Positions 1 through 64,000 of a DNA stretch of 64,000 nucleotides are shown here, in pieces. The notes beneath the pieces were generated by a model. It was not told the origin of the DNA. It worked only from the letters and a program-made list of their open reading frames with translations, and searched no databases. Numbering within the stretch: the first letter of the stretch is position 1; each line of letters starts with the position of its first letter. Source of the stretch: Pseudomonadota bacterium (GTDB lineage: Bacteria > Pseudomonadota > Gammaproteobacteria > Steroidobacterales > JBCBZW01); assembly GCA_039193195.1 (NCBI GenBank), contig JBCCWS010000017.1, positions 1 through 64,000 of the forward strand, in the 5' to 3' direction. A program made the position numbers and the translations under genes.

Positions 1-171
1 GAGGTCGCGCTTGGTGAGTTGGTAGTTGCGATCGTCCCAGCCGCCGAGTCGCTTCAGGGCGGGGTAGTCGACGGCGCGGTCGGCGCCGCGGGTGGCGTCG
101 ATGCTTTGAGCAAAGGAGAGGGCCGGCAGGAGCGCGAGGGCCGCCGCCAAGCACGTAGTGCGTAGGGTCAT
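1..171 (-). CDS. Secreted protein of unknown function, N-terminal part only
   Basis: This minus-strand reading frame starts at the ATG at 171-169 and stays open to the window edge, giving 57 residues. It opens with a typical Sec signal peptide (MTLRTTC, then an alanine/leucine-rich core, ending near ALSFAQS). The mature part begins IDATRGADRAVDYPALK and continues GGWDDRNYQLTKRDL. The stretch is too short to assign a family. The sequence ctcctcgtg lies just upstream as a weak ribosome site. It is divergent from the SYLF-domain gene at 592. The start and the export signal are seen directly; the function is unknown. Confidence 0.6.
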   Translation of the reverse strand, partial: MTLRTTCLAAALALLPALSFAQSIDATRGADRAVDYPALKRLGGWDDRNYQLTKRDL

Positions 172-591
172 CACGAGGAGTTGTTCCTTCTCTGCTTGTC
201 GTTCTGGTTGTGTGCAGGGCGAGGAGCGTTTACCACTGGCCCCGCGGCCAGCGATTGTCCCACAGTTCGCAAGATGAGATCTGGGGAGTCTGTCACTGAA
301 CTGTCGCTTCAACGTGGGGCGTCGATCGGGACACCGAGATAAGTTGCTACGGCTCGGCGCTTCGCTGGCGTGGCTTGTGTGATGCGCTGATCGAACTTTA
401 GCGAATGGTTATGTTCGGTGGTAAGGTCGCGTGGTCTTGACCTAGTGTGAGGGTCGCGCACCTGCGCGCAGGGGAGTCAGGTTGGGAACCCGCGCCCATC
501 ACGGTATGTGGGAACATTTCTGACCGAATCAGGTCAACTCGTTGAAATCACGCGCGTTGTTACGTGCATAGGCTATCGGGCCGGAGGAAGA
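172..591. other. Intergenic region between divergent genes
   Basis: No convincing gene lies in these 420 bases. They separate the minus-strand secreted protein from the SYLF gene and must hold both promoters, but no clear -35/-10 pair stands out. A perfect 6-bp hairpin (ctggcc/ggccag, 236-251) sits in the probable leader of the minus-strand gene. Confidence 0.5.
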
Positions 592-1170
592 ATGAAGGAA
601 GTACGCACGGATGGGAACTGGCACCTGGCGCGGTGGGCATCGTGGCTCACTTTTGCCGCCCTATGCTGCGCCCCGCTGATCGCTAGCGCTGATCGCAGCG
701 ACCGCAAGCGAGCGGAGATCGACTTGAACGAGCGCTTGACGTTAGAGCGCTTGTTCGAGGAGAAGCCAGCAGCGAAGAGCTTATTCGACAACGCGGCGGG
801 TTATGCCGTGTTCAATGTAGTCAAGGTGTCCCTGGTCGTCACCGGTGGCGGGGGGCAGGGCGTGGCCGTGGATCGATCAAGCGGCGAGCGTACCTACATG
901 AACATGGGCACCGGGGGGCTCAATCTCGGGCTCGGGGGCAAGTCGTACAACATCGTGTTTCTGTTCCAAACCGCTGACAAGTACGCCAGTTTCATCGACA
1001 ACGCTTGGAAAGGCGGCGTGTCAGCGGATGCGACTGCAGGTCGTGCCGGCGGTGATGTAGGTGCCGACTTCCACAATGGCGTGGCCTACTACCAACTCAC
1101 CGATGCGGGCCTGATCCTGCAGGCCGACATCACGGGCACCAAGTACTGGCGCGCGAACAAGTTGAACTAG
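592..1170 (+). CDS. SYLF (YSC84-like) lipid-binding domain protein, secreted
   Basis: The product is 192 residues. I chose the ATG at 592 rather than the longer frame from 508 because ccggaggaag (581-590) is a strong ribosome site and the shorter start begins a proper signal peptide (core LTFAALCCAPLIASA, about residues 18-32). The mature part matches the SYLF/YSC84 fold: a helical start (KRAEIDLNERLTLERLFEE), AAGYAVFNVVKVSLVVTGGGGQG, then a glycine-rich region and Y-W-R near the end. SYLF proteins bind phosphoinositides in eukaryotes; bacterial members are periplasmic or outer-membrane associated and largely uncharacterised. It is convergent with the GntR gene, which ends 10 bases away. Confidence 0.85.
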   Translation: MKEVRTDGNWHLARWASWLTFAALCCAPLIASADRSDRKRAEIDLNERLTLERLFEEKPAAKSLFDNAAGYAVFNVVKVSLVVTGGGGQGVAVDRSSGERTYMNMGTGGLNLGLGGKSYNIVFLFQTADKYASFIDNAWKGGVSADATAGRAGGDVGADFHNGVAYYQLTDAGLILQADITGTKYWRANKLN

Positions 1171-1179
1171 CACCGATGC

Positions 1180-1812
1180 TTAGGCGCCGAGGGTGGCGCG
1201 GGCCGCCCGAAGGTGGGCGGTCATGACACTTCGCGCCCAATCTGCATCGGCCGCCGCGCAGGCTTGCACCATCTCGGCATGATGTTGATTGCTGCGTACG
1301 ATGTCCGCGTGGCTGTAGCGTTTCATCGTGCGCAGAATCATCGGCGTCTCGAGCAGGGAGTGCAGCAGGTCGCGTAGACGTGGGCTCTGCGCCGCGTCGA
1401 TTAGGGTGTCGTGAAATTCGTGATTGGCCCGCAACAGCCCGTCGTAGTCCAGATGCTCCCCTTCGGCTAGTAGGGCGTCGATCCGTCCCACGCATCCGCG
1501 CAGCACCTCGAGGCGCGCCTCCGTCATCCGTTCCGCTGCCCGGGCCGCCGCATAGCCCTCGAGGAGCAATCGCAAGTCGAAGATCTCGGCCACCTCGCTC
1601 GCCGACCATTCCGCCACGTACGCTCCCCGATTGGGGATGTAGCGGACGAATCGTTCCGCATGCAGACGACGCAGAGCCTCGCGCACAGGCGTGCGGCTGA
1701 CGCCCGTGATCTCAGCGATGCGCTGTTCTGGCAGATGCTCACCGGCCGCTAGCCGGCCGCTCAGAATCTCTTCCCGAATGCGCTCATAGGCCTTGTCGTT
1801 GGCTCTGCTCAA
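1180..1812 (-). CDS. GntR-family transcriptional regulator, FCD (FadR-like) subfamily
   Basis: The product is 210 residues. Residues about 6-67 form the winged helix (YERIREEILSGRLAAGEHL; recognition helix VSRTPVREALRRL), followed by a helical FCD ligand-binding domain (about 75-205). FCD metal-site candidates are visible: the aspartate in EIFDLRLLLEG, the histidines of NHEFHD and NQHHAEM, and HLRAA near the end. The start is TTG (1812-1810), supported by a GAGGT ribosome site 6 bases upstream; an overlapping ATG runs straight into a stop. FCD regulators usually sense organic acids or sugar acids and repress uptake and catabolic genes. It is divergent from a TonB-dependent receptor, with two GTATAC sites between them, so it probably controls itself and the receptor. 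The effector is unknown. Confidence 0.9.
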   Translation of the reverse strand: MSRANDKAYERIREEILSGRLAAGEHLPEQRIAEITGVSRTPVREALRRLHAERFVRYIPNRGAYVAEWSASEVAEIFDLRLLLEGYAAARAAERMTEARLEVLRGCVGRIDALLAEGEHLDYDGLLRANHEFHDTLIDAAQSPRLRDLLHSLLETPMILRTMKRYSHADIVRSNQHHAEMVQACAAADADWARSVMTAHLRAARATLGA

Positions 1813-1842
1813 TCGATTACCTCGCGCTCATGAAGGTCAGAT

Positions 1843-1850
1843 TGTATACA
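1843..1850. promoter_or_regulatory. Candidate GntR operator, tgtataca palindrome
   Basis: A perfect 8-bp palindrome (TGTATACA) lies 31 bases upstream of the GntR start codon. FCD-type GntR proteins often bind TTGTATACAA-like sites. The location fits autoregulation. This assignment is an inference from sequence and position. Confidence 0.4.
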
Positions 1851-1908
1851 GGTGAAGGCCAAAATCAGGGGCTTCAGGGGGCCTAACCCCCCAAAATTAC
1901 GCCATATC

Positions 1909-1914
1909 GTATAC
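1909..1914. promoter_or_regulatory. Second candidate GntR operator, GTATAC core
   Basis: A second GTATAC core (context tcGTATACat) lies 66 bases from the first in the same divergent region. It falls where the -35 box would be if tatatt (1935-1940) is the -10 of the receptor gene, which would suit repression. The flanks are less symmetric than in the first site. Confidence 0.35.
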
Positions 1915-2026
1915 ATGGGCTGGGATGCGACGGGTATATTTCGATCATCGTTTCGTCATCAGTCCGCCGCGCTGGGCGCGGCAAGGACCGGGTGATATGG
2001 CTCATCGACCGATCGGGGGGAAAAGT

Positions 2027-4642
2027 ATGAGTGTGAGGCGTTGTGTGTTGCCGGCGGTGCTCGCGGGCGTAACGGGCACTGGCTTGAGTGTGACGGGGAC
2101 GCCAGCGGGCGCTCAGGGCATGGAAGAGGTCATTGTGACCGCCCGCCAACGCGAAGAGTCCCTCTCCGACGTGCCCGCGGCCATCACTGCGTTTACCGAG
2201 GCGGACATCAACAACGCTGGCATCAGGCGCGCAGAGGACTTCATCGCCCTCACGCCGGGGGTGACCTTGGTCAACACCGCGGAGGTCGGCGACACGCAGG
2301 TCAGCATCCGCGGCATCAACGGTACGCGTGACGGTGAGGCCAGCTTTGCCTTCATCGTCGACGGCATCCTCTACACCAACCCAAGCTCCTTCAACCGCGA
2401 GTTCGCTGACCTGGCCCAGATCGAAGTGCTGAAGGGCCCACAGGGTGCTCTGTATGGACGCAACGCGGGCGCGGGCGCCATCATTGTAACTACCAACGAG
2501 CCGGGCGACGAGTTCGAGGCGGGCGTGAAGGCAAGCGGTGGTGAGTTTGGCCTAGTGACCGGTTCGGCCTTCGCGAGCGGCGCGCTGAAGGAAGACAAGA
2601 TCTTCGCTCGCATTGCAGCCGACTACCGTGACTTCGACGGTTTCTACTCGAACGATTTTACCGGCGATGACAGCTCCATCGACCGCTTCGAGAACTACAA
2701 CTTCAACGGCCGGCTGATCTTCACACCTACCGATCGCCTTAAGCTAGACACCAAGTTCCGCTACGGTGAAGTGGATGCGGGTGCCATCGTGTTCAACGCC
2801 AGCTTCTTCCTCGCCGGCCTCGGCGGCGGCGAGCAGGGCAGCTTCGAGCAGGACGTCAATGAGCACGAGTTCCGCTTCGTCAACAACGTCGACTCGCAAA
2901 ACGAGCAGGAGTCCACCGAGTTCTCCATGAAGCTCGACTACGAGGCCGATTGGGGCACCTTTACCGCCTGGGGTCTGTACAGCGACGTCGATCAGTTCTT
3001 CTTTGCCGACGGCACCAGCGGCGACTTCGGCTTTTTCACCGGCATCAGCGGCATAGGCACCCCGGACGCCAATCTCACGGCGGCGGAGCAGGCCTGTATC
3101 GACAGTGCCCAGGCCCTGAACGCCTCCGGCTTTGCCCTCAACGCGCCGGCGATCTTCGACAACGGCTTCGGCGGCGTGGTCGGCCTGCCCGGTGCAGGTG
3201 GCGGTGCGACCGTGTTCGGCCCCTACTCGCCGACCAGCTGTGACGGCACGCAGTACCAGATTCGCAACCAGGAAGACATCAGCTTCGAGATACGCTTTAC
3301 CTCGAGCGCCGATCAAGCCCTGCGCTGGCAAGCGGGTGCCTACTTCCTGGACCTCGAGCGCGAGGTCGGTGTGAACCTTGGCGTGGACGATGGCAGCGGT
3401 GCGCCGCCGGCGGGGCTCATCATCCCCGGCAACACCGAGAGCCTGCTCTACGACCGCTTCGACACGCGCGTCTACGCTGCCTTCGGCAACATCGCCTACG
3501 ACCTCAGCGACACGGTCGAGCTGGCCGTGGCCCTGCGCTACGACGTGGAAGACCGCGACGTGACCAACCTCGTTCCGGCGGATCTGCGCACGAGCTTTGT
3601 CGACCTAGATCCCACCGTGGCCCTACCGTTCTCAGGGCCCTTCAACGGGGGTTCGCCGCTGAACCCGGCGCTCGTGCAGTACGGCCCGAATAACAACGTT
3701 ATTGGTTTCAACTCGAGCGTGCCCGATCGCAACGAGACCTTCGAGCAGCTGCAGCCCAAGGTCAGCCTGACCTGGGATGCCGCGCCAGGCCTCACGCTCT
3801 ACAGCTCCTGGGGTGTGGGCTTCAAGAGCGGTGGCTTCAACAACCAGGGCAGCGCGGACTTCATCGACATCTTCTTCAACGATTTGTACATCGAACCGTC
3901 AGGCGGCACGCCCCTGTCGATCAGCGATGTGTTCGAGAAGGAGGTCAACAACTCCTTCGAGGTGGGTTTCAAGGCCAACCCGACCGATCGCCTCAGCCTC
4001 GAGGGTGCGGCCTACTACACGAACGTCGACGATATGCAGTTCTTCGAATTCTTCGTGGGCACCTTCGGCCTCCTGCGGGTGGTGACCAACATCGACGAGG
4101 TGGAGATTTTCGGCGGCGAGTTCGCGGCCACGTTCAACATCACCGACAACCTTAGCCTCTACGGCGGTATCGGCATCGTCGAGGGTGAGATCAAGGAGAA
4201 TGCCAACCGGCCCGCGACCGTGGGCAACGAGGTGCCTTATGCGCCGGAGATCACTGCGAACGTGGGCCTGCAGCTGCTCCAGCCCCTCGGCAACGGCCTC
4301 TCCTTCTTCGGCCGGCTGGACTACAGCCACGTCGGGGACACCTATTTCCACACCCTCCAAGACGACGATGTTGTCCCGAATGTGTTTAGTGGTGTAGCGT
4401 TCGGGGGAGGGGTGTTCCCGCCGTCCAACCTGACATTCGCCAAGCGCGATGCGTACGGCCTGGTAAACTTACGAGCGGGACTACAGGGAGAGACGTGGTC
4501 AGTGACCGGGTTCATCAATAACCTGACCGACGAGAACTTCCTCAACGAGGTGATTCCTGCGCCGGAGTTCGGCGGCGCCTTCGTTAGCCCAGGGACTCTG
4601 CAGGCCTGGGGTGTGGAGGCGAGCTTCCGCTTCGGCCAGTAG
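2027..4642 (+). CDS. TonB-dependent outer-membrane receptor
   Basis: The product is 871 residues from the ATG at 2027, chosen over the longer frame from 1925 because of the purine-rich gatcggggggaaaa ribosome site and because it starts a signal peptide (MSVRRCVLPAVLAG, cleavage near AGAQG). A TonB-box-like EEVIVTARQ follows directly, then the plug domain (DVPAAITAFTEADI, GVTLVNTAEVGDTQVSIRG, IEVLKGPQGALYGRNAGAGAI) and a beta-barrel of about 650 residues ending WGVEASFRFGQ. Such receptors import scarce ligands (siderophores, vitamins, oligosaccharides) with TonB-ExbBD energy. The substrate cannot be read from the sequence. The divergent GntR/FCD regulator hints at a carbon source or organic acid rather than iron. 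A strong terminator follows. Confidence 0.93.
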   Translation: MSVRRCVLPAVLAGVTGTGLSVTGTPAGAQGMEEVIVTARQREESLSDVPAAITAFTEADINNAGIRRAEDFIALTPGVTLVNTAEVGDTQVSIRGINGTRDGEASFAFIVDGILYTNPSSFNREFADLAQIEVLKGPQGALYGRNAGAGAIIVTTNEPGDEFEAGVKASGGEFGLVTGSAFASGALKEDKIFARIAADYRDFDGFYSNDFTGDDSSIDRFENYNFNGRLIFTPTDRLKLDTKFRYGEVDAGAIVFNASFFLAGLGGGEQGSFEQDVNEHEFRFVNNVDSQNEQESTEFSMKLDYEADWGTFTAWGLYSDVDQFFFADGTSGDFGFFTGISGIGTPDANLTAAEQACIDSAQALNASGFALNAPAIFDNGFGGVVGLPGAGGGATVFGPYSPTSCDGTQYQIRNQEDISFEIRFTSSADQALRWQAGAYFLDLEREVGVNLGVDDGSGAPPAGLIIPGNTESLLYDRFDTRVYAAFGNIAYDLSDTVELAVALRYDVEDRDVTNLVPADLRTSFVDLDPTVALPFSGPFNGGSPLNPALVQYGPNNNVIGFNSSVPDRNETFEQLQPKVSLTWDAAPGLTLYSSWGVGFKSGGFNNQGSADFIDIFFNDLYIEPSGGTPLSISDVFEKEVNNSFEVGFKANPTDRLSLEGAAYYTNVDDMQFFEFFVGTFGLLRVVTNIDEVEIFGGEFAATFNITDNLSLYGGIGIVEGEIKENANRPATVGNEVPYAPEITANVGLQLLQPLGNGLSFFGRLDYSHVGDTYFHTLQDDDVVPNVFSGVAFGGGVFPPSNLTFAKRDAYGLVNLRAGLQGETWSVTGFINNLTDENFLNEVIPAPEFGGAFVSPGTLQAWGVEASFRFGQ

Positions 4643-4667
4643 CGATTTGCGAGCGAGAGTGCGAGTT

Positions 4668-4702
4668 ACCGGATACGCGTTCATGCGTATCCGGTTTTTT
4701 TT
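4668..4702 (+). terminator. Rho-independent terminator after the TonB receptor
   Basis: A perfect 10-bp stem (ccggatacgc 4669-4678 with gcgtatccgg 4685-4694), a 6-base loop and a run of eight T form a textbook intrinsic terminator 26 bases after the stop codon. Confidence 0.92.
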
Positions 4703-4937
4703 ACCCAGTGTTTGCCGCAGCGCAGCGCGCGCGATTGCTCGAGGCGATCTGATGAGGGCCGGGGATTTTTGAGTACATCATGTCTATTTTAGCGCCGCCC
4801 GCCGATGTCTAGGTGCCCCGGGAGCTCTTCACTCGCCAAGAGTGCGCCTAGGCAGTGAGCCGCCCGCTCGCGGCGTCCCTCGGTGCTACCGCGTTGCTTA
4901 GGAAGATGTTGTGTCTCTCCCGCTCTAGCCTTTTTCG

Positions 4938-6134
4938 CTAAGTCCGCCGGCTGTTCACGGTCTCGCCCACCAGCTCATCGAAGCGCTTCATCGCTGTGTC
5001 CCACGTGTGATGGCTGAGGACACGTTTGCGGCCCGCAATCGACAGGGCCTCGTGTCGCTCATCGGACTCGAGCAACAGTCCCACCTGATCGAGGTAGTCC
5101 TCGGGCGTGTCGGCCACCAACAGGTGCTTACCGACCTCGACGTCCACGCCTCGGGCGGCGATGGCGCTACACACCACGGGAACGCCCATGGCCATCGACT
5201 CGAGCAGCTTGTTCTGCGTGCCCCTAGCGATGGTCAGAGGCGCGACGCTTAGGCGCGAGCGGCCAACCCAGGGCCGCACGTCGGGCACGGAGCCGGTCAC
5301 TTCCACGCCCTCCAGGGCGGCGAGCTTGCGCACATCGGCGGTCGGTTCGGCGCCCACGATCGCGAGCTGGAGTTGGGGGTAGCGCTCTTTCAACGCCGGC
5401 CAGACCTCAGCGCAGAAGTTCACCATCGCCTGGATGTTCGGGTAGTAGTCCATGCGCCCGACAAAGCAGATCTGGTGGCGATCGGTCTCCTCCATCGGGC
5501 TGAAGTACTCCGTATCTACACCGTTGACGAACCAGTCCGTGCGCGCACCCGTCTCGAAGCCGTCGAGGGTGGCGGTCTCCTCGGGAGTAGTGCAGGTGCT
5601 GAGTTCGAAGCGCGGGGCCAGGCGGCGTTCTGCGCGCTCCATCTTGCTGCCCTCTAGCCAGTAGCCAAGGTTGCGGGGGAACCTGTGATAGGAGGCGTAG
5701 GCAAGCCACTTCTGCGAATCCATGTCTGCGAAGTCGAGGATCTTCGGCACATCGTCGATGTCTGCCACGTAGTGCGCTACCGAGGAGCAGTGCACGATGA
5801 TCAGATCCGGTCGTGGTTCGCCGCTCAGCTCCTCGCGCAGCAGCCTATGCAGCGTTGGGGAGTAGAAAAAACCCATGGAGGAAGGGACGGGCGTTGGCAG
5901 CCGGCTCAGCATGCGGACCACGGCGGGCACCTTGCTCACCTGCGCGGTGATCATCCGGCTGCAATAGGTCTCCATGCCCGCGCCCGCCTCTCGCTCTTCG
6001 TCTGATCGGTAGATCGTGGCGAGCACCACCTCATGCCCCTGCTCGTGGAGATGGCGGATCATGTGGAAGGAGCGGATCTTGGCGCCGCTTGCCGGTGGGT
6101 ATGGGAAGCGATGGCAGATGTAGAGAATTTTCAT
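4938..6134 (-). CDS. Glycosyltransferase, XrtA/PEP-CTERM-associated type (TIGR03087-like)
   Basis: The product is 398 residues, a GT-B fold family 4 enzyme. The N-terminus (MKILYICHRFPYPPASGAK, then RSFHMIRHLHEQGHEV) is characteristic of the sugar transferase found with exosortase A loci. The C-terminal half has NGVDTEYFSPM, the loop ICFVGRMDYYPN and the donor-site segment GTQNKLLESMAMGVPVV with the conserved E-x7-E spacing. It should add a sugar to the lipid-linked repeat unit at the inner face of the cytoplasmic membrane. The GNAT gene upstream on the same strand ends only 14 bases before its start, so the two are probably co-transcribed. It is convergent with the TonB receptor. The donor and acceptor are not predictable. 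Confidence 0.88.
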   Translation of the reverse strand: MKILYICHRFPYPPASGAKIRSFHMIRHLHEQGHEVVLATIYRSDEEREAGAGMETYCSRMITAQVSKVPAVVRMLSRLPTPVPSSMGFFYSPTLHRLLREELSGEPRPDLIIVHCSSVAHYVADIDDVPKILDFADMDSQKWLAYASYHRFPRNLGYWLEGSKMERAERRLAPRFELSTCTTPEETATLDGFETGARTDWFVNGVDTEYFSPMEETDRHQICFVGRMDYYPNIQAMVNFCAEVWPALKERYPQLQLAIVGAEPTADVRKLAALEGVEVTGSVPDVRPWVGRSRLSVAPLTIARGTQNKLLESMAMGVPVVCSAIAARGVDVEVGKHLLVADTPEDYLDQVGLLLESDERHEALSIAGRKRVLSHHTWDTAMKRFDELVGETVNSRRT

Positions 6135-6148
6135 AATTACCTATCAGT

Positions 6149-7045
6149 TCAGGTAGGTAAATTCATGGATGGCATGTTGGCTGAGGAGAAAGACACATGA
6201 AGGTAGGGGGCTTTCGATGAAAACATCATCTGCATCCCAAAGACGGTAAGGAAAATGGCGCTACCAAGCGCCTTTGCGCCCATACGCTCGTGGGAACGGA
6301 TCGAGGGAGTGTTGAAGGCGGAGACACGGCTCACACTCCACTCATAGCCTCGCTCGCGCAGATACTCGTTGGCTGCGTCCCACAGGCAGACGAATCCAAG
6401 CCCCAGCCGGCGTTCGGGAATCACGTATACGTCGTAGTCCCACGCTGCCTTGTCGCCAGGCGTGGGCACGAAGCGACAGCGAACCTCGTCCTCTACGTAG
6501 GCGCCAAAGTGCAGCCAGATGTAGCCTAGGAATTGCCCTTCGTGGTCAGCGGCAAGGCAATGCGATCCCTCTCTCCAGCGAGTCTCGAGCACAGTGGCGC
6601 AGCGCGGGAACTGCTCGACGAGCGGGTCGTCCGGCAGGGCGCTGCGGATCGGGGCGAAACGTGCTCTGCGCTTTTGCGCTTTAGGGTCCTGCGGTGGAAC
6701 GGCTTGGGCGAAGAACAGGTATCGGCGCAGCGATATGTGCCCACCCGTGGTGCCTTTGGCCAGACGCGCGAACAGATAGAGGCAACCGTTGAAAGCGCCG
6801 AAACGCGAGAATGTGGAGGTGAGTCGACGCAATAGTCTGCCGAGGGTGCGGAGAACGGGCGAGGGTGCTGACGGGGCCAGGCGCAGTGTAGCACTGCTCT
6901 TGAAATAGGGAGCGGTAGCCAGCGTGTGGTTCGACGCTGAGGTCCGTCGACCAATGCCGCTCGGATCGTACTCGTGCACTTGTGCGTCCTCGATCGTGTC
7001 GCTATGCTCCGACGCCCTCGGAGCGTCACTAACTTGGGCCTTCAC
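6149..7045 (-). CDS. GNAT-family acyltransferase
   Basis: The product is 298 residues if translation starts at the GTG at 7045; there is no good ribosome site, so the true start may lie downstream. Residues about 135-270 look like a GNAT domain: HEGQFLGYIWLHFGAY, then DYDVYVIPERRLGLGFVCLWD (acetyl-CoA loop R-x-x-G-x-G with deviations) and VSRVSAFNTPSIRSHERMGAK, the typical late-GNAT asparagine/serine segment. The first 60 residues are low in complexity and may be mis-started. Next to an XrtA glycosyltransferase, it may acylate an amino sugar of the polysaccharide repeat, but this is inference. It is divergent from the glycosyltransferase at 7122. Confidence 0.72.
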   Translation of the reverse strand: MKAQVSDAPRASEHSDTIEDAQVHEYDPSGIGRRTSASNHTLATAPYFKSSATLRLAPSAPSPVLRTLGRLLRRLTSTFSRFGAFNGCLYLFARLAKGTTGGHISLRRYLFFAQAVPPQDPKAQKRRARFAPIRSALPDDPLVEQFPRCATVLETRWREGSHCLAADHEGQFLGYIWLHFGAYVEDEVRCRFVPTPGDKAAWDYDVYVIPERRLGLGFVCLWDAANEYLRERGYEWSVSRVSAFNTPSIRSHERMGAKALGSAIFLTVFGMQMMFSSKAPYLHVSFSSANMPSMNLPT

Positions 7046-7121
7046 AGTCGAGCAAGCGATCCCCCCGCAACATCTTCGTTGAAAGCCCCTGACCGCAGCA
7101 CGCTAGGGCCTGATCTGCCGC

Positions 7122-8270
7122 ATGAGAATCCTCTACCATCACCGGGTGGCCTCCAAGGACGGCCAGTTTGTGCACATAGACGAGCTCACTCGGGCCCTTC
7201 GCGAGCGGGGCCACGAGCTGATTATCGTGGGGCCGAACTTTAACGCGCAGAGCGACTTCGGGACCGACGGTGGCTTCGTCGACTGGCTAAAGCGCCACTT
7301 GCCCAAGGCGCTTTACGAATTCGCGGAGCTGAGCTACAGCCTCGTCGCCTACCGTAAGCTTGCTCGCGCCGTGCGCGAACACCAACCAGACTGCCTCTAC
7401 GAGCGCTACAGCCTATTTCTTCCCGCTGGTATTTGGATACGGCGTCGGTATCGTTTGCCGATGCTCCTTGAGATCAATGCACCTCTTCGCGAAGAGCGGG
7501 CAAAGCACAGTGGCGGATTGGCCCTTCAGGGGCTGGCGCGCTGGAGTGAGCGCTACTGCTGGCGCCACGCTGATCGCACCTTGCCGGTGACCCAGGTACT
7601 TGCGGACATGGTGGTTAACGAAGGCGTCAGCGCGGAGCGCATTACTGTCGTCCCCAACGGCATCGATTGGGACAAGTTCGCTCACGTCCCTGGTCGAGAG
7701 CAGGCCAAGCGGGCTCTGGGCCTCGAAGGTCGCCTAGTCCTCGGTTTCACCGGGTTCGTCCGCGAATGGCACGGCCTCGACCGCGCAGTCGATCTGGTGT
7801 CGCGCTCACCAGAGCGACACCTGCTTGTGGTGGGCGATGGACCGGCCCGCGCGCAGATCGAGGCGCGTGCTCAAGAGCTCGAGGTGAGCGATCGCGTCAC
7901 CGTCACCGGGGTGGTGGCGCGGCAGGATGTGGCGGGGTTCGTCGGGGCCTTCGATGTGGCCTTACAGCCCGATGTCGTTGCCTACGCATCGCCACTAAAA
8001 CTCTTCGAGTACTTGGCGATGGGTTGCGCCGTGGTAGCGCCAAACACTTCGAACATCCGCGAGGTGCTCGTCCATGGCGATACGGGCTGGTTGTTCGACC
8101 CCGCGAAGCCAGACGACTTGCTGAATGCTGTGGAGACGCTTTGTGAGCAGCCGACACTACGCCAACGCCTGGGCGAGCGGGCGCGCGAGTGCATCGATGA
8201 GCGCGGGTTCACTTGGGCGCGAAACGCCGAGGTCGTGGAAGGGGTGTTTCGAGAGTTGGGGGTGAGTTGA
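7122..8270 (+). CDS. Glycosyltransferase family 4
   Basis: The product is 382 residues with a GT-B architecture. The N-terminal acceptor domain begins MRILYHHRVASKDGQFVHID and the C-terminal nucleotide-sugar domain has ITVVPNGIDWDKF, LVLGFTGFVREWHGLD, HLLVVGDGPARAQIE and the donor motif SPLKLFEYLAMGCAVVAPN with the E-x7-E type spacing. It probably extends the exopolysaccharide repeat in the cytoplasm. It stands 76 bases from the divergent GNAT gene and 193 bases before the beta-propeller gene at 8464. The specificity is not predictable. Confidence 0.9.
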   Translation: MRILYHHRVASKDGQFVHIDELTRALRERGHELIIVGPNFNAQSDFGTDGGFVDWLKRHLPKALYEFAELSYSLVAYRKLARAVREHQPDCLYERYSLFLPAGIWIRRRYRLPMLLEINAPLREERAKHSGGLALQGLARWSERYCWRHADRTLPVTQVLADMVVNEGVSAERITVVPNGIDWDKFAHVPGREQAKRALGLEGRLVLGFTGFVREWHGLDRAVDLVSRSPERHLLVVGDGPARAQIEARAQELEVSDRVTVTGVVARQDVAGFVGAFDVALQPDVVAYASPLKLFEYLAMGCAVVAPNTSNIREVLVHGDTGWLFDPAKPDDLLNAVETLCEQPTLRQRLGERARECIDERGFTWARNAEVVEGVFRELGVS

Positions 8271-8463
8271 GGTCTCGGCGAGGCGCGGCAACTTTTGAGG
8301 CAAGTCGTCAGCTCCGTTCGCGATGCGAGCGCGGCACTTGACCTCCGTCACGATTCGCACCGCCAAGACACGCTAACGTACGCCAGGATCTGGCTCGGAC
8401 GTTACACGAGCTGATCAACTCATCAATACGGCTGCTCACAATAGATCGTTTGCGGAGGAACGC

Positions 8464-9618
8464 ATGGCGGGTGTAGAGACATCCTTTTCGATTACCGTCG
8501 GTACGCTCCCGGACTGGTACCCGGACTGGCAGGCGCCCGGCGTAATCAGGGCGATCCCAAACTCCTCGCTGGACCAAGCAATCACGGACAACGGCTGGAC
8601 TGAGCCGACGGACATCGTGGCCGGCGGAACCGGGTGGCCACGGGGGCTTTACTCCTTTAGCGGCGGCACCGTGGCCTATTTGGATGGCCAACCCTACCTT
8701 TGCGTGTGTGGGGGAGGTCACGCGACGCATGCGGACAACTCCATCTACGCTTTCGGGCCTCTGTTCGGCACGAACTCAAGCACCCCGCAGTGGCGCCGTT
8801 GGGGGGCGCAGTCCGCAAACGAGGATATCCTGACCTGCGTGGCTAGGAATGCGGACGGACGGCCGACGAGTCGCCATACGGTGGGAGACTTCAGCTTTGG
8901 GCTCGACCGGATCGTAATGCTCTGGTCGAACTCGCCCTACTGCGCAGACGGCGGGACCGTCGCCGACATAGATGTCTTCGATGTGGTGGCCGGGGAGTGG
9001 GATGCCGCGAAGGCCAGTCCGGTGACGCACTCGCCGCACGGGCTCTTTCCCGCGACGCACTCGATGTCGACTTTCCATCCGCATACGGGCTTGTTTTATG
9101 CCAAGGGCAAGGGCGCTCGCGATGACAGCTTCGGTGCTTATGACCCGATTAGTCGCACCTGGGCGGATATCGCCTTTTCCGGCGACGGCAGTCCCAACGA
9201 CTGCGCCATCTGCACGATGGGACCGAGAGACTACCTGTTCTTTTTGAAGGAGACCGGTCGCAACGCAGGGCGCATCAATGTTCAGACCGGGGTTGGTGAG
9301 CTGTGGGGCGGCCCAGTGCCGACAAACACCAAGGCCGCAGTCGCATATGACACTCGTCAGGATAGGATCTACACGCCCACCACCGGGGTGACGGACGCGA
9401 ATCAGAACATGCCGGCGGGCAGCAACACCGTTGCCTGGCTCGATGCAGGAGGGTCGGCGAGCACGCCGTGGGTGACGGAGACGTTTCACGGCGACACGCC
9501 GGATCAACAACGCACCGGTGGCACCTTTGGGCGGTGGAGCTACGTGCCGGAGCTCGCAGGCTTTGTGCTGAACAACGCGCACGATTCACAAATCTACTTC
9601 TACCGAACGTCGGAGTAA
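8464..9618 (+). CDS. Kelch/galactose-oxidase-like beta-propeller protein of unknown function
   Basis: The product is 384 residues. The ATG at 8464 follows gcggaggaacgc, a good ribosome site, so the start seems right even though no signal peptide is present. Repeated blade-like segments are visible: GGTVAYLDGQPYLCVCGGGH, NSIYAFGPL with W-R-R-W, VGDFSFGLDRIVMLW, IDVFDVVAGEWDAA, HSMSTFHPHTGLFYAKGKG, DSFGAYDPISRTWADI and YVPELAGFVLNNAHDSQIYFY. This pattern fits a six- or seven-bladed kelch-type propeller. The copper ligands of galactose oxidase are not evident, so no oxidase activity is claimed. The Tat-signal Ig protein starts 6 bases after the stop, so they are co-transcribed. Confidence 0.72.
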   Translation: MAGVETSFSITVGTLPDWYPDWQAPGVIRAIPNSSLDQAITDNGWTEPTDIVAGGTGWPRGLYSFSGGTVAYLDGQPYLCVCGGGHATHADNSIYAFGPLFGTNSSTPQWRRWGAQSANEDILTCVARNADGRPTSRHTVGDFSFGLDRIVMLWSNSPYCADGGTVADIDVFDVVAGEWDAAKASPVTHSPHGLFPATHSMSTFHPHTGLFYAKGKGARDDSFGAYDPISRTWADIAFSGDGSPNDCAICTMGPRDYLFFLKETGRNAGRINVQTGVGELWGGPVPTNTKAAVAYDTRQDRIYTPTTGVTDANQNMPAGSNTVAWLDAGGSASTPWVTETFHGDTPDQQRTGGTFGRWSYVPELAGFVLNNAHDSQIYFYRTSE

Positions 9619-9624
9619 GCGCCC

Positions 9625-10017
9625 GTGTCCAAGACTTTGGAGAACGTCCGATCCGGACTCACTCGCCGCGAATTCGTGAAGACGACAGGACAGGCCCTCA
9701 GCGTCTGCGCAGTAGGTGGCGGCCTGTCGGTCACCCCGCCAGCGAAGGCGGCCTCGCTGCCCGTCTGGTCTCGAGTGCCCAATCAGACCTTTGCGGTTGG
9801 TCAACCGGTCATGATCGACTTGGCAGATTACGTTACGGATGCTGACGGAGACGCCCTGGAGTTCTCCATCGACCTACCTTTGCCGCCTGGCCTGACGCTC
9901 ACCGGAAGCGTCATTAGTGGGACGCCTACGGCCCCCTCTCAGACCCAGCAGTACACGGTATCTGCTGACGATGGGACGCTCCAGCCGAAGGCTCCTGCCG
10001 GCGTATCGCTGGATTGA
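9625..10017 (+). CDS. Tat-exported protein with a short Ig-like domain, possibly truncated
   Basis: The product is 130 residues from a GTG at 9625. A twin-arginine signal is clear (LTRREFVKTTGQALSVCAVG, residues about 12-31), with a likely cleavage near AKAAS. The rest is one Ig/cadherin-like repeat (FAVGQPVMIDLADYVTDADGD, then GLTLTGSVISGTPTAPSQ and YTVSADDGTLQ). Such domains normally continue for another strand or two, but here the frame ends early at PAGVSLD. The following 180 bases contain no recognisable continuation, so the gene may be truncated. Its tight link to the leaderless propeller gene suggests a common role, and co-export of the propeller on this Tat carrier is possible but untested. 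Confidence 0.6.
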   Translation: MSKTLENVRSGLTRREFVKTTGQALSVCAVGGGLSVTPPAKAASLPVWSRVPNQTFAVGQPVMIDLADYVTDADGDALEFSIDLPLPPGLTLTGSVISGTPTAPSQTQQYTVSADDGTLQPKAPAGVSLD

Positions 10018-10200
10018 CGACCGCTGGTGGCGGATCCAGGGCCTTGATGAGCGGCGCTGGAGTTTTCCCCTTTCGACTGAGAGAATGGTGCGGCAAGCGA
10101 CGGAGAGTTCGCTTGATCTAACGCCGGCGTTTAAGAATAGTTCCAAAAAAAGGACCGGCCGCCCGACCCCGGGCGCGTCAGCTAAGGGAGGATAGCAGCA

Positions 10201-10425
10201 GTGGCTAAGGTGCTCGTTTCGTTGGCCTTCGGGCTCGCAGTTCTGTTCACGGGTAGCGCGGAAGCTTACATCGGTCCGGGCGCTGGGATCACGGCAATCG
10301 GATCCTTAGTGGCGCTGCTCGGCGCAGTTTGTCTGGCGATCGTCGGCTTCGTGTGGTACCCGCTGAAGCGCCTTCGTGCCCGGATGAAGGGGCGTGCGGA
10401 GCTTGCGGAAGCCGACCGCCAGTAA
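10201..10425 (+). CDS. Small membrane protein with YIGPGAG motif
   Basis: The product is 74 residues from a GTG with a strong ribosome site (aagggagg, 8 bases upstream). It has an N-terminal signal or membrane segment (VLVSLAFGLAVLFTGSAEA), a short YIGPGAGITAIGS linker, a second hydrophobic helix (LVALLGAVCLAIVGFVWYP) and a basic tail (LKRLRARMKGR). Small proteins with this AYIGPGAG arrangement recur near polysaccharide and exosortase genes, but their role is unknown. It would sit in the inner membrane with the tail inside. Confidence 0.7.
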   Translation: MAKVLVSLAFGLAVLFTGSAEAYIGPGAGITAIGSLVALLGAVCLAIVGFVWYPLKRLRARMKGRAELAEADRQ

Positions 10426-10567
10426 TCCACCGCGTTGCCCAGTCACGACATCGGGCGCGTTCACGATAGTGGTTGTGAACGCCTTCTTCCCTAACTGTCG
10501 CGGCTTGGGAGAGCCCCGTATCGCGCAGCATCTGGCTTTGTGGGCTACGGCGGCGTCGTGCCGAGCC

Positions 10568-12007
10568 TCAGTCGGTCACAGCGTACTCGACTCCGAACAA
10601 CTCAAATACAGCGGCAGTGGTGCCCCTCGCGGCTAGCGTTGGCACGTCCGAGACGTCGTGGATGCTGCGGAACTCGCGCAGCAACCGGCCATCCGCCAAG
10701 CGGATCTCAAAGGCGAGCCCATAGGAGGTAAACGTCGCGATCACGCGCGTCCTGTCCTTCGAAATCGATAGGTGTCCAACGGCCTTTTGAAACAGCTTTC
10801 GATGCCGGTCGAGGTGAGCTGCCGTTGGAAACACGGTTCGCTCGCTGCCGGTGGCGAGGTCAAGCTCCAAGACTCGCGAAGGACCACCGTCCCAGTTGCC
10901 CCCCTTGTTGTCGAACAGCAGATAGCGTGGCCCAGTGAGGTGCTGCACGCTGTGCTGCTGGCTGAAGCTACCTCTGATGACTCTCTTGATGCGGCCGTTG
11001 TTTGAATCAACGATTGCGAACGCACTCAAGTTACGCAGTGAGAGCACCCAATCGCCTGTCGTGATGTCCTCGACGGTTGGGTCAGTGTCTCGCACCACAT
11101 CGATGAAATTCAGGTGCAGGGGATCGCAGGGATCGGTGGTTTGCTCCAACAAGCCCCGAAAGGGGGATTGCTCCAGCGCGGTCAAGATAGAGATCTCCTC
11201 GAGCACGTCACCCGCCGGATTCATCACTTGAACCGTGTCGTCGTAGGTTTTCGCGCTGCAGGGAAGCATGTACGAGTCCCTCGCGTGCCAGGCGAGTTCC
11301 ACCGGAGTAGTTCTTACTCGGGCGGCGGGGATAAGCAGGTGATCTCCAACGCTGGGTGAGGGCCAGTGATGGCTGTAATCGAAGCGGTACCATCGAGGCT
11401 GACCGTCCGGCGCGATGCGGGCAACGCCGGTACCAAAGGGAAAGACCTGCGCGTCTTTGGTCCTGGCGAAGATCACTAGCAGGTCGCGTCCTGGGAGGAG
11501 CTTGGCGCTTACCGGGCGCATGTCTTGCGCGGGGTCGAACTGGAGGAACTCGTGCGGATGCTCGGTTGCTGAATTCGCTGCGAAGATCTCCTCCGGCCTG
11601 TAGGGATAAGCGTGCAGAACCTCTCCGGTGCCAGCCATGTGTACGGCGGCGCATCCTTGCTCCGGGCACAGCTCACGATACTGGTTGAGCCCGCCGAAAA
11701 AGAGGTAGGAGTCGTCCGGCGACGCGCTTGGGTCGGACTCGATACGCAGTTGAGACAGGTCCGCTACGTCATACTCGGAGAAACGCTGGAAGCTGGGGTG
11801 CTTGCGCTTCTCAAGCAGTGAAGCGAGCGAGCTTAGGGTATTGCGCGCGTCCCGGATGTGCTTGTACGGAAACACTTCCTCAGCACCGACGTAAACCCCA
11901 AGGAGGAACCCCAGGATAACCGGCGAGAGCATGAAGCCAACGAGGGGAAGGTGTTTGCCGATACCGGCTCCGGACGGCTTCTCGCGATTTCCATCTTGCG
12001 TGGTCAC
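10568..12007 (-). CDS. Arylsulfotransferase (ASST)-like membrane-anchored protein
   Basis: The product is 479 residues with one N-terminal membrane anchor (about residues 20-42, LVGFMLSPVILGFLLGVY) and a large extracytoplasmic domain. It resembles the bacterial arylsulfotransferase beta-propeller family: HLNFIDVV after a DPCDP segment, GDWVLSLRNLSAFAIVD, SFSQQHSVQHL, YLLFDNKGG and SRVLELDLATG. These keep the order of the histidine- and arginine-bearing blades of ASST, an enzyme that moves sulfate between phenolic donors and acceptors without PAPS. Whether all catalytic residues are present cannot be judged without alignment; a non-catalytic propeller is the alternative. It follows the GtrA-like gene on the same strand, with a 164-base gap. 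Three PAPS-type sulfotransferases are in the same island. Confidence 0.72.
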   Translation of the reverse strand: MTTQDGNREKPSGAGIGKHLPLVGFMLSPVILGFLLGVYVGAEEVFPYKHIRDARNTLSSLASLLEKRKHPSFQRFSEYDVADLSQLRIESDPSASPDDSYLFFGGLNQYRELCPEQGCAAVHMAGTGEVLHAYPYRPEEIFAANSATEHPHEFLQFDPAQDMRPVSAKLLPGRDLLVIFARTKDAQVFPFGTGVARIAPDGQPRWYRFDYSHHWPSPSVGDHLLIPAARVRTTPVELAWHARDSYMLPCSAKTYDDTVQVMNPAGDVLEEISILTALEQSPFRGLLEQTTDPCDPLHLNFIDVVRDTDPTVEDITTGDWVLSLRNLSAFAIVDSNNGRIKRVIRGSFSQQHSVQHLTGPRYLLFDNKGGNWDGGPSRVLELDLATGSERTVFPTAAHLDRHRKLFQKAVGHLSISKDRTRVIATFTSYGLAFEIRLADGRLLREFRSIHDVSDVPTLAARGTTAAVFELFGVEYAVTD

Positions 12008-12171
12008 AGAGCCCCAGTCCTTGGTGGTGGGTGGGAGATGCTGGTGGACGTCAGCCCGCCAGCGGGCGGTACGCTACCCAATGGTCTGCGGGCAGTCAAC
12101 GCTCACGAAGTGCGCCTGGTGACCTGCCGCGGGGCCGTGCGGTGGCACGATCTGCGCCCGAGAACCTGTGG

Positions 12172-12594
12172 CTACCGCGCTGTGCGCATGGCGAAGGCCC
12201 AGTACTTGCTCAACACAAACGTTGAGATGGGGACTAGGGTAGCCATCGGCGGTATCGCCGCGATGTAGGACCAAGCTAGGACGTCGGTGATCAGGTAGAC
12301 GATCAGCGTGTTTAGGGAGAGCCCTACGAGCGCCACCGCGGCGAAGCGCCCTAGTGCCGCCGCCGGTTGCACATCGTGCTGGGCGAAGGTCCACCTCAGG
12401 TGGCCGAAGAATGAGACGCTGAACGCCGTTCCGAAGGCGGCAAAGTTCGCCAGCAAGGGTGTAAGCGAGGTGAGCTCGTTGAAGGCTGCGAAGGCTGCAA
12501 CGTGGGTAAGCGTGGCCAGCCCACCGACCAGCGCGAACTTGATGTACTGGAGTAGAACTCGGGCGCGATCTCGCCAGCCGGTCGTCATGTCCAC
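12172..12594 (-). CDS. GtrA-family membrane protein
   Basis: The product is 140 residues with four hydrophobic helices (FALVGGLATLTHVAAFAAF, LLANFAAFGTAFSVSFFGHL, FAAVALVGLSLNTLIVYL, YIAAIPPMATLVPISTFVLSKYW), the GtrA signature layout with the F-ALVGG start and the terminal LSKYWAF. GtrA-like proteins are thought to help flip polyprenyl-phosphate sugars made by a GtrB/DPM-type enzyme. That partner lies directly upstream on the same strand, 6 bases away. The start is GTG at 12594 or ATG at 12588. Confidence 0.88.
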   Translation of the reverse strand: MDMTTGWRDRARVLLQYIKFALVGGLATLTHVAAFAAFNELTSLTPLLANFAAFGTAFSVSFFGHLRWTFAQHDVQPAAALGRFAAVALVGLSLNTLIVYLITDVLAWSYIAAIPPMATLVPISTFVLSKYWAFAMRTAR

Positions 12595-12600
12595 CTGGCC

Positions 12601-13650
12601 CTACGTGTTCCGGTCTGGATCCGAGCCAGCGTCATCCTCTACACCCCATCGCTCGCGCACAAGGTAGAGCGGCCTGCCCTTGACCTCGATGAATACTCGC
12701 GAGAGGTACTCACCTATTACGCCCATTCCGGTGAGAACCAAGCCGTTGAAGAACAGCGATACGGTGATCAATGACGCGTACCCTGGGACGTCCGCGCCGA
12801 GCAGTAGGGTCTTGATTACGATGTAAATCATGTACAGCAGTGCGAAGCCGGCGCATACGATTCCGAGGTAGCTCCACAGCTTCAACGGCAACGTGCTAAA
12901 GGAGACGATACCGTCGAGCGCGAAGTTCCAAAGTGGCCAGAATCGCCACTTTGTGGTGCCAGCGACGCGCGTGGGTCGAGTGTAGTAGACGGTCGTGTGG
13001 CGATAACCTACCCACGACAGGATGCCCTTCATGAAACGCGTGCGTTCTGGGAGTTGTCGCACGGCCTCGACGACGGCACGTGACATGAGGCGAAAGTCCC
13101 CCACATTCTCGGGGATCGGCGTATCGCTGATGCGGCCGATTGTGCGGTAGAACATTCGCGCGCTCCAGCGCTTCAGCGCGGAGTCACTGGCGCGATCTTT
13201 ACGTGCGGCTAGAACGACGTCGTAGCCCTCCCGCCACCTTTGCACCATCTCGGTGATGACCTCTGGTGGATCCTGCAGATCCGCATCGATCGGTATCACC
13301 GCTCGCCCTCGCGCATGGTTGATCCCCGCTGTCAAGGCGATGTCCTTACCGAAGTTTCGAGTAAGGTCAACTATTTTAATAGCAGGGTTGGCCTGTCTAG
13401 CCGCAACCAGCATTGCGAGGGTTGTGTCACTGCTACCGTCGTTCACGCAGACGATCTCGTAGCTAGAGGAGAGCTCCTCGACGATGGGAACGACGCGCTC
13501 AAGGAAGGGCGGGATAGCCTGCTCTTCGTTGAACATCGGGGCAACGAGGCTGATTTCGATACCTGCAGCCGGGTCTTCGATCAGATTGGCGCGGCGGGCC
13601 TCAAGTGCAGTCATGAGAGATATCCTGATTTTCCAACGGCCAGACGACAC
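12601..13650 (-). CDS. Family 2 glycosyltransferase, GtrB/polyprenyl-phosphate sugar synthase type
   Basis: The product is 349 residues. The GT-A domain shows ISLVAPMFNEEQAIPPFLERV, VCVNDGSSDTTLAML, IDLTRNFGK-like IVDLTRNFGKDIALTAG, the metal site IDADLQDPPEV and the acceptor segment NVGDFRLMSRAVV, followed by two C-terminal membrane helices (LWSYLGIVCAGFALLYMIYI and SLITVSLFFNGLVLTGMGVIGEY with residues between). It should make a polyprenyl-phosphate-linked hexose on the cytoplasmic face for the GtrA-like flippase and the GT-C-like protein next door. The GTG start at 13650 follows AAGGAG by 10 bases; the ATG at 13614 with AGGA is an alternative. Confidence 0.9.
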   Translation of the reverse strand: MSSGRWKIRISLMTALEARRANLIEDPAAGIEISLVAPMFNEEQAIPPFLERVVPIVEELSSSYEIVCVNDGSSDTTLAMLVAARQANPAIKIVDLTRNFGKDIALTAGINHARGRAVIPIDADLQDPPEVITEMVQRWREGYDVVLAARKDRASDSALKRWSARMFYRTIGRISDTPIPENVGDFRLMSRAVVEAVRQLPERTRFMKGILSWVGYRHTTVYYTRPTRVAGTTKWRFWPLWNFALDGIVSFSTLPLKLWSYLGIVCAGFALLYMIYIVIKTLLLGADVPGYASLITVSLFFNGLVLTGMGVIGEYLSRVFIEVKGRPLYLVRERWGVEDDAGSDPDRNT

Positions 13651-13666
13651 ATATTGCCTGCTCCTT

Positions 13667-16084
13667 CTATTGCGTGCCGGGCGGGGTGCGCTGTCGTGCC
13701 TGCAGTAGCGACACGCCCAGTCCGCCGGACAGCAAGACCAGGACGAAGGTCGAGACGCCTAGGGATCCAAGCTGCACGCGGCTCCAACCGTAGCGTAGCT
13801 CCAGGTTGTTCACTCCCGGTCGAGCAGGTACGACCGCGAAGTTGAGGGCGCTGGCAACGGCGGTGATCGGGACGCCGTCGCGTGACACCGTGAGTGTAGG
13901 GTGCCAAACGTGAGGCAAGCGTACGTAGCCTGCGTTTGAGGCCACGAACTCAATCTCCGCCCAGGTCTGGTGAACCTGGTGCTTGGAGACGGTTATGCTG
14001 GTGTCTGCATCAGTTGGCGGTGGGGCGAGCGCGGCGTCGGGTGCGTGACGTACGACGAGCTGTGAGGCGATACCGCGCTCCCGGTCGAGGGCCATCCGCT
14101 CGAGCAGCTCGTCCAGATACTCGTCCACGCGTATCGTCGCGTCACTCGCCGCGGCAAAGTCCTCATTCCAAAACGCGGGCTTATCCAGAGCTGAGGGATC
14201 TTGTACCGCGAGCTGGGGTGCGTAGGTCACCGCTGGTGCGGGGCCGACATCGATGTACGCGCCGAGCGTGGGGTGCTCAGCGTTGCTGACTACCGATGCT
14301 GGCAATCCCATCTGCCTTCCCGTGTCGTTCACGATCGTATGCACGTTCAACAGGGCCAGGAGAGTGCGGGTGTCCTCCGCTAAGGCACCGGTACTGCGCA
14401 GGTCGTGCTCGACGCGCTTTATCACCGCGCCGATGTAGTTGTGGGCGCGTGAGGCCGCGAGGTTGTGTGCACCCGTTAGCTGCTCGCTACGGTAGTAGGA
14501 GAGTATCCCCGCGCCGGGGCCGATCGAGGCGAAGAGTTCTCCGGATCCGCCCCACGTGCGTGTCTGCAAGACGCGACCGAGTGAGGGCGTGGCTTCGAGA
14601 TGGCGTCCCGCATCGTCCAGGTAGGACTTATCGGTGCGGTTGTACGGTTGCAGTGCGGTGCTGCAGAGGTCCAGCACCACCAGCAGCGTAACCCCGGCGA
14701 GCAGTGGCGAACGCACGCCGAGCGTCCTTCGCAGGTGGTCTGCGGCGATGCCTACGAGGAACGCGTAGCCGAATAGAGTCGCCACCATGAATTTCACATG
14801 ATGGCCGCGATCCGTGAGGGCGAAGGCGGTGCACAGCACGAGGCTGACGAGCAACCAGGTGCGCCCGTTACCCGCACTTGCGCGCGTAAAGGTCGCCACC
14901 ACGGCGGCCCCCATGACTAGCAGGCCCGTTGCGCCCAGATAGCTGAGATGACCTGATGGCACTGGATTCCACAGCAAAAGCGCCTTCCACACGTCGGCGG
15001 AAGGTAGCGCCCAGCTGAACAAGTGAACGTCTTCGTACAGCATGACGGCCTCGCGCTCCAACAGAACGGGAACGATGGACACGAGCGCCAGGGCGATGCT
15101 CGCTACGGCGGAGGTGCTGAGCGGCACGATAACGCGCCAGCGCGCCGGGTGTGACGCCAGATAGACAAGCGAGTGCAAGATCATCAAAGACCCGAAGGCC
15201 TTAGCCATGGATTGGTGATGAACCAACAACAGGCCGTTTAGCAGCGTGAGTGAAAACCAAGTGATCGGGCGATACCGGTCCTGGGTCAGCAGCTGGGTAA
15301 GGAGGGTGAAGGTGAGGGGCATCAACAGGTAAGTGATGGCTTGCGGATGGTTGCCATCCATCAGCACCTGGTGAAGGTGGGACAGGGAGCCTGCGAACAC
15401 CAGCGCGCCTAGGCAGGCCCCGAAGCGCCCTAGGGCGTGTTGGCGTAGGCACCAATAGAAGCATGCCCCGCTCGCAATGTGGGATATGAACAGAATCAGC
15501 TTCGTGGTCAGATTGGGGGCTCGCAGCAGCCAGTCGATCGCGCCGCCGAACACGAAATAGAAGGGGCCCGTGAACTCGAGAAAGCTAGACCCTGCGTAGG
15601 AATAGTTATTCCAAAGGGCGAACTCGCCGTCCGTCAGCGCATCGCGAAAATGCGCGATGCGCGCCACGTGGGACGAGTAGTCGCCGCCCACCAAGGCGCC
15701 AGGAGTGATCAATGAGTGGGCGAACCAGGTGAACAGGCCCAGCATGAGCAGTTTCAGGCCAGCGGGCGAGAGGCATTGCAGTGTGCGTGAGAGCTGACGC
15801 CCCCGAACTTCCCCAATGAGGATCAGAAGTGCCAGCGTGGTCGAGCTCGCCAGCAAGACGTAGTCGAGGACGTTGAACGAGCCCAGCAGCGCCCAAGGCA
15901 GCGAAGACAAATCACCGCCTGCGCGCGAATGCTCCAGATACACATACTTGAGTGGATCGACGGTGAACCAGGAGAGCAAGCAGAGTGAGAACACCGTGCC
16001 GACGAGCTGCAGTAGCACGTTGCTGCTGGCGCCGAGGACGTTAGCGTCGTCGACCGTTGATCGATCGAGGAGTGTCTGTAGCAT
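13667..16084 (-). CDS. Large GT-C-like integral membrane protein
   Basis: The product is 805 residues. Around twelve hydrophobic segments fill the first 450 residues (for example LLQLVGTVFSLCLLSWFTV, YVLLASSTTLALLILIG, LLMLGLFTWFAHSLI), then a soluble extracytoplasmic domain of about 300 residues and a last membrane helix (LGSLGVSTFVLVLLSGGLGV). The first loop has GALVGGDYSSHVARIAHF, the usual GT-C position for acidic catalytic residues. This resembles the YfhO-like and 6-pyruvoyl-tetrahydropterin-synthase-related membrane protein families. It probably transfers a sugar from a polyprenyl-phosphate donor outside the membrane. It is followed at 16 bases by the GT2 gene and then GtrA, forming a donor-flippase-transferase set. 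Confidence 0.75.
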   Translation of the reverse strand: MLQTLLDRSTVDDANVLGASSNVLLQLVGTVFSLCLLSWFTVDPLKYVYLEHSRAGGDLSSLPWALLGSFNVLDYVLLASSTTLALLILIGEVRGRQLSRTLQCLSPAGLKLLMLGLFTWFAHSLITPGALVGGDYSSHVARIAHFRDALTDGEFALWNNYSYAGSSFLEFTGPFYFVFGGAIDWLLRAPNLTTKLILFISHIASGACFYWCLRQHALGRFGACLGALVFAGSLSHLHQVLMDGNHPQAITYLLMPLTFTLLTQLLTQDRYRPITWFSLTLLNGLLLVHHQSMAKAFGSLMILHSLVYLASHPARWRVIVPLSTSAVASIALALVSIVPVLLEREAVMLYEDVHLFSWALPSADVWKALLLWNPVPSGHLSYLGATGLLVMGAAVVATFTRASAGNGRTWLLVSLVLCTAFALTDRGHHVKFMVATLFGYAFLVGIAADHLRRTLGVRSPLLAGVTLLVVLDLCSTALQPYNRTDKSYLDDAGRHLEATPSLGRVLQTRTWGGSGELFASIGPGAGILSYYRSEQLTGAHNLAASRAHNYIGAVIKRVEHDLRSTGALAEDTRTLLALLNVHTIVNDTGRQMGLPASVVSNAEHPTLGAYIDVGPAPAVTYAPQLAVQDPSALDKPAFWNEDFAAASDATIRVDEYLDELLERMALDRERGIASQLVVRHAPDAALAPPPTDADTSITVSKHQVHQTWAEIEFVASNAGYVRLPHVWHPTLTVSRDGVPITAVASALNFAVVPARPGVNNLELRYGWSRVQLGSLGVSTFVLVLLSGGLGVSLLQARQRTPPGTQ

Positions 16085-16495
16085 TCAGTGCGAGGCTCCT
16101 GTCGATCCGTTGACACCACCGACGGTCGCGTCCAGCGGTACGCTTTCGCACGGGGGGGAGCGGTGAAGGAACCGCCTCGACGTTGGGCCTGTCCGGGCCT
16201 GTGGGTGGCTGTACGGCGTAGCGTTTAGGTGGTCGTTATGCACGCAATCTGCACCTCGGGAGCATAATCCGGTCGGCGTGGATAGGCAGTGACGACCGTC
16301 ACTGTTTTGCGCGGGGCTCTCGCATCGATCTCAGGGGAACCTTTCGCGGCCGAACCCGGTCGACAGCGGTAGCTGCGTTGTATCGTGCTGCGGCGCGAAG
16401 ATAGTACACTAAACGCTACGGCGCAGGTGTGGTCGTGGGGCACCTTGAGAGGTGTCACCTTTCACGTACAGCGGCACCAGAAGGAGGGTATCTAC
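16085..16495. other. Divergent intergenic region with a palindromic site
   Basis: These 411 bases separate the GT-C-like gene (minus) from the TPR gene (plus) and contain no convincing gene. They hold the perfect GTGA-N6-TCAC palindrome described separately. A weak promoter candidate for the TPR gene is ttgtat (16379-16384) with tagtac 18 bases on. Confidence 0.45.
16287..16304. promoter_or_regulatory. CRP/Clp-like palindrome CAGTGACG-AC-CGTCACTG
   Basis: An 18-bp perfect inverted repeat with a 2-base centre, giving the CRP-family core GTGA-N6-TCAC. It is in the divergent region between the GT-C-like gene and the TPR gene. A run of four T follows, so a weak terminator is a less likely reading. 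A second site of the same core is at 44159. Confidence 0.45.
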
Positions 16496-17170
16496 ATGGG
16501 AACTGCAGTAACGTTCGTAGCGCGCAGTCGCGCACTGATCGTGGCGTCTTTGTTCGCGATCGCGCTGCCAAGCTGGGCGGCCCTGCCTTACGAGTGTGGG
16601 AAGCTGCAGAATCCGTACGGGCCCTACGACTACACCAACCCGATTCACAAGCGCGACAAGCTCGAGATCGTGGAGATTCACCATTTTCAACGATTCGTCG
16701 AGGCGCTGCAGATCGACCATCGCGGTCGACCCCCTGGGGGCGGCATAGACTACACCCTGCGCGCCTTCCCAAATCATCACCGGGCGCTTTTTGCCCTGGC
16801 GCAACTGCAGAGTCTGCATACGGGGGTCGGCCTGCCGCACGGACTGAAATGGCCCACCTACTGCTATTACGAACGAGCGATCGCCTTCGCTCCAGAGGAC
16901 GCCAACGCGCATCTGCTGTACGGGATTTACCTCACCAAAAACGGTGGCAGCTTCGAAGAAGCTCGGGGGCACTACGAGCGTGCCGTGGCCATGCAACCTG
17001 ACTCCGCTGAGACGCACTACAACTACGGCCTGGCCCTGGCTGACGCGAACCAGTACGACGCAGCGTTGGAGCACGCCCAGCGCGCCTATGAAATCGGCTA
17101 TCCGCTAATGGGTTTACGCGACAAGCTGGTGCGTGCAGGAGTGTGGCGTGAGCAGCGAGTCGAGGAGTGA
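16496..17170 (+). CDS. Secreted TPR-repeat protein
   Basis: The product is 224 residues from the ATG at 16496, which has the strong ribosome site aaggagggta; the longer frame from 16385 lacks one. A signal peptide (ALIVASLFAIALPSWAALP) precedes a short conserved-looking segment (YECGKLQNPYGPYDYTNP). Then come TPR-like helices: HHRALFALAQLQSL, YYERAIAFAPEDANAHLLYG, GGSFEEARGHYERAVAMQPD, ETHYNYGLALADANQYDAAL. It would act in the periplasm, perhaps as an adaptor for polysaccharide machinery. It precedes the inverted-repeat element and is convergent with the sulfotransferase. Confidence 0.8.
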   Translation: MGTAVTFVARSRALIVASLFAIALPSWAALPYECGKLQNPYGPYDYTNPIHKRDKLEIVEIHHFQRFVEALQIDHRGRPPGGGIDYTLRAFPNHHRALFALAQLQSLHTGVGLPHGLKWPTYCYYERAIAFAPEDANAHLLYGIYLTKNGGSFEEARGHYERAVAMQPDSAETHYNYGLALADANQYDAALEHAQRAYEIGYPLMGLRDKLVRAGVWREQRVEE

Positions 17171-17211
17171 GCCGCCCGCGTCCGGTTGCCCTGCCTTCGC
17201 CCCGGAATCAG

Positions 17212-17392
17212 CGCGTACCTAGTGTCCTGCCCCCCAAGTTCGTTGAAGAATTCGCGGGTACTTTTTGCCCCCAGGCACTTTGCTCCTCCTCCCGTGGGGC
17301 CTGCCACGCTCGTCCTCGCGCCGCGCCTAGGAACAGAAAGCCCCGTGCGACTTTTCAACGAACTTACGGGACAGCACACTAGGAGGTACGCG
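17212..17392. repeat. MITE-like inverted-repeat element
   Basis: Two imperfect arms, 17212-17247 and 17354-17392, are inverted copies of each other. Aligned as cgcgtacct[3-base gap]agtgt.ctg.ccc..aagttcgttgaa, they match at about 32 of 36 positions, and weaker similarity continues inward. The whole is about 181 bp with no transposase frame. It lies between convergent genes and its right arm carries the stop codon and last three sense codons of the sulfotransferase. A non-autonomous mobile element is the best reading; a large transcription-stopping hairpin is the alternative. Confidence 0.6.
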
Positions 17393-18383
17393 ATTCGGAT
17401 TGGGTTAGAGGGTCGCTGCCCTCAAGGAACAACTTCCCGGGCAACGAGTCCTCCACGATCGATCGGATCGTTTGGATCTGGGCGTGTTCGAGCTGATTGC
17501 GCCACTTCTCTAGCTCTCGGCTCGTGTCGCGCACGATCGAGTAATAGTCTGAGGACTCCTTCTCCTGGGTGGTGCTGGCGCTGACAAACTGCTCAGTCTG
17601 TGGTTGCCAATCGAGGCCGAGGAAGTCCAGCACCTGCCGTGCCTGCTGCGCAGGTGCAATACACAGATCCTCGTAGCGCAGTACTTTGACACGCTGATTC
17701 GCAGCGCAATCCTCGAGCGCTTTCTCGTTGAAGATCGTCCACACCCATGCCAGGCGTTCAAGCACTGACATCGCGTCAATCTCGGCGCTGCCGATGCCGC
17801 GACGCTCCGCTTGTTCGGCCTGAGGAAGGCCGGCCCCGACGCTCTTCCAATCGCTGCTGACCTTCGGCTGGCGCAGGCGCGATGCTACATATCCGCATGG
17901 GTGGCGGATGATGATGATGAACTTCGCGCCGGGATGGGATTGAAGCAGGAGGTTGATCCGACCCAGCGAGCTGACTGACTTAATTAGGCAGAGGGGCAGG
18001 GCGCCGTCGAGGGAAGTGAAGTCCGGGATTGCTAGGCGATAGGCAAGCTCGCCAATCGGCAGGCGCTCTAGGGCGCGTAGGCAGTAGATTAGGCTCTCGC
18101 GCGTCTGCGCTTGGAGCCCGCTCAGGTAGTTCTTGCGGAAATACGGTCTGACGCCTGTTGCGCGAACATGGCGTGTGTGTGCGTAGCGTCGTAAGGACGC
18201 TTTGGCAATGTCTACGTGGCGCGCCACCTCATCCTGGCGGCAAAACAGCGGCAGGCTCGGGCCGGTCTGGGGAATGTCCGGTTCATGGCGGTAGAGCACA
18301 TCGGGATGGCTGTCGATTATCTTGGCTAACCAAGTGGTGCCCGACCTGGAGGCCCCAAGGACGAAGGCGAGGTTGTTGTTCAA
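17379..18383 (-). CDS. PAPS-dependent sulfotransferase (first of three)
   Basis: The product is 334 residues. The 5'-phosphosulfate loop is LGASRSGTTWLAKIIDSHP (residues about 9-27) and the 3'-phosphate site is FIIIIRHPCGYVASRL (about 155-170). Later segments (KVLRYEDLCIAPAQQARQVLDFLGLDW) are typical of cytosolic carbohydrate sulfotransferases. It should transfer sulfate from PAPS to a sugar hydroxyl. The start is TTG at 18383 with AAAGGGA about 10 bases upstream. Its C-terminus (…SRTS) is encoded inside the right arm of the inverted-repeat element, so the original end may have been lost. Its acceptor is not predictable. Confidence 0.88.
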   Translation of the reverse strand: MNNNLAFVLGASRSGTTWLAKIIDSHPDVLYRHEPDIPQTGPSLPLFCRQDEVARHVDIAKASLRRYAHTRHVRATGVRPYFRKNYLSGLQAQTRESLIYCLRALERLPIGELAYRLAIPDFTSLDGALPLCLIKSVSSLGRINLLLQSHPGAKFIIIIRHPCGYVASRLRQPKVSSDWKSVGAGLPQAEQAERRGIGSAEIDAMSVLERLAWVWTIFNEKALEDCAANQRVKVLRYEDLCIAPAQQARQVLDFLGLDWQPQTEQFVSASTTQEKESSDYYSIVRDTSRELEKWRNQLEHAQIQTIRSIVEDSLPGKLFLEGSDPLTQSESRTS

Positions 18384-18754
18384 GGTTGTCTATTCCCTTT
18401 CCGCTCGACGGCTGCCTGAGAGCGCTCGTACCGCGCCTGGCGGAACATACTACAGGTAGGTCCTGGGAGGCGGGGCATGGACCGCAGCGATGGGCAGCCG
18501 GTGCACAGGCTCGGTCGTCGGCCAATTCATCGACGCGATCGTACCCCTGTGCTACGGTGCGCGCGTCGGTCGGGTGGGTGTTGCGGATTCGCGACGATTC
18601 GACTGACGCCTGGCACCCATTCCATCGTAGGGAGCCGTCACCGAAGCGCCCTGGCAACCAGTGGGAGCGTGGGGTATCGGACGGCTGATAGGCGGCCACG
18701 GCCCGCCGCCGGCGAACTACGTGCTTCCCGACCCAGCCCCGAGAGCTTTCTCAC
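18384..18754. other. Intergenic region between divergent genes
   Basis: No gene is supported in these 371 bases, which must hold promoters for the sulfotransferase (minus) and the toroid-like protein (plus). A tggcaccc (18630 region) resembles a sigma-54 -24 element but lacks the matching -12 GC, so no promoter is called. Confidence 0.4.
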
Positions 18755-20110
18755 ATGCTGATACAGAGCCCTTCCGCAAAAGACGTGGTGCAGCGTCGAT
18801 TTCTGGCTACCAGTGCTCTCACGTGCCTCCTCAGCTTGGGGCACGCCGCGTTGGCACAAGGCCTGTTCGTGACGCTTCCGGATTGGAACGACGAGGACAG
18901 TGCGTACCGCGATCCCGCTCGCGGACTTACCGTGGACGCAGGCTTTTTTGAGCATATTGAGGGCGGCAACTACTCGGACACGGCACTCGCTACCTTTGGT
19001 GGGCTCGACTACATCACCAATACGGAGATGCACGAAATTACGGAGGGAGACGACCTATGGACGGCCTACCACATGTGGAAGCGCCTCGATGGTGTTCGTC
19101 CTACCACTGTTTGGCGTCAGCGTATGGAGAACCTGAAGACCTTCTTCGTCGAGTCTTACGTCGACGAGCTGACGGGGCCAGGCCGCGAGACCGAGAATAA
19201 CTACGACCATCTCTACGGATGGGGCCTGTGCGACTGGTACAAGACGGAAGCAGACGGGGAGCCGGACGGAGGCGCAGCGGCGCTCGCAGCCATCGACGGT
19301 ATCGTTGCCGCCATGGTCAGCTGGAATCCAGGTTTCAGCGCCAACTCGCCCGGAGACCAGCTACTGGATCGGGGTAACGGTTCCCGCCGCTGGGCGCGAC
19401 AGCTTCGCTTCGCCGTGTGTGCGAGTGAGGTTTCACCCACGGCGTCCAATCTCGCTTGGCGCGATCAAGTTGTCGATATGGTGCTGCAGGCGCCCGACTT
19501 CGATGCGACCTATGGCATGTATTTCAACGGCAGCGGGCCCACTGGCTCGAACGGCTTCGACTACGCCGCTGGCGACCGCATCGCGAATACCTTTCACATG
19601 GGGATTTGGATGGACTCGCTGTGGCACGCCTGGCGTGTGCTCAATGGCGAGAACGACCCGCGAGCCGAGACTTTGCGAGAGCGTTTGGTCTCGATGGCGA
19701 CTTACTACCGTGACTTCGGTCCGGATCCGGACGGGCGGGTGCCGCTGCTGACGGGACTCAACATCAATACGGGCGTGCGCCTGGATACGAGCGCAAGCGG
19801 CTACGGCACTCAAAACGTCTACACCCTATCGTCGATCAACGGCCTGGTGTTCGCCTACAAGTTCACCGGGGAGGGCAGCTATCTAGAGGCGGCTTGGGCA
19901 CGTTGGGGGTTCATCCAGGAGTTCCGCTACGGCCCGGCGACCGTGGGACACTACACAGACTCGCTGCTCGCCTCCGCCACTGGATTCAGGTTCCTAGCGC
20001 AAAATAGGGGCGAGCTTCAGTACACCTATGCGTTGTTCGAAAACGCGGGGCAACCGATTGTCCTGGGTCCCGCGCCAAAACCGCCCACGGAATTCAGAGT
20101 GGTCGAGTGA
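18755..20110 (+). CDS. Secreted alpha/alpha-toroid-like protein, possible polysaccharide-active enzyme
   Basis: The product is 451 residues. The basic start (AKDVVQRRFLATSALTCLLS) and HAALAQG form a signal peptide; the pair of arginines leaves a weak Tat possibility. The mature part is helical with aromatic- and glycine-rich turns spaced along it: DDLWTAYHMWKRLDG, NNYDHLYGWGLCDWYKT, IANTFHMGIWMDSLWHAWR, LVSMATYYRDFG, NVYTLSSINGLVFAYKFTG, YLEAAWARWGFIQEF, HYTDSLLASATGFRFL. This pattern fits an (alpha/alpha)n toroid, the fold of many glycoside hydrolases, polysaccharide lyases and epimerases. I cannot name the family. Among polysaccharide genes, a periplasmic modifying or degrading enzyme is plausible. 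It is convergent with the O-ligase gene, ending 14 bases away. Confidence 0.65.
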   Translation: MLIQSPSAKDVVQRRFLATSALTCLLSLGHAALAQGLFVTLPDWNDEDSAYRDPARGLTVDAGFFEHIEGGNYSDTALATFGGLDYITNTEMHEITEGDDLWTAYHMWKRLDGVRPTTVWRQRMENLKTFFVESYVDELTGPGRETENNYDHLYGWGLCDWYKTEADGEPDGGAAALAAIDGIVAAMVSWNPGFSANSPGDQLLDRGNGSRRWARQLRFAVCASEVSPTASNLAWRDQVVDMVLQAPDFDATYGMYFNGSGPTGSNGFDYAAGDRIANTFHMGIWMDSLWHAWRVLNGENDPRAETLRERLVSMATYYRDFGPDPDGRVPLLTGLNINTGVRLDTSASGYGTQNVYTLSSINGLVFAYKFTGEGSYLEAAWARWGFIQEFRYGPATVGHYTDSLLASATGFRFLAQNRGELQYTYALFENAGQPIVLGPAPKPPTEFRVVE

Positions 20111-20124
20111 GCTGCTTGCCGGAG

Positions 20125-21471
20125 CTAGGTCTTTGCGACTCGCGCCACCTGTGGGCGGGGCGGTGCGCTAGGGGCCACGGGCTGTTGCCGCGCGGTGCGC
20201 TTACTAACTTCAGCTCTACTCGTTGGACTTGGAATCGTCGCCAATTGCTCGTCGACAACGATCTTGATCAGCAACAGCACGGCGATCAGGTGGTAGTACA
20301 GGTCGAAGTACGCGAGCCCGAGGAAGGCGCCGCCCGTCGCGTAGGCCACCAAGCTCGTTTTGACTGCTGTCGCTAGGTCGTAGGCCCAACTTAAGTCGGG
20401 GTTACCTTTGGTAAGACGCTTGATTCGCGATCCCTCGCCTTGGGCCATGAACATGAGCGCCAAGAAGAGCGCAAGGCCGATGAATCCCTGTTCCCCGAGC
20501 GCCTCGAAATAGATGCTGTGCATGTCATGGGGCTTGTGGCCGGGCTGGTAGCGCTCAAAGAGCTCTGCACTCATCATCTGAAAGCCCCCGCCGACAAGAG
20601 GGTTATCAGCGGCCACGCCATAGGCCACTTGCCATGCGCGAATTCGACCCATGGCGGACTCTTCTTGATCGAAGTTCTGGATCGACTGGATGCGCTCGGT
20701 GTACTGCTCCGGCATGAAGGCTAGCAAGCCGACGCCCAGTACTAGCAGTATCGGAGCCAGCTTGAACTTGTGCCGTGAGTGGAGCACGAGATAAGCGGCC
20801 ACGGACCCCGCGGCCAAGAAGGCCCCTCGAGAGTAGGTGCTCAGTACGGCCACGGAAGTAAATAGCATCGAGGCGAGCAGGGCGTAACGGATGACCTTTC
20901 GTTCGCTGTGGATAAACAAAAACAGCATCAGCGGTAGGATCATCAACAGCGTTAGCCCGAGCGGGTTCGTGCCCGAGAAGAAGGTTTGCGGCGGTCCCCA
21001 AACGCGGTAAGCGCCGCCCGTCGCGATCGCGAACATGCCTCCCTTTACCCCGTAGTAGCCGATCGAGATCACCAGCATCCAGATCAGCGCGATGATCTTC
21101 TCACGGCTCTGCATGAGCATGATCGTGATCATCGTCATGAACTGAATCTTCATCGACCTGGCCCACTCCCACTGGGCGGATTCTGGTTCGATGGCGAACT
21201 GGGTGGTGACGCTCATCCAGAGAATCCAAAGGAACCAAACGATCGTAATCGGTTTGAGGGGGATTCCCTTGCGCTCCTTGCTGAACAACATCGCCAGCAG
21301 CGTCGTGCCGGAGATCATGGCGGCGAAGGGCATGTTGTAGGCAAAGCCCCACGACAGACGGTGAGGGTTCATGTAGCTGATCCAGCAATACATGAGAATG
21401 CCCAGGTTCGCTCGGGACAGGATCATGGGCAGCGACGCGACGACGATGAGCGTTATCGCGAGATCTCTCAT
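20125..21471 (-). CDS. Wzy-like O-glycosylation ligase/polymerase, exosortase A-associated
   Basis: The product is 448 residues from the ATG at 21471. The 97 extra codons upstream are low in hydrophobicity and rejected, because the family starts MRDLAITLIVVASLP. About ten membrane helices are visible, with the signature LGILMYCWISYMNPHRLSWG, a large periplasmic loop and GGGFQMMSAELFERYQPGHK plus PHDMHSIYFEALGEQGFIGL, the Wzy/WaaL motif around the catalytic histidine region. This matches the O-ligase of exosortase A loci (TIGR03097 type). It should polymerise or attach the lipid-linked glycan in the periplasm. It is separated from the core XrtA operon by about 24 kb. Confidence 0.92.
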   Translation of the reverse strand: MRDLAITLIVVASLPMILSRANLGILMYCWISYMNPHRLSWGFAYNMPFAAMISGTTLLAMLFSKERKGIPLKPITIVWFLWILWMSVTTQFAIEPESAQWEWARSMKIQFMTMITIMLMQSREKIIALIWMLVISIGYYGVKGGMFAIATGGAYRVWGPPQTFFSGTNPLGLTLLMILPLMLFLFIHSERKVIRYALLASMLFTSVAVLSTYSRGAFLAAGSVAAYLVLHSRHKFKLAPILLVLGVGLLAFMPEQYTERIQSIQNFDQEESAMGRIRAWQVAYGVAADNPLVGGGFQMMSAELFERYQPGHKPHDMHSIYFEALGEQGFIGLALFLALMFMAQGEGSRIKRLTKGNPDLSWAYDLATAVKTSLVAYATGGAFLGLAYFDLYYHLIAVLLLIKIVVDEQLATIPSPTSRAEVSKRTARQQPVAPSAPPRPQVARVAKT

Positions 21472-21773
21472 GGCAGCTGATCGATTAGTTGGCTTGTCGT
21501 CGACATGCTTGCTCTTCCGTGACGCTGCGAAGCGTCGGCCCCAGCGGCTGCCCGGCGGTGGCTTCGAGCCGGGCGCGAGAGTTGTTCGCAGCGGGCGCCA
21601 CTTGGACGTACGGGGCGCGGAGTCACCGGCTGCAGTGCGGGGATGCTGGCATACGTAAAGTGTGGGAAGCAAGGCACAGGTTCGCAAGATGGCTGGTGGT
21701 ATGATCCGGCCCTTTCGGACGGTCCGCCTACCACGCCAGGCGGGTAACCGCCAGTTTTGCATGCGAGGAGCTA

Positions 21774-22712
21774 ATGGAGCCGAGCGGGAAGGAGTTGGCG
21801 TTCGTCGTGGGCCACTACAAGGCGGGCAGCACCTGGCTGCTCAGGTTGCTGTGTCTTCATCCTCAGATCCGCGGCCTGGCGGAGACACACATTTTTCACC
21901 ACGTTCAGCGCTCACCCGACCTTGACGCGTGTTCTGAGATTCTGTTCGAAGGGGGAGTCCCCTGGAGCGCCGGTGGCCAACGGCGCTGGGTCATGCATCG
22001 CGTGGAGCGTCTAGGTGCGTGGCTGTTGCGACCCCACGCGCGCATCCCGGGGCGCGATAGGCCTTCGACGCTACTGGACATGGGGTACCTCGCGGGGCTC
22101 GGGTTGCGCCGAGAACTTGCCCGTGCAGATGAGGCTGCCGCTTACGTGCGCACCTTCTTCGCGCACGTCCACGGCCGTCTTAAGCCCCCTGCTTACCTCT
22201 TGGAGAAGACGCCGCGAAACATCCGCTATGTGCCGTTTATCCGAGAGATCTTCCCGCAAGCCAAGCTGCTCGCTATGTACCGAGACGGGCGCGATGTCTG
22301 TGTGTCAGACCGCTTCTTCCGCGCACGGCGCGGAGAGGATTGGTCCCTGGAAGCCAGTGCTCAACGTTGGCACGATGACATGGTGGCTCAGGGTCATTAC
22401 GGACGCGACTACGGGCTATATGCGATCTCCTACGAGTCTCTGCATGAGGATCCGCAGCCGGTGGTGACCGGGGTGTTGGAGTTTCTTGGCCTCGATGCGG
22501 AGCGAGCGTTGGTAAAACGACTCGTGGAACGTGCGTCGTTCGAGTCCACTACCGGTCGGAAGCGCGGCGCAGAGCAGCGCAAGAGCTTCAACAGAAAGGG
22601 TGTGGTGGGAGACTGGCACAATCACTTTAGTGACGGTGATCGAGAGACTTTCAAGCGTGTAGCAAACGCCTCGCTGCTCAGTCTCGGCTATGAAGAGGAT
22701 CCTGACTGGTAG
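21774..22712 (+). CDS. PAPS-dependent sulfotransferase (second of three)
   Basis: The product is 312 residues. The 5'-phosphosulfate loop is VVGHYKAGSTWLLRLLCLHP (about residues 10-29) and the 3'-phosphate site is LLAMYRDGRDVCVSDRFF (about 163-180). EKTPRNIRYVPFI and a late FNRKGVVGDWHNHF segment are also typical of the family. The ATG at 21774 follows gcgaggagcta, a strong ribosome site. Sequence outside the motifs differs strongly from the other two sulfotransferases, so it likely has its own acceptor. It precedes the beta-helix gene on the same strand by 56 bases. Confidence 0.9.
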   Translation: MEPSGKELAFVVGHYKAGSTWLLRLLCLHPQIRGLAETHIFHHVQRSPDLDACSEILFEGGVPWSAGGQRRWVMHRVERLGAWLLRPHARIPGRDRPSTLLDMGYLAGLGLRRELARADEAAAYVRTFFAHVHGRLKPPAYLLEKTPRNIRYVPFIREIFPQAKLLAMYRDGRDVCVSDRFFRARRGEDWSLEASAQRWHDDMVAQGHYGRDYGLYAISYESLHEDPQPVVTGVLEFLGLDAERALVKRLVERASFESTTGRKRGAEQRKSFNRKGVVGDWHNHFSDGDRETFKRVANASLLSLGYEEDPDW

Positions 22713-22768
22713 GTCGGCGTCGGGACCTCACGATTCGCGTGGGATGTGGTGCAAGGGAGCGATTGATC

Positions 22769-23986
22769 ATGTCTTGGTTGGCTAGAGCATTGCTCGTCGT
22801 CGCGATTTTCGGTTGCGGGGTACTTGTGGGCGCCTCTGGTCGACCGTCTCCCGCAGCTCTTTGGTCTGACGCCGCGGTGCCCATGCTACTCGCCTCCGCG
22901 CCGCCGCCGATGGAGCCAGCGCCAACTCCAAGCCTTTCCGGCGTCGTCGAGGTGGAGACCGTCGATTTCTCGCCGCAGATCGCAATCCCCGACTTCTCGA
23001 CCGATAAGGGGCGTGTTTGGCGCGTGTGCGAGGGATGTGAGCACACCTCGCTCTCGCAGGCCTTGGCCACGGCGCAAGACGGCGACACGATCCGCCTAGC
23101 TCCTGGTCTTTACACGGACTGCGTAAAGGTCATCAAGAAGAGCATCGCGATCGTTGGGGAGATCGGCGAGGACGGGACTCGGGCAACCTTCAACCGCGCC
23201 TGTGCGGGGAAGGCGGCGTTCAATCTCGCCGGTGCCTTCGCCCGCCTCGAAGGCATTCAGGTGCAGGACATTGCCGTGGCGGATCGCAACGGAGCCTGCG
23301 TGCGCTTACAGCCACGCGGCGAGGCGAGCCTGGTTGTGCACTTGCGCAACATCATTTGTGTTCGAAGCGAGAACGGCGTGCTGGGAGGGGCCGGGCCGAG
23401 CGGCGCCTTGATCGTCGAGTCCTCACTCTTCGTTGGCAATGGCAAGGAAGGCCGGGCCCACGGCATCTATATGGGGAACGGACGTGAGTTCGTCTTTCGC
23501 GACAGCGTCGTCCACTCCACAAAGGACGGTGGCCACAGCCTGAAGATCGGTGCGCAGCGCGCGCTGATCGTCTCTTCCATCGTGGCTGCGCTGGACGGTG
23601 ACAACTCGCGTGCGATCGACTTCTTCGGCGGCGGTGTCCTGTACGTCAACGATAGCGTGTTGCAGCAGGGGCCTCGCTCCGACAACCACGATATGATCGG
23701 GTTGTTGAACGAGGTGCGGCGTATGAACCGGGGAGTACCACACGCCGTTTACGTGCGCGACAGCTGGCTCATCTATGACGATGAGAATCGTTGCTGCCGC
23801 TGGCTGCTTTCCGGTCGTAAGTCCGGTGATATCCTCTTCGAGGGCAACCGGATGGTGGCGATAAACGGCAGCCGGCTGACTGGGTACGAAACTCGTGACA
23901 ACAAGCGGGTCGGCAATAGGGCAGCGGCTGGGTTAGCTGCCTATGACGCCACGCTTGAAGCACTGCCCAAGCCTGCCGCCTGGTAA
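22769..23986 (+). CDS. Membrane-anchored or secreted right-handed beta-helix protein
   Basis: The product is 405 residues from the ATG at 22769 (ribosome site aagggag); an in-frame GTG ten codons earlier is less likely. An N-terminal hydrophobic segment (ALLVVAIFGCGVLVGASG) and a proline-rich linker precede a parallel beta-helix that starts at HTSLSQALATAQDGDTIRLA and runs through repeats such as IAIVGEIGEDGT, ARLEGIQVQDIAV, LIVESSLFVGNGKEGRAHG, FVFRDSVVHSTKDGGHSLK, LYVNDSVLQQG and ILFEGNRMVAING. This fold is shared by alginate C5-epimerases and polysaccharide lyases as well as non-catalytic adhesins. It likely acts on, or holds, the polymer in the periplasm. No catalytic triad can be named. 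Confidence 0.78.
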   Translation: MSWLARALLVVAIFGCGVLVGASGRPSPAALWSDAAVPMLLASAPPPMEPAPTPSLSGVVEVETVDFSPQIAIPDFSTDKGRVWRVCEGCEHTSLSQALATAQDGDTIRLAPGLYTDCVKVIKKSIAIVGEIGEDGTRATFNRACAGKAAFNLAGAFARLEGIQVQDIAVADRNGACVRLQPRGEASLVVHLRNIICVRSENGVLGGAGPSGALIVESSLFVGNGKEGRAHGIYMGNGREFVFRDSVVHSTKDGGHSLKIGAQRALIVSSIVAALDGDNSRAIDFFGGGVLYVNDSVLQQGPRSDNHDMIGLLNEVRRMNRGVPHAVYVRDSWLIYDDENRCCRWLLSGRKSGDILFEGNRMVAINGSRLTGYETRDNKRVGNRAAAGLAAYDATLEALPKPAAW

Positions 23987-24025
23987 ATCCCTCGCCAATG
24001 CTGCACTCGAGCAAAGGTCACTCGA

Positions 24026-25045
24026 CTAGCTATCGAGGTAGTGAGCGATAACCTCACTCATCGAGTGGGTTGGACGAGAGCTACGAAATTTATTCAGCAC
24101 GCGCTCGACTGCCCTTCGATCTTCAGGCCGCAGCTCTCGCTTCCACCGCTCGTCCAGCTTGATCTCGCCGCCTCGAAAACGCATGGTGTTGCCGAGCACA
24201 TGATGCTCGCCGGCTTTGAAGTCGCCGTCGAAGGGATGGGGCGTGAGTCCAGCGAACTCGTGGATGCGGCGCAGCTCGGCGTCTGTGTCCTCGCACAGCG
24301 TCTCGTAGTGGACGAGTAGTGAGTCCGAAGCCTCAGCGGCAATCCGTGCGATGTCCGTTTGCCGGCGAAGCCACTGGCGGGCACTCAGCTCGGCATCCCA
24401 GCCCGCATGGTTCATCATCGACAGGGAGGTTCCGCGGGGGTCGCGCACCAAGTGCAGGCTGCGCAGACTGAGCTGCGGGATGGCTGCCAGGTAACGAAGC
24501 CGGTATGGGTCCTGAGAATTGTCTAGGAAGACCTCCGCCTTGCCCCAGGCTAGAGCCGCCTGCGTAAAGGTGACATTGGCTAGGTTTGTGGTGGCGATGC
24601 GCCGCTTCCAGGCGGGCACCAGGTTCACCAACCGGTCCCTGGCGCCTTCCACGGCGCTTGACTGCATTCTCAGCACGGCGCCGGTTAGTAGGCGGTTTAT
24701 TCGATCGTCGGCGTGTAGGCGGTAGCCTGTGCCGAAGTCTCGGAAGTCGAACGGTAGCTCGTGCTTTGCGAAGGCCTCGGACACGCTGTTGTAGAAAGGG
24801 CACGTCTGCAGCGGTTCCCCGCAGGAGCAGCGAAAATCCTCATCCGCTGCAAACTTCCAGCCGGTCATGTGACCGACCGTGGCGACCCCCGGGTGCGTGT
24901 TCAGAATAAAGGCGGAGAGCGTTGAGCCTGAAAACTGAGAGGAACAAAGGTATAGGAAGGGGAGCACCCGCTTCTCCGCTGGAGCCGTGGCCAAGGCCGC
25001 GATGCTTGCATACGCTGTGGTTGTAGGCAAGGGACGGGTAGCCAT
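24026..25045 (-). CDS. PAPS-dependent sulfotransferase-like protein (third of three)
   Basis: The product is 339 residues. The P-loop-like region is LYLCSSQFSGSTLSAFILNTH (about residues 31-51), the 3'-phosphate site is LHLVRDPRGTSLSMMNHAGW, and LVHYETLCEDTDAELRRIHEFAG is the typical late helix. CSCGEPLQTCPFYNSV carries a cysteine cluster that is seen in a subset of these enzymes. It should sulfate a cytosolic or membrane-associated glycan acceptor. It is divergent from the Wzx-like flippase (119-base gap) and convergent with the beta-helix gene (39-base gap). Confidence 0.87.
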   Translation of the reverse strand: MATRPLPTTTAYASIAALATAPAEKRVLPFLYLCSSQFSGSTLSAFILNTHPGVATVGHMTGWKFAADEDFRCSCGEPLQTCPFYNSVSEAFAKHELPFDFRDFGTGYRLHADDRINRLLTGAVLRMQSSAVEGARDRLVNLVPAWKRRIATTNLANVTFTQAALAWGKAEVFLDNSQDPYRLRYLAAIPQLSLRSLHLVRDPRGTSLSMMNHAGWDAELSARQWLRRQTDIARIAAEASDSLLVHYETLCEDTDAELRRIHEFAGLTPHPFDGDFKAGEHHVLGNTMRFRGGEIKLDERWKRELRPEDRRAVERVLNKFRSSRPTHSMSEVIAHYLDS

Positions 25046-25164
25046 GCTGACGGTGGCCTCCCGGCAACTTGGCGCGACCCAATCCAGGCCTCTGAGCAGT
25101 CGTGATCGTTAGCATCGCTGATTGCCGTTCCCGCAGGTAGACTCGCCACTTTTGGCCTCAACAT

Positions 25165-26622
25165 ATGAGCGAATCGAAGCAGCAGAACGTCGGCGCGAAG
25201 GTCGTTAGTGGCTTCCGCTGGCTGGCTCTAGGGCGTCTGGCTAGCCAGGCTGGCACTTGGGTAGTCACCCTAGTAGTCATTCGGCTCCTGGCACCAGAAG
25301 ACTACGGCCTCATGGCCATGGCGACGATGGTCATTGGCTTCTTTGCCCTGTTCGAGGAGTTCGGCATGGGGGCCGCTCTGACACAGCGCTCCGAGCTGGA
25401 AGAGGGTGTCGCGGGCAAGGTGTTCGGTGTGGTGATCACGACCAACGCTTGCGCGGCGCTGGTGCTGTTGGCAATTGCCGCTCCGGTCGCGCGGTTCTTT
25501 GAAGAGCCGCGGTTGGTAGACATCATTCATGTGTTAACTCTGAGGTTTCCGCTTCTCGCCCTGATTTCCGTCCCCCAAGCTATGTTGGCGAGGCGGATGC
25601 AATTCAAGCGTAAGGCGACCGTGGAGTTTCTGGCGATGATCACGGGGAGTCTGGTCTCGCTAGGGCTAGCGCTTTCCGGCGCAGGAGTGTGGGCGCTCGT
25701 CTGGGGATCGGTCGGTGCCACAATCGTGAGGGCGACTGGCATGAACCTGGCCGTCCGCTTCTTCGAGATGCCTCGTTTCAGCTTGCGAGGGATGCGTGAG
25801 GTGGTGACCTTTGGTGGTCAGCTCACTGTCAACCGCATTCTCTGGTACTTCTACGCGCAGGCGGATGTGTTCGTCATCGGTCGCCTGCTCGGGAAGGAAG
25901 TTCTCGGCGTCTACGCGGTGGCCATGCAGCTCGCGAAGCTCCCGATGCAGAAGCTCGGCGCGATCGTGAATGAAGTTGGCTTCGCAGGGTTCTCGCGCTT
26001 GCAGTCAGACCGGGAGGAGATTGCTAGGCAGTTCGTACGCGCCGCCTCGCTGATTAGCGTCTTCGCGTTTCCCGTGTTCTTCGGAATCTCTTCTGTGGCG
26101 CCGGAGCTGGTGCTGGTAGTGTTGGGGCCGGGTTGGACGGATGCCATCCTGCCGTTGCAGCTGTTGAGTTTGGTTTGCCCAATCCGCATGCTCAACCAGG
26201 TATTGAATTCAGCTCTCCTCGGTGTGGGGCGAGCGGATCTGTGCCTTCGCAACACCGTGGTACTCGCCGTCGTACTGCCCCTAGGATTTGTGTTCGGTGC
26301 TCGTTACGGGCTGGCCGGCGTGTGCTGGGTCTGGTTGCTCGGCTTTAGTCTCTGCTTCGGGGTGATCTTGCTGTGGTCTCTGCCGGTGCTCGGGGTAGCC
26401 GTCATGCGCTACCTTGGCGCAACCATGGGCGTCGGACTTAGCGCGACCGCTATGTGGGGCAGCGTCACCCTCGCACGCGAGGGCGCTGAAGCCGCTGGCT
26501 TCAATGCGGGGTTAATGCTGCTCCTTGCACTCGTCGTCACGGGCGCGGCGGCATTTGCGCTGCTGGCGTTCACGCTGCACAGGAGTTCTGTCGACCTCGT
26601 GCTGCGTCTTGTTCGTCGCTAG
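25165..26622 (+). CDS. Wzx-like oligosaccharide flippase (polysaccharide biosynthesis/MOP family)
   Basis: The product is 485 residues with about 14 hydrophobic helices over the whole length. The start GAKVVSGFRWLALGRLASQAG and the segment RLLAPEDYGLMAMATMVIGF are standard for the Wzx/RfbX group, as is LGVYAVAMQLAKLPMQKLG midway. It should flip the undecaprenyl-diphosphate-linked repeat unit to the periplasm for the Wzy-like protein at 20125. The ribosome site is weak. It is convergent with the Ig/FnIII lipoprotein gene, ending 9 bases away. A terminal basic end (LVLRLVRR) is cytoplasmic. Confidence 0.9.
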   Translation: MSESKQQNVGAKVVSGFRWLALGRLASQAGTWVVTLVVIRLLAPEDYGLMAMATMVIGFFALFEEFGMGAALTQRSELEEGVAGKVFGVVITTNACAALVLLAIAAPVARFFEEPRLVDIIHVLTLRFPLLALISVPQAMLARRMQFKRKATVEFLAMITGSLVSLGLALSGAGVWALVWGSVGATIVRATGMNLAVRFFEMPRFSLRGMREVVTFGGQLTVNRILWYFYAQADVFVIGRLLGKEVLGVYAVAMQLAKLPMQKLGAIVNEVGFAGFSRLQSDREEIARQFVRAASLISVFAFPVFFGISSVAPELVLVVLGPGWTDAILPLQLLSLVCPIRMLNQVLNSALLGVGRADLCLRNTVVLAVVLPLGFVFGARYGLAGVCWVWLLGFSLCFGVILLWSLPVLGVAVMRYLGATMGVGLSATAMWGSVTLAREGAEAAGFNAGLMLLLALVVTGAAAFALLAFTLHRSSVDLVLRLVRR

Positions 26623-26631
26623 CTCGAAGGC

Positions 26632-28830
26632 TTAGGGCGGGAGCGTGGCGCTGACCTCATCCGAATAGGCACTCTCGATGCCAACGTCATTGACCGCCGT
26701 GATGGCGAAGAAGTACTCACCCTCCATCAGTCCCTCCACGACGTAGCTCGAGAGCCCTGGGTTGTCGAGTGCTACCTCTTCTGTGTAGGAGCCGGTCGCG
26801 GTGCCGTAGTGGATACGGTAGCCCGCCAGATTCGTCAGCGCGGAGTCATCCGTGTTCTCGGTCGGTGGTGTCCAGCTCAGGGTTACGGAGTTTCCGCCGT
26901 CTGCCAGGACCTCGATCGAAAACGCCATCAGCGATGCGCTGTCGACACCGTCTGTCACCGTGATGAGGATGTTCTCGTAGAGGCCCACATCCGCCGCTTC
27001 TGGCGTTCCAGAGAGCTCCCCTGTGGTGGTGGAGAAGGACGCCCAGGAGGGGACATTGTCTACGGTGAAAGACAAGGTGTCTCCATCCGGATCATCCGCA
27101 TCAGGGGCGAACAGGTAGCTGCTGCCGGCCACGACCTGGGGGTCGGCCTCACCCTCGATGGTGGGTACTGCGTTCGGTACTGCCTCCACACTGATGGCGA
27201 AGGCGTCGAGGGCGGCTTCGGCGGACCCGTCTGAGACGGCGATGACAATCGCGGCGTAGCTTCCCTCATCACCTTCTTGTGGGGTACCTGACAACTCGCC
27301 CGTAACGGTCGAGAAGGTCGCCCAGTCCGGTGCGTTATCGATGCTGAAGGTGAGCGTGTCGCCGTCTTCGTCGTCGGCGTTGGGCGTGAAGCTGTACAGC
27401 TCGCCCACGACCACGGCGACAGGTGGTGTGCCCGCGATCGTCGGGGCGGAGTTGGGTTCGTCGTCAACGCGGATGCTGAAGGCACTGATGGCCGCCGAGT
27501 CCTGGCCGTCTGACACGGTGATAGCAATGCCAGCGTAGGTGCCAACGTCTGCCGTGTTGGGCGTGCCGGACAGCTGACCCGTGAGGGTAGAGAAGCTGGC
27601 CCAGTCCGGTGCGTTTTCGATGCTGAAGGTGAGCGTGTCGCCGTCTTCGTCCTCGGCGCTGGGCGTGAAGGTGTACAGCTCACCTACGACCACGGCGGAG
27701 GGTGGGGTGCCTGAGATCGTCGGCGCGGAGTTTGGCGCCGGGTCGACGCGAATGCTGAAGGCGCCGATGGTGGCCGAATCCTGCCCGTCTGACACGCTGA
27801 TCAGCAGTCCGGTGTAGGTGCCGGCGTCGGCGTCTTGCGGTACGCCCGATATGGCGCCCGTAGCAGGAGAGAAGCTGAGCCACGCCGGTAGATTGAGGGC
27901 GCTGAAGGTGAGCGAGTCGCCATCCGCGTCGCTTGCGGAAGGCTGGAATACGTAGGGACTGCCCGCGACCGTACTTGCGGGTGGGACTCCCGCGATCGTC
28001 GGTGGGGTGTTGACCGGTGGCGGTGGCGGTGGCGCCTCGGGTGTAGAAACAGCAATGGTCGTCGGTGGCAAGGAGTCGAGCAGCGCGCCGTCCGATACCG
28101 TGATCACCATGTTGGGATAGCTCCCCACGTCTGCCGTTTGCGGCGTACCGCTTAGGGTGCCCGTGGAGCTTGAGAAGGTCGCCCACGGTGGTGCGCCCGC
28201 CACGCTGAAGGTCAGCGTGTCGCCGTCCTCATCGCTCGCCATTGGGGTGAAGCTATACGGTTGGCCAACCGTGGCGTTAGTGGAGGGAGTACCAGAGATG
28301 CGTGGCGCCTGGTTAATCGGCGCAGGAGGTTCTGGATCATCGCCCGCGACGACGACGATGTCGAAGGGCGAAATGGCGGATTCGGCCGTGCCGTCGGACA
28401 CGCTGATAACGATATCGGTGTAGGTCCCGACGTCCTCCTGCGTGGGTTGACCGCTCAACGATCCGTCCTGCTCCGAGAAGATGGCCCACCCTGGCGCGTT
28501 GTCGACCTTGAAGGTCAGAGCGTCGTTGTCCGGGTCGCTAGCATCGGGCACGAAGACGTACATACGTTCTGCCTCCGCCTGTGCTGGCGGTGACCCGGAG
28601 ATGATAGGCGCCGTGTTGGAGTCACCGGGTTGCGGTGGCGCAGTGCCGGTGCCGCCCCCCGATCCCTCGCCTCCGCAGGCTGCCAGGAAAAGCGCGACTG
28701 CTGCGGGCCACAATAGGTGGTACCGAAGAGGCGCTGCCTCCGGGGTGCGGGCGCGGTCGTCTCGTGCTAGCGAGGGGATGGGCCGGGGCGACGAAGCACA
28801 GGCGGCGGTCGATGCTGGCATGGAGAACAC
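26632..28830 (-). CDS. Lipoprotein with six Ig-like repeats and a C-terminal FnIII domain
   Basis: The product is up to 732 residues. The start is GTG at 28830 or ATG at 28821; ggagg lies just upstream. A hydrophobic stretch ends in the lipobox LAAC (WPAAVALFLAACGG), so the protein is probably outer-membrane anchored. Six tandem Ig/cadherin-like repeats of about 90-95 residues follow, each with N-x-x-P-x-I-x-G, a Y-x-F-x-P segment, D-x-DGD-x-L-x-F, the loop G-x-LSGTP and VSDG. Repeats 4 and 5 are the closest pair. A final FnIII-like domain carries LSWTPPTENTDDSALTNLAG and YFFAITAVNDVGIESAYS. These modules usually bind glycans or proteins. It resembles the divergent lipoprotein at 29442 closely in the last domain. 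Confidence 0.85.
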   Translation of the reverse strand: MFSMPASTAACASSPRPIPSLARDDRARTPEAAPLRYHLLWPAAVALFLAACGGEGSGGGTGTAPPQPGDSNTAPIISGSPPAQAEAERMYVFVPDASDPDNDALTFKVDNAPGWAIFSEQDGSLSGQPTQEDVGTYTDIVISVSDGTAESAISPFDIVVVAGDDPEPPAPINQAPRISGTPSTNATVGQPYSFTPMASDEDGDTLTFSVAGAPPWATFSSSTGTLSGTPQTADVGSYPNMVITVSDGALLDSLPPTTIAVSTPEAPPPPPPVNTPPTIAGVPPASTVAGSPYVFQPSASDADGDSLTFSALNLPAWLSFSPATGAISGVPQDADAGTYTGLLISVSDGQDSATIGAFSIRVDPAPNSAPTISGTPPSAVVVGELYTFTPSAEDEDGDTLTFSIENAPDWASFSTLTGQLSGTPNTADVGTYAGIAITVSDGQDSAAISAFSIRVDDEPNSAPTIAGTPPVAVVVGELYSFTPNADDEDGDTLTFSIDNAPDWATFSTVTGELSGTPQEGDEGSYAAIVIAVSDGSAEAALDAFAISVEAVPNAVPTIEGEADPQVVAGSSYLFAPDADDPDGDTLSFTVDNVPSWASFSTTTGELSGTPEAADVGLYENILITVTDGVDSASLMAFSIEVLADGGNSVTLSWTPPTENTDDSALTNLAGYRIHYGTATGSYTEEVALDNPGLSSYVVEGLMEGEYFFAITAVNDVGIESAYSDEVSATLPP

Positions 28831-29441
28831 GATCCTCCGAGGAATTCGGGGCTGCGGATTGATCTGTTGACCTGGGGCCGCTTGAGTCAGTTAAGTTCGC
28901 CAAGTCGCCCTGGACCAACAGCCACCTGACGCCCATCGACCGCATCTCGCAGAGGTGAGCTGAAGGCCGTGGGCGCGACATGGCGACGGTTTGTTGACAG
29001 GTCTGGGGCGTTAACGACCGGTTTTTGGCGTCCTTGAGCCGCGTTACTTGCGGTGGATCACACTTCCTTTGGTTTCCTGTGGCGGTTTGCACCCGATATG
29101 TCCGAATCTCGGCAGGTGTCGACAATTCGCCGACAAGCGTGTTTCCGCATGGGGACAGGTTCCGGAGGAGCTAGTTCTTGATACTTAGGACGACCTGAGG
29201 GTGCACCTATCGCCGAGCACCACGGGAATGAGCTAGCATGTCGCGCGGCGCGCAGGGCCGGAGGTACGGCGCCTCCTTCGCGCACCTCTCCTGGCCAGGA
29301 AACGGCCGAATCGAGCTTGCACGAGGCCTTGCTCGGATTGGGGGTAAATCGACACCGAGCTCGTTTGACGGGCCACAGCGGCCCGAGACGATCTGGCATC
29401 GTCTGACAGTCTCCGACGGGAACTAAGGAAGGAACACCGTT
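28831..29441. other. Intergenic region between two divergent Ig/FnIII lipoprotein genes
   Basis: These 611 bases carry no convincing gene; short frames here lack family likeness and ribosome sites. The region should contain both promoters. A ttgaca (28994-28999) has no matching -10 at the proper distance. I see no repeat between its two halves. Confidence 0.4.
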
Positions 29442-30443
29442 TTGACGACCTCTGTAGACCATCCCCGCATGGCTGCGGCCGCGGCGCCCAAACGCCAGTC
29501 GTGGAGGCTTGCGATCGGCATGGCGTTCGCGATGTTGCTCGCCGGCTGCGGCGGGGGAGGCAGTGGGCCGGTATCCCCAGGCGATTCGTCGCCGCCTCCT
29601 GAGGATGATGTTGCGACGAACGGTCCACCCACGATCAGCGGCGTCCCGGATCTCGCCGTCGAGGCGGGAGACGCGTATCGCTTCGAACCCGCGGCAAGCG
29701 ATCCTGATGGTGACAGCTTGGTGTTCAGCGTCGATAACGCGCCAGGCTGGAGCCGCTTCTCGACCACCACTGGGGAGCTGAGCGGTGTGCCCGAAGGCTC
29801 TGATGTGGGGGCCTATCCGGACATAACCATCAGGGTTTCCGATGGCACGCAGTCCGCATCCCTGCGCTTTACCGTGGTCGTCTCGACACCCGCCGGCAAC
29901 TTGCCGCCCGAGCTAAGCGGCGACCCGGATCCAGAGGTGGTCGCTTCCGAGACCTACCGATTCGTTCCGACAGCTGTCGACGCCGATGGCGATCCGCTTA
30001 CCTTCGACGTGCAAGGAAGGCCCGACTGGGCGAGCTTCTCTCAGACCACGGGCGAACTAAGCGGCACGCCAGGCGAGGGCGATGTGGGCACCTACACGGG
30101 AATAGTCATCTCCGTGTCAGATGGGTTTTCAACATCCATGCTCGGGCCCTTTGATATCGACGTGATCCCGTCCGGGCGTTTCTCCGTGACCTTCAGCTGG
30201 ATGCCACCTACGGAGAACACTGACGACTCCGCACTAACGGACCTGATCGGGTACAGGGTCTATCAGGGCGTTGAATCTGGTGTTTACACTCAGGACATCA
30301 CCATCGACAACGCCGGCCTGTCCTCCTTCATGCTCGACGGGCTCGCGGAGGGAACCTACTACTTCGCGATCACGGCCGTAAACTCCATCGGTATCGAAAG
30401 CGAGTTCTCCAATGAGGTCTCGGCGACGATCCCCAGGTTCTAG
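29442..30443 (+). CDS. Lipoprotein with two Ig-like repeats and a C-terminal FnIII domain
   Basis: The product is 333 residues. Translation probably starts at TTG (29442), because aaggaagg is 8 bases upstream, whereas the first ATG (29469) has no such site. The lipobox is LLAGC. Two Ig-like repeats (PPTISGVPDLAVEAGDAYRF and PPELSGDPDPEVVASETYRF) each have DPDGD or DADGD and GELSG blocks. The FnIII-like end (FSWMPPTENTDDSALTDLIG, then YYFAITAVNSIGIESEFSNE) is close to that of the lipoprotein encoded divergently at 26632, so the two are paralogs differing mainly in repeat number. It would be anchored in the outer membrane and face the surface or periplasm. It is followed by the UDP-GlcNAc 2-epimerase gene at 105 bases. 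Confidence 0.83.
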   Translation: MTTSVDHPRMAAAAAPKRQSWRLAIGMAFAMLLAGCGGGGSGPVSPGDSSPPPEDDVATNGPPTISGVPDLAVEAGDAYRFEPAASDPDGDSLVFSVDNAPGWSRFSTTTGELSGVPEGSDVGAYPDITIRVSDGTQSASLRFTVVVSTPAGNLPPELSGDPDPEVVASETYRFVPTAVDADGDPLTFDVQGRPDWASFSQTTGELSGTPGEGDVGTYTGIVISVSDGFSTSMLGPFDIDVIPSGRFSVTFSWMPPTENTDDSALTDLIGYRVYQGVESGVYTQDITIDNAGLSSFMLDGLAEGTYYFAITAVNSIGIESEFSNEVSATIPRF

Positions 30444-30548
30444 TCGGGTTGGTTCTAGTGCGTGCCTGAAGGGTGGGGCTGATTCCTCGCATCCCGTGCC
30501 ACTTGCTGGCATGATCGCCCGCATTTCGATCGTCGCCCGGGGGTCCTG

Positions 30549-31670
30549 ATGACTGCGCTTGTTCACCTGATCGCCGGTGCACGCCCTAACTTCATGAAGA
30601 TTGCGCCTATCGTCCGGGCGTTCCAATCACGCCCGAGCGATTTCCAGTTCCAGATCATCCATACGGGGCAACACTACGATCGCCAGATGAGCGACGTCTT
30701 CTTCGAAGAGTTGGGCATTCCGCATCCCGATCAGCACCTCGACGCTGGCGGCGGGTCTCACGCCGAGCAGACGGCCAAGATCATGACCGCCTACGAACAG
30801 GTGGTAGCGGCAGAACGGCCGGACTGTACCACGGTCGTGGGCGATGTGAACTCAACGGTTGCCTGTTCCCTAGTAGCAACCAAGATGCACATCCCAGTAG
30901 CCCACGTAGAGGCGGGCTTGCGCAGCGGCGATCGCCGCATGCCGGAGGAGATCAATCGGCTGGTGACCGATGCGATCAGCGATATCTTTTTCACCACTGA
31001 GCGCGCAGGGTTGGAGAATCTTCTCGCCGAGGGCAAACCCATATCGGCCGTGCACTTCGTCGGTCACGTCATGGTGGATAATCTGCTTTACCAGCTCAGC
31101 CGGCTAAACGACCTTCATGAAGATAGCCTTGAGGGCCGGGAGCTCAAGTCGCAGCTCGGTCGGTACGGTGTGGTAACCATGCACCGACCGTCGAACGTTG
31201 ACGATCCCCGGGTTCTGTCAGGGATAATCGATGCCCTCACACGTATCGCGGACGACTTGCCCCTGGTGTTCCCCGTGCACCCGCGCACGCGAAAGAACAT
31301 GGATGCTGCGGGGATCACCGTGCCTTCCAGCATAAGCTTGATCGGGCCGTTGTCTTATATGGCGTTCCTAAACATGTGGAAGGACGCTTCCTTGGTGCTC
31401 ACCGATAGCGGCGGTTTGCAAGAGGAGACCACGGCGTTGGGGGTCCCTTGCCTGACGATGCGCGAGAACACTGAGAGACCGGTGACCGTTAGCGAAGGGA
31501 CCAATCAGCTCGTCGGCACGGACCCCGTCACCATCGAGCGTGCCGCACGCGAGATTCTCGCGGGAGCTGTGCCCGCAGGGCGCAGACCTGAACTGTGGGA
31601 TGGTAGCGCTGCCGTCAGGATCGTTGACGAGCTCGCCCGATTCCTTGGCGGCGGCAGCGCTGCAGACTAG
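30549..31670 (+). CDS. wecB: UDP-N-acetylglucosamine 2-epimerase, non-hydrolysing
   Basis: The product is 373 residues, normal for the family. It shows the N-terminal GARPNFMKIAPIVRAF, HTGQHYDRQMSDVFF, the central GDVNSTVACSLVATKM and HVEAGLRSGDRRMPEEINR with catalytic acidic residues, MHRPSNVDD, VFPVHPRTRKNM and LTDSGGLQEETTALGVPCLT. It interconverts UDP-GlcNAc and UDP-ManNAc in the cytosol, so ManNAc or a derived sugar is likely in the surface polymer. No UDP-ManNAc dehydrogenase is in the window. The stop codon overlaps the convergent glycosyltransferase stop by four bases. Confidence 0.95.
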   Translation: MTALVHLIAGARPNFMKIAPIVRAFQSRPSDFQFQIIHTGQHYDRQMSDVFFEELGIPHPDQHLDAGGGSHAEQTAKIMTAYEQVVAAERPDCTTVVGDVNSTVACSLVATKMHIPVAHVEAGLRSGDRRMPEEINRLVTDAISDIFFTTERAGLENLLAEGKPISAVHFVGHVMVDNLLYQLSRLNDLHEDSLEGRELKSQLGRYGVVTMHRPSNVDDPRVLSGIIDALTRIADDLPLVFPVHPRTRKNMDAAGITVPSSISLIGPLSYMAFLNMWKDASLVLTDSGGLQEETTALGVPCLTMRENTERPVTVSEGTNQLVGTDPVTIERAAREILAGAVPAGRRPELWDGSAAVRIVDELARFLGGGSAAD

Positions 31671-32896
31671 GTGATTGAGTCGAGCAGTTCGGCAAGGCGA
31701 CCGGTTAGGGCACGTCGCGAGTAGCGCTCCACCTTCCGCGGATCGGCCGCTTTCGCCAGCCCGCTTTGCAGCTGTCTGATCATCTGAGGTAATAGGTCGA
31801 TGATTGGGGCGGTCGCACTAAGCGGCGTGACCCAGGGCAACCCGAGCGATTGCAGCAGCTTGCCCGTGTCTCCTGCGGGGTCGGTGAGTGCGAGTATCGG
31901 TTGACCAGTTCGAAGGTACTCATAGAGTTTGGCGGGGATTTGCTCGTTGCACGTCTCGCTCTGCAGCACCAACAGCGCGTCCACGGACATCATCTCGGCA
32001 AGCGCCTCCTCGTACGTCACCCTCGGCAATATCTCGACAAAGTCCTCCACGCCGTGGTGACTTGCAACGCTGCGCACGAACGACTCTCGAACCGGAGCGC
32101 GAAAGCGAATCGTCAGCTTTGCTGGGGTGAGTTCCCCGCGCTGACGTAGGGTGGAAATCGCCTCGAACAACGCGCTCGGGTTGCGCTCTTGCTCGTAGAC
32201 CATGCCACTGTGCAAGAGCACCATCGCCCGCCCGTCCCGGTCTGGTGGGCAGCGACTTAGGCCGTCGAAGGCGCCTTCGTCGTAGCCGTTCTCGATAAGC
32301 TCGAAGCGATCTACAGGAGTGTGTGCATAGCGTTCGCGGTACATGGCTACCGCTGAGGGTGCCACGAACACTAACTTGTCCGCTTGGGCGACCGCTAGCT
32401 GCTCGGTGTCGACGAACGCTCGGTGTTGGCGCGGGTCCGATGGGTACCCGTCTTGGGCCATCGGATCGCGGAAGTCGGCTATCCACGGCACCTGTAGCTT
32501 GTGTGCCATGTAGTGGCCTACATGGTGCGCAGTGGCGATTGGGTAGGTGCTCCAGACAGCGTGTGGCCGGGCCTTGCGCAGCTCAGTCAGGGCGAAGCGC
32601 GCAAACCAGCGCCACGACGTCCATCGGTCCGGCAGCGCTAGGTGACCCGGGTAGCGCCCACCAAGGGATAGGTGCCGCGCCGTATCCAGGCACCCCGTTC
32701 GGATCACCTGACACTGCGCCGGCAACAGCTTCTCGGTCTCAACATCGACGTTACGGTGTATGCCACGCCAGGGGGTGAGCACCACTGGGCGCCAGCCGAA
32801 GGCGGGCAAGTGCTGGACGAAGCGAAGCGTTCGCTGCACGCCGCTCGTACCCACGAGAGGGGGAAACTGAAAAGCTGTAAGGACGATCGTCTTCAT
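31667..32896 (-). CDS. Glycosyltransferase, GT-B fold
   Basis: The product is 409 residues. The start MKTIVLTAFQFPPLVGTSGV, then QRTLRFVQHLPAFGW, and segments WSTYPIATAHHVGHYMAH, WIADFRDPMAQDGYP and FELIENGYDEGAF are typical of family 4-like enzymes, with the donor region LVLQSETCNEQIPAKLYEYLRTGQPILALTD split over residues about 285-315. It likely extends the repeat unit. It is convergent with wecB. The region beyond its start holds the tRNA-Val gene. The specificity is not predictable. Confidence 0.85.
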   Translation of the reverse strand: MKTIVLTAFQFPPLVGTSGVQRTLRFVQHLPAFGWRPVVLTPWRGIHRNVDVETEKLLPAQCQVIRTGCLDTARHLSLGGRYPGHLALPDRWTSWRWFARFALTELRKARPHAVWSTYPIATAHHVGHYMAHKLQVPWIADFRDPMAQDGYPSDPRQHRAFVDTEQLAVAQADKLVFVAPSAVAMYRERYAHTPVDRFELIENGYDEGAFDGLSRCPPDRDGRAMVLLHSGMVYEQERNPSALFEAISTLRQRGELTPAKLTIRFRAPVRESFVRSVASHHGVEDFVEILPRVTYEEALAEMMSVDALLVLQSETCNEQIPAKLYEYLRTGQPILALTDPAGDTGKLLQSLGLPWVTPLSATAPIIDLLPQMIRQLQSGLAKAADPRKVERYSRRALTGRLAELLDSIT

Positions 32897-33243
32897 TTCG
32901 TTTCGCGGCGTAGCGGCCCTGGACCGGTCGCCCAGGTCACCTTGAGCGCAGGATGATAGGACGCTTCGCGCAGGGTCGATAGGGAATCGTGAGCAGTTCG
33001 ATCGATTGTATCCGCGCAGGCGGGTGGTGGGGCGCGAAGCCGCCCTCGGGTCGCGTGGGGGCGGTGGTTCGCCTCGGCGGGCCGACGCGTGGGGACTCGC
33101 CCGATCGCACCACGCAGGTTCGCTCGAGAATCGCGGGCGCTCAAGCGACCGCGGGCGCCGGGGACGGAACCCTCGGGGCTCCCTGTCTGACGCCCCTCGA
33201 GTTGGGTCGGGGCCGTAGACAGATCCCGCGCGGTGGAGGGAAA
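32897..33243. other. Intergenic stretch upstream of tRNA-Val
   Basis: About 350 bases separate the glycosyltransferase start from the tRNA-Val 3' end. Overlapping open frames are compositionally GC-driven and have no family features or ribosome sites. I see no gene here. Confidence 0.4.
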
Positions 33244-33318
33244 TGGTGGGCGATGCTGGGATTGAACCAGCGACCCCTGCCGTGTGAAGGCAGTGCTCTC
33301 CCGCTGAGCTAATCGCCC
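33244..33318 (-). tRNA. tRNA-Val (anticodon CAC)
   Basis: Read on the minus strand, the acceptor stem gggcgat pairs with atcgccc, the D arm is gctc/gagc, the anticodon arm is ctgcc-TTCACAC-ggcag with CAC at positions 34-36, the T arm is gctgg-TTCAATC-ccagc, and CCA is encoded. It reads GUG. The tRNA marks the border between the accessory island and the second XrtA glycosyltransferase. Confidence 0.95.
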
Positions 33319-33495
33319 CTCAGAGCGGCGTAGGATAGCGACCGTGATTCCCCTCGTCAAAGACGGACGTCAGGCTGGGCAGGGGCCGAAGGACGTAGTC
33401 TGCTGCACCCAATGTGAACTCCCCGTATCCTCTCGCTCCTAGCCGTCGACACCTAACTCACGGATCCTCCTGTCAAGGCCGCTTTGGAAGAGCCC

Positions 33496-34641
33496 ATGTC
33501 CGCACCGCTGATCGCTCATGTCATCACTCGTTTGGCCATCGGCGGCCTCGAAAACGGGCTAGTCAACCTCATCAACGCCATCTCACCGGAGCGCTACCGC
33601 CATGCGATCGTGTGCATGGAGGACTTCACTGATTTCCGAGAGCGCATTCAGGCGCCCGGCGTTGACGTCATCGCTATGCATAAGCGGCCCGGGCAGGACC
33701 CGGGGGCCCAGTGGCGCTTGTTCAAGCGCCTTCGGGAAATGCGTCCGGCGATCTTGCACACGCGGAATCTGACGGCACTCGATGCGCTGTTTCCAGCGAT
33801 GCTGGCGGGCGTCTCGCGCCGTGTGCATGGCGAACATGGTCGGGACGTGGACGATCCTGACGGCACTAATGTGAAATGGCAGATCGTGCGCAAGGTGCAT
33901 AGGCCGCTCGTCAAGCACTTCATCACCGTGTCACAAGATCTCGAGGGGTACCTATGCGATAAGATAGGTGTGGCACCAAATCGCGTGACGCAGATTTACA
34001 ACGGCGTAGACACTGAGCGCTTTCGTCCGCCCCAAGCCGAGCAGCGCGAGCCATTACCCGCGCCGTCTAATTTCGCCCCGGACGACGCCGTCGTGATCGG
34101 TACGGTCGGTCGCCTGCAGCCGATCAAGCACCAAATCCTTCTGGCGCGCGCCTTCGCGCAATTGCTTGCCCAAGCACCCCATCTGCGAGGCCGCGCCAGG
34201 CTGGCGATCGTCGGCGACGGGGACACTTTTGGAGCTCTCAGGGCCTTCGTGCACGAGGCGGGGATCGCCGAGCAAAGTTGGCTCCCTGGAGCGCGAAACG
34301 ACGTCGAAGTGCTGTATAGAGGCTTCGATTTGTTCGTATTGCCTTCCCTCGGTGAGGGCATCTCGAACACGATCCTCGAGGCGATGGCCTCCGGTCGGCC
34401 GGTCGTCGCTACCGCCGTCGGCGGCAACGTCGAGCTTGTCGAAGACGGTGTCACAGGTTGCCTGGTGCCGTCCGACGACGTGCAGGTGCTGGCGGATACG
34501 CTCCAGAGGTACGTGGAAGACTCCGCCCTCCGTGCGCGCCAAAGCGAGGCGGCGCGCGCCGATGCACTAGCACGCTACAGCATGGAGGCGATGGTCGGCA
34601 GCTACCTGAAGGTGTACGACGAACTGATGGCGCGCCGCTAG
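33496..34641 (+). CDS. Glycosyltransferase, XrtA/PEP-CTERM-associated type (TIGR03088-like)
   Basis: The product is 381 residues from the ATG at 33496, supported by ggaag 6 bases upstream; a TTG four codons earlier is rejected. The opening PLIAHVITRLAIGGLENGLV, the block HTRNLTALDALFPAMLAGV, HGEHGRDVDDPDG and the segment QIYNGVDTERFRPP are characteristic of the second sugar transferase of exosortase A loci. The donor motif is SLGEGISNTILEAMASGRPV. It works on the lipid-linked repeat at the inner membrane. It is isolated from the other XrtA genes by gltX, tRNAs, pgi and glgX. Confidence 0.9.
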   Translation: MSAPLIAHVITRLAIGGLENGLVNLINAISPERYRHAIVCMEDFTDFRERIQAPGVDVIAMHKRPGQDPGAQWRLFKRLREMRPAILHTRNLTALDALFPAMLAGVSRRVHGEHGRDVDDPDGTNVKWQIVRKVHRPLVKHFITVSQDLEGYLCDKIGVAPNRVTQIYNGVDTERFRPPQAEQREPLPAPSNFAPDDAVVIGTVGRLQPIKHQILLARAFAQLLAQAPHLRGRARLAIVGDGDTFGALRAFVHEAGIAEQSWLPGARNDVEVLYRGFDLFVLPSLGEGISNTILEAMASGRPVVATAVGGNVELVEDGVTGCLVPSDDVQVLADTLQRYVEDSALRARQSEAARADALARYSMEAMVGSYLKVYDELMARR

Positions 34642-34733
34642 GCGCGATGGCCGACACAGTCGCGGGCCCAGGTGCCCAAGGCGGTCCGCTGCCGGTATCC
34701 TAAGCGCCTTTCCCGCACCGCTCCCGAGCACCC

Positions 34734-36152
34734 ATGACCGTCAGAACCCGCTTCGCCCCTAGCCCGACCGGCTACCTGCACATCGGCGGCGCCCGCACCG
34801 CCCTTTACTGCTACCTCTATGCCCGCCGTCACAACGGTCAGTTCATCCTGCGAGTGGAGGACACGGACCGGGAGCGCTCCACCCCCGAAGCGGTGCAGGC
34901 AATCCTCGACGGCATGCAGTGGCTAGGGCTGCAGCACGACGAGGGCCCCTTCTTTCAAACCGAGCGCTTCGCTCGTTACCAGGAGGTGATCCAGCAGCTC
35001 TTGGACGAAGGGAAGGCATACTATTGCTACTGCTCGAAGGATCGCATCGATCGGGTGCGCGTGGAGCAGATGGCGCGTAAGGAGAAGCCGCGTTACGACG
35101 GTCACTGCCGCGACAACCCCGACGCAGTCGTGCAGGGCGTCAAACCCGTGGTCCGCTTCAAGACGCCCCTGGACGGCACGATCATCGTCGAGGATCAGGT
35201 GCGCGGCCACGTGGCCTTCGACAACACGGAACTTGATGATCTGGTCATCGCCCGCGCCGACGGCACGCCCACCTACAACTTCACGGTCGTGGTGGACGAT
35301 ATGGACATGGGCATCACGCACGTAGTGCGTGGCGATGATCATCTCAACAACACGCCGCGCCAGATGCACATCTACAACGCTCTCGGCGCGACGCCACCTT
35401 CCTTCGCTCACGTACCGATGATCTTAGGTCCAGACGGTACCAAGCTCTCCAAACGCCACGGAGCGACGAGTGTGATCGAGTACCGGGATCAGGGCTACCT
35501 GCCCGAGGCGATTCTCAACTACCTAGTACGCCTCGGCTGGTCGCATGGGGATCAGGAGGTCTTCTCGCGCGAGGAGATGATCTCCCTGTTCGACATCGCC
35601 GATGTGAATCAATCGGCTTCGGCGATCAACCCGGAGAAACTCAACTGGCTTAACGCCCACTACATCAAGACGCTGCCGATGCCAGGGCTGGTGGACGAGT
35701 TCCGATGGCATCTCCATCGTCAGGGCATCGCCTATGTCGGTGGACCCGACGAGGGGGCCGTCTTCATCGCCCTGCGCGAGCGGGCCAAGACGCTCATGGA
35801 GATGGCGAACACGAGTCGCTTCTTCTACGAACCGATCACTGCCTACGAGGAGAAGGCTGCGCGCAAGAACCTCAAGCCCGAGGCGGCCGATGTGCTACGG
35901 AGGGTGATCGAGGGTCTAGAGGAGCTTGATGTCTGGGAGGCGGAGCCTATCCACGCGGTGGTGGTTGGCGTGTCCGAAGCCCTCGAGCTGAAGCTGGGCA
36001 AAGTGGCGCAGCCGATTCGCGTGGCGGTGACGGGCACCGCGGTTTCCCCGCCGATCGATGTGACCTTATCGGTACTGGGGAAGGAGGCGGTACTGGAGCG
36101 TCTAGCGGCCGCCGTCACCTTCGCCCAAGAGGCAATACCCCCGGGACGTTGA
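34734..36152 (+). CDS. gltX: Glutamyl-tRNA synthetase
   Basis: The product is 472 residues, the usual length. The class I HIGH-type motif is FAPSPTGYLHIGGARTALYC (about residues 7-26) and the KMSKS-type motif is GTKLSKRHGATSV (about 239). It charges tRNA-Glu with glutamate in the cytosol. Two tRNA-Glu genes lie about 170 bases downstream, an arrangement often conserved in gammaproteobacteria. The gene is housekeeping and interrupts the polysaccharide genes on both sides. Confidence 0.97.
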   Translation: MTVRTRFAPSPTGYLHIGGARTALYCYLYARRHNGQFILRVEDTDRERSTPEAVQAILDGMQWLGLQHDEGPFFQTERFARYQEVIQQLLDEGKAYYCYCSKDRIDRVRVEQMARKEKPRYDGHCRDNPDAVVQGVKPVVRFKTPLDGTIIVEDQVRGHVAFDNTELDDLVIARADGTPTYNFTVVVDDMDMGITHVVRGDDHLNNTPRQMHIYNALGATPPSFAHVPMILGPDGTKLSKRHGATSVIEYRDQGYLPEAILNYLVRLGWSHGDQEVFSREEMISLFDIADVNQSASAINPEKLNWLNAHYIKTLPMPGLVDEFRWHLHRQGIAYVGGPDEGAVFIALRERAKTLMEMANTSRFFYEPITAYEEKAARKNLKPEAADVLRRVIEGLEELDVWEAEPIHAVVVGVSEALELKLGKVAQPIRVAVTGTAVSPPIDVTLSVLGKEAVLERLAAAVTFAQEAIPPGR

Positions 36153-36212
36153 GCTGCCCCATCCGGTCGGTTGACCGGTCCGGCGAGCGGGGGTAACCTT
36201 GCCGGCCTTGTC

Positions 36213-36288
36213 GGGGCTATAGCTCAGCTGGGAGAGCGCCTGCATGGCATGCAGGAGGTCGGCGGTTCGATCCCGCCTAGCTCCACCA
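36213..36288 (+). tRNA. tRNA-Ala (anticodon GGC)
   Basis: The acceptor stem is ggggcta/tagctcc, the D arm gctc/gagc, the anticodon arm cctgc-ATGGCAT-gcagg with GGC at 34-36, the T arm ggcgg-TTCGATC-ccgcc, and CCA is encoded. It reads GCC. Confidence 0.95.
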
Positions 36289-36318
36289 ACGCTTCCAGCA
36301 CCCGCTTGGAATACCCAC

Positions 36319-36394
36319 GTCCCCTTCGTCTAGAGGCCTAGGACTCCGCCCTTTCACGGCGGCAACAGGGGTTCGAATCCCCTAGGGGACGCCA
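36319..36394 (+). tRNA. tRNA-Glu (anticodon TTC)
   Basis: The acceptor stem is gtcccct/aggggac, the anticodon arm ccgcc-CTTTCAC-ggcgg with TTC at 34-36, the T arm is present with GTTCGAATC, the discriminator is G and CCA is encoded. It reads GAA and GAG. Confidence 0.95.
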
Positions 36395-36432
36395 TTCCGA
36401 GCGGCCTGCTTGATCCGATTTGAAGTCCTTTT

Positions 36433-36508
36433 GTCCCCTTCGTCTAGAGGCCTAGGACTCCGCCCTCTCACGGCGGCAACAGGGGTTCGAATCCCCTAGG
36501 GGACGCCA
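36433..36508 (+). tRNA. tRNA-Glu (anticodon CTC)
   Basis: It is identical to the tRNA-Glu at 36319 over all 76 bases except the wobble base, giving anticodon CTC, which reads only GAG. CCA is encoded. It looks like a tandem duplicate with one anticodon change. Confidence 0.95.
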
Positions 36509-36512
36509 CTTC

Positions 36513-36543
36513 GTACGGGCGCGGCCGCTCGGCCGGCCCGTAC
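36513..36543. terminator. Hairpin between the tRNA cluster and the YHS gene
   Basis: The stem gtacgggc/gcccgtac (36513-36520 with 36536-36543) encloses a smaller ggcc/ggcc stem. There is no T-run, so it is a possible but imperfect bidirectional terminator between convergent units. Confidence 0.5.
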
Positions 36544-36557
36544 TTCTCACCGATCTG

Positions 36558-37016
36558 TCAGAGCTTTTTGGCCGGCACCTCCGCAATGTCCGGCCAGTGG
36601 CCGTCCGCCTTCTCGATGTTGCCTGGGATGTCTTTGCGCCAAGTGGCGTAGACCTTGAGGTTCTTGTTGACGTAGAGCTGGCCATCCACGATTTCGAAGG
36701 CCTTTCCGTCGACCAGAAACTTCTTGCCGAAGGACGTGCCGAGGGCGCAATAGCCACCGTAGGCAGGCGCGAAGCGATCCGGGTCAGCCCGAAACGCGTC
36801 GCGATTCTTGGCTGTGGCGAAGCGGTAGATCGCCCCGTTGTGGCTGGCCGTGAACTCAGCACTGCCAGGCACGGGTTTGCCTTCGGTGAAGTAAGCCACG
36901 GCGTCGTGGCCAGCGAGGATCACATCGTTGCGATCGGTGCCAGTGTCGACGCCAGCGAAGGCGGCGGGGGTGGCGAGCAAAAGTAGGGCGGCATATGCCA
37001 TCAGCTTGCTGAACAT
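36558..37016 (-). CDS. Secreted YHS-domain protein
   Basis: The product is 152 residues from the ATG at 37016, chosen because ccaaggagacacc is a strong ribosome site and a signal peptide follows (MFSKLMAYAALLLLATPAAF). The domain has AGHDAVAYFTEGKPVPGSAE, YRFATAKNRDAFRADPDRFAPAYGGYC and a long basic end. YHS domains in bacterial periplasmic proteins often have a conserved cysteine and may bind metal. No specific role can be given. It is divergent from pgi. Confidence 0.85.
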   Translation of the reverse strand: MFSKLMAYAALLLLATPAAFAGVDTGTDRNDVILAGHDAVAYFTEGKPVPGSAEFTASHNGAIYRFATAKNRDAFRADPDRFAPAYGGYCALGTSFGKKFLVDGKAFEIVDGQLYVNKNLKVYATWRKDIPGNIEKADGHWPDIAEVPAKKL

Positions 37017-37198
37017 GGTGTCTCCTTGGTCGATCGGGGTAAGGGTGTCCCCTTTGCGCGGTACGCAGTCGCGAGGAAGTGGGTCCTGTGCGCGAAAACG
37101 TTGCGGGCAAGCCGTCGCACGGCACGGCAAGCGTCGCGGCAACGTGGCAAACTACGCGCCTTCTTGGATGCGCCATACCTTGCGGAGGAGTTCCGACG

Positions 37199-38797
37199 AT
37201 GAGCGAGCGCAGCGTGGACTGGCCGCCCTATTTTTCAGGACTCTACATCCACCGCGAGCTCGAACTGGCCATCGACCTGAGCTTGGCGCAGATTTCCCCG
37301 GCTTTGGAAGCGGAGCTGACCCCGCGCTTTGCGGCAGCCTTCGCCCAAATGCATGCGTTGGAGTCCGGCGCCATCGCCAATCCCGACGAGCGTCGGATGG
37401 TCGGCCACTTTTGGCTTCGCGCCCCAGAGCTCGCGCCCAACGGCGAGCTTGCCGAGAGCATTCGCAACACGCGCGAGGCTGTCACCACTTTCGCTCGCGG
37501 TGTACTGGATCAGACGATCCGACCCGAGCGCCATGAGCGCTTTACGGATCTGCTGTGCATCGGCATCGGCGGGTCGGCCCTCGGGCCTCAGCTGCTGGTG
37601 GAAGCGCTGGCTGCAGCTACGGAGATGGGAGGGCTGCGCACTCATTTCATCGATAATACCGACCCAGAGGGTATCGACCGGGTAGTGGCGCCTTTGCTGC
37701 CTCGCCTCGGCACCACGCTCGTGGTCGTCACCAGCAAGTCCGGGGGCACGCCGGAGACGCGCAACGGCATGCTCGAGGTCGCGCACGTCTTCGAGTCCCA
37801 CGATCTGGAGATGGGGCCACAGGCGATCGCGATCACCGGCCGCGGCAGCAAGCTCGATGCGACCGCACGCGAGGAGAACTGGCTGGCGCGCTTCTACATG
37901 GAAGACTGGGTCGGTGGGCGAACGAGTTTGTTCAGTGCCGTGGGTTTGGTGCCCGCGGCGCTAGCGGGGATCGACACGGGGGCGATGGCGCGGGGCGCAG
38001 CCGTCATGGACGAGGCCACTCGCGTCGCGAACCTGGCTGAGAATCCGGCGGCCCGCTTGGCTCTGGGCTGGTATGCAGCGGGCGAGGGCGTAGGGCAGCG
38101 CGACATGGTCATGCTTCCCTACAAGGACTCGCTGCTTCTCTTCTCCCGCTACCTGCAGCAGCTGGTGATGGAGTCCCTGGGCAAGGGTACCGACCTTGAC
38201 GGTAAGGCCGTGAAGCAGGGCATCGCCGTGTACGGGAACAAGGGGTCGACGGATCAGCATGCCTACGTGCAGCAGTTGCGGGAGGGGCTCGACAATTTCT
38301 TCGTGACCTTCGTTGAAGTGCTCCGAGGCCGCGACGGTGGGTCGGTCACCGTTGAGCACGATACGAGCAGCGCCGACTACCTGTCGGGCTTTCTGCATGG
38401 CACGCGCCAAGCGCTGGCAGAGAATGGGCGGCGCTCGATTACGATCACCGTCCCCGTGGTGGACGCCCGTCGCCTCGGCGCCCTGATCGCCCTCTACGAA
38501 CGCACTGTGGGGTTGTACGCCCACCTGGTGAACATCAACGCTTACCACCAGCCGGGCGTGGAGGCCGGCAAACGAGCGGCGGGCGAGCGACTGCAGCTCC
38601 AGCATGCGGTGCTGGCCGCCCTGAGGGACGCGGATGGCCACGCCCTCGGCCTGGATGCGCTCGCCGCGAGCGCGGGTAGCGACGATCTGATCGCAGTGTT
38701 TCAGACGGTACGCCACCTCGATGCAAATCGGCCCGAGGTGCGTCTCTCCGGGGATCCGCGCAAGCCAGAGGGCCTGCGGGTGCAGTTGACCGCGTAG
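37199..38797 (+). CDS. pgi: Glucose-6-phosphate isomerase
   Basis: The product is 532 residues from the ATG at 37199; tgcggaggag 8 bases upstream settles the start against a longer frame. Family motifs are clear: LCIGIGGSALGPQLL, VVTSKSGGTPETRNGM, the phosphate-binding SKSGGT loop, and VYGNKGSTDQHAYVQQL with the catalytic-site histidine. It interconverts glucose-6-phosphate and fructose-6-phosphate, at the branch to sugar-nucleotide synthesis. It is followed by glgX after 20 bases, likely one operon. Confidence 0.95.
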   Translation: MSERSVDWPPYFSGLYIHRELELAIDLSLAQISPALEAELTPRFAAAFAQMHALESGAIANPDERRMVGHFWLRAPELAPNGELAESIRNTREAVTTFARGVLDQTIRPERHERFTDLLCIGIGGSALGPQLLVEALAAATEMGGLRTHFIDNTDPEGIDRVVAPLLPRLGTTLVVVTSKSGGTPETRNGMLEVAHVFESHDLEMGPQAIAITGRGSKLDATAREENWLARFYMEDWVGGRTSLFSAVGLVPAALAGIDTGAMARGAAVMDEATRVANLAENPAARLALGWYAAGEGVGQRDMVMLPYKDSLLLFSRYLQQLVMESLGKGTDLDGKAVKQGIAVYGNKGSTDQHAYVQQLREGLDNFFVTFVEVLRGRDGGSVTVEHDTSSADYLSGFLHGTRQALAENGRRSITITVPVVDARRLGALIALYERTVGLYAHLVNINAYHQPGVEAGKRAAGERLQLQHAVLAALRDADGHALGLDALAASAGSDDLIAVFQTVRHLDANRPEVRLSGDPRKPEGLRVQLTA

Positions 38798-38817
38798 CGC
38801 ACACGTCAGCGATTCAG

Positions 38818-40953
38818 ATGCCCCCAGCAGCTTTGCCGTCGGCGGTCAGCGCCGGCGTCACCGAACCCCTTGGTGCGACCACTGATGCCCGCGGTGTCAA
38901 CTTCGCCCTGCGCGCGCCCGATGCGACCCACGCAGAACTACTGCTGTATCGACACTCGCAGGACGTGCGCCCCTACCAGGCGGTTGAGTTGGATCGCAGC
39001 GTGCACTTCGATCATGGCATCTGGCACGTCCATGTGGCGGGGGTGGCGCACGGTACGCTTTACACATGGCGCTTGGATGGCCCGGACGATACGGCTGCAT
39101 CGGGTCATCGCTTCGATCCTCTACGTGAGCTGGTGGACCCCTACGCCAGGGCCGTAGATACGTCCCATTGGCGTCGCGAAGACCACCTTGGGCAAGGACC
39201 AGCGGTTCGGCACCGCTCCATTCGCGCCATCGTCCTCGATCTGGCTCGGGAGCCGGCCGTAGACGATGCGCCCCTGCACATCCCCCTCGAGCTTGCGGTC
39301 ATCTACGAGATGCATGTGGGGGGCTTCACCCGTGGCGCGGGGGCAGAGGTCACCTCGCCGGGCACGTTCCTCGGCGTGATCGAGCGGATTCCGTACCTGC
39401 AGTCCCTAGGGGTTACCCACGTCGAGCTACTGCCGATATTCGCCTTTGACGAGCAAGAGGTGCCTCCTGGCACGCGCGACGCCGGGCTTCGGAACTACTG
39501 GGGGTACAGCACTTACAGCTTCTTCGCCCCACACCCGGGCTACGCTACCTCGCCCGACACGGCGCGGCATGAGTTTCGACAGATGGTGAAGGCGCTTCAC
39601 GAGGTGGGCATCGGCGTCATCTTGGACGTGGTTTTCAATCACACGGCCGAGGGCGGGGCCGGCGGGGCCGTCATCAACTTCAAAGGGGCGGGCAACGCGT
39701 TCTACTACATGCTCTCGCCCGAAGATCGGCGCCAATATCAGGACTACACGGGCTGCGGCAACACGATCAACGCAAACCATCCATGGGTGCTGCGCATGAT
39801 CCTCGATTGCCTGCGCTACTGGGTGAGGGAGATGCATGTGGACGGCTTTCGCTTCGACATTGCCAGCGCCCTCACGCGCCTGGCGGACGGTAGCGTGCAC
39901 CACGATGCGCCCGCCGCGTGGGCGATCGAGCTGGAGCCCGTACTGGCCAAGACGCATCTGATCGCCGAATGCTGGGATGCGGCTGGACTCTACCAGGTGG
40001 GAAGCTTCCCGGGCCTTCGTTGGGCAGAGTGGAATGGTCGCTATCGGGACTGCGTGCGCCGCTTCGTCCACGGTCAGCCCGGCGCTCATGCTGAGCTGGC
40101 GGCGCGCATCGCCGGTAGTGCCGACATGTACCAAGGCAGCGGCCGTACGCCGCGCAATAGCGTCAACTTCGTGACCTGCCACGACGGTTTCACCCTGGCG
40201 GACCTCGTCAGCTACGAGCGTAAGCACAACGAAGCGAACGGCGAGGGTAATCGTGACGGCGGCGACCACAACTTCAGTCGCAACCACGGTGTGGAGGGGG
40301 ACACGGACCGCCCCGAAGTGCTCACCTTACGTGCCCGGCAGGTGCGCAACCACCTCACGCTGCTGCTGTTGAGCCAAGGCGCGCCGATGATCAACGCGGG
40401 CGACGAGGTGTTGCGCTCACAGCAGGGCAACAACAACCCCTGGTGTCAGGACAATCCCACCGGGTGGTTCGATTGGGAGTCCGTTGTGCGCCACGCGCAC
40501 ATGCTGCACTTTGTGCGCGAATTGATCGCCTTGCGCCGACGCCATCAGAGCCTGCAGCGGCGAGGATTCCTCACCGGCAAGGCCGCTCGCGGTGCGCTCC
40601 TACCGGATATCCAGTGGCATGGGCGACGCCTGCACCGACCCAATTGGGAGGATGGGGAAGCCCGGGAGCTGGCCTTCACGCTGGCAGGGGTCGAACGTCG
40701 GGAGCCTCACCTGCACGTGATGGTAAACATGGCGGATCGCCTGGCCCGGTTCATGGTGCCGCGCTATCCCGGGATCGACTGGCGCCTCGCGTTGGACACC
40801 GCGGGCCAAGCGGGGCAGGACATCCGCGGTCCGACGCAACAGCAGTCCATCGCCGGCGAGGCCTGGTGGCCCGTGCAGGCGCACGCGATCGTGGTGCTAG
40901 AGGGGTGGGATGCAACGCTCGCGGAAGGTTCCGGCGACGAGGAGGGCGCGTGA
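38818..40953 (+). CDS. glgX: Glycogen debranching enzyme (isoamylase type)
   Basis: The product is 711 residues. An N-terminal carbohydrate-binding domain (GATTDARGVNFALRAPDATH) precedes a GH13 barrel. The GH13 regions are visible: VILDVVFNHTAEGG, MHVDGFRFDIASAL with the nucleophile aspartate, LIAECWDAAGLYQVG with the acid/base glutamate, and NFVTCHDGFTLADLVSYE with the transition-state aspartate. It removes alpha-1,6 branches from glycogen-derived dextrins. No glycogen phosphorylase or synthase gene lies in the window. It shares an operon with pgi. Confidence 0.95.
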   Translation: MPPAALPSAVSAGVTEPLGATTDARGVNFALRAPDATHAELLLYRHSQDVRPYQAVELDRSVHFDHGIWHVHVAGVAHGTLYTWRLDGPDDTAASGHRFDPLRELVDPYARAVDTSHWRREDHLGQGPAVRHRSIRAIVLDLAREPAVDDAPLHIPLELAVIYEMHVGGFTRGAGAEVTSPGTFLGVIERIPYLQSLGVTHVELLPIFAFDEQEVPPGTRDAGLRNYWGYSTYSFFAPHPGYATSPDTARHEFRQMVKALHEVGIGVILDVVFNHTAEGGAGGAVINFKGAGNAFYYMLSPEDRRQYQDYTGCGNTINANHPWVLRMILDCLRYWVREMHVDGFRFDIASALTRLADGSVHHDAPAAWAIELEPVLAKTHLIAECWDAAGLYQVGSFPGLRWAEWNGRYRDCVRRFVHGQPGAHAELAARIAGSADMYQGSGRTPRNSVNFVTCHDGFTLADLVSYERKHNEANGEGNRDGGDHNFSRNHGVEGDTDRPEVLTLRARQVRNHLTLLLLSQGAPMINAGDEVLRSQQGNNNPWCQDNPTGWFDWESVVRHAHMLHFVRELIALRRRHQSLQRRGFLTGKAARGALLPDIQWHGRRLHRPNWEDGEARELAFTLAGVERREPHLHVMVNMADRLARFMVPRYPGIDWRLALDTAGQAGQDIRGPTQQQSIAGEAWWPVQAHAIVVLEGWDATLAEGSGDEEGA

Positions 40954-41206
40954 AAACGCGAGCGGGCGCGAACCTAGCGACCACCCACCGCGCTAGGAGC
41001 AGTAGCGAGGCAGGTGTCCGTTGGGCCTGTCGCAGTGGTTCGAGCCCGCACGCCGAAACCGTGAACTCTGGTGAAGCAAGTCTCGTGCCCGTTGTGGGGA
41101 TACCCTATGAAACGTGCGTTTTGCTCGCCAGAAGCCGGGCCGTTGCAGTGTCATCTGTAAAGTCTCCCGACGGCGTTTCGTCGGCTGAGCCACGGCGCTG
41201 CCGCTG

Positions 41207-42436
41207 ATGCGCTGGTACTTGGCAGGTGTTGCCAGCTGGTTCATCCCCCAGGGCATGCTGTCCGTTTTGGTGCCTTGGATCGTGGGGCATCAGCTGCACC
41301 TCGATGGGGCACGCTACTTCGGCTACGCGTATCTGGTTTTCACCCTACCGACGGTGCTCTGCGTGCTGCTCGGCGGCTGGGTCGCCGATCGCTACGATGA
41401 ACGGCGAGTGCTCCTCATGAGCCAGGGGCTGCTCGGCGCGCTCGCGGCGGCGCTTGGACTCATCACCTTCGCCGGCCATCTCACCTACGGACTGCTCCTC
41501 GCCTACCTGTGCTGCGTGGGTACCGCCTCCGCCTTCGTCCGTCCGGCGCGTGACTCGCTGGTGGGGCCGGTCTCGGGAGGCCAGATCCAACGCTTTGTGA
41601 CCGCCTCTACGGCGGTGCAGTTTGGTGTCCAGGTGATTGGCTTCACGCTAGCCGGCTGGGTGGAGCGAACGGGGGCAGGGCTCATGTTCAAGTTCATGGC
41701 ACTCATGCTACTTATGGGCGCGTTAGCTGCTCTGCGCTTGCCTGCACCCGGCGAGCCTCGCCACGTGCAGGCGCAGCAACGGCGTGCGGCGATACGAGGC
41801 CTCCTTCACGAGCCCCTCTCAGTGCTGCGGGTGGCGCCTGGCTTGACCCCAGTGATGCTGGTCAACCTGGTGACAGGCATCTGCTACAACGGTGCCTACT
41901 TCGTTATCGTCCCCAAGCTCGTGCTCGAGCTCGAGGGGAGCGGTGCCCGAGAACTCGCCTTCGCCAATACGGCCTTCATGCTGGGAACCCTCGCCATGAC
42001 CATCGAGCTCCTTCGCCGACGGGGCCTGGCGAGGCGCCACGTAACCAACCTATTTCTAGCGATAGGAGCGAACGGCATTGCACTCACGCTGATCTGCCTG
42101 TCATCGTCGATCTCGGGCGTCGTGCTGGGCATGGGCCTGTGGGGCATGGGCACGGGAGTGGCGATCGCCCTCGGGCGCACGATCGTCCAGGAGCGTTCGC
42201 CGACGGCGCTTCGCGCGCGCCTATTGGCGATGTACATGCTGACGTTTATGGCGGGTACGCCCATCGGGAGCGTGACCTTGGGATTGCTGGCGGAGCGGAT
42301 CGGTGTGGTGGGAGCGGGTGTGGTGGCGGCAGCGTTCACGATGGCGGCCATCGTGCTTCTCGCTGTGGTCACGGATCTGCGTCGAGCCGATGCCTTTACG
42401 CCGAACGAGGCGGGGGTGAGTACTGGTGGTGGATAG
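41207..42436 (+). CDS. Major facilitator superfamily transporter
   Basis: The product is 409 residues with about 12 membrane helices. The loop between helices 2 and 3 is LGGWVADRYDERRVLLMSQ, the MFS A-motif, and a second copy-like element (TNLFLAIGANGIAL) is in the C-half. The MFS drug/solute group is likely, but the substrate is unknown. The stop overlaps the start of the tyrosine phosphatase gene by 11 bases. A 253-base gap separates it from glgX; frames in that gap are shadows. Confidence 0.82.
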   Translation: MRWYLAGVASWFIPQGMLSVLVPWIVGHQLHLDGARYFGYAYLVFTLPTVLCVLLGGWVADRYDERRVLLMSQGLLGALAAALGLITFAGHLTYGLLLAYLCCVGTASAFVRPARDSLVGPVSGGQIQRFVTASTAVQFGVQVIGFTLAGWVERTGAGLMFKFMALMLLMGALAALRLPAPGEPRHVQAQQRRAAIRGLLHEPLSVLRVAPGLTPVMLVNLVTGICYNGAYFVIVPKLVLELEGSGARELAFANTAFMLGTLAMTIELLRRRGLARRHVTNLFLAIGANGIALTLICLSSSISGVVLGMGLWGMGTGVAIALGRTIVQERSPTALRARLLAMYMLTFMAGTPIGSVTLGLLAERIGVVGAGVVAAAFTMAAIVLLAVVTDLRRADAFTPNEAGVSTGGG

Positions 42437-42938
42437 GCGAGAGGAAGCGGCCGTAGGGGCACGCCCGCTGCCGAGTCAAGTGGTCACCGTGTGCGTGGGC
42501 AATGTCTGCCGCTCGCCCATTGCGCATGCGCTTCTGGCGGTTGCGTTGCGCGAACGCGGTACGGGTGTGCAGGTAACGTCCGCTGGCGTGCGCGCGTGTG
42601 TGGGTTTGCCGGCGGATCCCCTGTCGATCCAGCTAATGGCTGAGCGCGGTATTGACATCAGCGGGCACCGCGGTCGCCAGCTGTTGCCGAAGCAGGTGGA
42701 TGGCGACACGCTGCTGATGGTGATGTCCGACGATCAGGCGAGGTGGATCCGACGCCAGCGCGGGCGTCTGTCGTCCCAGGTGGCGGCGCTCGGCAGGTTT
42801 ACGGTCGGCGATATCGACGATCCGGTCGGCGGTACGCGAGCCCAGTTCGAACGCGCGTTGGGGGAGATTGAGGACGGGATCCAGGCATGGTTAGAGCAGG
42901 GTTGGGCACTGCCACATCCTCGGGTGACCCGCTCGTGA
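42426..42938 (+). CDS. Low-molecular-weight protein-tyrosine phosphatase
   Basis: The product is 170 residues from a GTG at 42426. The catalytic P-loop is VTVCVGNVCRSPIAHALL, with Cys23 and Arg29 in the C-x5-R spacing, and the acid aspartate lies in IDDPVGGTRAQFERAL. Such phosphatases (Wzb/Etp type) remove phosphate from the tyrosine-rich tail of BY-kinases in polysaccharide export. Its likely partner is the BY-kinase at 54523. It overlaps the MFS gene and the following secreted protein. Confidence 0.9.
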   Translation: MVDRREEAAVGARPLPSQVVTVCVGNVCRSPIAHALLAVALRERGTGVQVTSAGVRACVGLPADPLSIQLMAERGIDISGHRGRQLLPKQVDGDTLLMVMSDDQARWIRRQRGRLSSQVAALGRFTVGDIDDPVGGTRAQFERALGEIEDGIQAWLEQGWALPHPRVTRS

Positions 42939-43915
42939 GGGAGAGGCGCAAGGTCGGTACGCTGACGAGGATTGCGTGTTGCACGCTGTGCTGTGCAGTC
43001 ACGGGGCCCTGGGGCCTTTTGGCAGCCGCGCCGCGACCTACGCCCCTTCCTGGCCAAATCGGTGTGGTGGTGGATGGGCGCTTGCGCGAGATCAGTGGGA
43101 TCGCCGTGTCGCCGAGCGATCCGAACCGCTTGTGGCTGCTCAATGACAGCGGCAACGGCGCCTACTTGCACGCGATCGACCGCGATGGCGAACGCCTCGC
43201 CAGTGTGCCCGTGCTCGGCGCGCGCAATCGCGATTGGGAAGACCTGGCAGCCGGGGTGATCGACGGTCGCAGCACACTCGTCATCGGTGACGTCGGCGAC
43301 AATGATGCACACCGCCCCTACGTATCGCTCTACCTAGTAGCCGAGCCGAACTTGGCGCAGGGACGGGCCGCTGCCGCCGTTCGCGTGGATCGGGTCATCC
43401 ATTTACGCTATCCGGGGGGGCCGCGGGATGCGGAGGGTATCGCGTTGGATCTTGAGGCGGGGCAGGTGTTGGTGCTGAGCAAGCGTACGGTGCCGCCCGT
43501 GCTCTACGCCGTGCCTCTGGCGAGCGATACGCCGACACCGGCCGACGCAGTGACCGCGCGCCAGGTGGCCGAGGTGGCCACGATTCCGCCGCCGTCGCTT
43601 TCAGCCATGGTGACCGATCCCCGATACGGGATTTACGCGTCGCAGCCGACGGCTCTCGACTACGTGCCGAACGTTGGCCTGTTGGTCATGACCTACGCAC
43701 GCCCGTACCTATTCGATAGCCAGGTCCCGAGTTCACCCGAGCAGCTCCTATCGACGCCGCCACGGCCGATCGTGAGCGCCCGCCTCAAGCAGGCTGAGGC
43801 CGCAGTGATCGACGGCGAACACCTGCTGCTCACTAGTGAGCGTCTGCCGGCACCCTTGCTGCGGGTGCCCCACGCCGCGCGCACACGATCGCCAGAGACG
43901 CGCGATCGCGACTGA
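42935..43915 (+). CDS. Secreted beta-propeller-like protein of unknown function
   Basis: The product is about 326 residues if translation starts at the GTG at 42935, which overlaps the phosphatase stop as GTGA; an ATG at 42887 is the alternative. A signal peptide (LTRIACCTLCCAVTGPWG, cleavage near LLAAAP) precedes repeats of the propeller kind: EISGIAVSPSDPNRLWLLND, YLHAIDRDGERLASV, DWEDLAAGVIDGRSTLVIGDV, DAEGIALDLEAGQVLVLSK, ERLPAPLLRVPH. The acidic loop GDVGDND and DAEGIAL resemble the SdiA-regulated/esterase-like propeller groups. Coupling to the phosphatase suggests a common surface-polymer role. Function unknown. Confidence 0.72.
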   Translation: MRERRKVGTLTRIACCTLCCAVTGPWGLLAAAPRPTPLPGQIGVVVDGRLREISGIAVSPSDPNRLWLLNDSGNGAYLHAIDRDGERLASVPVLGARNRDWEDLAAGVIDGRSTLVIGDVGDNDAHRPYVSLYLVAEPNLAQGRAAAAVRVDRVIHLRYPGGPRDAEGIALDLEAGQVLVLSKRTVPPVLYAVPLASDTPTPADAVTARQVAEVATIPPPSLSAMVTDPRYGIYASQPTALDYVPNVGLLVMTYARPYLFDSQVPSSPEQLLSTPPRPIVSARLKQAEAAVIDGEHLLLTSERLPAPLLRVPHAARTRSPETRDRD

Positions 43916-44158
43916 TTGACGAAGATACGAAGATACGGATGCTGTCAATCGCCGGTCCGAGCAATCGGCGCTGCACTCGCCGGCAGTTCGAGCGGTGGGA
44001 ACGGGCACTTGGGAGGCCGCTTGAAGGGGGACTCTCGGGGACTTGACCCAGTTCGGCGACAATCCCGACTAATTCTCTATCCTTTAAAGACTTATAGGCG
44101 CGGCTCGGTTACAATAATCTCGATTTAACGCCTGTTTGCAGGTTAGCGACCAGACATT

Positions 44159-44174
44159 TGTGACGGAAGTCACA
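44159..44174. promoter_or_regulatory. CRP/Clp-like site TGTGA-N6-TCACA
   Basis: A perfect match to the CRP-family consensus core (TGTGA, six bases, TCACA), centred 248 bases before the sugar transferase start. It is the only perfect site of this kind I find in the window. CRP-family proteins, including c-di-GMP-responsive Clp, control exopolysaccharide in some gammaproteobacteria. Confidence 0.6.
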
Positions 44175-44211
44175 TTGGACTGTCGGTCCAGGCTTTAGCG
44201 TCCCCGGGGTC

Positions 44212-44327
44212 CTTCGACGGAGCAGGTCGAAGACGCCGTCAGATGCTCGTGCTGGGCCTCGCATGGAACCCCTGCAGCGGCGAACCCCTGGGGTGAGATC
44301 TCTCATCACCCTGGGCGGGTTTCCCGC
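44212..44327 (+). other. Structured RNA leader candidate
   Basis: Three hairpins are visible on the plus strand: cttcgac/gtcgaag (44212-44232), an acccc/ggggt stem (44284-44294) that competes with a gggtga/tcaccc stem (44291-44311), and gcggg-ttt-cccgc (44315-44327). None matches a known riboswitch by eye. No stop-like T-run follows. Confidence 0.35.
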
Positions 44328-44413
44328 TTACCGAGACCGATGCAGCTGTCGAGTCATGGACGACGGAACTGGTGCCGTGAGAACTACGCGGTGCCGGCAA
44401 AACAGGAAAGCAC

Positions 44414-45862
44414 ATGAGCACGCATTATCCGGTCGGTGCCCAGCAACGAGTGAGTGCTGGTAACCAACGCCCACGCATCATCAGCAAGTTCCTGCGTCAC
44501 TACGTGAACTTGCCGGTACTGCTGCTTGCAGTCTTCGAGTTCGTCATCCTTTTCGCCGCGGCGGCCATCGCGGTTGCCGTCACCGCAGACGAGCACGTCG
44601 CACGCCTCCCCCAGCCCTGGTGCTTGCTTTTCGCTACGGTCACGAGCCTTAGCTTCATCTCGATGGGGCTCTACCGAGTGCGCAGCATCCAGCGCACGCT
44701 CGGGATGATCTTGCGCGTGGTGTTGGGGCTGTTCATGGCGGGCTTAGCCCTCGTCCTGGTGTTCTACGCATTTCCGGCCGCGTCTGTGCACCCCACTGCG
44801 CTCGGCGGCGCTCTGGTCACGGCGCTCGGCCTGGTTTCGCTGGTACGCATCGCCTTCTATCGCCTGGCGGGCGAAAATCTGTTTAAGCGACGAGTGCTGG
44901 TTTACGGCGCTGGTCGCAAGGCCGCCGGCTTGCTGAGTTTGCCGCAGCGCTACGACATGCGCGGCTTTCGCCTGCTTGGCTTCGTGCCTCCGCCGAACCT
45001 CGATCGCGAGGTGGAAGATGAGCAGGTCATCGATCTGGAGGCGAGCAGTCTTCTCGGGTACGCGCGCGAACATGACATCGATGAGATCGTGGTGGCGATC
45101 GATGATCGCCGTAACGCCTTTCCCGTGCAGGAGCTGCTGGACTGCAAGCTGCGTGGTATCAACGTTACCGACGCCATCAGCTTCGTAGAGCGCGAGACGG
45201 GCAAGGTCAAACTCGATCTGCTCTACCCGAGCTGGATGATCTTCTCCGAGGGATTCAGTCGAAATCTACTGCACTCTCGCGTACAGCGTATCTTCGATGT
45301 GATTGCGAGTCTCTCGCTACTCGCGCTCACGTGGTGGGTCATGCTGATTACGGCGTTGGCAATTTGGGTAGAAAGCGGATTCAAGCACTCAGTGCTCTAC
45401 AAGCAGGTGCGAGTTGGCTTCGAGGGGCGGCACTTCGAGGTCATGAAGTTCCGCAGTATGTCCCCCGATGCTGAGAGCGGCGGCAAGGCCGTGTGGGCGA
45501 TCGAAAACGATAAGCGTGTCACCCGCGTGGGCGCCGTGATTCGCAAGTACCGAATCGACGAGCTGCCGCAGATTTTCAACGTGCTGCGTGGTGACATGAG
45601 CTTCGTCGGACCGCGACCGGAACGCCCGAATTTCGTCGAGGAGCTCAGCGCCCTGATCCCGTACTACCGCGAGCGCCACTTTGTGAAGCCAGGGATTACC
45701 GGGTGGGCTCAGCTCTGCTACCGCTACGGCTCCTCGACCGAGGACGCCATGGAGAAGTTGCAGTACGACCTGTACTACCTTAAGCATCGCAGCGTGGTCT
45801 TCGATCTGATGATTCTGCTGCAGACGGCTGAGGTGGTCCTCCTGCGCCAGGGCGCGCGTTGA
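44414..45862 (+). CDS. Polyprenyl-phosphate sugar phosphotransferase, XrtA-system type (TIGR03013-like)
   Basis: The product is 482 residues. Four N-terminal helices (PVLLLAVFEFVILFAAAAIA and following) and a CoA-binding-like middle (LVYGAGRKAAGLLSL) precede the C-terminal transferase domain with KFRSMSPDAESGG, VGAVIRKYRIDELPQIFNVL, RGDMSFVGPRPERPNFVE and PGITGWAQLCYRYG. This is the WbaP/EpsB type that transfers sugar-1-phosphate to undecaprenyl phosphate and starts the repeat unit. It opens the core operon; prsK starts 66 bases on. The start ATG follows acaggaaagcac, a good ribosome site. Confidence 0.95.
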   Translation: MSTHYPVGAQQRVSAGNQRPRIISKFLRHYVNLPVLLLAVFEFVILFAAAAIAVAVTADEHVARLPQPWCLLFATVTSLSFISMGLYRVRSIQRTLGMILRVVLGLFMAGLALVLVFYAFPAASVHPTALGGALVTALGLVSLVRIAFYRLAGENLFKRRVLVYGAGRKAAGLLSLPQRYDMRGFRLLGFVPPPNLDREVEDEQVIDLEASSLLGYAREHDIDEIVVAIDDRRNAFPVQELLDCKLRGINVTDAISFVERETGKVKLDLLYPSWMIFSEGFSRNLLHSRVQRIFDVIASLSLLALTWWVMLITALAIWVESGFKHSVLYKQVRVGFEGRHFEVMKFRSMSPDAESGGKAVWAIENDKRVTRVGAVIRKYRIDELPQIFNVLRGDMSFVGPRPERPNFVEELSALIPYYRERHFVKPGITGWAQLCYRYGSSTEDAMEKLQYDLYYLKHRSVVFDLMILLQTAEVVLLRQGAR

Positions 45863-45928
45863 GCGCCAGCACTGCAATCGGGGGGCGCAGCGCCGCAGCG
45901 CCGCTGGTTTTGGCGGGGGGCTGAACAG

Positions 45929-48073
45929 GTGCAGGCAGCGACACTTAGCTACTCCATCGGGGCAGTCGCCTTCGCCGCACTGTTAGGCTTTCTGTTGGCA
46001 CGCCGGCGCCAGCGCCTTGGCGGCGGTAGCTTGGTGCTTGCCTGCCTCGTGACCATCGCCTGGTGCACGATCGCCGCCCTGCATGCTGCGAACCTTTCGC
46101 TGCGTCCAGCGGCTGAGTGGGTATTCCTCACCGAGGCCTTGCGGGCTGGTGTTTGGCTGTCGCTCATGTTGACCCTACTCAATGCCGGGCGCGAGGCCAC
46201 GGATCGCACGCCGGCCACCGCTCGCGCAGTGGTTACCGCTGTTTGGGTCAGCGCGCCGGTGCTGGTAGGGGTGCAAGTGCTCGTCGGGGTACCGCTACCC
46301 GAGTGGCTGGCACGCACCTATCATCTTTCCGGCTTGGTAATCGCGGCTACCGGCGCACTAATGGTGGAGCAGCTGTACCGAAACTCCGATGAGGAGGGGC
46401 GTTGGGCATACAAACACCTTTGCCTTGCGCTGGGAGTGGCTTTCGCGGTTGATCTGTACTTCTACGCCGAAGGGCTCCTTCTACAGCGCCTTAGCGGAGA
46501 GCTGTGGTCTGCCCGCGGTGCTGTTTGGGCTATGACGGTCCCGCTCCTATCCATCTCCGCTTCTCGCTTTCCGGACGGGCGCTCGACGCTGAGGATTTCA
46601 CGGCGTCTCGCGTTCTACTCCACAAGCATGGCTGCAGTGGGTGCCTATCTGCTCGCGATGGCCGCAGGTGGCTACTACGTGCGCTCGATCGGTGGCAGCT
46701 GGGGCGCCATGGCGCAGGTGGTGTTCTTGGTCGGTGCGGTGCTGGTGTTGGCGGTCGCCCTGTTCTCAGGTCAGGCGCGCGCCAACGTCAGGGTGTTTCT
46801 GAACAAGCACTTCTATGCCTACAAGTTCGACTACCGCGAAGAGTGGTTACGGGTGATTCGTCTGCTCTTCGTTCCAGCCGCTGATGATACGACGCCTGTT
46901 CCGGCTCGAGCCCTGAAAGCAGTAGCGGAGATCATGGACAGCCCAAACGCCGGACTGTGGGTCCGCGACGATCCGAACAGCGACTATGAACCGGCGGGCG
47001 GCGATTTCGCGGGTCGCGATTCACCGGCGATCCCCGCGGACTCATCGCTCGTGCGTTTCTTGCAGGAGCAGGAGTGGATAATCGACCTAGGCGATGTGAA
47101 GGCCAGCGACGAGCGCTACAGCGATCTGGAGCTGCCCGAATGGCTGATCGGCGAGCAGCGCGCCTGGCTCGTACTACCCCTTCTTCACGGCAGTAGCCTG
47201 CTTGGCATCGTGGTGCTCGCAAATCCTCGGGCCGCCCATTCGCTGACTTGGGAAGACATCGATCTGCTGAAGACCGTCGGCCGTCAGGTGGCTGGCGTGC
47301 TCGCGGAGCATGCGTCGGCGCGACGCGTCGCCGAGGCGAGCCAGTTCGACGCGTACAACCGACTGTCAGCGTTCATCATGCACGACCTGAAGAATCTGAT
47401 CGCGCAGCAGTCTCTGGTGGTTGGGAACGCGGCCCGACATAAGGACAATCCGGCCTTCGTCGAGGATGCGATTCAGACGGTGGACAACTCCGTGAAGCGT
47501 ATGGGGCGCCTGTTGGAACAGTTGCAGTCCGGGCGCGTAAGTTCAACGTCGGCACGAGTAAACCTGGGCGATTTATGTCGTAAGGTAGCCGCCGATTGTT
47601 CGCGCGGTGTGTTGCCTGTGTTCGTTGAGGTGCGGGACGAGGGTCTATTCGTTGAGGCGGCGCGCGAGCAGTTCGCCCTGGTGCTAAGTCACATCGTTCG
47701 CAATGCGCAGGAAGCGAGCAGCGACGATTCCGAAGTCAAGATCAGCGTACATACCGATGAAGCGGCAGCGCGCGGCGTGATCCAGGTCACGGACATGGGT
47801 ACTGGAATGGACGATCGTTTCATTCGCGAGCGCCTGTTCAAGCCCTTCGATACAACAAAAGGAAACAAGGGCATGGGCATCGGCGCCTATCAGGCGCGAG
47901 AGTTCGTTCGCGCCGCCGGCGGTGATGTTAACGTTCACAGCCAGCCCGGCCAGGGCACCCGCTTTGTTATCAGCCTGCCGCTGCTGCCTGTTGCGGAGGC
48001 TTCTGTCTATCACAGCGAGGACGAGGGTATCGCCGCCCAAGCGGCGGCCTCGCGTACGGAGGCGGTTGGGTGA
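45929..48073 (+). CDS. prsK: Sensor histidine kinase of the XrtA system
   Basis: The product is 714 residues from a GTG at 45929 (gggggg upstream). The N-terminal third has about ten hydrophobic helices, then a GAF-like region (about 320-440; LVLPLLHGSSLLGIVVLANPR), then the kinase core. The H box is FIMHDLKNLIAQ with His485, the N box HIVRNAQEAS, the G1 box VTDMGTGMDD and the G2 box GNKGMGIGAYQA. It matches the PrsK type in layout. The signal is unknown; it should phosphorylate PrsR. The stop overlaps prsR as GTGA. Confidence 0.95.
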   Translation: MQAATLSYSIGAVAFAALLGFLLARRRQRLGGGSLVLACLVTIAWCTIAALHAANLSLRPAAEWVFLTEALRAGVWLSLMLTLLNAGREATDRTPATARAVVTAVWVSAPVLVGVQVLVGVPLPEWLARTYHLSGLVIAATGALMVEQLYRNSDEEGRWAYKHLCLALGVAFAVDLYFYAEGLLLQRLSGELWSARGAVWAMTVPLLSISASRFPDGRSTLRISRRLAFYSTSMAAVGAYLLAMAAGGYYVRSIGGSWGAMAQVVFLVGAVLVLAVALFSGQARANVRVFLNKHFYAYKFDYREEWLRVIRLLFVPAADDTTPVPARALKAVAEIMDSPNAGLWVRDDPNSDYEPAGGDFAGRDSPAIPADSSLVRFLQEQEWIIDLGDVKASDERYSDLELPEWLIGEQRAWLVLPLLHGSSLLGIVVLANPRAAHSLTWEDIDLLKTVGRQVAGVLAEHASARRVAEASQFDAYNRLSAFIMHDLKNLIAQQSLVVGNAARHKDNPAFVEDAIQTVDNSVKRMGRLLEQLQSGRVSSTSARVNLGDLCRKVAADCSRGVLPVFVEVRDEGLFVEAAREQFALVLSHIVRNAQEASSDDSEVKISVHTDEAAARGVIQVTDMGTGMDDRFIRERLFKPFDTTKGNKGMGIGAYQAREFVRAAGGDVNVHSQPGQGTRFVISLPLLPVAEASVYHSEDEGIAAQAAASRTEAVG

Positions 48074-49443
48074 GCAAGAAGCTGCCACTACTGGTGGTTG
48101 AAGATGATGCCGGGCTGCAGAAGCAGCTCAAATGGTGTTTCGACGACTACGAGGTGCTGATCGCTGGCGACCGTCAGGCGGCCATCGCCGAGCTGCGTCG
48201 GGCAGAGCCCGCAGTGGTGCTGCAGGACCTAGGCCTGCCGCCGGACGCGGATGGCGTCACCGAGGGTTTAAAGACCTTAGAGGAGATTCTGGCGCTCGCG
48301 CCCCACACCAAAGTCATTGTGGTGACCGGCAATGGCGACCGCGAGCGGGCAGTTCAGGCCGTCTCCCTCGGCGCTTACGATTTCTACCACAAGCCCCTCG
48401 ATACGGACGTGCTGAAACTCATCGTCGATCGCGCGTTCTACCTGCACGAGCTCGAGGACCACAACCGCCGCCTGATGGCCTCCCAGGCCAACTCCCCCCT
48501 TGAGGGCGTGATCGCTAGCAGCGATCGCATGATGAAGGTCTGCCGATTGATCGAGAAGGTCGCGCCTACCGTGGCGACCACGCTTTTGTTGGGGGAGAGC
48601 GGCACCGGGAAGGAAGTGTTGGCGCGGGCAGTGCACGCGCTCAGCCCACGGACGAAAAAGAAGTTCATCGCTATCAACTGTGCGGCCATTCCTGAGAATT
48701 TGCTCGAGAGTGAGCTGTTCGGCTACGAGAAGGGCGCCTTTACGGGCGCGACCAAGCAGACCCCTGGCAAGATCGAGTATGCGGACGGCGGCACGCTGTT
48801 CCTCGATGAGATCGGCGACATGCCGATGCCCCTGCAAGCCAAGCTCCTTCGGTTCCTCCAAGAGCGGGTAGTCGAGCGGGTTGGGGGGCGCGAGGAGATC
48901 CCCGTGGACGTGCGTGTGGTCTGCGCAACGAACCAACACTTGGAGAGTGCGATCACTGAAGGCCGCTTCCGCGAGGATCTCTACTACCGGATTAGTGAGG
49001 TGACGGCGGACATTCCGCCGCTACGTGAACGCGACCAGGACGCAATTGTTCTTGCCCGAGCATTCCTGTCTCGTCTCAGTGCTAAGCACGGACGCAACAT
49101 TCGAGGGTATTCGAGCGACGCGGTGTGGGCGATCGACGCCTACGGATGGCCCGGCAACGTGCGAGAGCTTGAGAACCGGGTGAATCGTGCGGTCATCATG
49201 GCCGAAGGCAAGCAGATTACGGCACTCGATCTCGGACTCGAAGATGTTGAGCCGGTTGAACGAGATCAGTTTAATTTGCGCGCGGTGCGCCAGCAGGCGG
49301 AGCGCCAAGCGTTGCAGCGCGGGTTAGCCATGACGGACGGCAACATCTCGAAGGCGGCGGAGCTACTCGGCGTGACGCGGCCGACCTTCTACGACCTCAT
49401 GCAGAAGCACGCCCTGGGCAACGGATCGGCTAAAGCGGAATGA
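48070..49443 (+). CDS. prsR: Sigma-54-dependent response regulator of the XrtA system
   Basis: The product is 457 residues. The receiver domain has EDD near residue 11, the phosphoacceptor Asp53 in VLQDLGLPP, and KPLD near 110. The AAA+ domain has the Walker A GESGTGKEVLARAVHAL, the GAFTGA loop in KGAFTGATKQ, and the Walker B GTLFLDEIGDM. The C-terminus is a Fis-type helix-turn-helix (KAAELLGVTRPTFYDLMQKH). It should activate sigma-54 promoters of PEP-CTERM and polysaccharide genes. I find no convincing -24/-12 site in the window. It overlaps prsK and prsT by four bases each. Confidence 0.95.
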   Translation: MSKKLPLLVVEDDAGLQKQLKWCFDDYEVLIAGDRQAAIAELRRAEPAVVLQDLGLPPDADGVTEGLKTLEEILALAPHTKVIVVTGNGDRERAVQAVSLGAYDFYHKPLDTDVLKLIVDRAFYLHELEDHNRRLMASQANSPLEGVIASSDRMMKVCRLIEKVAPTVATTLLLGESGTGKEVLARAVHALSPRTKKKFIAINCAAIPENLLESELFGYEKGAFTGATKQTPGKIEYADGGTLFLDEIGDMPMPLQAKLLRFLQERVVERVGGREEIPVDVRVVCATNQHLESAITEGRFREDLYYRISEVTADIPPLRERDQDAIVLARAFLSRLSAKHGRNIRGYSSDAVWAIDAYGWPGNVRELENRVNRAVIMAEGKQITALDLGLEDVEPVERDQFNLRAVRQQAERQALQRGLAMTDGNISKAAELLGVTRPTFYDLMQKHALGNGSAKAE

Positions 49444-52229
49444 ATGGAGAGCAGCAGATGATGTTCATGCAGAGGGTGCGCCACGCAGGGGTGGCGATGG
49501 CTGCCCTGATGCTCCTGTCGAGTTGCGGCGGTGATGTCCCCACGCCTGAGTTGATCTCACGCGCGGTCGCCGCGAGTGACGAGGGTCGCTACCGTGAGGC
49601 GATCATCGATCTACGCAATGCCGTTGCGAACGAACCCAACAACGCTCAGGCGCGCTTCGAGCTGGGTTCGGCCACCTTGAGGCTCGGCGACGCCGCATCG
49701 GCCGAGAAGGAGCTCAGGCGAGCCCGCGATCTCGGCTACGACGCCCAGCCGACCATTCCGAAGATGGCCGAAGCGTTGATTCTGTTGGGACGACCACGAG
49801 AAGCTCTCGCAGAACTCGCCAATGCCGAGGAGCAAAGCGCGACGATACTGGGCCTCGCCGGCCTGGCCTACGAGACTGATAGGAATGCGGATCGAGCCCT
49901 CCGTGCCTATCAGGGCGCGCTCAAGCTCGATCCGAATGAGGAGCGCGCGCTTTTGGGCGTTGCTCGCTCAGCCCTTGCCAAGGGCGATCGGGTGGTAGCG
50001 GAGGAGGCCTTCTCCAAGGCGGTAGCGGCTCACGGCGACTCACCCCGGGTGCGTTTGGACTACGGTCGGTACCTCTACTCGCGCGGGCGGGTCAACGATG
50101 CAGTCGATCAGTACCAGCAAGGTTTGGCGCAGCCACTGGCCCAGCAGCAGCGCCCCGTTAGCTGGGACTTACACTTGTCTATGGCGGAGGCCCAACTTGC
50201 GACGGGTGACCTGGAGGGGGCAGCGGAGTCGATCGAGACGCTGAACCAGCTGCAGCCGGATCATGTGCTCGTCAAATACCTCCGTGCACGGATCGCCTTC
50301 GAGAGCAAAGACCTCGCGCTGGCTAGCGAGTTGGCCGCGCGCGTCGTCGTCGAAGCCCCTCAGTTTGAAGCAGGGCAGATGCTTCAAGCGACGATCAATC
50401 TGTCCCGACAGGAGTACGCTCAGGCGCGGCTGGTCCTAGAGCGTCTAGCCAAGCGCAACCCGAATGACCCCCAAGTGCGCAAGCTCCTCGCCGCGGCCCA
50501 AGCCGGGGGCGAGAACCGCGGCACCGAAGGTGATGCTGGGGCGGGTGCGCTCTCGCAGGACGCGGTGATGTCACTGCTCGGCGCCGCCAACGCGGAGACA
50601 GGCGATTTCGGTTCGGCAGTCGTGCTCTGGGAGCGTGTGCTTCGGGAAAATCCGGGTGATGAAGAAACTCGCCTCGAGCTGATCACCGCCTACATGTTGG
50701 GCCAGCGCTTAGAAGAGGCGCAGACCCTGCTTGGGGATGGCCAGTGGAGCACGCCGCAAAACGAGGAGCGCGCAGCGGTGCTCGATGCCCTAGTGACCCT
50801 GCGCGGAGACGACCTCCCTTCGGCGCGAGCCAAAGCCGCGCAAGCCGCACAGCGCTTCCCGGAGTCAGCACCCGCGGTCAGCCTGCAGGGCTTGATCGAG
50901 ATGCGCCAGGACACAGCGCTCGCGTCACGCTTTTTCCGACGCGCTTTGGAGCTGGACCCTGGACATACGAGTTCGATGATCAATCTCTCCAGCATCGCTG
51001 TGGCGAATGGCGACGTTGATCGTGCGACGGCGCTCCTGCGGACCTTCGTCGACAACAACCCCGACAACGCCATCGCTCTCGATGCGCTCGCGCGCACGCA
51101 GCTCAGGGCGGGGGATGTGGAGGGTGCGCGAGCCAACCTCGAGCGAGCCCGCGGCGCCGATCCGAAAGCAGTGGCCGCACGTCTGCAGCTGATTGAGCTG
51201 CAAGCGCGTGATGGGAATTTCGTAGACGCCGAGGAGGTAGCGCGCGAACTCGTCGCAGTACGACCCTCCTTGCCCAGCGCTCACAATGCCCTAGGTATCG
51301 CCCAGCTGGGACAGGGAAAGATGGACGAGGGCATGGCCAGCCTTCGTACGGCCTTGCGGATTGAGCCGTCTTCCATCGAACCTCTGCGTAACCTCGCTCG
51401 GGCTGAGTTTGCTACCAACGATCGAGTCCAGGCGCAACAGACGGTGGATCAGCTTCTGCGATACGAACCAAACGACAGTGTTGGGCTCGAGCTCGCGACG
51501 CGCCTGGCGATTGGTGAGGGTAGCACCGATTTGGCCGAGTCTCTGCTGGCTAAGCTGGTCGAGGCGACGCCGGAGGGGACGGGTACCCTCAGTACCATGT
51601 TGAATGGAGATATCGCGCTCGCCCGGGGGCAATTGGATGAAGCTATCGGCGCCTACGAGGCGGCCTTCGCCGAACGGCAAGCGTCACCCTTGGTGATGCG
51701 GTTGTTCGAAGCCCGAGCCCGGCGTGGTGATGCGGACCCCGATAAGGTGCTGCGACAGTGGTTGGAAAGTTCTCCCACCGATGGGACCGTGCGCCTTGCC
51801 GCTGCGCAATACTCTCAGGGCAAGGGCGATCTCTCCCAAGCGGCGGCGGACTATGAACTCCTGTTGGAGCAAAACGAAAGCAATGTGGTCGCCTGGAACA
51901 ATCTCGCCTGGGCGTACTCTGAACTGCGCGACCCGCGTGCTCTCGAGGCAGCGAAGAACGCGCTTGATCTTGCTAGCGCTAGTCCCGCCATCCAGGATAC
52001 CTACGGCTGGATGCTGATTCTCGATGGTCAACTCGAGAACGGCGTTTCCATGCTGCGTGATGCCTGGGAAGCGGCGCCTTCGAACGGCGATATCGGCTAC
52101 CACCTGGCGGCGGGGTTGGCTCGCGCGGGTGACATGGAAGAAGCACGAACGGTGCTGACTCGAGCGCTCGAAGCTGGTGGAGGCTTCTCCACCCGAAGCG
52201 AGGCTGAGCAGTTGATGGGAGAGCTGTAG
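49440..52229 (+). CDS. prsT: TPR-repeat lipoprotein of the XrtA system
   Basis: The product is 929 residues. The lipobox is LLSSC (near residue 26-29), and the rest is built almost entirely of TPR helices (for example REAIIDLRNAVANEPNNAQAR, QGALKLDPNEERALLGVA, RRALELDPGHTSSMINLSS, ALRIEPSSIEPLRNLARAEF). It resembles PrsT, which acts at the outer membrane with the export machinery. The 4-base overlap ATG (49440) and an ATG at 49458 with a better ribosome site (ggagag, 8 bases upstream) are both possible starts. It is followed by the export lipoprotein, whose start lies 23 bases on. Confidence 0.93.
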   Translation: MNGEQQMMFMQRVRHAGVAMAALMLLSSCGGDVPTPELISRAVAASDEGRYREAIIDLRNAVANEPNNAQARFELGSATLRLGDAASAEKELRRARDLGYDAQPTIPKMAEALILLGRPREALAELANAEEQSATILGLAGLAYETDRNADRALRAYQGALKLDPNEERALLGVARSALAKGDRVVAEEAFSKAVAAHGDSPRVRLDYGRYLYSRGRVNDAVDQYQQGLAQPLAQQQRPVSWDLHLSMAEAQLATGDLEGAAESIETLNQLQPDHVLVKYLRARIAFESKDLALASELAARVVVEAPQFEAGQMLQATINLSRQEYAQARLVLERLAKRNPNDPQVRKLLAAAQAGGENRGTEGDAGAGALSQDAVMSLLGAANAETGDFGSAVVLWERVLRENPGDEETRLELITAYMLGQRLEEAQTLLGDGQWSTPQNEERAAVLDALVTLRGDDLPSARAKAAQAAQRFPESAPAVSLQGLIEMRQDTALASRFFRRALELDPGHTSSMINLSSIAVANGDVDRATALLRTFVDNNPDNAIALDALARTQLRAGDVEGARANLERARGADPKAVAARLQLIELQARDGNFVDAEEVARELVAVRPSLPSAHNALGIAQLGQGKMDEGMASLRTALRIEPSSIEPLRNLARAEFATNDRVQAQQTVDQLLRYEPNDSVGLELATRLAIGEGSTDLAESLLAKLVEATPEGTGTLSTMLNGDIALARGQLDEAIGAYEAAFAERQASPLVMRLFEARARRGDADPDKVLRQWLESSPTDGTVRLAAAQYSQGKGDLSQAAADYELLLEQNESNVVAWNNLAWAYSELRDPRALEAAKNALDLASASPAIQDTYGWMLILDGQLENGVSMLRDAWEAAPSNGDIGYHLAAGLARAGDMEEARTVLTRALEAGGGFSTRSEAEQLMGEL

Positions 52230-52252
52230 TGGAAGCGCGAAGGGAGCTTTCG

Positions 52253-52885
52253 ATGACTATCAAGAACTTTCGACGGTGGCTGATGCAAGCCGGTCCACTC
52301 CTCGCGGTCTGCGCCGTTTGCGGTTGCGCCAGCAGCCCCGCGGGCGACCCTGTCACGACTATCCCAGCCGCGGGTGAGGGCGCCGAGTACATCATCGGTC
52401 CGGGCGATCAGCTCAGCATCTTCGTCTGGCGCAATACTGATCTGTCAATTGATGTGCCCGTGCGGCCAGACGGTCGGATCTCGTCACCGCTGGTAGAAGA
52501 CATGGTGGCGGCAGGTAAGACGCCGACGCAGTTGTCCAAGGATATCGAGGCGGTACTGGCTGAGTACATTCGTACCCCGAAGGTGACGGTGATCGTGGGT
52601 GGTTTCGTCGGCACCTTTGGAGAGCAGATTCGCGTGGTTGGACAAGCGACGCGACCGCAAGCGTTGGCCTATCGCGACCGTATGACCGTGCTCGACGTGA
52701 TGATCGAGGTCGGCGGGTTGACGCCCGAAGCGGCGGGGAACCGCGCAAAGCTTGTGCGCTATGTCGGCGGTCAGCAGCAGGAGTACCCTGTTCGCCTCCA
52801 TGACTTACTGAACAGGGGCCGAATCGAGGCCAATGTGCCGCTGCGCCCGGGTGATGTTCTGATCATTCCAGAGTCGGTGTTCTGA
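52253..52885 (+). CDS. Polysaccharide export outer-membrane lipoprotein, XrtA type (Wza-like)
   Basis: The product is 210 residues from the ATG at 52253, which has agggagc upstream; the GTG at 52229 that overlaps prsT is a weaker choice. The lipobox is AVCGC. The PES domain is short, with EYIIGPGDQLSIFVWRN, VPVRPDGRISSPLVEDMVAAG, KTPTQLSKDIEAVLAEYI, PKVTVIVGGFVGTFGEQIRV and the following SLBB-like part. It forms or gates the outer-membrane channel for the polymer. Its length is that of the XrtA-type export protein rather than full Wza. Confidence 0.93.
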   Translation: MTIKNFRRWLMQAGPLLAVCAVCGCASSPAGDPVTTIPAAGEGAEYIIGPGDQLSIFVWRNTDLSIDVPVRPDGRISSPLVEDMVAAGKTPTQLSKDIEAVLAEYIRTPKVTVIVGGFVGTFGEQIRVVGQATRPQALAYRDRMTVLDVMIEVGGLTPEAAGNRAKLVRYVGGQQQEYPVRLHDLLNRGRIEANVPLRPGDVLIIPESVF

Positions 52886-52939
52886 TCACTCTTTGAATGC
52901 TTGCTACCGTGGCGCGCAGACGCTGGAGCTTTACGGAAA

Positions 52940-54526
52940 ATGAAAGAAATCTTCACGCAACTCATCGAGCAAGTTCGCGGCGTTTGGCGATTCCGTTGGC
53001 GTGGACTCCTGCTGGCGTGGTTGATCGCTCTATTCGGTTGGGGATACGTCTACACGTTGCCAGATATTTTCCGAGTGGATGCCCGTGTCGCGGTGGACAC
53101 GGAGTCCGCGCTGCGACCCCTGCTCGAAGGACGCGTCGTCGCAAACAATGTGATGAGCGAAGTGGAACTCATGTCACGTGCTCTGCTCAGTCGTCCTCGC
53201 CTCGAGGCGGTCAGTCGCGAGACGGACTTGGACTTGCGCGCGAGCACACCGCGACAGTATGAAAATCTGCTCGATTCTCTGCGAAGAGCGATCCGCTTGA
53301 CGCGAGAGCGAAGCAATAGTGGCAGTGCTATATTCAATCTTAGCTTCACCGACACAGACCCTGCGATGACGTACGAGGTGGTCTCGACGCTCCTCGAGTC
53401 TTTCGTAAGCGAGACGGTCGATGTGGATCGAAGGGGTAGGGAGGAGGCTCTCGAGTTTCTGGAACAGCAGCTCGCAAGCTACGAGCAACAGTTGAACGAC
53501 GCGGAGAATGCACTCGCGGATTTTCAGCGCGAGAACGTAGGTCGGATGCCAGGTGAAGAGGGTGACTACTACGCGCGCCTAGAGGGCGCCATATCAATGC
53601 AGAATCGCCTCGATGCCGCGGTTCGCATCAGTCGGGAAAAGCGCGACTTGCTGCGTCAGAGGATCGCCGGAGAAGAGGCTGTCTTTGGCCTTGTGCCAGG
53701 CGCGACGAGCAGCGTCACCACGTCAGTAGACGCGCAGATACTGTCTCTGGAGCAGCGCTTGGAGGACTTGAGGCTTGAGTTCACCGATAAGCACCCCGAC
53801 GTCGTGGCCACGACCAACCGGCTTGAGGCGCTCTATGAGCGTCAAGCGGAAGAGCGTGCGGTGGCGGCCGGCACGCTACCTGATGCGGGGGACTCGGACC
53901 TCGCGTTGAATCCTGTTTACCAGGAGATGCGGATACAGCTTACGACCGCCGAACTAGATCTGGCCACGCTAGAGGCGCAGCTTCGTCAGCAGCGGACACA
54001 GGTGACGTCGCTACGAGAAGCGGTGGATACCCTCCCTGTCGTCGAGGCGAATTACAAGCGCCTAACGCGCGACCTAAGCACCATTCGGGCCAACTATGAG
54101 GACTACAAGCAACGTGTAGAGGCTGCGCGTACAACGCTCATTTTAGAGTCTCGAGGAGACGACGTGCAGTTCCGCGTGTTGGAGCCGCCGAAATCGCCCA
54201 TTACGCCAGATGGCCCAAATCGCGTTGCCCTGCTGACGATGGTGCTTTTCGGAGCCCTAGGAGCGGGTGCGGCCCTAGCGTTCTTTTATCATCAATTGAA
54301 CCCGATCTTCGGCAACCGGCATGCGCTCAGCTCGATTAGCGGTCTGCCAGTGATCGGAAGCGTGAGTCTGATGCAAACGCCAGCTGAGCGCTTTCGGTTG
54401 CACACGCAGACCGCCTTGTACGGCGTTGGTGTGGCTACGCTGGCGGTGGCCTGGATGGGGTCTGTCGCGTTCAGTGAGAGGGCCGTCGCGCTCGCGGCCC
54501 GCTTGATGTCGGGTGCAGGCCTGTGA
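52940..54526 (+). CDS. Chain-length determinant protein, XrtA type (Wzz-like)
   Basis: The product is 528 residues from the ATG at 52940, where the family normally starts. A first helix (WRGLLLAWLIALFGWGYVY) and a last one (PNRVALLTMVLFGALGAGAAL) bracket a long periplasmic coiled-coil region (LEFLEQQLASYEQQLNDAENALADFQ within residues about 180-215, and LRQQRTQVTSLREAVDTLP). The PNRVA segment before the last helix fits the proline-rich Wzz motif. It sets chain length and links to the BY-kinase that follows with a 4-base GTGA overlap. Confidence 0.92.
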   Translation: MKEIFTQLIEQVRGVWRFRWRGLLLAWLIALFGWGYVYTLPDIFRVDARVAVDTESALRPLLEGRVVANNVMSEVELMSRALLSRPRLEAVSRETDLDLRASTPRQYENLLDSLRRAIRLTRERSNSGSAIFNLSFTDTDPAMTYEVVSTLLESFVSETVDVDRRGREEALEFLEQQLASYEQQLNDAENALADFQRENVGRMPGEEGDYYARLEGAISMQNRLDAAVRISREKRDLLRQRIAGEEAVFGLVPGATSSVTTSVDAQILSLEQRLEDLRLEFTDKHPDVVATTNRLEALYERQAEERAVAAGTLPDAGDSDLALNPVYQEMRIQLTTAELDLATLEAQLRQQRTQVTSLREAVDTLPVVEANYKRLTRDLSTIRANYEDYKQRVEAARTTLILESRGDDVQFRVLEPPKSPITPDGPNRVALLTMVLFGALGAGAALAFFYHQLNPIFGNRHALSSISGLPVIGSVSLMQTPAERFRLHTQTALYGVGVATLAVAWMGSVAFSERAVALAARLMSGAGL

Positions 54527-55653
54527 GTATCGTCGAGAAGGCGATGAAGAAGCGCAGAGCGCAGCGCAAAGGCGGTGCGTCGCCTATTGCTGAGAGCGCT
54601 GGAGAGGAAGCGCCTGCGGATCTCACGAAGGTCCAGCAAGAAGACCAGGAGATATCCGCGCCGGAGCACGGCTTGGTAGCGTTCGAAGACGAGGCCGATC
54701 AGGTCGCTTCCTCGGATGTTGTACAGGAAGACGAGCTGCGGATTGAAGAGGAAGTAGACGATGGCGACCACCCGCTAAGTGGGCAAGCGGCGAGCGGGGA
54801 TGCTCAAGAGAGCGTTGACGATCTGGCCCAGGCAATCGCTGCCGGCGACACGCGGGCGTCGCAAGCTGGAGCAGCCGATGGAGCGGGCTCACCGAGGCGG
54901 TCAGATCTGCCCTTCTTGGAATTGCCAATCAGCGCCCTGCGCGAGAGCGGCCTCATGCCAGCGGAGGGCGAGAGCCGCAGGATCGAGGATCAGTATCGCC
55001 GCATAAAGCGTCCACTGTTGGCGAACGCGTTCGGGATCAACGTGCCGCGATTGCCGAAAGGCAACTTGATCATGGTTGCCAGCTCCTTGCCCGGAGAGGG
55101 TAAGAGCTTCACGAGCTTCAATCTCGCCATGAGTATGGCGTACGAACTCGATCGTACCGTGCTTCTCGTGGACGCCGACGTCGCAAAACCTCATATCTCG
55201 CGTGCGCTACAAGTACAGGATCAACCGGGGTTGATCGATCTGATCAGCGATCCGAAGTTGGACCTGCAGGACGTCATCCTTCCGACGAGCGTTGACAGCA
55301 TGCGGTTCCTGCCGGCGGGGCCTATCCACAGGCATTCAACGGAGCTGCTGGCAAGCGTGCGAGCTGCGCAGTTGGTTGAGGAACTGGGCCAGCGCTACCC
55401 AGATAGGGTGATCATTTTTGATACACCGCCGCTGATTCCGACCACTGAGGCCCAAGCCATGGCCCATCTGATGGGGCAGATCGTCGTGGTAGTTCATGCC
55501 GGTCACACGCCTCAGAGTGCCGTGTTGCAGTCCTTGGAAGGGCTCGAGGGCACGGGTGAGATTAGCCTGGTTCTCAACAAGACCCGAACCGCTTGGGGCG
55601 ATGAGTACAGCGGCTACGGTTACGACGGGCCCTACGGTTATGGCTCGCAGTAG
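54523..55653 (+). CDS. BY-kinase (tyrosine autokinase), XrtA type
   Basis: The product is 376 residues. A long acidic N-terminal region (about 1-130) is followed by the kinase: Walker A ASSLPGEGKSFTSFN (186-200), Walker A' VLLVDADVAKPHIS (213-226), and Walker B VIIFDTPPLIPTTE. The C-terminal tail is tyrosine-rich (YSGYGYDGPYGYGSQ), the autophosphorylation cluster. The kinase cycles with the chain-length protein and the phosphatase at 42426. The last 14 bases overlap the start of the beta-barrel gene. Confidence 0.93.
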   Translation: MSIVEKAMKKRRAQRKGGASPIAESAGEEAPADLTKVQQEDQEISAPEHGLVAFEDEADQVASSDVVQEDELRIEEEVDDGDHPLSGQAASGDAQESVDDLAQAIAAGDTRASQAGAADGAGSPRRSDLPFLELPISALRESGLMPAEGESRRIEDQYRRIKRPLLANAFGINVPRLPKGNLIMVASSLPGEGKSFTSFNLAMSMAYELDRTVLLVDADVAKPHISRALQVQDQPGLIDLISDPKLDLQDVILPTSVDSMRFLPAGPIHRHSTELLASVRAAQLVEELGQRYPDRVIIFDTPPLIPTTEAQAMAHLMGQIVVVVHAGHTPQSAVLQSLEGLEGTGEISLVLNKTRTAWGDEYSGYGYDGPYGYGSQ

Positions 55654-57121
55654 TAGCGTACTTGCCACCGGGCGGCGCGGGAGAGTGCGCGGCCGCTCGC
55701 GCGCAGCTCAGGGCTTCCTTCTCCTGGGTATGGTCGCCGCGCTTCCCGTGTTGGCGCAGTGGGAGTTCGTGCCGGCCGCTGAGCTGAGAACTATCGGCAG
55801 CGATAACCTGCAGCTACAGGGAGGGGAAGAGCGGCAGTCGGATCTTATCGGCGTGATCAACCCAAGCTTCTCACTCAGCCGGGAAGACGACACGGTCGAC
55901 GTCGACCTCAACTACAGCCTTGAGGCCGTGGGCTACCTGCAGGCGGATGATGTCAATCAGATTTTCCAGCAGATCGACGCGGGCCTTGAGGCTAGGTTGC
56001 TAGGCGATCATCTGCTTCTCGGCGTGGGTGGGGATCTGTTTCAGCAAGTGGTAGACCCTGAGAATCCCTTCATCAACAACAACGTCGCTGTCACCGGAAA
56101 TCGCACGGATGCATTGGGTCTCAACGCCAGCGCTACCTGGCGGCAGTCCGTGGGTGGCGTCGCCGACTTGCAGATTTCGCACGCGCAGACGCGCCTGGAC
56201 TTTGATCGGCCGGAGTTGTTCGATTCGGACATCGCGTCCAGTAACTTGCGCCTGGCCAGCCGGCAGTCCGAACAGGGCATTACGTGGGCAGCCAGCGCGA
56301 ACCTTGACCGGGTCGAGTTCGGCAACGGCCTCTCAGAGGCGGAGTTCTCGGTCATTCAGCTGGAGCTTGGGTACTGGGTTACGTCGGGCTTCCGCGTGTT
56401 CGCTACCAGTGGTGTCGAGAGCGATTTCCTAGAGCACCGCAGTGAAATCGAGTACGACACCTTTATCTGGTCCGCTGGCATTGATTGGCAAGTGGCGGAG
56501 CGCGACCAACTTACCCTGAGCTACGGGCAGCGGGCATTCGGCGACAACCTTCGCGCCAGCTGGTCGCATCAGCTGGGTGAGAAGCTAAGGTTCAACATCG
56601 ACTACTCGGAGACCCCGTCGACTAACCCGCAAGCCTCTCGGTTGCAGCTTCAGCAGCTGGGGTTGTTCATAGACAATGAGCTTCCGGGCGATCAAGTGGG
56701 TCTCGATCGACCCGGGAGTGCAGATTCCTTTGTTCGTCGGCGCTTGTCTACGGGCATTAGCGCCAACGGGAATCGCTTGGGTTTGTCTCTCACGGGCTAC
56801 TTCGAACGCCGTACGGACCGCGTCAACGGCTTTGGCGTTCCGGTCGTTGGGGTGGAGGACGAGGAGTCACGCGGGGTCCGCGCCAACGCCCGCTGGGACG
56901 TTGGAGTAAAGACCGGCATTACGGTGGGGGCGAACTGGGAGTTAGCTGATTTTGTTGGCACTGGGGAAGTAGAACGTTTGACGCTTTTCTCCACACTGAG
57001 CTATTCGCTCGGTACGCGAACGAATCTCTCCCTGGAGTACCGACGTTTCGACGGAGACGGCCAGGCGCAGGAATTCGTCGAGAACCGGCTTACGTTCATT
57101 ATCGGGAGGCGCTTCCTGTGA
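55640..57121 (+). CDS. Outer-membrane beta-barrel protein, XrtA type (TIGR03016-like)
   Basis: The product is 493 residues from the ATG at 55640, which overlaps the BY-kinase end by 14 bases; a longer frame from 55496 lies inside the kinase and is rejected. A signal segment (GFLLLGMVAALPVLAQ) precedes many alternating strands (NLQLQGGEERQSDLIGVINP, DVDLNYSLEAVGYLQ, NLSLEYRRFDGDG) and a terminal aromatic end IIGRRFL, a barrel signal. This is the outer-membrane protein that recurs in exosortase A loci, possibly part of polymer export. Confidence 0.9.
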   Translation: MARSSSVLATGRRGRVRGRSRAAQGFLLLGMVAALPVLAQWEFVPAAELRTIGSDNLQLQGGEERQSDLIGVINPSFSLSREDDTVDVDLNYSLEAVGYLQADDVNQIFQQIDAGLEARLLGDHLLLGVGGDLFQQVVDPENPFINNNVAVTGNRTDALGLNASATWRQSVGGVADLQISHAQTRLDFDRPELFDSDIASSNLRLASRQSEQGITWAASANLDRVEFGNGLSEAEFSVIQLELGYWVTSGFRVFATSGVESDFLEHRSEIEYDTFIWSAGIDWQVAERDQLTLSYGQRAFGDNLRASWSHQLGEKLRFNIDYSETPSTNPQASRLQLQQLGLFIDNELPGDQVGLDRPGSADSFVRRRLSTGISANGNRLGLSLTGYFERRTDRVNGFGVPVVGVEDEESRGVRANARWDVGVKTGITVGANWELADFVGTGEVERLTLFSTLSYSLGTRTNLSLEYRRFDGDGQAQEFVENRLTFIIGRRFL

Positions 57122-57202
57122 TGCAGCCTGTTGTCTGTGCCGACCCGCAAGGCGACCCGCAGCTCGTCTTATTCACGCGAGCAGTTTGAGACCGTCTTTC
57201 AC

Positions 57203-58168
57203 ATGTACACCGAACACTACGGCTTTTCCGCGAAGCCTTTTGCGCTCACTCCTGATTTGCGCTTCTTCTTTCCGAGCGCCGGGCATCAGCGCGCGATGTC
57301 CTATCTGCGCTATGGATTGGAGCAAGGCGAGGGCTTCGTCGTCATCACCGGGCACGTGGGGACAGGCAAGACGCTGCTCATTCAAACCCTGTTGAGCGAA
57401 CTCAGCAACCAAGATATTGCGTTCGCTCGGATCGCGACGGCGAACCTCTCGGCCGACAGAGTCCCTGCTGTTGTTGCATCAGCCTTGGGTTTGTCTTTCG
57501 AGGGGAAGAGTAAGGAAGCACTTCTTCGGTCCTTGGAGCGCGCGTTAGTCAAGGCTCGAAAGCAGCTCGAGCACGTGTTGCTCATCGTAGACGAGGCACA
57601 GACCCTGCAGCGAGACGTGCTGGAGGAGTTTCGGATCCTGAGCAATCTGGAAGTCGGAGGCAAGGCGCTCCTGCAGGTCTTTTTGATTGGTCAAACCGAG
57701 TTACAGCTTGGCTTGCGCAAGCGAAACATGAGGCAGCTGCGCCAGCGCATTGTTGCCTCCTACCATCTGCAGCCACTCAGTGCGTCCGACACTCGCGAGT
57801 ACATCGAGTACCGCTTAAACGCTTGTGAGTGGGACGGGCTCCCGGCGATTACGGAAGATGCCTACGAGCGCGTCCACGAAGTCACCGAAGGTGTTCCACG
57901 GAAGATCAACATCCTGATGGATCGTATCCTTCTTTTCGGGTCGCTGGAGGACATCGATTCCTTCGACAGCTCGCACGTTTCCATGGTCATGGAGGAACTG
58001 CAGAGCGAGCTGGCTGGTGACTTGGCGGAGATCGATGACGAGCCGGAGGAGGTCGATAGTGGTTCCGCGAGCCGTGAAGATGAGCGTCAGTCGTCTCGGC
58101 TTGAATCGCGTCTTCGGGCCTTGGAACAAAAGCTCGACAAACTCAACGCGCACGGCGCCGAGAAATAG
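57203..58168 (+). CDS. ExeA-like ATPase, XrtA type (TIGR03015-like)
   Basis: The product is 321 residues from the ATG at 57203, because homologs start MY-x2-YG-x3-KPF; the longer TTG frame from 57131 is rejected. The start is MYTEHYGFSAKPFALTPDL, the Walker A is VITGHVGTGKTLLIQTLLSE, the Walker B HVLLIVDEAQTLQRDVLEEF, and an arginine-finger region is present. The C-terminus is an acidic segment and a coiled coil (LESRLRALEQKLDKLN). It may energise assembly or export. It follows the beta-barrel gene after 81 bases. Confidence 0.9.
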   Translation: MYTEHYGFSAKPFALTPDLRFFFPSAGHQRAMSYLRYGLEQGEGFVVITGHVGTGKTLLIQTLLSELSNQDIAFARIATANLSADRVPAVVASALGLSFEGKSKEALLRSLERALVKARKQLEHVLLIVDEAQTLQRDVLEEFRILSNLEVGGKALLQVFLIGQTELQLGLRKRNMRQLRQRIVASYHLQPLSASDTREYIEYRLNACEWDGLPAITEDAYERVHEVTEGVPRKINILMDRILLFGSLEDIDSFDSSHVSMVMEELQSELAGDLAEIDDEPEEVDSGSASREDERQSSRLESRLRALEQKLDKLNAHGAEK

Positions 58169-58170
58169 CC

Positions 58171-59109
58171 ATGGGTACACCGAGCAGCGTTGCAAGTCGG
58201 GATTTGGTGGGGCCGTCGTGCGCGACGTCACCGAACGAGTGGGTGAGTGTTGCGGACAGCTTTGACAGTGACACGCCGATCAACGCGATGTCGGTGGACG
58301 TAGAGGATTACTTTCAGGTCTCCGCCTTTGAGAAGCAGGTCGCGCGCGATCAATGGGACGGCCTGGAGTTACGTGTGGAGGCGAACGTAGATCGGATCCT
58401 CGAGCTGTTCGCGCGCCATGACGTGCGATCGACCTTCTTTACCTTGGGGTGGATCGCGCAGCGGTGCCCACAGATGGTCCGACGGATCGTCGAGCAGGGG
58501 CATGAGCTGGCAAGCCACGGCTACGAGCATGTGCGGGTTACCGAGCAAGATCCGATGGATTTCCGCCAAGACGTGATGCGTACGAAGGGAATCCTGGAAG
58601 ATCTGAGTGGTACCTCCGTTTGTGGCTACCGAGCGCCGAGCTACTCCATCGGCGCCGCCAATCTATGGGCTCTGGATGTGCTTGAGGAAACCGGTCACCG
58701 CTACAGCTCTAGTATCTATCCGATAAAGCACGACCTCTACGGTATGCCTGAGGCGCCGCGTACGGCCTTTCGCACGAGGACCCAGGGTGGTCTGTTGGAG
58801 TTCCCGGTCAGCGCTGTGGATCTTGCGGGTCGTCGAGTCCCATGCGGAGGCGGGGGCTTCTTCCGACTGTTCCCCTACCGCTTCTCAAGGTACTTGATTG
58901 CGCGCTTCAACCGCACTTTCCGCCAGCCGTCGATTTTCTACTTTCACCCGTGGGAGGTCGATGTCGACCAGCCGCGCATCGGCGGTGCTAGCGCGAAGAG
59001 CAGGTTTCGCCACTACCTCAACCTAGAGCGCATGGCTCCACGCCTAGAGAGGCTTGCGGACGATTTCACATGGGCACCGCTCCGCGACGTCTTCCGGGTG
59101 GGGCGTTAG
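58171..59109 (+). CDS. Polysaccharide deacetylase, XrtA type (TIGR03006-like)
   Basis: The product is 312 residues. The NodB-like domain has NAMSVDVEDYFQVSAFEK with the catalytic and metal aspartates, TFFTLGWIAQRCPQMVRRI, and the metal-binding ASHGYEHVRV (H-x3-H). It also has GYRAPSYSIGAANLWALDVL and IFYFHPWEVDVDQPRI, the conserved end of this subfamily. It should remove acetyl groups from amino sugars of the polymer or its precursor. It is in the same run as the ATPase. Confidence 0.93.
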   Translation: MGTPSSVASRDLVGPSCATSPNEWVSVADSFDSDTPINAMSVDVEDYFQVSAFEKQVARDQWDGLELRVEANVDRILELFARHDVRSTFFTLGWIAQRCPQMVRRIVEQGHELASHGYEHVRVTEQDPMDFRQDVMRTKGILEDLSGTSVCGYRAPSYSIGAANLWALDVLEETGHRYSSSIYPIKHDLYGMPEAPRTAFRTRTQGGLLEFPVSAVDLAGRRVPCGGGGFFRLFPYRFSRYLIARFNRTFRQPSIFYFHPWEVDVDQPRIGGASAKSRFRHYLNLERMAPRLERLADDFTWAPLRDVFRVGR

Positions 59110-59119
59110 GGCACGGGAG

Positions 59120-60226
59120 ATGAGCCTCATCGATCTGAAATCGGCAGCAGTCGAGCGACCTGAGTCGGGGGCGGAGTCACGAGTGCAGCAAGCAGTGCGA
59201 GTACGCGCCTTCTCCCCCGACGATGCCGCAGCCTGGGATCGTTTCGTGGAGCATGAGTGCCCAGAAGCGACGTTCTTCCACCTAAGCGGTTGGGAGAGGG
59301 TGTTGCGCGGGGTTTTTGGCCATCGTACTCACTTCCTGCTTGCCGAGCGTGGCGATGTTGTGGTGGGGGTGCTTCCGCTGGCCGAGGTAAAGAGTCTTCT
59401 GTTTGGACACTCCTTAATCTCCACGCCTTTCTGCGTGTACGGCGGAGTGGCCGCACTGGATGGCGAAGTACGAGAAGCGCTGACGCATCGGGCGTGCGAG
59501 CTCGCTGGGGAGTTGCGCGTGGAGTACCTGGAGCTCAGAAATCAGCACCGTCGAAACCCCGATTGGCCCTGCAAGGACCTCTACGTTACGTTCCGCCGCG
59601 AGATCGCCGCAGACGATGAGGAGAATCTAAAAGCCATTCCGCGAAAGCAGCGTGCGATGGTGCGCAAGGGAATCAAAAAGGAGCTTCAGGCGACAGCAGA
59701 CAACGACCTGACGGTACTCTACGACTGTTACTCGCAGAGCGTGCGCAACCTAGGGACTCCGGTTTTTTCAGTGCGATACCTCCATAAGCTTCAGGAAGTA
59801 TTTGGTCCGGAGCGCTGCCGGAGTCTGACCGTGCGTAGTGGCGACACTGCCGTTGCCGCGGTTATGAGCTTCTACTTTCGCGACCAGGTATTGCCATACT
59901 ACGGCGGGGGAAAGGAGAGTGCGCGTCATCTGTACGCGAACGACTTCATGTATTGGTCAGTCATGCGGGACGCTGCCAGAAGCGCAGCCGTGCGTGTGTT
60001 CGATTACGGCCGCAGCAAGGTTGGTACCGGCTCTTATGACTTCAAGAGACATTGGGGCTTCGAGCCCACACCGCTGTACTACGAGTACCACCTGGTCCGG
60101 GCCAAGAGCATGCCCAACCTGAGCCCGACCAACCCTAAATACCGTCTCTTCATCTCCGCTTGGAAGCGCCTCCCAAACGCCTTGGCAAGGCGCATCGGGC
60201 CCTTGCTGGCACGCTCGTTGGGGTAG
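59120..60226 (+). CDS. FemAB-like protein, XrtA type (TIGR03019-like)
   Basis: The product is 368 residues from the ATG at 59120. The two GNAT-like halves typical of FemAB proteins are visible: WDRFVEHECPEATFFHLSGW, LISTPFCVYGGVAALDGE, then AVAAVMSFYFRDQVLPYYGG and VFDYGRSKVGTGSYDFKRHW. In Gram-positive bacteria such enzymes add amino acids from aminoacyl-tRNA to peptidoglycan; in exosortase loci the substrate is unknown and an amino-acid or acyl modification of a glycan is likely. It lies between the deacetylase and xrtA. Confidence 0.92.
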   Translation: MSLIDLKSAAVERPESGAESRVQQAVRVRAFSPDDAAAWDRFVEHECPEATFFHLSGWERVLRGVFGHRTHFLLAERGDVVVGVLPLAEVKSLLFGHSLISTPFCVYGGVAALDGEVREALTHRACELAGELRVEYLELRNQHRRNPDWPCKDLYVTFRREIAADDEENLKAIPRKQRAMVRKGIKKELQATADNDLTVLYDCYSQSVRNLGTPVFSVRYLHKLQEVFGPERCRSLTVRSGDTAVAAVMSFYFRDQVLPYYGGGKESARHLYANDFMYWSVMRDAARSAAVRVFDYGRSKVGTGSYDFKRHWGFEPTPLYYEYHLVRAKSMPNLSPTNPKYRLFISAWKRLPNALARRIGPLLARSLG

Positions 60227-60230
60227 GGCA

Positions 60231-61823
60231 ATGATCAGCGTTCCCGTGAACGTGGCGGCGCGCGGTGCCAGGGACTGGCCGCAGGCACTCGCATTTCTCG
60301 CCACGGCAGTCGCTGCTTTAACGGTGGCATTCACCGATACGGCCGCGGGCATGGTGCACACCTGGTGGCGCTCGGAGACCTTTGCCCACGGTGTGGTGAT
60401 CTACCCAATCTGTCTATGGCTCGTCTGGCGGGATCGGTCGCGACTCTCAGGACTGACTCCTGCCCCTTCCCCACTCGCCTTGTTGGCGTTCGCTGCCATG
60501 CTGGTTTCATGGTGGATCGGTCGTCTTGCGGATGCTCAGGTCGTCCAGGAGGGGGCGTTCGTAAGCATGGTCGCGGTGACGTTGTGGGCATTCTTAGGTA
60601 ACGATTTCGTAAGGCGTTTCTGGTTCGCCTTAGTGTTTTCCTTGTTCGCAGTCCCCTTCGGCGAAGGGCTAATTCCACTGCTGATGGAGTACACGGCCGC
60701 GTTTACCGTGGGCGCCGTAAAGTCCCTTGGCATACCGATCTATCGCGATGGAATGATGTTTTCCCTGCCTAGCGGGGATTTCCAGGTAGCGAAGGCCTGC
60801 AGTGGGATTCGCTACCTGATCGCGTCAACGGCTCTGGGCTCGTTGTACGCGTACCTAACGTACACGAGCCCTTGGCGTCGGGTGGCCTTTGTCGCCGTTG
60901 CAATCGTGGTGCCGATCGTGGCCAACGGTTTCCGCGCTCTGGGGATCGTGCTGATTGCCCACTTCACGCAGATGCGCTACGCCGTGGGTCTCGACCATTT
61001 GCTCTATGGATGGATCTTCTTTGGCGTCGTGGTGTTTCTGCTCTTTTGGGTGGGCTCGTTCTGGGGTGACGCAGAGGCGGCGGAAGAGGCGGGCGTAGGG
61101 GATAAGCTTCCGTCCATTTCGGTGGATGCGGACAGAACCTATCCGCTGCCAAAGGCATTTGTCGTGCTGGGTGTTGGGGGTCTTCTGGTCAGCCTGGCCC
61201 TCGCGGCGAGTAGTGCTTTGTCGCCCCCTGCAACTGGACCAATCGCTTCGCCTAGCCTGCCGGCTGGCGCCAGCGGATGGATCGGGCCGCTGGCGCCTGG
61301 TGCTCGATGGTCGCCCGTGCAACCTGGAGCGGATCAATTGCTACGCGGCGCCTACCGCAACGAGAAGGACGGTACGGTGCTCGAACTGGCGGTCGCGGTC
61401 TTCGACCCTAGGGGTGGAGCGGGCGATGTTTCGAGCGCAGTGAACCTTGTGGCGGATCGCCGTGAATGGTCCTCGGTCACCACGATTGATCGCTTAGAGA
61501 TCCCTGCTTCGGTCGAAGGGGAGTTGACCGCAGTGAACAGATCCATCTTGCGCGGACCGATCGGCGAGTATGCGTTTCTGCAGTGGTTCGCCATTGGAGA
61601 GGAGCAGACCAATTCCGGTACCGTTGCGGTGTTGTCGCAACTGCATAACTCGCTTCGACGACGCTACCCGATTAGCGCGAATCTGGTGGTAGCCGCGCAA
61701 CGCGATGTGCCGGAGAGCACAGTTACCGCCTTCGTCGCGACGCTCGGCTCCCGGATCGCCCGCTGCGCTACCCGTTCCAGCGATGACGTCGGAGACGATG
61801 AATGCGCTTTGCCACCACGGTAA
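60231..61823 (+). CDS. xrtA: Exosortase A with fused EpsI domain
   Basis: The product is 530 residues. The first 290 residues have about eight membrane helices and the exosortase catalytic set: Cys190 in AKACSGIRYL, Arg235 in ANGFRALGIV and His256 in VGLDHLLYGW. The C-terminal 200 residues, after a last helix (VVLGVGGLLVSLALAAS), are an EpsI/DUF3485-type periplasmic domain (PGARWSPVQPGADQLLRGAYR). XrtA cuts the C-terminal PEP-CTERM signal of exported proteins, which are thought to be transferred to a glycan. The ATG at 60231 is five bases after the FemAB stop. Confidence 0.96.
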   Translation: MISVPVNVAARGARDWPQALAFLATAVAALTVAFTDTAAGMVHTWWRSETFAHGVVIYPICLWLVWRDRSRLSGLTPAPSPLALLAFAAMLVSWWIGRLADAQVVQEGAFVSMVAVTLWAFLGNDFVRRFWFALVFSLFAVPFGEGLIPLLMEYTAAFTVGAVKSLGIPIYRDGMMFSLPSGDFQVAKACSGIRYLIASTALGSLYAYLTYTSPWRRVAFVAVAIVVPIVANGFRALGIVLIAHFTQMRYAVGLDHLLYGWIFFGVVVFLLFWVGSFWGDAEAAEEAGVGDKLPSISVDADRTYPLPKAFVVLGVGGLLVSLALAASSALSPPATGPIASPSLPAGASGWIGPLAPGARWSPVQPGADQLLRGAYRNEKDGTVLELAVAVFDPRGGAGDVSSAVNLVADRREWSSVTTIDRLEIPASVEGELTAVNRSILRGPIGEYAFLQWFAIGEEQTNSGTVAVLSQLHNSLRRRYPISANLVVAAQRDVPESTVTAFVATLGSRIARCATRSSDDVGDDECALPPR

Positions 61824-61894
61824 CGCGGCCGTGGCAGCCTGATACCAACGGTCGCGTGTTGCGCGATTGCACAGTCTACTTCGGAGTCTGAACC

Positions 61895-63832
61895 ATGTGC
61901 GGAATTGCGGGCCTGTTCGACACGCAGCAACAGCGTCAAGTAGAGCCGGATTTGCTGGCGCAGATGACGCGGGCGGTTGCCCACCGCGGTCCGGACGGTG
62001 AAGGGCTGCACCAAGAACCTGGCGTCGGTCTCGGCCATCGACGCCTTTCCATCATCGATCTCGCGGGCGGCGCACAGCCAATGTGGAACGATGCGCAGGA
62101 TGTAGGTGTCACCTACAACGGGGAGATCTACAACTTCGCACAAGTGCGCGAGGAGCTCATTGCCGCGGGGTATCAGTTTCGAACTCGCTCCGATACGGAG
62201 GTGATCGTGCACGGTTGGTCCCACTGGGGCGAGTCATGCGTCGAACACTTCAACGGCATGTTCGCCTTCGCGCTGTACGATCGACGACAACAGTCTCTCT
62301 TCCTTGCTCGGGACAGGTTGGGCATCAAGCCCCTCTACTACTCCGTGCTGCCCGACGGTTGGTTGTTGTTCGGCTCTGAGCTCAAGTCACTGTTAGTTCA
62401 TCCGGGCCTCGAACGAGACCTCAGCAACGAGTCGATCGAGGAGTACTTTGCGTTTGGCTATGTGCCCGAGCCGCGCACTTTCCTAGCCAGTACGTTCAAG
62501 CTGCCACCCGCGCACACGCTGCTTTTGCGCCGCGGGCAGCCGCTGCCGCAACCACGTGAGTACTGGCAGCTGTCCTTCGCAGTCGCACCGTGCTTCGAGT
62601 CCACCGACAATACCGCGGCGGAGTCCGCGCTTGAGGAGGAACTGATTGAGCGCCTTCGCACTGCCGTCGATCGGCGACTGGTGGCGGAGGTGCCCCTGGG
62701 TGCATTTCTCTCCGGCGGCGTCGACTCGAGCGCGGTCGTGGCAATGATGGCAGGACTTAGCGAGCGAGCCGTCAAGACGTGTTCGATCGCCTTTGGCGAG
62801 GCGGACTACGACGAGTCGAAGTTTGCGCGTATGGTCGCCGAGCGCTACGAAACCGACCACCGAGTGAAGCAGGTAGACCCGGACGACTTCGGTCTAGTGG
62901 AGCAGCTGGCGCAGGTGTACGACGAGCCCTACGCTGACAGTTCTGCGATTCCCACCTATCGCGTGTGCGAGCTCGCGCGCCAAGAGGTGACCGTCGCGCT
63001 GTCCGGCGACGGTGGCGATGAGGGATTTGCGGGCTACCGTCGACACCGCTGGCACGCCTGGGAGGAGAGTATCCGCGGACGGCTTCCCCAAGCGCTTCGT
63101 AGGCCTCTTTTCGGCACAGCGGGAGCGCTCTACCCGAAGATGGATTGGGCGCCGCGCTTCCTGCGCGCAAAGACGACGCTTCAAGCGCTCGGCCGCGACT
63201 CTCTATCCGCCTATCTGCACAGCGTGTCAATTCTGCCCAGCGAGCTGCGCCGTCGCTTGCTAAGTCCTGATCTACAGCGTGAACTTGGCGGCTATGAGGC
63301 GGTAGAGGTGTTTCGAGCGCATGCGGCAAAGGCGGGACGTTGCGACCCTCTCTCGTTGGTGCAATATCTGGATTTCAAGACGTATTTGCCCGGGGACATC
63401 CTGACCAAGGTGGATCGCGCTTCGATGGCGCACGGGCTGGAGGTGCGCGTGCCGCTCCTCGACCATGAGTTCGTGCAGTGGTCGGCGCAGCTACCTGCGT
63501 CGCTCAAGCTGCGGGGACGAGAGGGCAAGTACGTGCTAAAGAAGGCTCTCGAGCCGCATTTGCCCGAAGACGTGCTTTACCGCCCGAAGATGGGCTTTGG
63601 TGTGCCACTGGGTCAGTGGTTCCGCGGGCCTTTGGCTGGATACCTTCGCGACGCGATTACCGGCACGGAGCTCAAGGATACGGGCCTCTTCGACCCCGCC
63701 TCGCTACGTCGCCTAGTTGACGAGCACCAGAGTGGGCGGCGCGAGCACACGGCTGTGCTGTGGGCTTTGCTCATGTTTCGGGGTGCTGTCGATCAGCTCG
63801 TGCAACCCGCGGCAACATCTCGAGCCGCCTGA
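61895..63832 (+). CDS. Asparagine-synthase-like amidotransferase, XrtA type (TIGR03108-like)
   Basis: The product is 645 residues. The N-terminal glutaminase starts MCGIAGLFDTQQQRQ with the Cys2 nucleophile, then AHRGPDGEGLHQ and YNGEIYNFAQVREELIAAG. The C-terminal synthase domain has the PP-loop FLSGGVDSSAVVAMM (about 270) and the segments ALSGDGGDEGFAGYRRH, DILTKVDRASMAHGLEVRVPLLDHEF and RPKMGFGVPLGQW. It should use glutamine and ATP to amidate a carboxyl, probably a uronic or amino-sugar acid of the polymer. It follows xrtA by 71 bases. Confidence 0.95.
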   Translation: MCGIAGLFDTQQQRQVEPDLLAQMTRAVAHRGPDGEGLHQEPGVGLGHRRLSIIDLAGGAQPMWNDAQDVGVTYNGEIYNFAQVREELIAAGYQFRTRSDTEVIVHGWSHWGESCVEHFNGMFAFALYDRRQQSLFLARDRLGIKPLYYSVLPDGWLLFGSELKSLLVHPGLERDLSNESIEEYFAFGYVPEPRTFLASTFKLPPAHTLLLRRGQPLPQPREYWQLSFAVAPCFESTDNTAAESALEEELIERLRTAVDRRLVAEVPLGAFLSGGVDSSAVVAMMAGLSERAVKTCSIAFGEADYDESKFARMVAERYETDHRVKQVDPDDFGLVEQLAQVYDEPYADSSAIPTYRVCELARQEVTVALSGDGGDEGFAGYRRHRWHAWEESIRGRLPQALRRPLFGTAGALYPKMDWAPRFLRAKTTLQALGRDSLSAYLHSVSILPSELRRRLLSPDLQRELGGYEAVEVFRAHAAKAGRCDPLSLVQYLDFKTYLPGDILTKVDRASMAHGLEVRVPLLDHEFVQWSAQLPASLKLRGREGKYVLKKALEPHLPEDVLYRPKMGFGVPLGQWFRGPLAGYLRDAITGTELKDTGLFDPASLRRLVDEHQSGRREHTAVLWALLMFRGAVDQLVQPAATSRAA

Positions 63833-63871
63833 GATGAGCGCGCTATCCTCAACCTCGAGGGGGGCATCAAG

Positions 63872-64000
63872 GTGCTTAGCGAGAGTGATCTGAGAGCGGA
63901 TCGAGGCGCCTCGCGAGAGGGCGACAACGGTTGCGCGGGCTACCTCCTGATGGGTGGCGCTTCGGAATCTGTTCAGCAGTGGCTGAGCCACTCTGGCTGC
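63872..64000 (+). CDS. Start of an unrecognised gene, cut by the window edge
   Basis: A GTG at 63872 with gaggggggc 7 bases upstream opens a frame of 43 residues to the edge (VLSESDLRADRGASREGD, then GYLLMGGASESVQQWLSHSG). No family can be named. Position after the amidotransferase suggests another member of the same operon. Confidence 0.4.
   Translation, partial: MLSESDLRADRGASREGDNGCAGYLLMGGASESVQQWLSHSGC

Follow-up and report, generated by a model that had tools for sequence, protein, structure and literature searches.

Sulfotransferase genes in the island of an exosortase A (XrtA)/PEP-CTERM exopolysaccharide locus of a gammaproteobacterium

Floc formation in Aquincola requires genes of the PEP-CTERM system (pepA, prsT) as well as a large exopolysaccharide cluster (PMC9850573). 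Synechan, the product of the xss cluster of Synechocystis, has been described as a sulfated polysaccharide, and the authors of that work were not aware of sulfotransferase genes in any other exopolysaccharide cluster of bacteria (PMC8205485). The capsule of a Vibrio reported in 2024 is a later counter-example to that statement (PMC11641403). In a 2023 study of granular sludge, sulfated glycoconjugates were found in all samples, few matches to reference sulfotransferases were found in relatives of the dominant genera, and bacterial sulfation pathways were called not well known (PMC10483923). Our search of the open-licence literature found no paper linking exosortase or PEP-CTERM loci to sulfotransferases, which does not imply absence in print. 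The co-mentions of both kinds of term found there were PMC8776678, in unrelated passages, and PMC8205485, with exosortase outside the main text.

Here we analysed a stretch of 64,000 nucleotides from a Pseudomonadota bacterium of the Steroidobacterales (contig JBCCWS010000017.1 of GCA_039193195.1), referred to below as the window. The locus in it is an XrtA/PEP-CTERM exopolysaccharide system, as it possesses exosortase A (TIGR03109, 330 bits, cut-off 208, at 60231-61823) together with system-specific genes, of which TIGR03087, TIGR03088, TIGR03097, TIGR02916, TIGR02915, TIGR02917, TIGR03027 and TIGR03007 all scored over their cut-offs.

The polysaccharide island and the XrtA core

The two XrtA-system glycosyltransferases stp1 (4938) and stp2 (33484) bracket the sulfotransferases, an ASST-like protein, the O-ligase and the Wzx flippase. 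The features are as follows.

4938..6134, minus strand: stp1, XrtA-system GT4 glycosyltransferase (TIGR03087 437 bits, cut-off 317)
6149..7045, minus strand: GNAT-family acetyl/acyltransferase (PF00583 30 bits; phmmer relatives at 10 of 80 other ligase loci)
7122..8270, plus strand: GT4 glycosyltransferase (PF00534 88 bits)
10568..12007, minus strand: membrane-anchored ASST-like protein, putative periplasmic PAPS-independent sulfotransferase (PF14269 39 bits, cut-off 27)
12601..13650, minus strand: GT2 glycosyltransferase, polyprenyl-phosphate type, PgfS-like (PF00535 110 bits; NF047588 271 bits, below the cut-off of 500)
13667..16084, minus strand: multi-spanning membrane protein, possibly GT-C-like (PF10131 23 bits, below the cut-off of 26.4)
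16385..17170, plus strand: TPR protein recurrent at XrtA ligase loci (TPR families; relatives at 15 of 80 loci; adjoins the ligase in congener G150)
17379..18383, minus strand: ST1, PAPS-type sulfotransferase of a subfamily linked to the XrtA ligase (PF13469 83 bits, PF00685 45 bits)
18755..20110, plus strand: probably secreted protein (N-terminal hydrophobic stretch by eye)
20125..21762, minus strand: XrtA-associated O-ligase/Wzy-like polymerase (TIGR03097 476 bits, cut-off 188; PF04932 80 bits)
21774..22712, plus strand: ST2, PAPS-type sulfotransferase (PF13469 90 bits, PF00685 85 bits)
22739..23986, plus strand: protein with weak beta-helix similarity (TIGR03805 25 bits, below the cut-off of 141.5; relatives at 4 of 80 loci)
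24026..25045, minus strand: ST3, divergent PAPS-type sulfotransferase (PF13469 34 bits, cut-off 27; PF00685 20 bits, below the cut-off of 22)
25165..26622, plus strand: Wzx-like flippase (PF13440 250 bits)
30549..31670, plus strand: wecB, UDP-GlcNAc 2-epimerase (TIGR00236 309 bits)
31667..32896, minus strand: GT4-like glycosyltransferase (PF13692 23.5 bits, below the cut-off of 27; 75% conserved in congener G150)
33484..34641, plus strand: stp2, XrtA-system GT4 glycosyltransferase (TIGR03088 493 bits, cut-off 409)
44414..63832, plus strand: XrtA core (13 NCBIfam PEP-CTERM/XrtA models)

The core encodes an EpsB-type initiating transferase, PrsK, PrsR, PrsT, an export protein, a chain-length protein, a tyrosine kinase, an outer-membrane protein, an ATPase, a deacetylase, a FemAB-like protein, exosortase A and an amidotransferase. 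Twelve of the 13 models scored above cut-off, and the ATPase (TIGR03015) was just under it (309 vs 324.5 bits). The original prediction had described the interval 4938-32896 as a sulfation-rich island around an exosortase A locus, with a Wzy-like O-ligase and a Wzx-like flippase among glycosyltransferases. The ligase and flippase were confirmed at 476 bits (TIGR03097) and 250 bits (PF13440). As to the setting, the core lies 11.5 kb beyond that interval and is preceded by gltX, pgi, glgX and an MFS gene.

The protein at 18755..20110 had no Pfam match up to E=1, no NCBIfam match and no phmmer relative at the 80 ligase loci, where the 8464 gene had one weak relative and the 13667 protein none. 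A crude C-terminus pattern search for PEP-CTERM substrates, covering the window, gave one unconvincing match. When the window was searched for sigma-54-type (PrsR-like) sites with one mismatch, 2 matches were obtained where 2.27 would be expected, and no sulfotransferase lies near either of them. At two mismatches there were 90 matches against a mean of 69.1, above all 100 shuffles, but these were dispersed over the entire window and are therefore too unspecific to use. A PrsR/sigma-54 tie between the sulfotransferases and the core was dropped, as no suitable site was found.

The sulfotransferases and the ASST-like protein

ST1, ST2 and ST3 all exceeded the PF13469 cut-off, and ST2 and ST3 are 21% and 16% identical to ST1 in the alignment, so that their description as three PAPS-type enzymes with different sequences was correct. 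By eye, the translations contain RSGTT-, KAGST- and SGST-type loops, and R-x(7)-S is present in all three; we take these to be the 5'- and 3'-phosphate-binding motifs of PAPS sulfotransferases. An APS kinase, for PAPS, is encoded in the genome. At the 80 ligase loci ST2 had weak phmmer relatives at two and ST3 at none.

There are 25 PF13469 matches in this genome, some of which are pieces of one gene. The chance of at least three in one 28-kb stretch would be 1.6e-4 if the 25 were evenly spread, an assumption that fails because four others cluster on another contig, C24. That cluster adjoins PhyH, TauD and 4'-phosphopantetheinyl transferase/polyketide dehydratase genes, indicating that sulfotransferases in this genome also serve other pathways. 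The three island enzymes might likewise be passengers in an insertion-tolerant region and act on other acceptors, such as lipids, sterols, secondary metabolites or proteins. Besides these lipid- or polyketide-type neighbours, such a reading is favoured by the similarity of ST2 to cytosolic and tyrosine sulfotransferases in a PDB sequence search, by the mixed orientation of the island genes, which lie on both strands, and by the genes at 8464, 18755 and 22739, which have no assigned role.

The protein at 10568 was rightly named as ASST-like and membrane-anchored: it matches PF14269 at 39 bits, a hydrophobic stretch can be read by eye at its N-terminus, and the ASST histidine is retained. HxN, QH, FDN and R are invariant in an alignment of this protein and four relatives, as is its H352 in the five sequences. 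The QH column aligns to residues 435-436 of AssT (PDB 3elq), counted along the printed alignment, and the catalytic histidine of E. coli ASST, His436, matches this column. AssT and the 'Sulfotransferase' entries 9kf4 and 9kf6 share the ASST-like profile, with the histidine column at 3elq residue 436. However, the family profile matches 3elq weakly (E = 0.0034), the window protein as sole query found none of 3elq, 9kf4 and 9kf6, and it differs from AssT in being membrane-anchored and encoded inside a polysaccharide locus. Single-sequence AlphaFold models had a mean pLDDT of only 41 for the ASST-like protein, too low to judge whether it has the beta-propeller fold of ASST, and of 43 for the 18755 protein, likewise too low for use. 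PF14269 matches were present in 7 of 36 ligase genomes, and only that of the window sits on the contig of the ligase, although drafts could hide others; no phmmer relative was found at the 80 ligase loci. We therefore rejected ASST-like proteins as a recurrent feature of XrtA ligase loci.

Sulfotransferases at XrtA ligase loci of other genomes

The XrtA ligase is present in 22 other genomes of the class, and in 13 of these a PF13469 sulfotransferase lies no more than 10 kb away from it. Given the number of sulfotransferases in each genome, 0.72 would be expected; none of 200,000 random draws was as high. Positions in these 22 genomes were determined first by eye and then recomputed. One ligase (in G010) is divided between two contigs and entered the count by the half that scores under the cut-off; if G010 is left out, the figure is 12/22 (p = 2.4e-4). 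Nearly all ligase genomes (24/25) also carry an XrtA match, 22 of them over cut-off. Within the same order the count is low: a sulfotransferase stands by the ligase in at least 2 of the 13 other ligase genomes, several contigs ending near the ligase.

These positions, and the linkage of the ST1 subfamily given below, are hard to explain by passengers, and we consider that reading unlikely. Somewhat less probable is a second one, in which sulfotransferases belong to the usual decoration genes of Wzx/Wzy-type loci in general and have no special tie to XrtA. A cyanobacterial Wzx/Wzy cluster contains such genes (PMC8205485), as does a capsule and O-antigen locus of Vibrio (PMC11641403). However, among control genomes of the class, in which all ligases are of Wzy type and score under the TIGR03097 cut-off, a sulfotransferase was found within 15 kb in 4 of 40 (G040, G077, G089 and G137, scored by eye only), which differs from 13/22 (Fisher p = 6.6e-5), although the control is imperfect, with some matches partial, contigs short, and two genomes (G014 and G104, 178 and 176 bits vs 188) that may be XrtA-type. 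When only genomes with any sulfotransferase were compared, the counts were 13/20 and 4/25 (p = 0.0016).

We also surveyed 80 named ligase loci with flanks of at most 10 kb, and 31 of them contained a sulfotransferase-like gene. The 80 loci are the best matches to the query and not a random sample, and the flanks of 31 of the 80 were shortened. We aligned 45 sulfotransferase-like sequences (42 from the 31 loci that contain such a gene and three from the window). Of these, 41 match PF13469 and four do not, so the confirmed loci number between 27 and 31. Some of the named loci belong to the class genomes (L067 and G148 share coordinates), and the two samples are thus not independent. The original prediction had proposed a comparative search for co-occurrence of sulfotransferases with xrtA, and both surveys gave a positive answer. 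Its view that several sulfotransferases are unusual for an exosortase A locus did not stand: sulfotransferases are common there, with six within 15 kb of the ligase in G122, three in G061 and two in each of G064, G081 and G088.

No sulfotransferase was found near the ligase in the remaining 9 of the 22 class genomes, and 49 of the 80 loci gave no match to a purpose-built sulfotransferase profile. The Janthinobacterium, Massilia, Duganella and Nitrosomonas loci are among those without one, which indicates that the XrtA system does not need it, while all five Nitrosospira loci among the 80 hold one.

ST1 relatives above 140 bits were found at 7 of the 80 loci. Relatives above 150 bits occur in 6 of the 22 class genomes with the ligase and in 1 of the 120 without it (p = 4.6e-5); that is, six of the seven other class genomes with such a relative also possess the ligase, although in G122 the two sit far apart. 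The ST1 subfamily is thus linked to the XrtA ligase, as the tree described below also indicates. In congener G150, Wzx, wecB and a glycosyltransferase are 65-78% identical to those of the window, but the ligase is 45% identical, and a different sulfotransferase adjoins this diverged ligase and the TPR gene while the neighbouring genes are conserved. In a quick tree of 61 rows, the G150 enzyme groups with sulfotransferases of two other ligase loci (SH-aLRT 100). This tree has flagged long branches (including ST2 and ST3), has 'elsewhere' rows that all come from a single genome, and excludes over-long or short matches, among them the ST1 relative of L130.

A possible sulfation module and its comparison with described systems

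Two findings support a link between sulfotransferases and the XrtA glycan, namely the co-location (13/22 and 31/80) and the different sulfotransferase beside the diverged ligase of the congener. Sulfation at several positions of the exopolymer or of a glycan on PEP-CTERM proteins, as suggested in the original prediction, and action of all three enzymes and the ASST-like protein on the polymer would go beyond this link. Most likely, the sulfotransferases are exchangeable enzymes that sulfate the repeat unit of this glycan. We regard the island as the variable, polymer-specific part of the XrtA/PEP-CTERM exopolysaccharide system, including a sulfation module that would act on the repeat unit, with a probability of roughly 0.6. 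While the glycosyltransferases assemble the lipid-linked repeat unit, one or more of the three cytoplasmic PAPS sulfotransferases would sulfate it, and ST1 is the best candidate for this. Wzx (25165) would then flip the sulfated unit, the XrtA-associated Wzy-like ligase (20125) would polymerise it or transfer it to an acceptor, and the XrtA core (44-64 kb) would provide chain length control, export and regulation. On the periplasmic side, the anchored ASST-like protein may contribute a PAPS-independent step in which sulfate is added or moved. This role is inferred, as are the acceptor and the sequence of the steps.

It is quite improbable that the sulfated glycan is instead a short one placed on PEP-CTERM proteins by the TIGR03097 ligase, the free exopolymer being unsulfated: NCBIfam names this enzyme a putative O-glycosylation ligase and the sulfotransferases track it, but the same XrtA system has a polymer export, chain-length and kinase set, and the window has no convincing PEP-CTERM C-terminus by the crude pattern search.

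More tentatively, XrtA/PEP-CTERM exopolymers may commonly be sulfated throughout Pseudomonadota and as far as Thermodesulfobacteriota. Sulfation would then be an exchangeable trait that depends on a small number of dedicated sulfotransferase subfamilies travelling together with the XrtA ligase, and a periplasmic ASST-type step would here be added to the PAPS-dependent one. The frequent sulfotransferases at XrtA islands suggest that the slime-forming polymers of this class may often be sulfated, and the recurrent ones, such as the Nitrosospira enzyme, are named, testable candidates. If exchangeable XrtA sulfation is true, one source of the sulfated polymers in flocs and granules would be identified.

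Among described systems, the exopolymer cluster of Gallionella ES-2 has one sulfotransferase, compared with three in the window, and the main text does not contain the word exosortase; a remark on this single genome suggests a substituted polymer (PMC3770913). Vibrio sp. KMM 8419 resembles the window in having sulfotransferases inside its polysaccharide cluster, and a sulfated capsule structure was reported for it (PMC11641403). It is unlike the window in that the cluster is of the ABC-transporter capsule type with in-cluster PAPS genes, the sulfotransferases are putative, and exosortase is absent from the main text. The synechan xss cluster is, like that of the window, of the Wzx/Wzy type and encodes two dissimilar sulfotransferases along with eight glycosyltransferases and a two-component system, but it is cyanobacterial, and the main text does not mention exosortase (PMC8205485). 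The PEP-CTERM exopolysaccharide loci of the floc formers Aquincola and Zoogloea share with the window prsT, prsK/prsR and a large polysaccharide cluster. The stem 'sulf-' occurs three times in the text on them, seen as phenol-sulfuric acid (PMC9850573), and to this type of locus the window adds three sulfotransferases and an ASST-like protein.

The glycan island and its sulfation genes

The interval singled out by the original prediction corresponds to the accessory glycan region of an exosortase A (XrtA)/PEP-CTERM system. Alongside the genes listed below it contains wecB, a Wzx flippase and several glycosyltransferases, and the gltX/pgi/glgX/MFS block and one unassigned gene lie between it and the XrtA core.

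Main features of the window
4938-6134: stp1, start of the island (TIGR03087, 437 bits)
10568: ASST-like protein (PF14269, ASST family, 39 bits)
17379: ST1, PAPS-type sulfotransferase (83 bits)
20125-21762: XrtA-associated O-ligase (TIGR03097, 476 bits)
21774: ST2, PAPS-type sulfotransferase (90 bits)
24026: ST3, PAPS-type sulfotransferase (34 bits, cut-off 27)
33484-34641: stp2, closing the island (TIGR03088, 493 bits)
34.7-42.4 kb: gltX/pgi/glgX/MFS block
44.4-63.8 kb: XrtA core

The three PAPS-type sulfotransferases claimed for the island all matched PF13469, and in the alignment ST2 and ST3 were 21% and 16% identical to ST1, respectively. In the ASST-like protein and four aligned relatives the HxN, QH, FDN and R positions were invariant, and a profile alignment matched the QH pair of the ASST-like protein to residues 435-436 of 3elq, the E. 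coli enzyme, at the site of the catalytic histidine. Seven ligase genomes yielded 12 PF14269 matches, at least five of them with PF13469 within 15 kb. Another PF14269 copy in the window's genome adjoins a flippase and lies some 7 kb from a gene resembling alginate lyase, which fits a role in polysaccharide loci.

Several other genes were recorded. Two divergently placed genes of the island (26632-28830 and 29442-30443) encode proteins that combine putative Ig domains and an fn3 domain; in the congener, G150, an Ig-domain gene sits between Wzx and the ligase. The TPR protein at 16385-17170 matched none of the XrtA models over cut-off; its relatives occur at 15 of 80 ligase loci, and one adjoins the ligase in G150. 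For the GNAT-family protein at 6149-7045, which matched no NCBIfam model, relatives were found at 10 of the 80 loci and near the G150 ligase. A tRNA-Val gene (33244-33318) lies at the island's edge towards stp2. In G150, methyltransferase genes separate the window-matching stretch from the shared glycosyltransferase, so the tRNA may mark a boundary of the variable region. The exosortase A protein (60231-61823) includes a C-terminal domain of EpsI type (TIGR02914, 43.3 bits against 42.8).

The window's genome (6.7 Mb, 113 contigs) gave 25 matches to PF13469, some being fragments of the same gene. Under an even spread, a 28-kb stretch with at least three would have a probability of 1.6e-4, but the actual spread is uneven: contig C24 has a further four inside 14 kb, next to genes of lipid or polyketide type. 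Sulfotransferase density alone is weak proof, which led to the comparison with other genomes. The neighbours of the C24 cluster (28001-48000) include PhyH, TauD, a 4'-phosphopantetheinyl transferase/polyketide dehydratase protein and genes resembling esterases. The cluster may belong to a sulfated lipid or polyketide pathway; contig C14 of G150 has four PF13469 matches at similar spacing. On contig C35 (11603-16823), an APS-kinase match and a sulfotransferase match roughly 4 kb apart form a possible separate PAPS/sulfation locus.

Sulfotransferases beside XrtA ligases

In a sample of 143 genomes of the class, each listed with a different family code, the ligase exceeded the TIGR03097 cut-off in 23, the window's own included. 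XrtA was matched in 24 of 25 ligase genomes checked, over its cut-off in 22. PF13469 lay within 10 kb of the ligase in 13 of the 22 other ligase genomes (within 5 kb in 10), against 0.72 expected from the size of each genome and its sulfotransferase number; in 200,000 random draws a count of 13 was never reached. Polysaccharide loci at large were represented by 40 control genomes with only Wzy-type ligases below the cut-off; read by eye, four of these had a sulfotransferase within 15 kb (Fisher p = 6.6e-5); the difference held among genomes with at least one sulfotransferase (13/20 vs 4/25, p = 0.0016). Two controls, G014 and G104, fall narrowly below the cut-off and may themselves be XrtA-type. 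Within the taxonomic order of the window's genome, at least two of 13 other ligase genomes (G150 and G170) have a sulfotransferase near the ligase, several contigs ending close to it. One locus, in G122, has six sulfotransferase matches within 15 kb of its XrtA ligase, more than the window.

A ligase-alignment scan gave 80 loci, taken with flanks of at most 10 kb. Sulfotransferase-like genes were found at 31 of them (16 of the 49 whose flanks are complete), including all five Nitrosospira, four Thiobacillus, a Gallionellaceae, Pelagibius, Rhodothalassium and Desulfacinum, and none were found at the Janthinobacterium, Massilia, Duganella and Nitrosomonas loci. This indicates that the trait is common but optional. 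PF13469 was matched by 41 of 45 aligned sulfotransferase-like sequences, the window's included.

Relatives of ST1 above 140 bits occur at seven of the 80 loci. Above 150 bits, they were present in 6 of 22 class genomes that have the ligase and 1 of 120 that lack it; among those six, they lay within 10 kb on the ligase contig in three (G055, G061, G010), far from the ligase in G122, and on other contigs in two. A quick tree grouped ST1 with seven ligase-locus sequences, whose sources include Alpha-, Beta- and Gammaproteobacteria (SH-aLRT 95), and contained further well-supported clades of ligase-locus sequences only, two including Desulfacinum; ST2 and ST3 were long, unplaced branches.

The congener and a proposed mechanism

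The glycosyltransferase, wecB and Wzx of G150 are 65-78% identical to those of the window, but the ligase just 45%. No close match to ST1, ST2 or ST3 was found on the G150 ligase contig, which stops 2.7 kb past the ligase. Its own sulfotransferase (PF13469, 39 bits) adjoins the ligase and a TPR gene, shares 24% identity with ST1 across 178 residues, and groups in the tree with sulfotransferases from two ligase loci, one of a Thiobacillus and one of a member of the Methylococcaceae (SH-aLRT 100). In surface-glycan loci, polymer-specific modules swap polymerase and decoration genes between conserved flanks. Since such a swap is typical of these modules, the sulfotransferase most likely belongs to the polymer.

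No N-terminal membrane segment was seen by eye in ST1, ST2 or ST3, and APS kinase is encoded in the genome outside the window. With these two observations, the simplest reading is that the PAPS sulfotransferases would sulfate the lipid-linked repeat unit while it still faces the cytoplasm, ahead of the flipping step. The ASST-like protein bears a hydrophobic segment at its N-terminus, and its site of action would be the periplasm. Here we infer, rather than observe, the acceptor, the number of sulfated positions and the sulfate donor of the ASST-like protein.

Relation to known systems

Sulfotransferases in polysaccharide clusters have been described in Synechocystis (PMC8205485) and Vibrio (PMC11641403), and as a remark in Gallionella (PMC3770913); for Pontiella (PMC7356697), the authors report three putative sulfotransferases, of which one lies in a cluster of glycosyltransferases. 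No report linking exosortase or PEP-CTERM to sulfation was found in our literature search, most subscription journals being outside its reach. The locus is an ordinary XrtA system to which the sulfation module is an addition, and the surprise is the frequency with which this module recurs at XrtA loci.
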